Below, one piece after another: positions 1-32,833 of a stretch of 32,833 nucleotides of DNA. The stretch comes from Gammaproteobacteria bacterium. Its GTDB lineage: Bacteria; Pseudomonadota; Gammaproteobacteria; Enterobacterales; Alteromonadaceae. Both the position numbers and the translations under genes were made by a program. The stretch covers positions 1 through 32,833 of the forward strand of contig JAHJNE010000633.1 in assembly GCA_018820995.1 (NCBI GenBank). Reading direction: 5' to 3'. The notes below the pieces were generated by a model, which saw only the letters and a program-made list of their open reading frames with translations, was not told the DNA's origin and ran no database searches. How positions within the stretch are numbered: position 1 is the stretch's first letter; each line of letters opens with the position of its first letter.

Positions 1-36
1 GCGCAAAAAGGCAGCTGCTGTGGGTCTTGCCAATAA
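1..36 (+). CDS. C-terminal fragment of an upstream CDS, ending ...AQKGSCCGSCQ*, unknown product
   Basis: Open frame from base 1 to TAA at 34-36, with a CCxxC tail; hairpin follows at 63-90. Too short to assign. Confidence 0.35.
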   Translation, partial: AQKGSCCGSCQ

Positions 37-62
37 AATACCCTGAGCGATCTCAGAGCGCC

Positions 63-90
63 AATCTTGGTGCGTCCGCGCACCAAGATT
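63..90. repeat. Perfect inverted repeat / hairpin downstream of the partial CDS
   Basis: AATCTTGGTGCG-tccg-CGCACCAAGATT, 12-bp perfect stem; no strong T-run. Confidence 0.6.
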
Positions 91-177
91 GTTCAAAAAA
101 CCGCAATCGTCCATACTGGCGATGACGCATCTATTCTAATTTACTTCATATTTTCAATAACCTACAGACGAATCATT

Positions 178-215
178 CAGCTGGCACAAAAACTGAATAG
201 TCAAATTGCCAGCTG
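178..215 (+). promoter_or_regulatory. Leader hairpin upstream of nrtA
   Basis: CAGCTGGCA...TGCCAGCTG, 9-bp perfect stem in the 5' region of nrtA. Confidence 0.5.
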
Positions 216-249
216 AGTTCTGGTCATTCATTAAATACATACAGCAAAG

Positions 250-293
250 ACGCTGATAGGCTCCCTCGCCGGCCGCCATCAGCGTTTTTTTTT
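250..293 (+). terminator. Rho-independent terminator-like hairpin in nrtA leader (possible attenuator)
   Basis: ACGCTGAT...ATCAGCGT followed by nine T; lies about 25-35 nt before the nrtA RBS/start. Confidence 0.7.
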
Positions 294-329
294 GCTCGTG
301 ATTTCACAGACTGATACCGGAGGCTCGCT

Positions 330-1640
330 TTGAAAAAAATAATCACACAATCCACCTTTTTGCTCTGCACCTTGTTATTACTGCCACTATCGAGCAACAG
401 TGCCGAGGCTGAGAAACAACAGTTAAAACTCGGATTTATCAAGCTGACCGATATGGCACCGCTGGCTGTGGCGCTGGAGCTCGGTTATTTCGACGATGAA
501 GGCTTGTCGGTGCAACTGGAAGCCCAACCTAACTGGAAAGTACTGCAAGACCGGGTGTTAGATGGCCAGCTCGATGCTGCCCACATGTTAGCCGGTCAGG
601 TATTGGCTAGTCAGGCTGGGATGACGGGCAATCAAAAGTTACAAACGGCACTGGTGCTTGATCTGCATGGCAACGCCTGTACGGTGAGCAGTCAAATCTG
701 GCAACAATTATCTGCCAAAACAACACCGCCCATTCCGCTGGATGCAACTGCACTGCAAAGCATTCCAACACAACTTAAATTTGGCATGGTGTTCCCGGTC
801 TCCAGCCATAACTATGAACTACGTTACTGGCTGGCTGCAGGTGGCTTGCATCCGGGTTTTTATGCACCCAAAACCGGCGATAATTCTGGCCAGCTGGAAG
901 CGGATGTCCTGATCTCCGTGGTTCCACCGCCACAGATGCCGGCAGCACTTGAATCCGGTACTGTCGCAGGTTATTGCGTTGGCGAACCATGGAATCAACA
1001 AGCTGCGGCCCGCAAGCTCGGCGTACCGGTCATCAGCAATAGTGATATCCGTGGCTTCATGGCGGAGAAAGTACTTGGCGTCAATAGCAAGTGGGCCGCT
1101 AAGCACCCGGTGACGCATCTGAAATTGGTCAAAGCGCTGATCCGGGCTGGTGCTTGGCTGGACGCGCAAGATAATGCGAACCGTTCAGAAGCTGCACAAA
1201 TGATTTCGGCTGCCTATTACGTCGGAGCGGACGCTGCAATTATTAAACGCAGCATGACTGGTGAGTTTGAATTCGCGCCAGGCGATAATCGTAAGGCACC
1301 TGATTTTAATGTGTTTTTTCGATATCACGCGACCTATCCATTTTACTCTGACGCGATCTGGTATCTGACGCAAATGCGTCGGTGGGGGCAGTTAAGCGAC
1401 GCCAAACCTGATAGTTGGTATCTCGATACAGCAAAAAATGCTTTTGACGTGCAACTTTACCAACAAGCAGCAAGGGAATTGATCACCGAAGGTAAATTTA
1501 GCAGCGCTGATTTCCCTGATTTTGCCAAAGAATCAGGTATCAAAAAACCTACTGACTACAAATTTGCTGATAACAAGCTGTTTGATGCCAACACGCCAAA
1601 TAAGTACCTGCAGCAATTTACTATTGGTTATAAGGATTAA
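330..1640 (+). CDS. nrtA: Nitrate ABC transporter substrate-binding protein (NrtA/NasF-like)
   Basis: 436 aa with signal peptide, 'LKLGFIKLTDMAPLAVALELGYFDDEGLSVQLEAQPNWKVLQDRVLDGQLDAAHMLAGQ' typical of the NrtA/CmpA family; TTG start after GGAGG; followed by permease and ATPase. Confidence 0.92.
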   Translation: MKKIITQSTFLLCTLLLLPLSSNSAEAEKQQLKLGFIKLTDMAPLAVALELGYFDDEGLSVQLEAQPNWKVLQDRVLDGQLDAAHMLAGQVLASQAGMTGNQKLQTALVLDLHGNACTVSSQIWQQLSAKTTPPIPLDATALQSIPTQLKFGMVFPVSSHNYELRYWLAAGGLHPGFYAPKTGDNSGQLEADVLISVVPPPQMPAALESGTVAGYCVGEPWNQQAAARKLGVPVISNSDIRGFMAEKVLGVNSKWAAKHPVTHLKLVKALIRAGAWLDAQDNANRSEAAQMISAAYYVGADAAIIKRSMTGEFEFAPGDNRKAPDFNVFFRYHATYPFYSDAIWYLTQMRRWGQLSDAKPDSWYLDTAKNAFDVQLYQQAARELITEGKFSSADFPDFAKESGIKKPTDYKFADNKLFDANTPNKYLQQFTIGYKD

Positions 1641-1644
1641 CCGG

Positions 1645-2610
1645 ATGATTATTCAACTAAAAAACCAATTACAAGTTAAAACTGCCGCCGTTTGGCAATC
1701 TAAATTACGTGAAACTCTGCGCCAGGGTAGTCTGACCTTGGCCGGTCTGACGATCTTTGTGTTGTGCTGGGCTACCTTGGCTGCCAATCTGCACACCTCG
1801 TTAGGCCAATTTCCAGGTCCGGCGGTGGTCGCCGGTCAGCTCAAAGCATTGGTGGCCGAACATCAGGCCGAACAGCTTCGCGAACAACTGTTTTATCAAC
1901 GCCAGCACGAACGGCTGACCAACAATCCAGCGGCGGTCGCACGGCCTTACAACGGCCGACCGACCTTTTTCAGCCAAATTCAGACCAGCCTGCAAACCGT
2001 GCTCAGCGGCTTTTTACTCGCAAGCCTGCTGGCGATCCCCGCCGGGATCCTGATTGGCTTAAGTCCGCTGAGTTACAGTGCAGTGAATCCATTAATCCAG
2101 TTACTCAAACCGGTATCTCCCCTAGCCTGGTTGCCGCTGATTACGATTGTGGTGAGCGCTAGCTACCCGACTGATGGCATGTTCAGCCGCTCTTATCTGG
2201 TATCGGTTTTTACCGTTGCATTGTGTTCGTTGTGGCCCACGTTAATTAACACCATTGTTGGTGTATCACAGGTGCCAGCCGATTTGCAAAATGTCAGCAA
2301 GGTCTTGCGGCTGAACTGGTACCGGCATGTTCGTGCCATTGTGTTACCGTCGGCAGTCCCGATGATTTTCACTGGTTTACGGTTATCGCTGGGAATTGCC
2401 TGGATGGTCCTGATCGCGGCGGAGATGCTGGCGCAAAATCCCGGCCTCGGCAAATTTGTCTGGGATGAGTTTCAGAATGGTTCCAGCGACTCTTTGGCAA
2501 GGATTTGTGTGGCCGTCGGCGTCATTGGTTTTATCGGTTTAATTCTGGACCGACTGATGCTCGCGCTACAGAAAGCGGTGAGCTGGGATAAAAGTGTGCA
2601 ACTGCGCTAA
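1645..2610 (+). CDS. nrtB: Nitrate ABC transporter permease (NrtB/NasE-like)
   Basis: BPD-type inner-membrane permease; 'RLSLGIAWMVLIAAEMLAQNPGLGKFVWDEFQNGSSDSLARI' typical of NrtB. ATG at 1645 is preferred over the longer ORF that overlaps nrtA. Confidence 0.92.
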   Translation: MIIQLKNQLQVKTAAVWQSKLRETLRQGSLTLAGLTIFVLCWATLAANLHTSLGQFPGPAVVAGQLKALVAEHQAEQLREQLFYQRQHERLTNNPAAVARPYNGRPTFFSQIQTSLQTVLSGFLLASLLAIPAGILIGLSPLSYSAVNPLIQLLKPVSPLAWLPLITIVVSASYPTDGMFSRSYLVSVFTVALCSLWPTLINTIVGVSQVPADLQNVSKVLRLNWYRHVRAIVLPSAVPMIFTGLRLSLGIAWMVLIAAEMLAQNPGLGKFVWDEFQNGSSDSLARICVAVGVIGFIGLILDRLMLALQKAVSWDKSVQLR

Positions 2611-2667
2611 GCATTCTCGATCCGGCTTGGGAAAATTATCGTTCAAACAAACCCCTTTAAAGGAACT

Positions 2668-3525
2668 ATGATGAAAAAACATCTGGAACTCAGTCAGGTT
2701 GGCATTAGCTTCCCAACCCCCAAAGGCCCTTTTGTCGCGCTGCAAAACGTCAATCTGAGCATCGCCAAAGGGGAAATTATCAGTCTGATCGGTCATTCTG
2801 GTTGTGGCAAATCGACGGTGCTGAATATTATTGCCGGCTTGCTAAAAGCGACCGAAGGTGGGGTGATTTTAAACCAGAAAGAAGTCAACGAACCCGGGCC
2901 GGAACGCGCCGTGGTATTTCAGCATCACTCTTTATTACCATGGCTATCAGTTTATGAAAATGTCGCTTTAGCGGTGCGCCAGGTATTTTCCGGAAAAATG
3001 ACTAAACCGCAGATGCAACAATGGATTGAACACAATCTTGCATTGGTACAGATGAGTCATGCCCGTGATAAAAAACCTTCTGAAATCTCCGGCGGGATGA
3101 AACAACGTGTCGGCATTGCCCGAGCGCTCGCGATGCAGCCTCAAGTGCTGTTGATGGATGAGCCTTTTGGGGCATTAGATGCACTCACCCGCGCCCATTT
3201 ACAGGACAGTGTGCAACAAATCCAGGCAGAACTTGGCAATACGGTGATATTAATCACCCATGATGTCGATGAAGCGGTGCTGCTCTCTGATCGGATTGTG
3301 ATGATGACCAATGGTCCGGCTGCCACTGTTGGCGAAGTGCTGCAAATTGACTTACCCCGCCCACGCGACCGCCTCGCATTAGCAGATTGCGCCAAATACA
3401 ATCATTACCGGCATCAGGTATTAAGCTTCCTGTACGAAAAACAGCGCAAAATCGAGCCTTTACCCGTCACAAAAAACAATCAAAACAAACCACAAGCCAA
3501 AGCTTTAGCAGAGGCCAGGGTATGA
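2668..3525 (+). CDS. nasD: Nitrate ABC transporter ATP-binding protein (NrtD/NasD-like)
   Basis: Walker A GHSGCGKST, signature SGGMKQRVGIARAL, Walker B VLLMDEPFGALD. Confidence 0.92.
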   Translation: MMKKHLELSQVGISFPTPKGPFVALQNVNLSIAKGEIISLIGHSGCGKSTVLNIIAGLLKATEGGVILNQKEVNEPGPERAVVFQHHSLLPWLSVYENVALAVRQVFSGKMTKPQMQQWIEHNLALVQMSHARDKKPSEISGGMKQRVGIARALAMQPQVLLMDEPFGALDALTRAHLQDSVQQIQAELGNTVILITHDVDEAVLLSDRIVMMTNGPAATVGEVLQIDLPRPRDRLALADCAKYNHYRHQVLSFLYEKQRKIEPLPVTKNNQNKPQAKALAEARV

Positions 3526-4805
3526 CGTATCAGCTTGACGAATCGACCTATTATGATCTGGTCATTGTTGGGTTTGGGATGGCAAGTCACCGATTATTGC
3601 AAGAGCTGCCCCTGCACTCGCAGTCCCGGCTTCGCATTCTGGTGTTGGGTGAAGAACCTCATCACGCGTACAACCGGGTACTGTTGCCACAATTTGTCGA
3701 AGATTGCGCCACCGATTTATCTTTAGCTGCAGTTGATTTCACCAGGCATGATTTAAGCTTTCATACCGGCGATGCGGTCTGTGTGATCAACCGGCGGGAA
3801 CATCAGGTGCAAACGGTCACCGGACGGCAGTTTTATTACCGGCAACTGGTGCTCGCGACCGGCTCTGCGCCGGTGTTTCCTGATTTTTACCATGCCGTAG
3901 CGCTGAACAGTCCGACGGTATGCGGGAAGATTCTGGCGCTGAGGAATGTGCAGGATGCGATCAAGATCAGAGCCATCGCTGAAGGCAGCCATATTGTCAT
4001 TCAGGGTGGAGGTTTTATTGCCCTGGAAACCGCTGCTGCACTGAGTACACATTGCCGGGTAACCGTTTGTCATCGTGGTGCATACCTGATGAACCGACAA
4101 TTAGACCAAGCCGCGGCAGAATTGCTGCAAAAAGCTTTAACTGCCCGCGGCATCACCTTGTTGCTGCGCAGTGAAATCAATGGTGCAATGGACTCTGCGG
4201 ACAAATTACAGCTCGCCATAACTGGCCCTGCCGGCGTCAGCACGCTGGCAACCGATCTGTTAATTGCGGCGCTTGGCGTGAAACCCCGAATTGAATTAGC
4301 TGAGGCCGCTGGACTTGTCATCAACCGGGGTATTGTGGTGAATAGTCAACTGCAAACCAGTGATCCAGAAATTTTTGCCATCGGCGAATGTGCAGAGTGC
4401 CATGGTGAAACTGTCGGGTTAGTGGCGCCTGCGTATCAGCAAGCAAAAGTACTGGCGCACTTTTTGTCTGGCCAACGGCACACACATTATCAAAGCCATA
4501 GCACAGCAACCATGTTAAAAATCAGCGGCCTGGCAATCAGTTCTATCGGCAATGTCGCGCTACTACAACAGAAGTCTGAGCTTGAAGTTAAAACCATGGT
4601 CTATCAGGATTTTCAGCAAGGGGATTATCGACGGATTTGGCTGCGTGATGGTCAACTCCTGGGCGCAGTACTTTGCGGCGATACCAGCCTCAGTCCTTAT
4701 TATCAGCGGTTGATATCGCAATCAGCCACCGCCGACACAAGTGTAATTGAAACGACCTTGGTGGCAGACGATATGTTCAATGATTTGTTGTTTTACGCCG
4801 CGTAA
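3522..4805 (+). CDS. FAD-dependent NAD(P)H oxidoreductase, NirB-N-terminal/NasB-like electron-transfer partner for nitrate reductase
   Basis: N-terminal DLVIVGFGMASHRLLQEL dinucleotide fold, 'HHAYNRVLLPQ', second fold 'IVIQGGGFIALETAAAL', 'IFAIGECAE'; ATGA overlap with the upstream ATPase gene. Confidence 0.82.
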   Translation: MTYQLDESTYYDLVIVGFGMASHRLLQELPLHSQSRLRILVLGEEPHHAYNRVLLPQFVEDCATDLSLAAVDFTRHDLSFHTGDAVCVINRREHQVQTVTGRQFYYRQLVLATGSAPVFPDFYHAVALNSPTVCGKILALRNVQDAIKIRAIAEGSHIVIQGGGFIALETAAALSTHCRVTVCHRGAYLMNRQLDQAAAELLQKALTARGITLLLRSEINGAMDSADKLQLAITGPAGVSTLATDLLIAALGVKPRIELAEAAGLVINRGIVVNSQLQTSDPEIFAIGECAECHGETVGLVAPAYQQAKVLAHFLSGQRHTHYQSHSTATMLKISGLAISSIGNVALLQQKSELEVKTMVYQDFQQGDYRRIWLRDGQLLGAVLCGDTSLSPYYQRLISQSATADTSVIETTLVADDMFNDLLFYAA

Positions 4806-4822
4806 AACCAAAAAATCGATTT

Positions 4823-4874
4823 AAAAAAGGGTCGGAGCTAATTATCTTTAGACAATTAGCTCCGACCCTTTTTT
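4823..4874. terminator. Bidirectional terminator-like palindrome, REP-like
   Basis: AAAAAAGGGTCGGAGCTAATT-atctttagac-AATTAGCTCCGACCCTTTTTT between convergent genes. Confidence 0.85.
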
Positions 4875-4881
4875 ACTCTTT

Positions 4882-7590
4882 TTAAGCTAGCGCTTTTTGT
4901 AACAACTGCCGGATCTCAGGCAGACATGAACCGCAGCCGGTGCCACATTTTAGCCTTTCCCCTAAACTGACACTGCAGTGGGCGCCCCCAGCAATCGCTT
5001 GCTGAATACTTTGTTGGCGCACCTGAAAACAACTACAGATCAGTGCAGAGCAGTCGGCTGCGGCCATCGGCGCCCCGCGCAATAACTGTCGCCTGGCGCT
5101 GGTCGTCAACTCACCGGCAAAACATTGATTAAGCCACTGCCGATCCAGTGCCGGCAGCGTCGGACCAGCATACATTAACGCTTGTAGATGTAACGCGTTG
5201 ACAAAAGCTTGGCGCCAATGCTGCGAGCCATGAGCTTCGAGTTGCTGTAGTTCAAGCGCATGATGCGATTGCCGCAGCGCGGCCGTGAGCTGCTGACTGA
5301 TTAGCCTAAATTGTTGCGAGAGTTCTGACACAGGCACTGTCAGTGCCAGCCGGTATTCAAACATGTGGGCATGCGGGACCAGCACGCCATAACCACACAA
5401 AGGCTGAAATCGACTCAGTAAATCTGCCTGACGGCTCAGCAGCACCAATTCGGCGGTCACCGGCATTTTTTTCAGTTGTACCCGACCTTGTTTAAACGCT
5501 GGTTGGCGTGAAATCGGATCGCGCCTCTCGTCATACAACACGTCACAACAAGAGGTTGTGCTAAATTGACCGCTCCAATGCATCGGCACAAATAACTCGC
5601 CACAGCGCTGCGCATCGGTGACTTGAGCGCGGCCGCGAAATAAGCCCTGCCGGTTTGACAACTCAACCAAATCACCATCCTGGAGTTGAAACAACCGAGC
5701 ATCCGAAGGATGAATGGCAATAAAGGGTTCACTTTGATGTTGCATCAACGCAGGGACCCGACCCGTCCGGGTCATGGTATGCCATTGATCACGCAAACGT
5801 CCGCTATTGAGCAGGAACTCCCAAGGGTTGCTGCCGCAATTTACCGGATCCGCCCCCTTGAGGGGGATCAGTCGTGCTTTGCCATCAGGCGTATAAAAGT
5901 GGCCATCGGCAAACAATCGGCTTTGTTCTGAATTTGCCTGACGCAGCGGCCAGCATTGTGGTTGCCAGGTGTCATATTCTTCGTCCGACAGCGTGCGGCA
6001 TGCGTTCAGGTCCAAGGCACGACGACCGCCATTACATAAGGTTGTAAGGGCTGCATGTTCACGGAAAATTTGTGCTGGGTGCTGGTAATTAAAACCATGT
6101 TGAAAACCCAGCGCTTTGGCCAGCTGACAAATAATTTGCCAGTCCGCGCGCGCTTCACCGGGGGGGGCTAAAAATGCCCGCTGTCGTGAGATGCGCCGTT
6201 CCGAATTGGTCACAGTGCCATCCTTTTCAGCAAAACCCAATGCCGGAAAAACAATATCGGCAAGGGCTACTGTGTCGGTATCCTGATAGATATCAGACAC
6301 AATAACCAGTTCACAACGTGCCAACGCCTGCTTAACCAAATTGGCCTGCGGCATACTGACCACCGGATTAGTGGCCATGATCCAAACCGCTTTAATTTCA
6401 CCACGGCCGATAGCCGCAAACAAATCAACTGCAGTATATCCACCTTGGGTGACCAGCGCTGGTGCCCGCCAGAACTGTTGTAGTGCTTGCCATTCAGCCT
6501 CTGGCACGGGGTCAATCCCGGCAAGCTCAGCAGGAAAACGTAAATGCCCCGCCAACTGATTAGCCAACGCTCCGACCTCACGTCCGCCCATAGCATTGGG
6601 TTGTCCGGTCACCGAAAACGGACAGGCACCTGGTTTGCCGATCCGGCCCGTGGCCAAATGCACATTAATAATGGCGTTCACTTTATCGGTGCCATTTTGT
6701 GCTTGATTGACCCCCTGCGAAAACACCGTGACGGTGCGCGGGCACTTAGCAAACCACTGAAAAAACTCGGTAAGTTCCACCAGCGACAAATCGCAGTATG
6801 CGGCAAGTTGCGACAGATCCTGCCAACAGCTCGCGGTATCGAGCGCTTGCTGTAACCCCTGACAGTGCTGACGGGTAAATTCATGGTCGATATACCCAGC
6901 CGTAGCCAGATAGCTGAGTAAACCACTAAATAACGCGACATCTGTGCCCGGTTTCAGTGGTAAAAACAGATCCGCGCTATCGGCAGTCGCTGTGCGGCGC
7001 GGATCAATCACGACGATTTTTTTGGCAGGGTATTTTTCGCGGGCAGCCTGCATGCGCTGAAATAACACTGGATGTGCCCAGGCCAGATTGCTGCCCACCA
7101 GGACCACCAGATCTGCCAGTTCCAGATCCTCATAACAGCCCGGCACCACATCTTCACCAAAAGCCCTTTTATGTCCGGCTACGGTCGAAGCCATGCACAA
7201 GCGGGAGTTGGTATCCAGATGACTACTCCCGATAAAACCTTTCAGTAATTTATTTGCGACATAATAATCTTCGGTGAGCAACTGGCCGCTCAAATACATC
7301 GCCACACTGCCCGGGCCATGTTCATCGATAATGGCTTGCAAACGCGAAGCCGCCGTTGCCAGCGCCAATGGCCATTCGGCTGGCTTACCATCGAGCAGTG
7401 GCTGTAATAATCGCCCCTGCGGTTGCAGAGTTTGGCCATGCGCCGCACCTTTTACACATAACCGACCGAAATTCGCTGGATGCAGCGGATCGCCGACGAT
7501 ACCTGTAGTTTGATGATTTCGGTTGATACCGCAGCCGACCCCGCAATAGGGGCAAGTACTGCGGAGTTCGCTATTCGCAAGAGATGGCAT
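4882..7590 (-). CDS. nasA: Assimilatory-type nitrate reductase catalytic subunit (NasA), molybdopterin oxidoreductase with C-terminal BFD-like [2Fe-2S] domain
   Basis: N-terminal CPYCGVGCGI 4Fe-4S motif, NTDKVNAIINVHLATGRIGKPG, GQPNAMGGREVG; C-terminal ALICSCFQVRQQSIQQAI...CGTGCGSCLPEI. ATG at 7590 preferred over the upstream TTG at 7602. Confidence 0.95.
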   Translation of the reverse strand: MPSLANSELRSTCPYCGVGCGINRNHQTTGIVGDPLHPANFGRLCVKGAAHGQTLQPQGRLLQPLLDGKPAEWPLALATAASRLQAIIDEHGPGSVAMYLSGQLLTEDYYVANKLLKGFIGSSHLDTNSRLCMASTVAGHKRAFGEDVVPGCYEDLELADLVVLVGSNLAWAHPVLFQRMQAAREKYPAKKIVVIDPRRTATADSADLFLPLKPGTDVALFSGLLSYLATAGYIDHEFTRQHCQGLQQALDTASCWQDLSQLAAYCDLSLVELTEFFQWFAKCPRTVTVFSQGVNQAQNGTDKVNAIINVHLATGRIGKPGACPFSVTGQPNAMGGREVGALANQLAGHLRFPAELAGIDPVPEAEWQALQQFWRAPALVTQGGYTAVDLFAAIGRGEIKAVWIMATNPVVSMPQANLVKQALARCELVIVSDIYQDTDTVALADIVFPALGFAEKDGTVTNSERRISRQRAFLAPPGEARADWQIICQLAKALGFQHGFNYQHPAQIFREHAALTTLCNGGRRALDLNACRTLSDEEYDTWQPQCWPLRQANSEQSRLFADGHFYTPDGKARLIPLKGADPVNCGSNPWEFLLNSGRLRDQWHTMTRTGRVPALMQHQSEPFIAIHPSDARLFQLQDGDLVELSNRQGLFRGRAQVTDAQRCGELFVPMHWSGQFSTTSCCDVLYDERRDPISRQPAFKQGRVQLKKMPVTAELVLLSRQADLLSRFQPLCGYGVLVPHAHMFEYRLALTVPVSELSQQFRLISQQLTAALRQSHHALELQQLEAHGSQHWRQAFVNALHLQALMYAGPTLPALDRQWLNQCFAGELTTSARRQLLRGAPMAAADCSALICSCFQVRQQSIQQAIAGGAHCSVSLGERLKCGTGCGSCLPEIRQLLQKALA

Positions 7591-7600
7591 CGATTGCTCC

Positions 7601-7648
7601 AAAACAAAAAAGGCGCCGCTACCGACAAAATGTCAGCGCAGGCGCCTT
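7601..7648 (-). terminator. Rho-independent terminator-like hairpin immediately upstream of the nasA RBS (candidate attenuator)
   Basis: Minus strand: AAGGCGCC-TGCGCTGACATTTTGTCGGTAGC-GGCGCCTTTTTTGTTTTGGAG..ATG. Confidence 0.8.
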
Positions 7649-7703
7649 TACCAGAATATAGATGTACTGAAATGCAGCATTTCTGATGCCATCTTTTATA
7701 TCA

Positions 7704-7717
7704 TTGATTTTTATCAA
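7704..7717. promoter_or_regulatory. FNR/Anr-like binding site in the nasA upstream region
   Basis: TTGATTTTTATCAA matches the FNR consensus TTGATnnnnATCAA at all ten conserved positions, about 115 bp from the nasA start. Confidence 0.6.
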
Positions 7718-7873
7718 TAATATTGAGGGCTACAATGGAAATCGGTTTAGACTGGTGCAATCCTGCCCTACTTTTGCACAAAATCTGATTATTACCGGCA
7801 TAAAAATCCAGTATTTTATTAAATTTCAACAACTTAATTTGCGGCATCAAAATTGTAAGCCACACAACTGTGA

Positions 7874-8141
7874 CTAGGGTCTGTTGACCTTTGGTGTGTG
7901 AATTTTGTTCAAACGGGAGCCGCCAGCCCGCGAAAGGAGCCACGAAGTTTAGCCTTCTAAACGAGTGGCGAGTGACAAAGGGCTGGCGGCTCCCGTTTGA
8001 ACCCTACGGGCAGCGTTTGGCTGGCTTTTCTACGGCGTTATCGCTCGCTCATGTAGAATAGCTACACATCGCGAGCTCTGCCTTGTAGAAAAACCAGCCA
8101 AACTGCTGCAAAAACACACACCAATGGTCAACAGACCCTAG
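7874..8141. mobile_element. MITE-like non-coding element with 27-bp terminal inverted repeats and nested internal palindromes
   Basis: CTAGGGTCTGTTGACCTTTGGTGTGTG ... CACACACCAATGGTCAACAGACCCTAG (one mismatch). Internal hairpins at 7910-7999 and about 8012-8109; no credible transposase ORF. Confidence 0.85.
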
Positions 8142-8164
8142 ATAAAACTCTTGATGTGGCAATG

Positions 8165-8202
8165 AAGCCAACGTCCGGCATGCCGGACGTTGGCTTTTTT
8201 TA
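8165..8202. terminator. Strong palindromic rho-independent terminator (T-run on + strand) with no obvious upstream gene
   Basis: AAGCCAACGTCCGGC-ATGCCGGACGTTGGCTTTTTTT, near-perfect palindrome. Confidence 0.75.
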
Positions 8203-8297
8203 TGATTAAAACGACAAAAAAGTACCCACAAAGAGGTAGCGGATCTGCCCAGTGAAGGCAATAACAGCTTGGACGACTGACTTATACAATACCAACA

Positions 8298-8411
8298 ACG
8301 CCGAGCCCTTCTGCGCTAACTCAGGAATTCCTGACATGCCAGAGCGGCCGTGGCAATCATGCCACCGGGCCTGACTGGAAACGGTCTGACCTCCCCACTT
8401 GGAAAGGTGTC
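8298..8411 (+). ncRNA. Moco (molybdenum cofactor) riboswitch / Moco RNA motif upstream of moaA
   Basis: GCGGCCGTGGCAATCATGCCACCGGGCC...GACCTCCCCACTTGGAAAGGTGTCGATG closely resembles the E. coli moaA leader as recalled (TTGGCCGTGACAATG...GATTGCCACCAGGGCG...GCCTCCCGTATCTGGAAAGGTGTACATG). The RBS lies at the 3' end of the element. Confidence 0.85.
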
Positions 8412-8416
8412 GATGT

Positions 8417-9388
8417 ATGCTGCAAGACTCATTTAAACGCCGGTTCAGCTATTTACGTTTGTCGCTGACCGAAAGCTGCAACTTCCGTTGCAACTATTGC
8501 TTGCCCAATGGCAGCGCTTGTGACAACAAAGCTGCAGAGCTGACACTAACGGAAATCAAACATCTGGTGAAAGGTTTTGCCCTTGCTGGCACCAGTAAAA
8601 TACGGTTAACCGGTGGCGAGCCGTCGCTGCGTCGTGATTTGTGCAATATCATTGAAACCGTGCGCGGGACGCCAGGGATCACGCAGGTTGCAATCACCAC
8701 CAACGGCTATCGCTTAAATAAAGACATTGATCGCTGGCTCGATGCCGGACTTACCGCGCTGAATGTCAGCGTCGATAGTTTAGATGCAGACACCTTCCAT
8801 TTAGTGACAGGTCAGGATCGTCTACCGGATATTCTGGCTGGGATTGACCGGGCGTTGGCGCTGGGTCTGGCAAAAGTTAAAATTAATACCGTGTTATTGC
8901 GCCAATATAACGGCAACTCCCTGTCCCGCTTTCTGGATTTTGTCCGCGACAAACCGATCAGTCTGCGGTTTATTGAATTGATGCAAACCGGTGATAACGG
9001 CCAGTTTTTTGCGGCGCAACATCTCAGTGGTCGCCATATCATCAATCAGCTCACAGCTGCCGGCTGGCAACTGCTACCACGCCTTTATAATGCAGGCCCG
9101 GCACTTGAATATGCGCATCCGGATTATTTAGGCACTATTGGACTGATCATGCCGTACAGTGATCATTTCTGTGATGACTGCAATCGGTTAAGGGTTTCCA
9201 GCACCGGTCAGCTGTTTTTATGTTTATTTGCCGAGCAACATCAAAATTTACGGCATTTGCTTGCACAAGATCAGCCGGACGCGCTTGTTGACTTCCTGCA
9301 GGCACAACTGCAATTTAAACCTTTGAGTCATCAACTGGCAAATGCCCAAACCGGTCAGACCCGACAACTCGCGATGATTGGCGGTTGA
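8417..9388 (+). CDS. moaA: GTP 3',8-cyclase MoaA (radical SAM)
   Basis: CNFRCNYCLP radical-SAM motif, RLTGGEPSLRRDL, second cluster CDDCNRLRVSSTGQLFLCLF, C-terminal GG. Confidence 0.95.
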   Translation: MLQDSFKRRFSYLRLSLTESCNFRCNYCLPNGSACDNKAAELTLTEIKHLVKGFALAGTSKIRLTGGEPSLRRDLCNIIETVRGTPGITQVAITTNGYRLNKDIDRWLDAGLTALNVSVDSLDADTFHLVTGQDRLPDILAGIDRALALGLAKVKINTVLLRQYNGNSLSRFLDFVRDKPISLRFIELMQTGDNGQFFAAQHLSGRHIINQLTAAGWQLLPRLYNAGPALEYAHPDYLGTIGLIMPYSDHFCDDCNRLRVSSTGQLFLCLFAEQHQNLRHLLAQDQPDALVDFLQAQLQFKPLSHQLANAQTGQTRQLAMIGG

Positions 9389-9390
9389 TC

Positions 9391-10008
9391 ATGACTTATC
9401 TAAATCATCCACAATTTTCGGTGCTGATCCTCTGCGGTGGTAAATCCTCACGCATGGGACAGGACAAAGCATTACTCCAATTAAACGGTGAAACGCTGCT
9501 ACAAAGGGCAGTCAGGCTTGGCCATCAGCTTGGTGCAGCACAGGTGCTGATCAGTCGCAACCAGAGCGGTTTTATTCAGGACCAAGTGCAAAATGCTGGT
9601 CCAATGGCAGGGATCGCCGCTGCGCTATCACATTGCAGCAGCCGCTGGCTCCTCGTGTTACCGATAGATATGCCGCTGCTGTCCCCTTTGGCGCTGACCC
9701 CGCTGTTGCGATACCCGATATTGCACCGCCATGGCGCCTTTATTGAGGGTTTTCCGCTGCCGGTCATGCTTGAAAAGACAGAGGTACTGCAACAATTACT
9801 GGCTGGTTTATTGGCAGATCCATCGGCGAGCCGGTCTTTAAAAAGCGCCTGGAACAGGCTTGGACTCAAACAACTTTCAATGCAAACCCCTGAGGCCTTT
9901 CAAAACAGTAACAACCCGGCTGATTTTGCCAAAATTACCGCCCTGTTAGCGACGCCAGTCTGTCGTCAAGCAGGTGTTGCTGCGATACGGCCCTGCACTG
10001 GAGCTTAA
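9391..10008 (+). CDS. mobA: Molybdenum cofactor guanylyltransferase MobA
   Basis: VLILCGGKSSRMGQDKALLQLNGETLL nucleotidyltransferase motif, DMPLLSP, NNPADF. Confidence 0.92.
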   Translation: MTYLNHPQFSVLILCGGKSSRMGQDKALLQLNGETLLQRAVRLGHQLGAAQVLISRNQSGFIQDQVQNAGPMAGIAAALSHCSSRWLLVLPIDMPLLSPLALTPLLRYPILHRHGAFIEGFPLPVMLEKTEVLQQLLAGLLADPSASRSLKSAWNRLGLKQLSMQTPEAFQNSNNPADFAKITALLATPVCRQAGVAAIRPCTGA

Positions 10009-10009
10009 G

Positions 10010-10540
10010 ATGAATAAATTTCCAAACGAATTTCCGTTGCAATTAGCGATAGTCACAGTCTCCAATCGTCATACCATTGCTACCGATGATACCGGTGAAA
10101 TGCTCAGCAACGCGTTGCAGCAACAGGGGCATCAGCTTTGTCAGCGCGTCATCGTGCCGGAAAATCTTTACCAAATCCGTGCTGTCGTCAGTCATTTGAT
10201 TGCGGATACTCAATCACAAGTGATTTTGTTATCAGGCGGCACCGGGTTTCATGCCAAAAATTGTACGGTGCAGGCGATAACGCCGTTATTTGACCGTGAC
10301 ATCCCGGGATTTGGCGAACTGTTTCGCACCTTATCCTTTCAAAAAATTGGCAGTGCGGCGCTGCAATCGGGTGCCAGCGCGGGGATCGCCAATCAAAAAC
10401 TGATTTTTGCGATACCAGGCAGTGCAGACGCTGCACAACTTGCAGTGGAGCAGATCATTTTTCCGCAGCTGCTGGCGCACACCAAACCCTGTAATTTTAC
10501 CAGCTTATTACGCCGGGCTGGTCCCTGCGCAAATGAATAA
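10010..10540 (+). CDS. moaB: Molybdopterin adenylyltransferase-family protein MoaB
   Basis: SNRHTIATDDTGEML, LLSGGTGFHAKNCTVQAITPLFDRDIPGFGELFRTLSFQKIGSAALQSGASAGI. Confidence 0.92.
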   Translation: MNKFPNEFPLQLAIVTVSNRHTIATDDTGEMLSNALQQQGHQLCQRVIVPENLYQIRAVVSHLIADTQSQVILLSGGTGFHAKNCTVQAITPLFDRDIPGFGELFRTLSFQKIGSAALQSGASAGIANQKLIFAIPGSADAAQLAVEQIIFPQLLAHTKPCNFTSLLRRAGPCANE

Positions 10541-10552
10541 AAGGAACACCTG

Positions 10553-11035
10553 ATGCCCGAACTGACCCATTTAAATGCGCAAGGAGAAGCAAGCATGGTG
10601 GATATTGCCGGCAAAAATGCCAGCAGTCGCACCGCCATCGCCCAGGCTGAAGTAACCATGCTCCCGGCCATTGTCGCCACCCTGGCACAACTTCCCAAAG
10701 GTGATGCGTTAGCTTGTGCAAGGATCGCCGGCATCATGGCGGCGAAAAAAACCGCTGAATTGATCCCACTGTGTCACCCGTTGCTGCTGAGTAAAATTGA
10801 TATTCAATTTGAGTTGGATCCAGTGCGCGGCAAAGTGCTGGTGCAGGCATTGTGTAAAGTCGAAGGTAATACCGGTGTGGAAATGGAAGCGTTAACTGCG
10901 GTCAGCATTGCCGCGCTGACTCTGCACGATATGGCCAAAGCGGCAGATCCGGCGATTGAAATTAACAGAATTCATCTACTGGAAAAAATCGGTGGCAAGT
11001 CAGGCCACTGGCAAAGACCGGCCGCGCAGGAGTAA
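10553..11035 (+). CDS. moaC: Cyclic pyranopterin monophosphate synthase MoaC
   Basis: MVDIAGKNASSRTAIAQAEV, AGIMAAKKTAELIPLCHPLLLSKIDI, EGNTGVEMEALTAVSIAALTLHDMAKA. Confidence 0.96.
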   Translation: MPELTHLNAQGEASMVDIAGKNASSRTAIAQAEVTMLPAIVATLAQLPKGDALACARIAGIMAAKKTAELIPLCHPLLLSKIDIQFELDPVRGKVLVQALCKVEGNTGVEMEALTAVSIAALTLHDMAKAADPAIEINRIHLLEKIGGKSGHWQRPAAQE

Positions 11036-11042
11036 TAATGCC

Positions 11043-11306
11043 ATGAAAGCAAGCCAAGACACCGCCGTATTGTTTTTTGCGTCATTACGAGAAGCGATGA
11101 AAACTCCGAATCTGAACCTTGCTCTGGAAAATCCGGTGCAGGTCTGTGAACTAGTGCAACTGATTGCCACACAGTCTGCAGCTTACGCCGCGGCACTGGC
11201 TGGTCGGGAGTTGTTGGTTGCAGTGAATGAGCAATTAGTCACGCAGCAATGTATGGTAACGCCCGGCGATACCGTGGCGTTATTTCCTCCCGTCACCGGA
11301 GGCTGA
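11043..11306 (+). CDS. moaD: Molybdopterin synthase small subunit MoaD
   Basis: ubiquitin-like fold family, ends VALFPPVTGG with the required C-terminal GG. Confidence 0.9.
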   Translation: MKASQDTAVLFFASLREAMKTPNLNLALENPVQVCELVQLIATQSAAYAAALAGRELLVAVNEQLVTQQCMVTPGDTVALFPPVTGG

Positions 11307-11308
11307 AC

Positions 11309-11815
11309 ATGACCATAAGCATCAACTGCCGTATTCAAACCGAAGATTTTTCAGTGACAACGGAATATCAGGCGCTGCAACGGCCGGACTGTGGCGCGGT
11401 GGTACTTTTTTCAGGTCTGGTGCGCGAACATTTTGCCCCCATCGCGCCGCTGTCCTGCGAAAACACCTCTGCAGGCGTCGACCGGCTGCTCGCCTTAGAA
11501 CTGGAACATTATCCCGGCATGACCGAACGCAGCATTATTGCTATTGCCCAGCAGGCGGCAGCACGTTATGACCTGCGCGCCGTGACTATTATTCATCGCA
11601 TTGGCGTGCTGCCGGTGCATGAGCAAATCGTATTGGTCGGCATTGCGTCGCCGCACCGCCGTGATGCTTTTGCGGCTTGTGAGATGTTGATGGACTTCTT
11701 AAAAAATGAAGTGCCGCTGTGGAAAAAAGCGCATTTTCAGCAATCTAGCGCCTGGGTCGAGGCAAAAGCTTCGGATAAAACTGCTTTAGCACGGTGGGAG
11801 CAGCGACCATCATGA
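11309..11815 (+). CDS. moaE: Molybdopterin synthase catalytic subunit MoaE
   Basis: ALELEHYPGMTERSI, IIHRIGVLPVHEQIVLVGIASPHRRDAFAACEMLMDFLKNEVPLWKKA. Confidence 0.95.
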   Translation: MTISINCRIQTEDFSVTTEYQALQRPDCGAVVLFSGLVREHFAPIAPLSCENTSAGVDRLLALELEHYPGMTERSIIAIAQQAAARYDLRAVTIIHRIGVLPVHEQIVLVGIASPHRRDAFAACEMLMDFLKNEVPLWKKAHFQQSSAWVEAKASDKTALARWEQRPS

Positions 11816-12621
11816 GCTATCTACTTCGAGGTTGCTGGCTACTGTTGCTTTGCTGCCTTTGCAGCAGCGCTTTAGCGGCAGAAAAACTCACCGTCGCCGC
11901 CGCCTCAGATTTACGCTTTGCACTGAACGATATTCTGCAGGCATTTACCAGCCAATATCCAGAACAGACATCGGCACAGCCAATTCAGGTGATCTATGGG
12001 TCGTCCGGCAAAATCAGTCAACAAATTCGCCAGAGCGCACCTTTTGATGTGTTTTTTTCAGCCGATCAACGCTTTACCCAAGAACTCTATCAAGCGGGCC
12101 TGACCCGCGATGCCGGCACCCTATTCGCCAGCGGGCGGCTGGTGTTATGGAGTACTAAGCATGATATGCGTGGAGTTCCGTTGGCTGATCTGACGCTGGA
12201 AAAGTACCACAAGATTGCCATTGCTCAGCCAAGTCATGCGCCTTATGGCGAGCGAGCCAAACAAAGTCTGCAAACCGCCGGTGTCTGGTTGCAACTGGCG
12301 CCTAAGCTGGTATTTGGCGAGAACATCGCGCAAACCGCTCAGTTGGCACAAAGTGGCGCTGCGGATGTGGCAATTATCGCGTTATCACTGGTTAAAAATC
12401 CTCATCTGGCAGCAAGTGCTACCAATAACAATCATGCTGAACACTATCAATTGCTTGATGAAGCAACCTATCAACCCCTGCTGCAAACCTATACCCTGAC
12501 CCACTCCGGTGCACAAAAGCCAAGGGCCCTACAACTGTTGAAGTTTATGCAAAGCCAGCAAGCGCAACAAATTCTGCTGCATTATGGTTTTGAGTTGCCC
12601 AAACCGGACCTGACCCAATGA
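11812..12621 (+). CDS. modA: Molybdate ABC transporter substrate-binding protein ModA
   Basis: Signal peptide, KLTVAAASDLRFALNDIL, IQVIYGSSGKISQQIRQSAPFDVFFSAD; ATGA overlap with moaE. Confidence 0.93.
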   Translation: MSYLLRGCWLLLLCCLCSSALAAEKLTVAAASDLRFALNDILQAFTSQYPEQTSAQPIQVIYGSSGKISQQIRQSAPFDVFFSADQRFTQELYQAGLTRDAGTLFASGRLVLWSTKHDMRGVPLADLTLEKYHKIAIAQPSHAPYGERAKQSLQTAGVWLQLAPKLVFGENIAQTAQLAQSGAADVAIIALSLVKNPHLAASATNNNHAEHYQLLDEATYQPLLQTYTLTHSGAQKPRALQLLKFMQSQQAQQILLHYGFELPKPDLTQ

Positions 12622-13349
12622 CAACTGTTGATATGGTAGGTTCCGCAACATCAGCATTGGGAGCCGCTGACTGGCAGGCAATCCAACTGACACTGACATT
12701 GGCTTTCTACACTATGTTGCTATTGCTGCTTATCGCCACGCCACTGGCCTGGTGGCTCAGCGCCACGCCACATCGTGACTCAAGACGCGGATATTGGCTG
12801 CGCACCACAGTGCAAACTCTGGTCGCGCTACCGCTTGTGCTACCGCCAACCGTGCTGGGATTTTATCTGCTGTTACTACTGGGGCCACAAGGGATGGTCG
12901 GTAGCACTTTACAGCAACTTGGGCTGCCGCATCTGGCGTTTTCATTTGGCGGTATCTTGTTCGCTTCGGTCCTGTATTCCCTGCCCTTTGCGGTGCAGCC
13001 ACTTCAACAGGCGTTTGAACAGCTCGGCCGGCAACCGGTGGAGATTGCCGCTAGCCTTGGCGCAGGTCCGATCGACCGGTTTTTCAGCGTGGTACTGCCG
13101 ATGTGTAAAGGTGGTTATATCGTCGCCGCGACACTGAGTTTTGCACATACCCTGGGTGAGTTTGGGGTGATTTTAATGCTGGGTGGCAGTATTCCGGGAC
13201 AAACCAAAGTGCTGTCGATTGTGATTTACGATCATGCCGAGGCGATGAACTACGCCGCAGCCCAGCAGCTGTCGTTGATGTTGTTACTGTTCTCATTTGC
13301 CGTGCTGTTTGTGGTGTACAGCGTACGACGTAAAATCGGAGGCGGCTGA
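12618..13349 (+). CDS. modB: Molybdate ABC transporter permease ModB
   Basis: LPLVLPPTVLGFYLLLLLG, EIAASLGAGPIDRFFSVVLP, FAHTLGEFGVILMLGGSIPGQTKVLSIVIYDHAEA. Confidence 0.95.
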   Translation: MTTVDMVGSATSALGAADWQAIQLTLTLAFYTMLLLLLIATPLAWWLSATPHRDSRRGYWLRTTVQTLVALPLVLPPTVLGFYLLLLLGPQGMVGSTLQQLGLPHLAFSFGGILFASVLYSLPFAVQPLQQAFEQLGRQPVEIAASLGAGPIDRFFSVVLPMCKGGYIVAATLSFAHTLGEFGVILMLGGSIPGQTKVLSIVIYDHAEAMNYAAAQQLSLMLLLFSFAVLFVVYSVRRKIGGG

Positions 13350-14440
13350 TGGCACAACTGCGGCTGCAGGCGAACTGGCAGCGGAAAAACTTCAACCTGA
13401 ATATTGATACCACACTGCCGGCACAGGGGATCACCGCATTATTCGGCCGCTCTGGCTGCGGCAAAAGTAGTTTATTGCGATTGATCGCGGGCCTGGACAC
13501 TATCCCCGCAGCCACCGTGGTTTTTAATAATCAGCAATGGCAAACCGGCCGCAGTTTTATCCCCTTGCATCAGCGCCGAATTGGCCTGGTGTTTCAGCAA
13601 GCCAGCTTATTACCGCATTTATCTGCCGGACAAAATTTGCGCTACGGCTTTGAGCGGGTGCCGGCAGCAGAACGCCGATTACAGCCAGATCAGGTGATCC
13701 GGATGCTGGAACTACAAACCATCTTAACGCAGCCGGTCAATAGCCTGTCCGGCGGGCAACAACAACGACTAGCGCTAGGCCGAGCCTTACTGGCGAATCC
13801 GCAGTTGTTGCTGTTGGACGAGCCTTTCGCTGCGCTCGATAGCCAAAGCAAAACTGCGATTTTGCCATATATCCGCACTCTGGTTAGTGAAACCAAAGTG
13901 CCGATCATTTTTGTGTCGCATGATAGCCGTGAAGTAGAAAAACTTGCCGATCACCTGGTGCTTATGGACGGTGGTCAAATCCGCCAACAAAGTGACATTA
14001 AAACGGCGTTGGCCGATCCGCAAAGTCCGCTATTTGATGGTTCAGACATCACCTCGTTGTTTTTTGGCAAGGCAGGCAAAGTTGACCAATGGGGCCGCCA
14101 CCCTGTCTTCAGCGACGGTTGCTGTATATGGCTTGGTGCCGGAACAGAATTCAGATCAAATGACGTAATGGACAACACCAACACCGGCGAAGTACGACTC
14201 TGTATCCGGGCAAAAGATGTCAGTTTGGCCTTAAGGGAACTGCCGGACATTTCCATTCAAAACCAGTTATCCGCGCAAATTATCAAGTTGCAGCCTTATT
14301 TACAGCAGATATTGGTCACGCTAAAACTTGCAGACGGACAATTACTTCAAGCAGAAATTACCCCCTGTGCCGCTGCACAATTGCAGCTTCAGCCTGGCAT
14401 GCCCGTGGTGGCACTCATTAAGGCCATCGTTATTCGCTGA
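13349..14440 (+). CDS. modC: Molybdate ABC transporter ATPase ModC with C-terminal TOBE domain
   Basis: Walker A GRSGCGKSS, SGGQQQRLALGRALLANPQLLLLDEPFAALD, C-terminal TOBE-like region. Confidence 0.94.
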   Translation: MAQLRLQANWQRKNFNLNIDTTLPAQGITALFGRSGCGKSSLLRLIAGLDTIPAATVVFNNQQWQTGRSFIPLHQRRIGLVFQQASLLPHLSAGQNLRYGFERVPAAERRLQPDQVIRMLELQTILTQPVNSLSGGQQQRLALGRALLANPQLLLLDEPFAALDSQSKTAILPYIRTLVSETKVPIIFVSHDSREVEKLADHLVLMDGGQIRQQSDIKTALADPQSPLFDGSDITSLFFGKAGKVDQWGRHPVFSDGCCIWLGAGTEFRSNDVMDNTNTGEVRLCIRAKDVSLALRELPDISIQNQLSAQIIKLQPYLQQILVTLKLADGQLLQAEITPCAAAQLQLQPGMPVVALIKAIVIR

Positions 14441-14498
14441 GAATGGCGAAATGAACAGACAGGATGAATTCGTTAAACTGCCCCTAAATTTCAAACAG

Positions 14499-14626
14499 TC
14501 AACGGGGTCAGAGTCATTGATTTTGGATTGAAATAATCAACGGGATCAGAGTCATTGATTTTGGATTGAAAGATGCGAACGGCTGAAATATCAAATACCA
14601 AATATCAATGACTCTGACCCAATTGA
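14499..14626. repeat. REP-like repeat cluster: two direct copies plus one inverted copy of a GGGTCAGAGTCATTGATTTT unit
   Basis: TCAACGGGGTCAGAGTCATTGATTTTGGATTGAAA at 14499-14533 and TCAACGGGATCAGAGTCATTGATTTTGGATTGAAA at 14537-14571; inverted AATATCAATGACTCTGACCCAATTGA at 14601-14626. Confidence 0.85.
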
Positions 14627-14630
14627 TCCG

Positions 14631-16364
14631 CTATGTCGTAGCACAAAGGCCACGCTGAAAACTAGCCAACTTGTCGCTGTAACTGTGCTGCGGTAACATC
14701 ACTTCAATCAGTCTTGACCTGCGGGTGTCAGCCAGTGCGTCCGCCAGCGCGCCGTCAAATTGTTGTTCATTCCAGATCTGACTAGCACCACAGCCCATGG
14801 ATCTGCCAAGTGCGGCATACTGCCAGCCGCCTAAAGCAGTGGCGTTTAATTCCGGAGCAAAGGCTTTAATCATCCCCCAACTTTGATTGTTCAACACGAT
14901 CACAATCGGGTTCAAACCATAACGCTGACAATGGCCAAGCTCTAAACCGGTCATCTGAAATGCGCCATCGCCGACTAGCACGATCGGCCTTAAACCAGAA
15001 CTCAGCTGGACACCCAAAGCGGCTGGCACGGCAAAGCCCATCGAGGCATAAAAAGCTGGAGCCAACAGCATAGAGGGTTCAGCCGATAAGGCGGCAAATA
15101 AACAATCGCCGATATCTACGACAAAAGGATATAACTGCGACTGTTGGCTTAACAGGTGATGCAATCGTCTGACTAAAGTATCTGAGCGCCAGCATGGGGA
15201 CTGCTGCGGTTTTGCAGCTCTCTCCGATTGAACAGTAGCAGTGGCGGACTCCAGCACCCTTGCATCCACAGATGGCAGCGCTGCATCGCTAGCGTCACCA
15301 AACGCCTGCTGCAGCAGCGTTAACACCTGGCAAGCGGGCAACTCCACCAGGGAACCATCCGGTAAAATGCTCTGCTGCTCGTTGACCCAAAGCACCGCTC
15401 TGCCCGCCAGCAAATGTGGATGCGCGGCAAAATTGCTGTCTGATCGGATCACCCCAGCGCAAATCAGCAAATCAGCCTGCAGCAACCAGGGCAAACCAGC
15501 ATCTTCTTTGCCGCCGCTATAAACGCCTTTGTACCAAACAGCGCTGATATCCAGCACACCACGGCCCAACAAGGTCGTCAGTGCCGGCATACCAGAATGC
15601 TGTGCTAATTCAGTGACTGCCAGATCAAAACCAAATCGTTTTGCTTTCACGCCCACCAGCAAACATGGCTGTTTGTACTGAGCACTCACCGTCTGACAAA
15701 AGCTTGTGAATAGCAGTTCGGCAGCATGCTTTTCAGCGTTTTTATTGCTCTGGCCGACCACTGTTGTGCTCACTACGTTATTTTCGATGGCGCCGGTATT
15801 TGCTTCGGAAGAATGTGTTCGGTGCTCAACCGCAACCATCGCCATATCCCGCGGCAGTTCGATCAATACCGGTCTGCTGGCTGATTTTGCCAGTGCCATG
15901 ATCTGCGCCAGGTCAGTCGCGGCTGTGGCTGGATTATCCAGCCGGCATTGTGCGCACGTCACTTCGGCTAGAATCCGCCGCTGCGCGTCCAAATCGCTGA
16001 TCTGATGGTGTAACAATAACCCAGAGTCCACTTCGGCCTGCGATGGGTAACCGGCAAAAACGAATAAAGGTACATACTCCATATAGGCTTGGGCAATGGC
16101 ATTGACGGCATTCAGCGCACCGGCACCATAAGTCAGCATCACCGCTGCCGGACTATTGCTCCAACGCGCTGCGGCATCGGCGGCAAATACCGCTGAAGGC
16201 TCATGACTGAGCTGAATAAGCCGCAAGCTACAAGCTGAAGCGCCCTGCAGCTCCAGTGCCTGTAACCAGGGCAGTACAAAATCGCCCGGCACAGTATACA
16301 ACTCCGTAATGCCATGACCCTGCAGCAGCCGGGCCAGCGTTTGGGACAACGTTTCTGTATGCAT
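14631..16364 (-). CDS. Thiamine-diphosphate-dependent decarboxylase, indolepyruvate/phenylpyruvate decarboxylase-like
   Basis: PGDFVLPWLQAL, LSHEPSAVFAADAAARWSNSPAAVMLTYGAGALNAVNAIAQAYMEYVPLFVFAGYP, LLLHHQ, ThDP motif GDGAFQMTGLELGHCQRYGLNPIVIVLNNQSWGM. Confidence 0.78.
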   Translation of the reverse strand: MHTETLSQTLARLLQGHGITELYTVPGDFVLPWLQALELQGASACSLRLIQLSHEPSAVFAADAAARWSNSPAAVMLTYGAGALNAVNAIAQAYMEYVPLFVFAGYPSQAEVDSGLLLHHQISDLDAQRRILAEVTCAQCRLDNPATAATDLAQIMALAKSASRPVLIELPRDMAMVAVEHRTHSSEANTGAIENNVVSTTVVGQSNKNAEKHAAELLFTSFCQTVSAQYKQPCLLVGVKAKRFGFDLAVTELAQHSGMPALTTLLGRGVLDISAVWYKGVYSGGKEDAGLPWLLQADLLICAGVIRSDSNFAAHPHLLAGRAVLWVNEQQSILPDGSLVELPACQVLTLLQQAFGDASDAALPSVDARVLESATATVQSERAAKPQQSPCWRSDTLVRRLHHLLSQQSQLYPFVVDIGDCLFAALSAEPSMLLAPAFYASMGFAVPAALGVQLSSGLRPIVLVGDGAFQMTGLELGHCQRYGLNPIVIVLNNQSWGMIKAFAPELNATALGGWQYAALGRSMGCGASQIWNEQQFDGALADALADTRRSRLIEVMLPQHSYSDKLASFQRGLCATT

Positions 16365-16510
16365 CAAAATATCCTGTGGGATCACCCAACTTGGCTAAAA
16401 CTAGCGCTATTTAAGGCGTAAATGCAGCAGCAAAGGTTGCGCTACATCAACAAAACCGGCGGCTTTGCCAAGGCAGAATAGGTAGTCTTGATGAGGTATT
16501 ATTGAAGCAA

Positions 16511-16532
16511 CTCAGGGCCGTAAGGCCCTGAG
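16511..16532. repeat. Perfect hairpin downstream of moeA
   Basis: CTCAGGGCC-GTAA-GGCCCTGAG, 9-bp stem, no clear T-run. Confidence 0.6.
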
Positions 16533-16565
16533 TGCAAATGAGTGTAATGCTGTGAATAAATTCAA

Positions 16566-17876
16566 CTACAACCACCAATGGCTTTTCGGTTGAACCCAGA
16601 TTTCTTCTCCGGCCTGCACATCCGAGCGCGGTTGTTCCAACCAGGTTAAGGCGTCCGCCATCAGCAACGAAGTTAACATGCCCGAGCTATCGGTCCCGAC
16701 CGGCTCCGCCTGAATGCCATCGGCCGTCACCTGCAAACTAACCCTTTGCATATCGAGCCGCCCAGGCTTTTTGCGCAATGGCTGTGTGGCAGTGGCTACC
16801 CACAACTTCGGGCTTTTCAGCGGTTGGCCACTGAGTAACTGCAAAGCGGGGATCAACAACTGTTCACAAGTCACAGCGGCGGAGACCGGATTGCCTGGCA
16901 GACCAAAAATCCACACAGGTGGAGTTTGTTCAGTAGGTTTGCATTGCAACCAACCAAAGGCAAAGGGTTTACCGGGCTTGATCGCCACTTGCCAGAAATC
17001 CATTTGCCCCATTTCGGCAAGCACCTGCCGGGTATAGTCAGCATCACCGACCGATACGCCACCACTACTGACAATCACATCAACTTCGGTTGCGGCCTGC
17101 GTAAACAAGGCGCGAAGAGCCACCGGATCGTCTGCCACCCAGCCTAAATCAATTACCTCGCAGCCAAACCTTTTCAGCACGCCAAGCAACATGATCCGGT
17201 TACTGTCAAAGAGATCGCCCTCCATTAAAATAGAGCCGGGCTGCTTTAACTCGTCGCCACTGGATAACACCCCCACCCTTACCTTTTGGTACACCTTAAT
17301 CTTTGCAATACCAAGCGTCGCTAATAAACCAAGCTGCAACGGGCCAAGGACGGTACCTTTGGCCAGCACAAGTTGCCCAAGCTCCAGCTCACTGCCGCAC
17401 AGGCGGATATGCTGCCCGGCCACCGGACGCCTGGTTAGCGCTAAATGGCTGCGTTGGTCATTCAGCCAGCGGGTATCTTCCTGCATCACCACCGTATCCA
17501 AATCGGCGGGCACCACAGCGCCGGTGGTGATCCGCAGACAAGCCCCAGGCGGAACTTCTCCCTGATAAGGATGACCAGCCAGACTTTGGCCAATCACAGG
17601 CCACTGTTGATTTGGATCAGCAATGACATCGGCAAAACGCAACGCATACCCATCCATTGCTGCATTGGTGGCCGTCGGCACCGGTAGCGGCGAGTACACA
17701 TCTTCGGCCAGAGTTCGGTCTAAAGCGCCATCTATTGCCACTGCTGTTGAACACAGTTGTAGCTGTTGACTGATAGTAGTCACCAGCCGCGCCAGCGCAT
17801 CGACCAGCGGCAGCATAGGTTTGACTGCTTTTGTTTGCGGGTTCATCTGTTGTAAATTGCTGCTTTGCGATTCCAT
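16566..17876 (-). CDS. moeA: Molybdopterin molybdenumtransferase MoeA
   Basis: NAAMDGYALRFADV, RITTGAVVPADLDTVVMQEDT, VGVLSSGDEL, DSNRIMLLGVL, VIVSSGGVSVGDADYTR, GLPGNPVSA. Confidence 0.95.
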   Translation of the reverse strand: MESQSSNLQQMNPQTKAVKPMLPLVDALARLVTTISQQLQLCSTAVAIDGALDRTLAEDVYSPLPVPTATNAAMDGYALRFADVIADPNQQWPVIGQSLAGHPYQGEVPPGACLRITTGAVVPADLDTVVMQEDTRWLNDQRSHLALTRRPVAGQHIRLCGSELELGQLVLAKGTVLGPLQLGLLATLGIAKIKVYQKVRVGVLSSGDELKQPGSILMEGDLFDSNRIMLLGVLKRFGCEVIDLGWVADDPVALRALFTQAATEVDVIVSSGGVSVGDADYTRQVLAEMGQMDFWQVAIKPGKPFAFGWLQCKPTEQTPPVWIFGLPGNPVSAAVTCEQLLIPALQLLSGQPLKSPKLWVATATQPLRKKPGRLDMQRVSLQVTADGIQAEPVGTDSSGMLTSLLMADALTWLEQPRSDVQAGEEIWVQPKSHWWL

Positions 17877-17885
17877 GCGTCCCCA

Positions 17886-18563
17886 CTACTTCTTACTTTG
17901 AAAATTAACCATCCAGACCGCAGCTTCGACACGTGAACGCAGATGCAGTTTTTTCAGCAAATGCTTCACATGCACCTTCACAGTACCATCTGAGATACTA
18001 AGCTCACGGGCAATCAGTTTATTGCTGCGCCCTTTGGCAATCAGCTCAAGGATTTCCTGTTCACGATGGGTCAGCTGGCTTAAATCCGTGGCTGGTTTTT
18101 CTACCGGTCGCCGAATGGCTTCGGCTAAAGCAGCATTAACCGCTTCACTCAGGACCATTTTGCCTTGCACCGCTTTTTTGATTTGTTCCAACAACTCGTC
18201 AGGGTCCGAGTCTTTTAACAGATAACCATCCGCGCCCAAACTAATGGCTTTAATCACATCTTCATTCGAATCGGATACCGTAAGCATGACAATCCTCGAA
18301 GTGACGCCATCATCACGCAGCTGTTTCAGGGTCTGATGACCATCCATGCCCTGCATATTTAAATCCAGAATAATTAAATCCGGATCCAGTTCATTGGCCA
18401 GCGCGATAGCTTCTGCCCCCGAACTAGCCTCAGCCACCACCTGTAATGAGTCTTCAAACGCTAATAGTTGACGCAATCCTTTGCGTAACAACGGATGGTC
18501 ATCAACCAGCATCACGCTGTAACTATCAGTTTCTTCGGCGAGTTGTTTTTGCTGTTCTGACAT
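17886..18563 (-). CDS. narL: NarL/NarP-type nitrate response regulator (REC + LuxR-type HTH)
   Basis: VMLVDDHPLLRKGLRQLL, DLIILDLNMQGMDGHQTLKQLRDDG, LTVSDSNEDVIKAISLGADGYLLKDSDP, LTHREQEILELIAKGRSNKLIARELSISDGTVKVHVKHLLKKLHLRSRVEAAVW. Confidence 0.88.
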   Translation of the reverse strand: MSEQQKQLAEETDSYSVMLVDDHPLLRKGLRQLLAFEDSLQVVAEASSGAEAIALANELDPDLIILDLNMQGMDGHQTLKQLRDDGVTSRIVMLTVSDSNEDVIKAISLGADGYLLKDSDPDELLEQIKKAVQGKMVLSEAVNAALAEAIRRPVEKPATDLSQLTHREQEILELIAKGRSNKLIARELSISDGTVKVHVKHLLKKLHLRSRVEAAVWMVNFQSKK

Positions 18564-18625
18564 GCTTGTGTTCCTGTGAGCAACTAGTCTGCTGCCTATT
18601 AAGAAATATTCCGTTTGCGTTGATG

Positions 18626-18639
18626 TTGATTTATATCAT
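18626..18639. promoter_or_regulatory. FNR-like site in the narL/narK divergent intergenic region
   Basis: TTGATTTATATCAT, one mismatch to TTGATnnnnATCAA. Confidence 0.5.
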
Positions 18640-18752
18640 GCCCGCTGCATACACCAAAATTATGCTTCAAGACACGCCCCATAAAAACCGCCTTTCGCAC
18701 CAAGGTACATTATTGTTTTTATTAACTTTTATTTAGATGCAACAACAGAAAA

Positions 18753-18768
18753 TACCTCATTGTAGGTA
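18753..18768. promoter_or_regulatory. NarL/NarP-like 7-2-7 site upstream of narK
   Basis: TACCTCA-TT-GTAGGTA, paired heptamers in 7-2-7 arrangement (one symmetric deviation from TACYYMT). Confidence 0.55.
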
Positions 18769-18874
18769 TCACCAACAAGCTGTTTTGGAAAGCGTTGTAA
18801 CTCTTCAGATCGATTGAGAGCCTTGCAATGCCCATGCATAGTGGCAGGGATACGAAAAACTATGAGGAATTTTT

Positions 18875-20491
18875 ATGGCCGATCTAAAAAGATGGCAACC
18901 AGAAAACGAACAATTCTGGGCGGAAACGGGTAAAGCCATCGCTACCCGCAATCTTTGGATCTCGATACCAAGCCTGTTATGCGGCTTTGCGGTCTGGATG
19001 TTATGGAGCATTCTGACAGTCCAGATGCTAAATCTTGGCTTTCCTTACAGCGCCAGCGATTTATTCTCATTAACTGCGATCGCCGGGCTAACCGGGGCGA
19101 CCTTGCGCATTCCGGCCAGTTTTTTTGTCCGGTTATGTGGCGGGCGCTACACCGTCTTTTTAACGACTTCACTGTTGATGCTGCCGGCAATTGGCACCGG
19201 TCTGGCACTACAAGATAAAAATACGCCGTTTTGGGTGTTTCAGCTGATGGCGCTGTTGTCGGGTATTGGTGGGGGGAACTTCGCCGCCTCGATGTCAAAT
19301 ATCAGTTTCTTTTATCCAAAAAAACAACAAGGTCTGGCGCTTGGGTTAAATGCAGGCCTTGGTAATTTTGGCGTGACCAGTATGCAAATTCTGGTGCCGC
19401 TATTTATGACCTTTGGCGCTTTTACCTTGGTGGGGGGTGGCGACTCAATGACACTGCAAAAAGCCAGTGGCACCTTGATTGGTGCCATTCCGGCCGGCAG
19501 TGAAACCTGGGTACAAAATGGCGGTTTTGTCTGGTTATTGTTGTTGGTACCTTTAGCCGTCGCGACTTGGTTTGGTATGAATAATATCAATACCGATGAA
19601 GTCACCCCAAAATTGCCATCGGCACCCGTGTCATTTGCCATTCAGTTGTCGATGCTGGCCATTGGTTTTTTGACTGCGATAGCCGGCCTGTGGCTGATGT
19701 TACCTGAGTCAGCCAATGGCTCCGGCTTTGGCGTCCCCAAAGAACTGGTGCTGATTGCTGTGTTATTCGCCACGGTATTTTTATTAAAACTACTGCCCGG
19801 CGCCATTCGCACTAGCCTTGAGCGTCAATATCAAATATTCGGTAATAAACACACCTGGGTGATGAGCATATTGTACGTGATGACGTTTGGCTCTTTTATT
19901 GGATTCTCTGCTGCCTTCCCACTGTCGATCCAGGTGATATTTGGTTATAGCCATCAATTGGTAGACGGGGTGATGACACACACTACGGTGAATCCAAATG
20001 CACCAAGTGCGCTGACCTACGCCTGGATTGCACCCTTTATTGGTGCCTTGATCCGGCCGGTTGGTGGTTGGTTGGCCGATAAACTTGGCGGTGCTTTTGT
20101 CACTCAGTTATGCTCGCTGGTGATGGTGGCCTGTGCCTTAGGAGCGGGTTACTACATGCAACAGGCTTATCAATCAGCAACGCCTGAGCAGTATTTTATG
20201 CCGTTCTTTTTGATTTTCCTCGGCCTGTTTGCAGCTAGCGGTATTGGGAATGGTTCCACTTTCCGAACAATTGCGGTGGTTTTTCCAAAAGAACAAGCAG
20301 GCCCGGTACTGGGCTGGACATCAGCCGTCGCGGCTTACGGCGCATTTTATATTCCACAGGTGTTTGGCGAGCAAATCAAAGCGGCCACCCCGGAATATGC
20401 GATGGTCGGGTTTGCGCTGTTCTATGCCTTATGTTTGGTCATCAACTGGTTCTTTTACTTGCGCAAAAATGGTGAGTACTACAACCCATAA
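18875..20491 (+). CDS. narK: NarK-family nitrate/nitrite MFS transporter
   Basis: RNLWISIPSLLCGFAVWMLWSILTVQMLNLGFPY, GIGGGNFAASMSNISFFYPKKQQGLALGLNAGLGNFGVT nitrate-signature motifs, multiple TM segments. Confidence 0.93.
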   Translation: MADLKRWQPENEQFWAETGKAIATRNLWISIPSLLCGFAVWMLWSILTVQMLNLGFPYSASDLFSLTAIAGLTGATLRIPASFFVRLCGGRYTVFLTTSLLMLPAIGTGLALQDKNTPFWVFQLMALLSGIGGGNFAASMSNISFFYPKKQQGLALGLNAGLGNFGVTSMQILVPLFMTFGAFTLVGGGDSMTLQKASGTLIGAIPAGSETWVQNGGFVWLLLLVPLAVATWFGMNNINTDEVTPKLPSAPVSFAIQLSMLAIGFLTAIAGLWLMLPESANGSGFGVPKELVLIAVLFATVFLLKLLPGAIRTSLERQYQIFGNKHTWVMSILYVMTFGSFIGFSAAFPLSIQVIFGYSHQLVDGVMTHTTVNPNAPSALTYAWIAPFIGALIRPVGGWLADKLGGAFVTQLCSLVMVACALGAGYYMQQAYQSATPEQYFMPFFLIFLGLFAASGIGNGSTFRTIAVVFPKEQAGPVLGWTSAVAAYGAFYIPQVFGEQIKAATPEYAMVGFALFYALCLVINWFFYLRKNGEYYNP

Positions 20492-20505
20492 TGAAAAGGA
20501 TATTG

Positions 20506-20540
20506 AAGCCGACTGGGCTTGTGGTTTCAGTTGGCTTTTG
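20506..20540 (+). terminator. Terminator after narK
   Basis: AAGCCGACTG...CAGTTGGCTTTT hairpin just after the narK stop. Confidence 0.6.
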
Positions 20541-20775
20541 AATCCTTAGTTTTATCTGAAGTATAAAGCATCAACTCTGCCAAATCACACTCGAAATAAT
20601 CACACAAAATTTCAATCGTTGCCGTTGTAGTCGAGTGGCGGTACTTCGGGTTTGCCATTTTGGCTAATGAGGTGCGGTTTACCCCTGTCTCGTCCGACAC
20701 ATTTTGCATAGTGATCTTGCGACCTTCCCGGGCAGCTTTTGCTTCTATGAGCTCTTTGATACGAAAAATAATCAT
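20527..20775 (-). CDS. Small XRE/Cro-CI-type HTH transcriptional regulator
   Basis: 82 aa, ITMQNVSDETGVNRTSLAKMANPKYRHSTTTATIEILCDYFECDLAELM, HTH_26-like. Confidence 0.8.
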   Translation of the reverse strand: MIIFRIKELIEAKAAREGRKITMQNVSDETGVNRTSLAKMANPKYRHSTTTATIEILCDYFECDLAELMLYTSDKTKDSKAN

Positions 20776-20787
20776 AAAATCCTATAA

Positions 20788-20838
20788 TGTTCTTTGACAG
20801 AACACCTCCCCTCATCTATTTTGTTCTTTGAAAGAACA
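20788..20838. promoter_or_regulatory. Twin palindromic operators between divergent XRE and excisionase/integrase genes
   Basis: TGTTCTTTGACAGAACA (20788-20804) and TGTTCTTTGAAAGAACA (20822-20838); 34 bp apart. Confidence 0.8.
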
Positions 20839-20857
20839 TTTTTGATAAGGGGTGTTT

Positions 20858-21094
20858 ATGTCACATACGTTGTTAGACGCCAGACAACTTTCCAAACGCA
20901 TTCATTACAGTTCAGTGTATATCAATCGCGTCTTGAAAGATTCAGTTTTTCACGAAGGCATACATTACATCCGTCCTTTTAGTGGACGAAAGATCTTGTA
21001 TATCTGGGAAGCAGTCGAAACCGAGCTGTACAAAGCAGGTGTCCGTGGTTGTTACGCCATCCCGATGTCGCGCGGAGGTGTTTCTTATGGCTAG
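20858..21094 (+). CDS. Small excisionase/AlpA-like protein preceding integrase
   Basis: 78 aa, MSHTLLDARQLSKRIHYSSVYINRVLKDSVFHEGIHYIRPFSGRKILYIWEAVE; short winged-HTH-like protein, stop overlaps the integrase start. Confidence 0.6.
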   Translation: MSHTLLDARQLSKRIHYSSVYINRVLKDSVFHEGIHYIRPFSGRKILYIWEAVETELYKAGVRGCYAIPMSRGGVSYG

Positions 21095-22283
21095 TATCCG
21101 CAGCCGCAATGGCAAACTCTTCCTAGATTTTTATTATTCTGGTGTGCGCTGCCGCGAACAAACTGAACTGGATGATTCAGTGCTTAACCGGCGAAAACTC
21201 GAGAGGCTGCTGAACACTATCACACAAGACATCAACCTCGGGATCTTCATATATCGCGATGTGTTTCCGCACTCAGCAAAAATGGCTCAATTTACCGATG
21301 CGGACCAACAAGCGCTGATTAAAAAGCAGCAAAATGCGCATCTGGTCAGCAATCATCAACATAAGTTACGTTCGACCGATTTTGCTGCCATGGCGCTGGA
21401 TTGGTACGAAACCAACCTCTGTCGCTGGCAGCCGGGCTATCAATACAACATCCGGCTTATCATAAACAGTTATTTGCTACCGGTCTTTGGTTCACAGCAG
21501 CTACATGAGATCACACGCGCGTCTATCCTGCAATTTCGCGCCGATCTAGCGGCATTAAAACCAGAAAAATCGGCAGACTTTATCAACCACGTCATGGGCA
21601 CTTTACGAATGATCCTGGCTGAAGGCGCTGCTCGTTACAACTTGCCGCTGGTCTTTACCAATATTAAGACGCTGCGCATTGGACAGACGGAGGTGAACCC
21701 GTTCACGTTACAACAAATGCATAACCTCATCGAGGCAGTGCGAGTAGACTTTAAAAACTACTACATCGTACGATTTTTAACCGGCCTGCGGACAGGGGAG
21801 ATCGACGGTTTGCAGTGGAAATATGTCGATTTTGATCGTCGACAGATTTTAGTGCGTGAAGCAATTACCAACGGCAAGTTGGGACCATTAAAAACGCCGA
21901 GTAGTCGACGGGAAATTGACATGAGTACTCCTGTCTATGAGGCATTGCTTGAGCAATATGAAATGACCGGCAAAACTTGTCCTTTTGTGTTCTGCAACAC
22001 TGCCAACACCCCGCTTGATCACCGTAATGTACGTGATCGCATCTGGGCGCCATTACTCAAGCAACTGAAGATACCATACAGGCGACCATACGAAACAAGG
22101 CACACGACAGCAACACTGTGGCTCGCAGCTGGCGAAAACCCGGAGTGGATAGCACGACAGTTGGGGCACGCGAATACACAGATGTTATTTAGGGTTTATA
22201 GCCGCTTTGTGCCGAATCTGACACGCCAGGATGGCGCATCATTTGAGCAGCTGTTAAAGTCTCACCGTGATAAAAAGGGCTGA
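21087..22283 (+). CDS. int: Tyrosine-type site-specific recombinase / phage integrase
   Basis: N-terminal Arm-DNA-binding region MASIRSRNGKLFLDFYYSGVRCREQTELDDS; catalytic FLTGLRTGEIDGLQW, PYETRHTTATLWLAAGENPEWIARQLGHANTQMLFRVYSRF. Confidence 0.92.
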   Translation: MASIRSRNGKLFLDFYYSGVRCREQTELDDSVLNRRKLERLLNTITQDINLGIFIYRDVFPHSAKMAQFTDADQQALIKKQQNAHLVSNHQHKLRSTDFAAMALDWYETNLCRWQPGYQYNIRLIINSYLLPVFGSQQLHEITRASILQFRADLAALKPEKSADFINHVMGTLRMILAEGAARYNLPLVFTNIKTLRIGQTEVNPFTLQQMHNLIEAVRVDFKNYYIVRFLTGLRTGEIDGLQWKYVDFDRRQILVREAITNGKLGPLKTPSSRREIDMSTPVYEALLEQYEMTGKTCPFVFCNTANTPLDHRNVRDRIWAPLLKQLKIPYRRPYETRHTTATLWLAAGENPEWIARQLGHANTQMLFRVYSRFVPNLTRQDGASFEQLLKSHRDKKG

Positions 22284-22328
22284 CCAGGCCCTGCCATCGA
22301 CTACACAAAAATCAAAATCGGGAACGAT

Positions 22329-22359
22329 CGCAGTTAAGCCCAGTTAACTGCGTTTTTTT
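22329..22359 (+). terminator. Rho-independent terminator downstream of integrase
   Basis: CGCAGTTAAgcccagTTAACTGCGTTTTTTT. Confidence 0.8.
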
Positions 22360-22875
22360 GGCCAATTGAAGCTCCCTCTCTGATTAGCGATGTTTTAAAC
22401 AATTGTTTGAATTTTGTTTTTCAGGATTTCATCAGCTACTTTCCAGGTTATCCACCATCAACCCTGACATAGTGAAACTGCCCGCGATTACTGCCAACAA
22501 AGTCACTCTCGCTAAATACGCAAAAACCCAGTAAATTCGGGCAAATCTTGCCAAATTCCGGAACGAATAAGTTTGCTGCCGAAAATGCCTGTTTGGGGTA
22601 GAAAATCTATCTTAGCAGCATTTGGACCAATCACTTTGTTTGCAGGGAGCGTGCATCAGATGTCTGCTGATACCCTGACACAGGCATGTTTTTTTGCCTG
22701 AGTCCTTATCGAAACCAGCCAGAGTAAAACCCCTGCAGGCCAATAAAATCAAGCCGGTGGGGGTCAAAACCAGAATGCGCCCGCCGGTGCCCAAAAACAT
22801 GCTTTGATACTGGCAAAAGCGGTTTAGAACGCAGTGCTTCATCCTTTAGCTCACGAACACAATTTCTTCAGGCTT

Positions 22876-22905
22876 TTGATTTTCTTTGTTTAAATTTGAT
22901 ATAAT
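22876..22905 (+). promoter_or_regulatory. Sigma70-like promoter upstream of the tRNA fragment
   Basis: TTGATT - 18 nt - TATAAT. Confidence 0.45.
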
Positions 22906-22939
22906 GCTGATGTGAACTGGCATTCACCAATGCACGCCG

Positions 22940-22988
22940 CACCTTGACATGGTGGGGGTCGGTGGTTCGAGTCCACTAGGACGCACCA
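22940..22988 (+). pseudogene. 3' fragment of tRNA-Val(GAC), from anticodon arm to CCA; likely att site of an integrative element
   Basis: CACCTTGACATGGTGGGGGTCGGTGGTTCGAGTCCACTAGGACGCACCA matches the 3' part of tRNA-Val(GAC) as recalled; no matching 5' acceptor strand or D-arm upstream. Confidence 0.85.
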
Positions 22989-23363
22989 ATATTTCTTATA
23001 CTACCCTGCCATATTTTACAAAGCCCATTTTGCATTTTTGAACTACATCGATGAAAATTGGAGCTAGATGCTGCTATTTTTTCGAAAATGAAATCATGTT
23101 TGACTTTAAAATTGGCAAATTTAACGCATATTTTAAGACTTGGCACGCCACAAACTCAGGTCACCTTTTTGGGATCGCCTCATCACAACACCCTTGGTTT
23201 TTGAAAATAAATGACCAGCGATAGCGATGTTGCTATCACTGCCAATATATTCACTCAAAGACTTCCAATTGCAACTGACGGATTACCTGACAAAATCGGT
23301 TTCATCAGATTGCTTCACTAACCTGTTGCCACAACGGAATCACAAAAGTTCATCCGCTGCGAA

Positions 23364-24599
23364 TTAGTCCGTTTGCAATGCGGTGATCGGGTCCAACTCT
23401 GATGCCTTGATAGCCGGATAAACACCAAAGATGACACCAATCAAGGCACAGATACTAAAGGACAACACGATGGCCGGGATCGACCATGAAACGGCCCATT
23501 CCGAATAAAAGGCAATCAGTTCAGACAAAACAATCCCAAACACAATACCCAGTACTCCACCGGCAATCGCAATTGCAAAACTCTCGGCGACAAATTGCAA
23601 CCGGATATCACGCTTGGTAGCGCCAACCGCCCGCAGCAGGCCTATTTCCTTGGTTCGCTCCAGCACTGTTGCCAGCATGATATTCATAATGCCAATCCCA
23701 CCGACCAACAATGAGATCCCTGCCACACAAGACATTACGATATTAAAAATCTGCTGAGTTTGCTTTTGTTGTGCCAGCAAAGCGGCCGGCACAATCAGTT
23801 GATAATCATCAATGTCTTTATGCCGCTGCTTCAACATAAAATCGAGGGCGCGCGCTACAACCGCCGTTTGTTCACTATCTTCGAGCTGAAGTCTAAAACC
23901 ACTTAATTCAGCGCCAAGTGGTAGCGAGCGGAAGCGACTGCTGGCGGTATTGAGTGGTAAAAACAACTGATTTTGCTCACCACCTAATTTAATCCCCTGA
24001 AATTCCTGCTGATCTTCATCCCGCGACGCCAACACACCAATCACCGTTAACCAAACATGATTCACCTTCACCGGCTGTCCAAGCGCATTGCCGTCCGGGA
24101 ACAAGGTTTGCGCCACTTGAGATCCTAATATGGCAACCTGCGCCGCATAGAGATCTTCTTCTTCAGTGAAATTCCGGCCTTGGGCAAAACTTAAATTGCT
24201 CAGGTCCATATAGCTGGCGCTAACGCCAATCGCTTTGGCTTCACTTTTCGCCTGATGACTTAACAACGCATAGGTATCAAGTGACCGTTCGGCGCTAAAA
24301 CCGGTGATACCGGGCAAGGTACTGACCGCCGTCTGCATATCACTTTGGGTCAAACCCAGCGAATGTTTACGCTGTTCTAATAAAGTTTTTTCATCAAAGG
24401 TTTTACCCTCCACAATCAGATTGCGCAGGCCCATGGTTTCAATCGTTTTTAAAGCTTCCCGCTCGGCGCCTTCACCGATGTTTAACATCGCGATGACGGC
24501 ACCGACACCAAAAATCATCCCGAGCAGCGTCAAAAAAGTGCGCAATTTGTGCTGAGCGAGTTCCGCCAGCGTATCTTTGATGATGACCTGATACTTCAT
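23364..24599 (-). CDS. MacB/FtsX-family ABC transporter permease
   Basis: LAELAQHKLRTFLTLLGMIFGVGAVIAMLNIGEGAEREAL, LLVGGIGIMNIMLATVLERTKEIGLLRAVGATKRDIRLQFVAES, no ATPase domain. Confidence 0.92.
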   Translation of the reverse strand: MKYQVIIKDTLAELAQHKLRTFLTLLGMIFGVGAVIAMLNIGEGAEREALKTIETMGLRNLIVEGKTFDEKTLLEQRKHSLGLTQSDMQTAVSTLPGITGFSAERSLDTYALLSHQAKSEAKAIGVSASYMDLSNLSFAQGRNFTEEEDLYAAQVAILGSQVAQTLFPDGNALGQPVKVNHVWLTVIGVLASRDEDQQEFQGIKLGGEQNQLFLPLNTASSRFRSLPLGAELSGFRLQLEDSEQTAVVARALDFMLKQRHKDIDDYQLIVPAALLAQQKQTQQIFNIVMSCVAGISLLVGGIGIMNIMLATVLERTKEIGLLRAVGATKRDIRLQFVAESFAIAIAGGVLGIVFGIVLSELIAFYSEWAVSWSIPAIVLSFSICALIGVIFGVYPAIKASELDPITALQTD

Positions 24600-24602
24600 C
24601 TG

Positions 24603-25799
24603 TCAGCTTCCTATATCAATCAATGCAATGCGATCGTCCACTTCAAGCCCGGTCAATACCTCGGCGTGAGTCAGGCTTTTTTCACCGATACTGATCGGCT
24701 GTTTTTCAAAGCGGCTGCCCTGCAGCTTCCAGACAAACAATTGCTGCTCTGCATTAAAAATGGCATGCAACGGCACCAGTAACACCTGGTCGCGGTTCAT
24801 CACATCGATAGTCGCGCGGATCTTGATCCCTGGCATAAAGGCCGGATGTTGTTTCGCAGGCTCGACCACAATATCAATATATTTGCGCGGATCCCGCCGT
24901 TCGCGAGACCGTGCGACTTGACTGACATTCAGCACTTTCCCCGTGAGTTGCTGGCCAGGATCAGCAGCCATCACAAACCGAACTTGTTGGCCTTCTGCCA
25001 GCCCCTTTGCTTCTTGTTCAATGACTTGCAGTTTGATGTGCTGCAAACTTAAATCCGGAATACTACCAATTTTAGAACCAGGGAAAACCATCCCGCCCAC
25101 TTCAGGTTTTTCGCCACGCCAGTTGGTTTCAAACAGGAGCACCCCACGATGCGGCGCTTTAATTTCCAGCGCATTTAAACCACTTTCAGCCTGACTGAGT
25201 AGACTTTGTTGCTGATCCTGCTGCAACTGCAGCAACTCGAGCTCGCCCTGGCTTTTTTGCTGAAAACTCTGCTGCTGCCAGCCCAAATATTGCTGCTTCT
25301 CAGACAAAAACTCTTTGTTTTGCATGGAGTCGAGAATTTCCAGTCGGGACCGGATCTGCACATCATCAATATTAAATCGATCAGCAAAGGTAAATTCGCG
25401 TTTTACCAGCTGCTGATCCAAACCAAGCTTCAGTAAATCCCCTTGTTGCTCGGTCTGCTTTTTTGATTTATCTGCGACAACGCCGGCTAAGGCCGTATTG
25501 GCTTCGCGTTTTTCGCGTTGCAACTGAGTCGAGTCAAAAATAACCACGGTTTGCCCGGCAGCAATTTCACTAAATTCCGGCGATATCTGGGCGATAAACC
25601 GAGGTCCACGACTTGCTGGTGCATTAATACTGACCGAATTCACCGCAAACAATTCGCCATCAGCATTCACCTGATGCTGTAATGGTTGCAGATGTAATTC
25701 ATAGGTCGGGACCGAGGATTTACTGTCGTCGCAACTGCTCAACAAAAAGACCGAGAGCAACAGCGTTAATTTAATTGGAGAACTGATTGGAAAGCTCAT
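24603..25799 (-). CDS. HlyD/MacA-like periplasmic adaptor (lipoprotein), copy 1
   Basis: Lipobox-like LLSSC, coiled-coil with barrel-sandwich motifs (INAPASRG..., LEIKAPHRGVLLFE), tight overlap with neighbours. Confidence 0.83.
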   Translation of the reverse strand: MSFPISSPIKLTLLLSVFLLSSCDDSKSSVPTYELHLQPLQHQVNADGELFAVNSVSINAPASRGPRFIAQISPEFSEIAAGQTVVIFDSTQLQREKREANTALAGVVADKSKKQTEQQGDLLKLGLDQQLVKREFTFADRFNIDDVQIRSRLEILDSMQNKEFLSEKQQYLGWQQQSFQQKSQGELELLQLQQDQQQSLLSQAESGLNALEIKAPHRGVLLFETNWRGEKPEVGGMVFPGSKIGSIPDLSLQHIKLQVIEQEAKGLAEGQQVRFVMAADPGQQLTGKVLNVSQVARSRERRDPRKYIDIVVEPAKQHPAFMPGIKIRATIDVMNRDQVLLVPLHAIFNAEQQLFVWKLQGSRFEKQPISIGEKSLTHAEVLTGLEVDDRIALIDIGS

Positions 25800-26905
25800 C
25801 GGGCTGGCTCCTGTGCTTTGTCACCACTTAAATCAGCACTTGCCGATACCGGGTTTGGCTTCCTTTGCGTTGATGCTGTGGTTGCTGCGGTGAGTTCCGC
25901 AGTTGGTGCAGCATTATGCGACTGAATCGTCAGTCGGGCGCTCATCCCGGGTCGCAACAGTTCAGCATCAAGCTGGTCAAACTTCACCTGCGCGTCGACC
26001 ACCCGACTTAAATTTGTTGCTGATTTATCGCGTACCGCCATGCCGAGACTGGTTAAAGTGCCAGCAAAACTTCGCTCTGGAAGAGCATCAATCTGAATTT
26101 GCACTTTTTGGCCTAATTGCAGACGTTTGATATCAATTTCATCAATTTCAGCTTTGACATACAAAGAATCAAGCTGTGATATTTCGGCAATAGGTTGACC
26201 AAATTGCACATTATCGCCGACCGAATATTTCTCACCTTCATAATCGGTGACATAAATCACCATGCCATCAAATGGTGCCTTGACCTTCATCATGCCAATT
26301 TCTGTCGTCGATTGCTCAACTTCACTTTCCAGTCGGGCAATTTTGGATTGCAACATTTCAGCTTGTGATTTTCGTTGCTGCTGATGAAAGTCCAGCCGGC
26401 TTTTGGCGAGATCATATTGATTACTAGCGATGGTAAAATCGATGCGGGCTTTACGCCGGTCATTGGCTGAGCGGGAATGATCGGTAATTTCAGCTTTGCG
26501 CTGATCACGTTCAAACTCCATTTTGCGTTCCGCCAGCTCTAGTTTTAGCTGCTCAAAGCGTTGTTCATCCTGTTGCAGCCGATTGGCCAATTCCTGTCGT
26601 GCACTTTGCAGTTCAACTGTTTTATTTTCCAGTTCATCAGCAATGGTTTGAGCATTAAAACCAACCACCACATCACCTGCTTTAAGCAAGCTGCTTTCAG
26701 GCGCCAACTCTTTGATATTGTATTGCCATAACTGCCGGACACTCGGTGGTGAGGCTTTAAAGGACGTAGCAGCCACCAGCTCACCAGTGGCTTTTACCGA
26801 TGGCGTCTGAACGACCTTGGCAGTTTCTTCGGGTTGGTCGCAACCTTGCAATAGACAAACCATCAGAAGGCTTAAGCAGAAACGTGGTAGCAGCAAATGC
26901 TTCAT
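25796..26905 (-). CDS. HlyD/MacA-like periplasmic adaptor (lipoprotein), copy 2
   Basis: Lipobox-like LLQGC; MKVKAPFDGMVIYVTDYEGEKYSVGDNVQFGQPIAEISQLDSLYVKAEIDE; long coiled coil. Confidence 0.87.
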   Translation of the reverse strand: MKHLLLPRFCLSLLMVCLLQGCDQPEETAKVVQTPSVKATGELVAATSFKASPPSVRQLWQYNIKELAPESSLLKAGDVVVGFNAQTIADELENKTVELQSARQELANRLQQDEQRFEQLKLELAERKMEFERDQRKAEITDHSRSANDRRKARIDFTIASNQYDLAKSRLDFHQQQRKSQAEMLQSKIARLESEVEQSTTEIGMMKVKAPFDGMVIYVTDYEGEKYSVGDNVQFGQPIAEISQLDSLYVKAEIDEIDIKRLQLGQKVQIQIDALPERSFAGTLTSLGMAVRDKSATNLSRVVDAQVKFDQLDAELLRPGMSARLTIQSHNAAPTAELTAATTASTQRKPNPVSASADLSGDKAQEPAR

Positions 26906-27846
26906 AATGCCGCCTCAATCAGTAAGCCCATGCCAAGCAAAGCATCATTCACCGGCAGTTGTTGTTGCGTGCGGAATGTGGCTTTAAAATACATCGCATT
27001 GCCCCAATTTTGTCGTTTTTCACCTTGTGGAGCCAGTTCTGCCAGCTGCACTTCAAATGGCTGACCTGGCGCCACATCAAAACGAGCAGTCAGAGTCTTC
27101 GCATTCTTCAATCGGCGGATATCCATTTCATGCACCCAGGATTCGATAAACAACCCCTGCTGCTCAACAACTTCGGCAATTAACCAGCCTGGCTGGGCTG
27201 TCACACCGGCGAAAAGCTTCGTTCGAAACCAAGGGTGCAAACCGTAATTAATCGCCCCTGCCCGTTGCGCATAAATACTCATTTTTTTCAGTTGTTCTTC
27301 GGCTTCGGCCAGTTCCGCAACGGTGGCTTGCTGCTGTAGTTGTTGCTTTTGTAGTGCCGTCGATTGGTTAATTCGGGCCGTCGCCAAAGTTTCAGCGGCT
27401 TTGTCTGCGGTGGTTCTGGCGCGGTTTAACTCTAATTGGTACTTCTCATAATCATACCGACTGAGGTTTGCCAATGGCACCGCTGCATCAATCCCGGCTT
27501 TTTCCAGCAGTAGCTGGCTACGTTTTAACTCAAATTCGGCTTCCATCACCAACAAGGCATGTTCAGAAACCAACTGTTTGTATTGCTCGTTGACGTTGAT
27601 CAATTGGTTTTTCAGTTGTTCGATGTTTGCTTTGCTATTCCCTGCGTTAAAGACCGCCACCAAATCACCTTCAAGGACCGGCTCCCGTTCCGGCTTCAAC
27701 CATTGCACCTGAATTTGCCAGGAATCACTCAGCGGTGCGACGATCGCCTGACGATGTTCGGACTGCAAAGTTCCTGTCAGCATCAAAGGCAATGAACCTG
27801 AAGTTGCGGTGCCTTGCAGCATCAAAAAAGCCAGTGGAATGATCAT
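26902..27846 (-). CDS. HlyD-like periplasmic adaptor, copy 3
   Basis: Central coiled-coil, 'MSIYAQRAGAINYGLHPWFRTKLFAGVTAQPGWLIAEVVEQQGLFIESWVHEMDIRRL' adaptor-like; overlaps both neighbours by 4 bp. Confidence 0.75.
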   Translation of the reverse strand: MIIPLAFLMLQGTATSGSLPLMLTGTLQSEHRQAIVAPLSDSWQIQVQWLKPEREPVLEGDLVAVFNAGNSKANIEQLKNQLINVNEQYKQLVSEHALLVMEAEFELKRSQLLLEKAGIDAAVPLANLSRYDYEKYQLELNRARTTADKAAETLATARINQSTALQKQQLQQQATVAELAEAEEQLKKMSIYAQRAGAINYGLHPWFRTKLFAGVTAQPGWLIAEVVEQQGLFIESWVHEMDIRRLKNAKTLTARFDVAPGQPFEVQLAELAPQGEKRQNWGNAMYFKATFRTQQQLPVNDALLGMGLLIEAAL

Positions 27847-28514
27847 GATTTGTCCTCAATGATTTTGCCGTCACGCATCCGAATCACCCGCTGGGCATAA
27901 GCAGCTATTTCATCTTCGTGGGTTACCATTACAATGGTGTTCCCCTGCTGATGTAATTGCGTCAGGATTTGCATAATTTCGTCGGAAGTTTTGCTGTCGA
28001 GATTCCCGGTAGGTTCGTCGGCAAAAATCACTTTGGGGTGGTTCACCAGAGCCCTTGCTATGGCGACCCTTTGGCGTTGTCCACCCGACATTTCATGTGG
28101 TTTATGATGCATCCGGTGGCCCAGACCAACTTGCGTCAACAGGTCGTTAGCGCGAGCCAGCCCCTGCTCAGTTGGGATCTCGGTATAGCGCAGCGGTAGC
28201 GCGACATTTTCTGCAGCAGTTAATCTGGGAAGTAAATGAAACGACTGGAATATAAACCCAATATGTTGATTGCGGATCGCCGATAACTCTTCGTCATTCA
28301 GGGTGCTGACTGACTTACCATTTAGCTGATAGCTGCCGTCACTCGGTCGGTCGAGGCATCCCAATAGATTCATCAGCGTTGATTTACCCGAGCCCGAAGT
28401 GCCCATAATGGCGACAAATTCATTTTCAGCAATGTGAAGATTGATGTCAGCTAAAGCGATAACTTCGTTGTCACCTTCACCAAACACCTTTCGCAGTTGA
28501 CGTACTTCTATCAT
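27843..28514 (-). CDS. LolD/MacB-type ABC transporter ATP-binding protein
   Basis: IMGTSGSGKSTLMNLLGCLDRPSDGSY, SGGQRQRVAIARALVNHPKVIFADEPTGNLDSKT. Confidence 0.95.
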   Translation of the reverse strand: MIEVRQLRKVFGEGDNEVIALADINLHIAENEFVAIMGTSGSGKSTLMNLLGCLDRPSDGSYQLNGKSVSTLNDEELSAIRNQHIGFIFQSFHLLPRLTAAENVALPLRYTEIPTEQGLARANDLLTQVGLGHRMHHKPHEMSGGQRQRVAIARALVNHPKVIFADEPTGNLDSKTSDEIMQILTQLHQQGNTIVMVTHEDEIAAYAQRVIRMRDGKIIEDKS

Positions 28515-28815
28515 CCTTTATATCCCGTCGAATCCAAATGAAACCGGTGGTATTTGTAACAAACATTACGAATAAATTAAGAATAACAATCAAACAGTTA
28601 AGCTAACTAAATTCAGTTTGCCATACAAAAGTTGGCAAGCAATATCAAAATACTTATTTTTCTGTTGATGATATGTAACATAATATTTCATAAAGGTGAA
28701 GTTTAGGCGGGGCAATTCGGGGGGCTTAGTTCTGCAATTTTTAATTTCACCTATTTGCTTACACCCAATTTGCCTGACTGGCGCTAAAACGCTGGGCGCA
28801 GCTCACTAGACCCAC

Positions 28816-29976
28816 TTAACTGCCTGGTGTGAGCTGTCGTTGATGAGTTCTGCTTTTTCCAACCAACATCCTTGCCAGCCAGGTCCAGGACACCAACAGA
28901 TGAAAAGACATCATACTGATAGCAAGCGTGCATAAGCTAGAAATTAGAAATTTAACCGCGATTGGCCAAGCTAAATCAGTCAGTAAAAACTGGATAAAAA
29001 ACAGCACCGGTAAATGCACAATGTAAACCCAATAGCTGATATCAGAGATGTAACGGAGCAGTGGACTGCTGCGGTTTAAATGGCTTTTGGCATAAAGCAC
29101 TGCACTGAGCGTCCACAATACGGCCGTAGCGGCTTCAAACACAACGACGATAAATTTTAATACGCCTTGGTTTTGCGCAGCCGGCAATAAGTAAAAGTAA
29201 AAGGCATAACTAACGGCACCAACACTGAAGTAAAAATGGCGATCCGGTGCATATCGCGGTATCAAATCCTTTTGCATAAAAAAACCATAACCTAAAGCGA
29301 AAAAGATCCCGTAAAACCACAGCGCCCATAACGCCGGAAAGATCCATTCTGGCGCCGGATATGGCACTGAAACCCAATAGAGAGCTGGAATACAGGCGAT
29401 CATCATCAGCAGTAGCAAACTATTAGGTCGTAAGGCAAGAAGCCAATCGGTGAAGGAGGAGCCTAGCAAAATACGGGCGCAATAAGTCAGCAGGTACAAA
29501 AACAACAAATGATATAAAAACCACAGGTGCATGGTGGTGAGCAGTATTGGCGGCTCTGGCGTTGCCATCATGGTACGGATAACCTCAAAAAGTGGCGGTT
29601 GTTGCGAGACATAAGCAAGGCCAAATTGCATCACATAGTGCATCGACAACATTAACAATGGCAAAAACAGCACCAACGGCAGCGCTATCCGGAGCATCCG
29701 ATTTTTGAAAAAAGCCACACCGCCAGACTTATGCAGCATCAATGCGCAAAAAAAGCCGGCCAGCAGGAAAAAAACCGGCATCCGGAATAAGTGGCTCGCC
29801 CAGGCAAACAGATCAAAACCGAAGTGGTTTTTTGGATCGGCACTCGGCCAAAACGAATGCAACATCGGGCTATACGCCAGTGCCGCATGGAAAAATAGCC
29901 CGGCGAGCATGGCCAAGGCGCGCAGGTTATCCATATAAAACAGGCGTGTTTGTCCCTGATCCTGTGGCATGGCCAA
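28816..29976 (-). CDS. Acyltransferase family 3 membrane protein
   Basis: MDNLRALAMLAGLFFHAALAYSPMLHSFW, RMPVFFLLAGFFCALMLHKSGGVAFFKNRMLRIALPL; about ten TM segments. Confidence 0.88.
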   Translation of the reverse strand: MAMPQDQGQTRLFYMDNLRALAMLAGLFFHAALAYSPMLHSFWPSADPKNHFGFDLFAWASHLFRMPVFFLLAGFFCALMLHKSGGVAFFKNRMLRIALPLVLFLPLLMLSMHYVMQFGLAYVSQQPPLFEVIRTMMATPEPPILLTTMHLWFLYHLLFLYLLTYCARILLGSSFTDWLLALRPNSLLLLMMIACIPALYWVSVPYPAPEWIFPALWALWFYGIFFALGYGFFMQKDLIPRYAPDRHFYFSVGAVSYAFYFYLLPAAQNQGVLKFIVVVFEAATAVLWTLSAVLYAKSHLNRSSPLLRYISDISYWVYIVHLPVLFFIQFLLTDLAWPIAVKFLISSLCTLAISMMSFHLLVSWTWLARMLVGKSRTHQRQLTPGS

Positions 29977-30031
29977 GACTCCGTTTTTTAGTGCATAAAT
30001 TGGACTATCAGAACGTTATAAAATCAGAACG

Positions 30032-30718
30032 TTATAAAAAGCTGGTTTTTCGTCTTTGTAGGTAAGCCGTCAGCAGCAAAATACAAATCATCAAGCCGAT
30101 GCTGATGAATAACATTGCCAATGAGACGCTGTTCCAGCTGGCCGTAGGCGCTTCCAGCGTCTGATTTATGGCAGGCATCCGTAATATCCAGATAATAAAA
30201 CCGTTCAGCAACAGGTTGGTAATGATCATCACGGTGACGGTATACCCTTCGGAGTAGGTTAATAACGCGGTCGCGAGGTAACAACAATACGATAGCAAAA
30301 TGAACACACTGACAAGCACGACTATAGGGATCACTCCGTTGTAAATAGGCGTGCTGACAATTACCAGTAACATCCCACCGACCAGCAATAGCCATGGCAC
30401 CAAATACAGCGCCAAATTAGAACCTAACTTCGCCAACGCATAGTCTTGGGCGGTAATAGGTAAACTCATCATAAAAGCCAGAGTCTGATCTTTCTTTTCA
30501 TTAACCACCAGTTCGACGGCTGAGCGCGCGCCAATCACAATCATTAAAGTAATCATCATAATGGCGCCGGTATTAAACATCAGAGGTGTTGCCATCCCCA
30601 TCATACCAATGACCAGCACCCCACCCGCCATATAAGCAGCGAGCGACTTTTTCATCATTTGCCAATCTTTGACGATCAGCCGTTTAATCATTTGATTATT
30701 ATTCATAGCCTTGATCAT
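30032..30718 (-). CDS. ABC-2 type transporter permease
   Basis: 228-aa hydrophobic protein, six predicted TM segments, 'VNEKKDQTLAFMMSLPITAQDYALAKLGSNL', follows an ABC ATPase. Confidence 0.82.
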   Translation of the reverse strand: MIKAMNNNQMIKRLIVKDWQMMKKSLAAYMAGGVLVIGMMGMATPLMFNTGAIMMITLMIVIGARSAVELVVNEKKDQTLAFMMSLPITAQDYALAKLGSNLALYLVPWLLLVGGMLLVIVSTPIYNGVIPIVVLVSVFILLSYCCYLATALLTYSEGYTVTVMIITNLLLNGFIIWILRMPAINQTLEAPTASWNSVSLAMLFISIGLMICILLLTAYLQRRKTSFL

Positions 30719-30729
30719 GAAATGAACTC

Positions 30730-31629
30730 CTATCTGCTGCGCTTTACATTGGCGACAAAAATTTCTTCCAGCGACATCCGATGTTGCTCCAGCACCTTAA
30801 AACCGGCGTGTTGCAACTGCGCACCAAACTCGGGAGTGCATTGGTCGGTAATGATTTCCGCAAGTTGGCCGTTGCGTTTAATACTGACGGCGCCTGCCAC
30901 CTGTGCCGCGGCATCAGAGGCCAGCTGACATCTGAAGCGACCCCAGCTTTCCAGATAACTTTCTTTGTCCTGTAACGCCAACAACTTGCCTCGATCTAAA
31001 AAGGCAATTTGATCGGACAGTTTTTCGATATCGTGGGTATTGTGCGACGAGAACAACACACTGCGTTCATCGTCACGCAGAATGTCGGCCAGTTCACTTA
31101 TTACCTCGTCACGCGCCACTGGATCCAAGCCCGTCGTTGGCTCATCCAGTACCAGTAATTTTGGCCGTCTGGCCAACACGAGTAATAAGCAGGCTTTGAC
31201 GCGCTGTCCATGCGACAAACCTTTAATTTTCTGATCGGCTATTAGCTCAAAACGATGGAGCAAATCTTTGGCATAAGCCTTGTCAAACTGCGGATAAATA
31301 CTTTGAATAAAATCCATATGCCATTGTAAAGTCTGGCTTTTATATAACCGCATATCATCCGAGGCAAAACCGATATCATATTTCGCCTGTACCTGTTGCT
31401 CCGGTAGCTTGTACCCCAGCACTTCAACCTGACCGGCTTGGGCTTTGACTAAGCCCATTAAAATGCGGATGGTGGTTGATTTACCCGCGCCGTTCACGCC
31501 TACCAATCCCAGTACTTGCCCTTTTGGCAACGCCAAATTAAGGTTTTCCATGGTAAAATGCGGGTAACGAATACTGATGTTCCGCATCTCAAAAGCAAGT
31601 TGTTGCATGACTTCCATCCTATTATTCAC
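30730..31629 (-). CDS. ABC transporter ATP-binding protein (ABC-2 family partner, YtrB-like)
   Basis: GVNGAGKSTTIRILMGL, LSHGQRVKACLLLVLARRPKLLVLDEPTTGLDPVARDEV. Confidence 0.93.
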   Translation of the reverse strand: MNNRMEVMQQLAFEMRNISIRYPHFTMENLNLALPKGQVLGLVGVNGAGKSTTIRILMGLVKAQAGQVEVLGYKLPEQQVQAKYDIGFASDDMRLYKSQTLQWHMDFIQSIYPQFDKAYAKDLLHRFELIADQKIKGLSHGQRVKACLLLVLARRPKLLVLDEPTTGLDPVARDEVISELADILRDDERSVLFSSHNTHDIEKLSDQIAFLDRGKLLALQDKESYLESWGRFRCQLASDAAAQVAGAVSIKRNGQLAEIITDQCTPEFGAQLQHAGFKVLEQHRMSLEEIFVANVKRSR

Positions 31630-32017
31630 GGCGTGGTTCGCGCCGTAGCTCCAGTTGCTGCTGCACAGTGTCCAGAATTTGTTCTTCCGTCAGTTGCAGC
31701 TGTTTGGCTATATCAATGGCTTGGTCTAACTGTTGCTGCAGCTGTTGTTGCAACAATTGCAGTTGCAAATCCGGTTGTGCCGAAACAAAAGAGCCACGAC
31801 CGGCTTGCGTCACAATGACTCCCGCTTGCTCCAGCTCGGCATAAGCACGTTTGACCGTAATCACACTGACCTTGGTTGTTGCAGCCAATTCACGGATCGA
31901 CGGCAACGCCATATTCGTTGGCCAATCCCCCAGCAAGACCTTGCTGGTGATTTGCTCAACAATTTGTAAATACATTGGTTTCTTGTCTGTCGCCGACAGA
32001 AACAAGTCATCACTCAT
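31622..32017 (-). CDS. GntR family (YtrA subfamily) transcriptional regulator
   Basis: KPMYLQIVEQITSKVLLGDWPTNMALPSIRELAATTKVSVITVKRAYAELEQAGVIVTQAGRGSFV. Confidence 0.92.
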   Translation of the reverse strand: MSDDLFLSATDKKPMYLQIVEQITSKVLLGDWPTNMALPSIRELAATTKVSVITVKRAYAELEQAGVIVTQAGRGSFVSAQPDLQLQLLQQQLQQQLDQAIDIAKQLQLTEEQILDTVQQQLELRREPRRE

Positions 32018-32042
32018 AAAAATTCCTGCATGCAGTTCATCC

Positions 32043-32081
32043 GTGCATATTTGATATGCACAGTATATATACAGATATACA
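32043..32081. promoter_or_regulatory. Candidate GntR/YtrA-type operator(s)
   Basis: Perfect palindrome GTGCATAT-TTG-ATATGCAC, followed by GTATATATACAGATATACAC, directly upstream of the gntR gene. Confidence 0.6.
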
Positions 32082-32640
32082 CAGTCAAGAGAAATATTTC
32101 AGAAAATAGCTGAGGGCGCGTAACGACAGCGCGTACTAACCTTGTAGAGAGGACTTTATTAAGTAGAGAGTGAGTCATCGGGGTTCAAGCAGTCAACGAT
32201 GGTGATTTTAGAATTAAATTTTGAGAAACCAATTAGTTGAATTTACGAATAGCAACGTTAAATCAAAATAAAAAAGCCTGATAGGTGACCTAACTGGCTT
32301 TATTTATTTTGATGAAAAAACTGTTCGTTGAGCAGCATAATTAAACGTTTTTTGGCCTTAGTAAAAATAACGACAAACCAAACAAGACTAAATGGACCAA
32401 GTGTCATTCGTTTCGAAACAGTTGGATTACGTGTAACCTGCATTGATTTGGGCATTTGCCCAATCCAAGCAAGTAAATTACAACGACCCATTTGTGAATC
32501 TATCGCTCAGCGTAAAATTACACACTGAAGCAGAATCCCACGAATAAAGACAAAACGGCAACATGCAATATCGTTATTTGAAAGCAGCGACCAAGCATGA
32601 AAATTGGCTCGATGCCAATCGCTTCAACTGACAAATTCGC

Positions 32641-32833
32641 CTACACCTGCCGCCGCGCCGATTTAAGTGGCGCATCATCACTCCAATAGGGTGGCTGACC
32701 GTAGTGGCGGTAAATGTCATGCTCAAGCGCTCGATTCACGACCATATCGACATTATACTGCGGTGCTTCCTGCAAATTTTGGCGCAGTAGCGGCACTGTC
32801 ACCATCGCACTGGCCCAATCTATTTCAATCGCC
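32641..32833 (-). CDS. C-terminal part of a CDS running off the window, unknown product
   Basis: Minus-strand open frame: ...AIEIDWASAMVTVPLLRQNLQEAPQYNVDMVVNRALEHDIYRHYGQPPYWSDDAPLKSARRQV*. Confidence 0.55.
   Translation of the reverse strand, partial: AIEIDWASAMVTVPLLRQNLQEAPQYNVDMVVNRALEHDIYRHYGQPPYWSDDAPLKSARRQV

Follow-up and report, generated by a model that had tools for sequence, protein, structure and literature searches.

Is the nitrate and Moco block of this contig the cargo of a genomic island inserted at a tRNA-Val gene, or did the block and the neighbouring integrase come to lie together by separate routes? The window is the whole contig C48 (32,833 nucleotides) of a Rheinheimera draft genome of 4.27 Mb in 677 contigs. 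Its genes run nrtABC, nasB-like, nasA, moaA/mobA/moaBCDE, modABC, moeA, narL and narK, then xre, xis and int, and then the 49-nt 3' end of a tRNA-Val(GAC) gene (Table 1). The genus survey covered 22 genomes.

Gene content of the contig

At the level of single genes, each one named in a preliminary description of this DNA was found in C48 with Pfam and NCBIfam. The layout described for the end of the block, with narK, an XRE repressor, an excisionase-like ORF, a rightward integrase and a + strand tRNA-Val(GAC) fragment, was likewise borne out. The same description called the block a nearly self-sufficient nitrate module, which overstates its content: no sulfite/nitrite reductase domain (nirBD) was found by Pfam among the scanned window proteins, and narL and narK appear to be what remains of a respiratory nar locus.

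The left edge of the contig holds a remnant of scdA, and an ScdA protein search of the assembly gave no other copy. This suggests a truncated edge, and as the contig ends there it falls short of proof. GC content was tried as a marker of origin and set aside, since the difference between the block (51%), the int and macB parts (46-47%) and the other contigs (49%) is too small to decide.

The TPP enzyme gene between modC and moeA is found at that position in R. texasensis, G010, Bowmanella and Pseudidiomarina as well; how it might relate to Moco or nitrate is not evident. A repeat of about 130 bp with self-complementary parts (L046:18298-18427; about 14916-15000) is present on more than 25 contigs of the host genome and belongs to a dispersed Rheinheimera repeat family.

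Table 1. Features along contig C48 and the evidence for each
Feature	Position	Strand	Evidence
scdA, last 11 codons and stop (Fe-S repair, RIC)	1..36	+	AQKGSCCGSCQ-stop matches R. texasensis scdA upstream of nrtA; cut by contig end
nrtA-like nitrate ABC transporter binding protein	330..1640	+	Pfam NMT1_2; 88% to R. texasensis
nrtB-like permease	1522..2610 (homology from 1645)	+	BPD_transp_1; ntrB model below cut-off
nrtC-like ATPase	2668..3525	+	ABC_tran; 95% to R. texasensis
NasB-like FAD/NAD oxidoreductase, resembles the N-terminal half of NirB	3387..4805	+	Pyr_redox_2; NirB model positions 1-383/794
nasA assimilatory nitrate reductase with C-terminal BFD [2Fe-2S] domain	4882..7602	-	Molybdopterin, Molydop_binding, Fer2_BFD; no NCBIfam equivalog above its cut-off
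moaA, mobA, moaB, moaC, moaD, moaE	8399..11815	+	Pfam
modA, modB, modC molybdate transporter	11794..14440	+	Pfam
TPP enzyme, indolepyruvate/phenylpyruvate decarboxylase-like	14631..16385	-	Pfam; top NCBIfam model below cut-off
moeA	16566..17876	-	Pfam
narL response regulator	17886..18563	-	NCBIfam NF007935 above cut-off
narK nitrate/nitrite transporter	18875..20491	+	R. texasensis similarity stops at narK end
xre repressor-like	20527..20775	-	HTH_26; 59% to gene in the G019 tRNA-Val island; stop 36 bp from narK stop
80-aa ORF in excisionase position	20852..21094	+	59% to G019; 47-54% to other int-linked copies; no family match (Pfam; NCBIfam)
Tyrosine integrase	20982..22283	+	Arm-DNA-bind_2, Phage_integrase; 55% to the G019 integrase in tRNA-Val
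tRNA-Val(GAC) 3' 49 nt, candidate attR	22940..22988	+	Equals nt 29-77 of the host's own tRNA-Val(GAC), 49/49
macB, three hlyD, ABC ATPase, acyltransferase, ABC-2, gntR	23364..32017	-	Pfam; macB 94% in G004 and G007
PRC-barrel-like gene, 3' end at contig end	32679..32833	-	75% to G007

History of the nitrate/Moco block

In R. texasensis DSM 17496 (NZ_KL544005.1), the 18 genes of the block recur downstream of scdA in unchanged order and at 57-95% amino acid identity, but this block sits at another locus than that of C48 and has neither the int module nor the tRNA fragment. Behind the R. texasensis narK come three large ORFs, of which one has an integrase domain, whereas narK of C48 is followed by xre, xis and int. 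G010 reads NorR, scdA, moaA and on to narK, with the nrt and nas genes absent between scdA and moaA. In Alishewanella, Bowmanella and Pseudidiomarina the order from moaA to narL and narK is as in C48, but these clusters run on into narX and narGHJI (nar genes recognised by reading the sequences), whereas the C48 block ends at narK and has assimilatory nrt/nas genes ahead of moaA. Based on these gene orders, the C48 block would be an old respiratory nitrate/Moco cluster in which assimilatory genes were inserted between scdA and moaA and from which the nar genes after narK are missing. It is apparently an old genus cluster cut at both ends.

The three ORFs behind narK in R. texasensis (L118:11838-18497) are adjacent and encode proteins of 1206, 841 and 179 aa; the first has a phage-integrase domain and the other two match no family. 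They resemble a recombinase trio, which may be a mobile element and possibly corresponds to the gamma-mobile-trio systems.

Regarding core genes, the host is nearest to G004 and G007 (81-96% for the conserved C140 proteins, about 60% for the fast-evolving DUF3080-like protein) and far from R. texasensis. For moaA, identities are 88% between the host and R. texasensis, 86% between the host and G010, and 87% between R. texasensis and G010; in the same order, they are 86, 88, and 88% for moaC and 94, 93, and 93% for narK. For the core proteins MATE and DUF3080, R. texasensis and G010 share 96 and 81% with each other, and either of them shares 72 and 43-44% with the host. The core tree rejects a grouping of the host with R. 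texasensis (G021) and G010 (AU p 1.7e-10). The core set behind this is small: the tree uses two proteins and the identity table at most seven. Taken alone, the block tree fails to reject a G021 and G010 clade (p 0.22), so the transfer argument rests on the distances, which give no donor lineage for the block.

The gene history of the block conflicts with that of the core genes in both the identities and the core tree, and on this sequence evidence we regard the block as acquired horizontally. The donor probably belonged to the R. texasensis-containing lineage of Rheinheimera. The plasmids searched gave weak narL-narK matches only and no plasmid copy of the block. Whether or not an island was involved, this clearly is a nitrate/Moco cluster that was exchanged between members of the genus.

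The integrase module and the tRNA-Val scar

The integrase is an intact tyrosine recombinase, with its likely start at ATG 21087 (398 aa) and its stop 656 bp ahead of the scar, and the 80-aa ORF is kept next to int in relatives. The 36 bp between narK and xre are too short to hold a left att site, and R. texasensis similarity also stops there; the nitrate block would lie inside the element if the element is whole. Phage and plasmid integrase relatives were tried as a guide to the att sites and discarded, the best-ranked matches being <50% identical and carrying no att information. One IMG/VR relative of the integrase adjoins a tRNA-Arg gene.

The scar matches the host's own tRNA-Val(GAC) at all 49 positions, so it is not a chance resemblance, and the displaced fragment reaches the end of the tRNA gene (CCA). 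ARAGORN detected no intact tRNA in the whole window. The intact tRNA-Val(GAC) lies on contig C140 (7466-7542, +), and patterns of 24, 30, and 37 nt found tRNA-Val 3' copies in the host genome only on C48 and C140. The genome therefore does contain the expected intact tRNA-Val, on the + strand and ending in these 49 nt, but no contig of the assembly joins it to the left end of the block. On C140, a DUF3080-like gene is followed by the tRNA-Val gene, a 56 bp spacer and the contig end; in G007, G015, G018 and R. texasensis, the same DUF3080-like gene precedes a tandem pair of tRNA-Val genes. C140 thus ends where the second tandem copy of the relatives starts, which means that the left junction was not recovered, and this second copy is the likely attB. 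To the left, the R. texasensis DNA preceding nrtA matches only the edge of C48 itself and paralogs in the host genome.

Direct repeats of the type GTGACCAAACG follow the tRNA-Val or tRNA-Arg 3' end at occupied sites (L199, L206, L215, L062), with GTGCCCAAAC variants in G004 and G007. These short repeats are possibly integrase arm-binding sites. The motif GGTGMCCAAA, which belongs to the repeat type found downstream of occupied tRNA sites, is present once ahead of the C48 scar and was rejected as a candidate, 19 of 100 shuffles equalling that count.

Islands at tRNA genes in related genomes

The complete genome G019 has a 60.7-kb stretch with an intact tRNA-Val at one end and, at the other, a 45-nt scar that begins CTTGACATGG; beyond this scar the sequence is similar to that downstream of the tRNA in G006 and G017. 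This island holds the int (55%), xis (59%) and xre (59%) that are closest in the genus to those of C48. An interval of the same kind (22.5 kb) and further remnants were found in G002. The proposed role of tRNA-Val(GAC) as an island site is thus confirmed in the genus, and by the element with the closest integrase relative.

The G019 island and C48 share an orthologous xre-xis-int module, the tRNA, and a scar from the same anticodon region, but their cargo differs, and int is at the intact-tRNA end in G019 and at the scar end in C48. Other homologs of the C48 integrase lie near tRNA-Arg genes in G008 and G021, where the cargo separates int from the intact tRNA-Arg, the layout proposed for C48. 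Next to int in these two genomes no convincing scar was found, the top match being 11-12 nt. Since the position of int varies among relatives, the C48 layout with int by the scar is possible, though unlike that of its closest relative. The G019 cargo (L058, L228-L230) consists of large multi-gene operons in a row, which by eye look like defence systems.

Among known systems, the tRNA-targeted genomic islands defined by Islander (PMC4383910) have, as C48 does, a tyrosine integrase, a displaced 3' tRNA fragment and a crossover in the anticodon region. The Islander-type signature also needs a matching intact tRNA on the same contig, and C48 is without that half. Nitrate metabolism genes on a mobile element are described for the nitrate respiration conjugative element of Thermus (PMC5748679), which is respiratory and conjugative, whereas no conjugation genes were seen in the C48 window.

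The right flank

Beyond the scar, the macB-gntR cluster is a chromosomal neighbour and not cargo. Among the genus genomes, close macB matches were found in G004 and G007 and in no other. In these two, macB-gntR lies near a glucanase-TonB-glycosyltransferase locus, which the host has on C369. At every tRNA-Val site read in the genus macB was absent after the tRNA, a result that is valid if no rearrangement occurred. The empty tRNA-Val site sought in relatives with the right flank of C48 was not found, and the tRNA-Val sites of G004 and G007 lead to other genes. Past the CCA, C48 shares 8 nt with the sequence downstream of tRNA-Val in G008, and then nothing.

Compared with G007, the surroundings of gntR-macB show local duplication and rearrangement: an esterase-like gene is present twice and a PRC-barrel gene is separated (C369/L279, C453/L278, and C48 32679-32833). 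Under any reading, a rearrangement in the host lineage or a misassembly through the tRNA repeat is needed.

In G004 (L108-L109, L104), nitrate-assimilation genes lie to either side of gntR-macB, with MoeB, MogA, nasA, cobA and HipBA-like genes on one flank and moaA, nirDB, nasB, nrtCBA and moeA on the other.

The block as proposed cargo of a tRNA-Val element

The kind of system proposed is an ordinary genomic island, and this reading is partly supported. The right end of the element (attR) would consist of the integrase, the P arm and, last, the 3' scar of tRNA-Val. Recombination by the integrase would have taken place between tRNA-Val(GAC) and an attP bearing a tRNA-Val 3' copy, with the crossover in the anticodon region; this would have rebuilt the whole tRNA at the far left end and displaced the original 3' end to the scar position. 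A later rearrangement, or an unusual neighbourhood, would place macB-gntR just past the scar.

The intact int module, the perfect scar, the use of the hot spot by a related integrase and the foreign history of the block are established. Counting against a simple insertion are the right flank, which is not beside tRNA-Val in relatives, the int-free block of R. texasensis and the int placement in G019, and the left junction is absent from the assembly. We infer that the two ends are those of a single element encompassing the block, that this element is still intact, and that the macB side was rearranged. The directly adjoining island is the likely carrier that brought the cluster in, and we give close to even credence to the imported block being the cargo of a tRNA-Val integrative element.

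The main rival to the cargo reading, possible but in our judgement rather improbable, is that the block and the int module are unrelated. The block would be a resident or separately imported locus, and int and scar the remnant of another tRNA-Val element, a neighbour whose left part was deleted up to the narK terminator. The gene order of the block is that of an old genus cluster, which occurs int-free in R. texasensis and, in part, in G010; resemblance to R. texasensis stops with narK, and the 3' end of xre extends into the narK terminator region. Moreover, the close relative G004 has its own nitrate genes, different from those of C48 (nasA 61%), on both sides of gntR-macB, which indicates that nitrate genes can occur at this locus in the absence of an integrase and keeps this rival alive. 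However, it requires a deletion that stopped exactly behind narK and left xre-xis-int and the scar intact, and sister elements also have other genes starting close behind xre (about 0.15-0.25 kb in G008 and G019).

A displaced scar, with an inversion, translocation or misassembly via the 49-nt repeat joining tRNA-Val to the macB locus and no element end here, is quite unlikely: macB-gntR does lie elsewhere in G004 and G007, its flank is rearranged (second esterase copy and PRC-barrel fragment on C369, C453 and C48), and the tRNA repeat breaks contigs in the host draft and in other drafts, but the integrase stop is 656 bp ahead of the scar, the genus-closest integrase uses tRNA-Val, and the 8 nt past the CCA match G008.

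Possible spread of nitrate assimilation in the genus

If the block is indeed cargo, a cofactor pathway would be travelling together with its enzyme on a site-specific element. Somewhat more tentatively, we suggest that a mobile tRNA-Val island carries assimilatory nitrate uptake and reduction with the needed Moco and molybdate genes and spreads this module between Rheinheimera species, the integrase family of this proposed island having other cargo genes in relatives. Such spread would help to explain the patchy nitrate assimilation among Rheinheimera species: in 14 of the 22 genus genomes, a nasA match was absent or was short and weak only.
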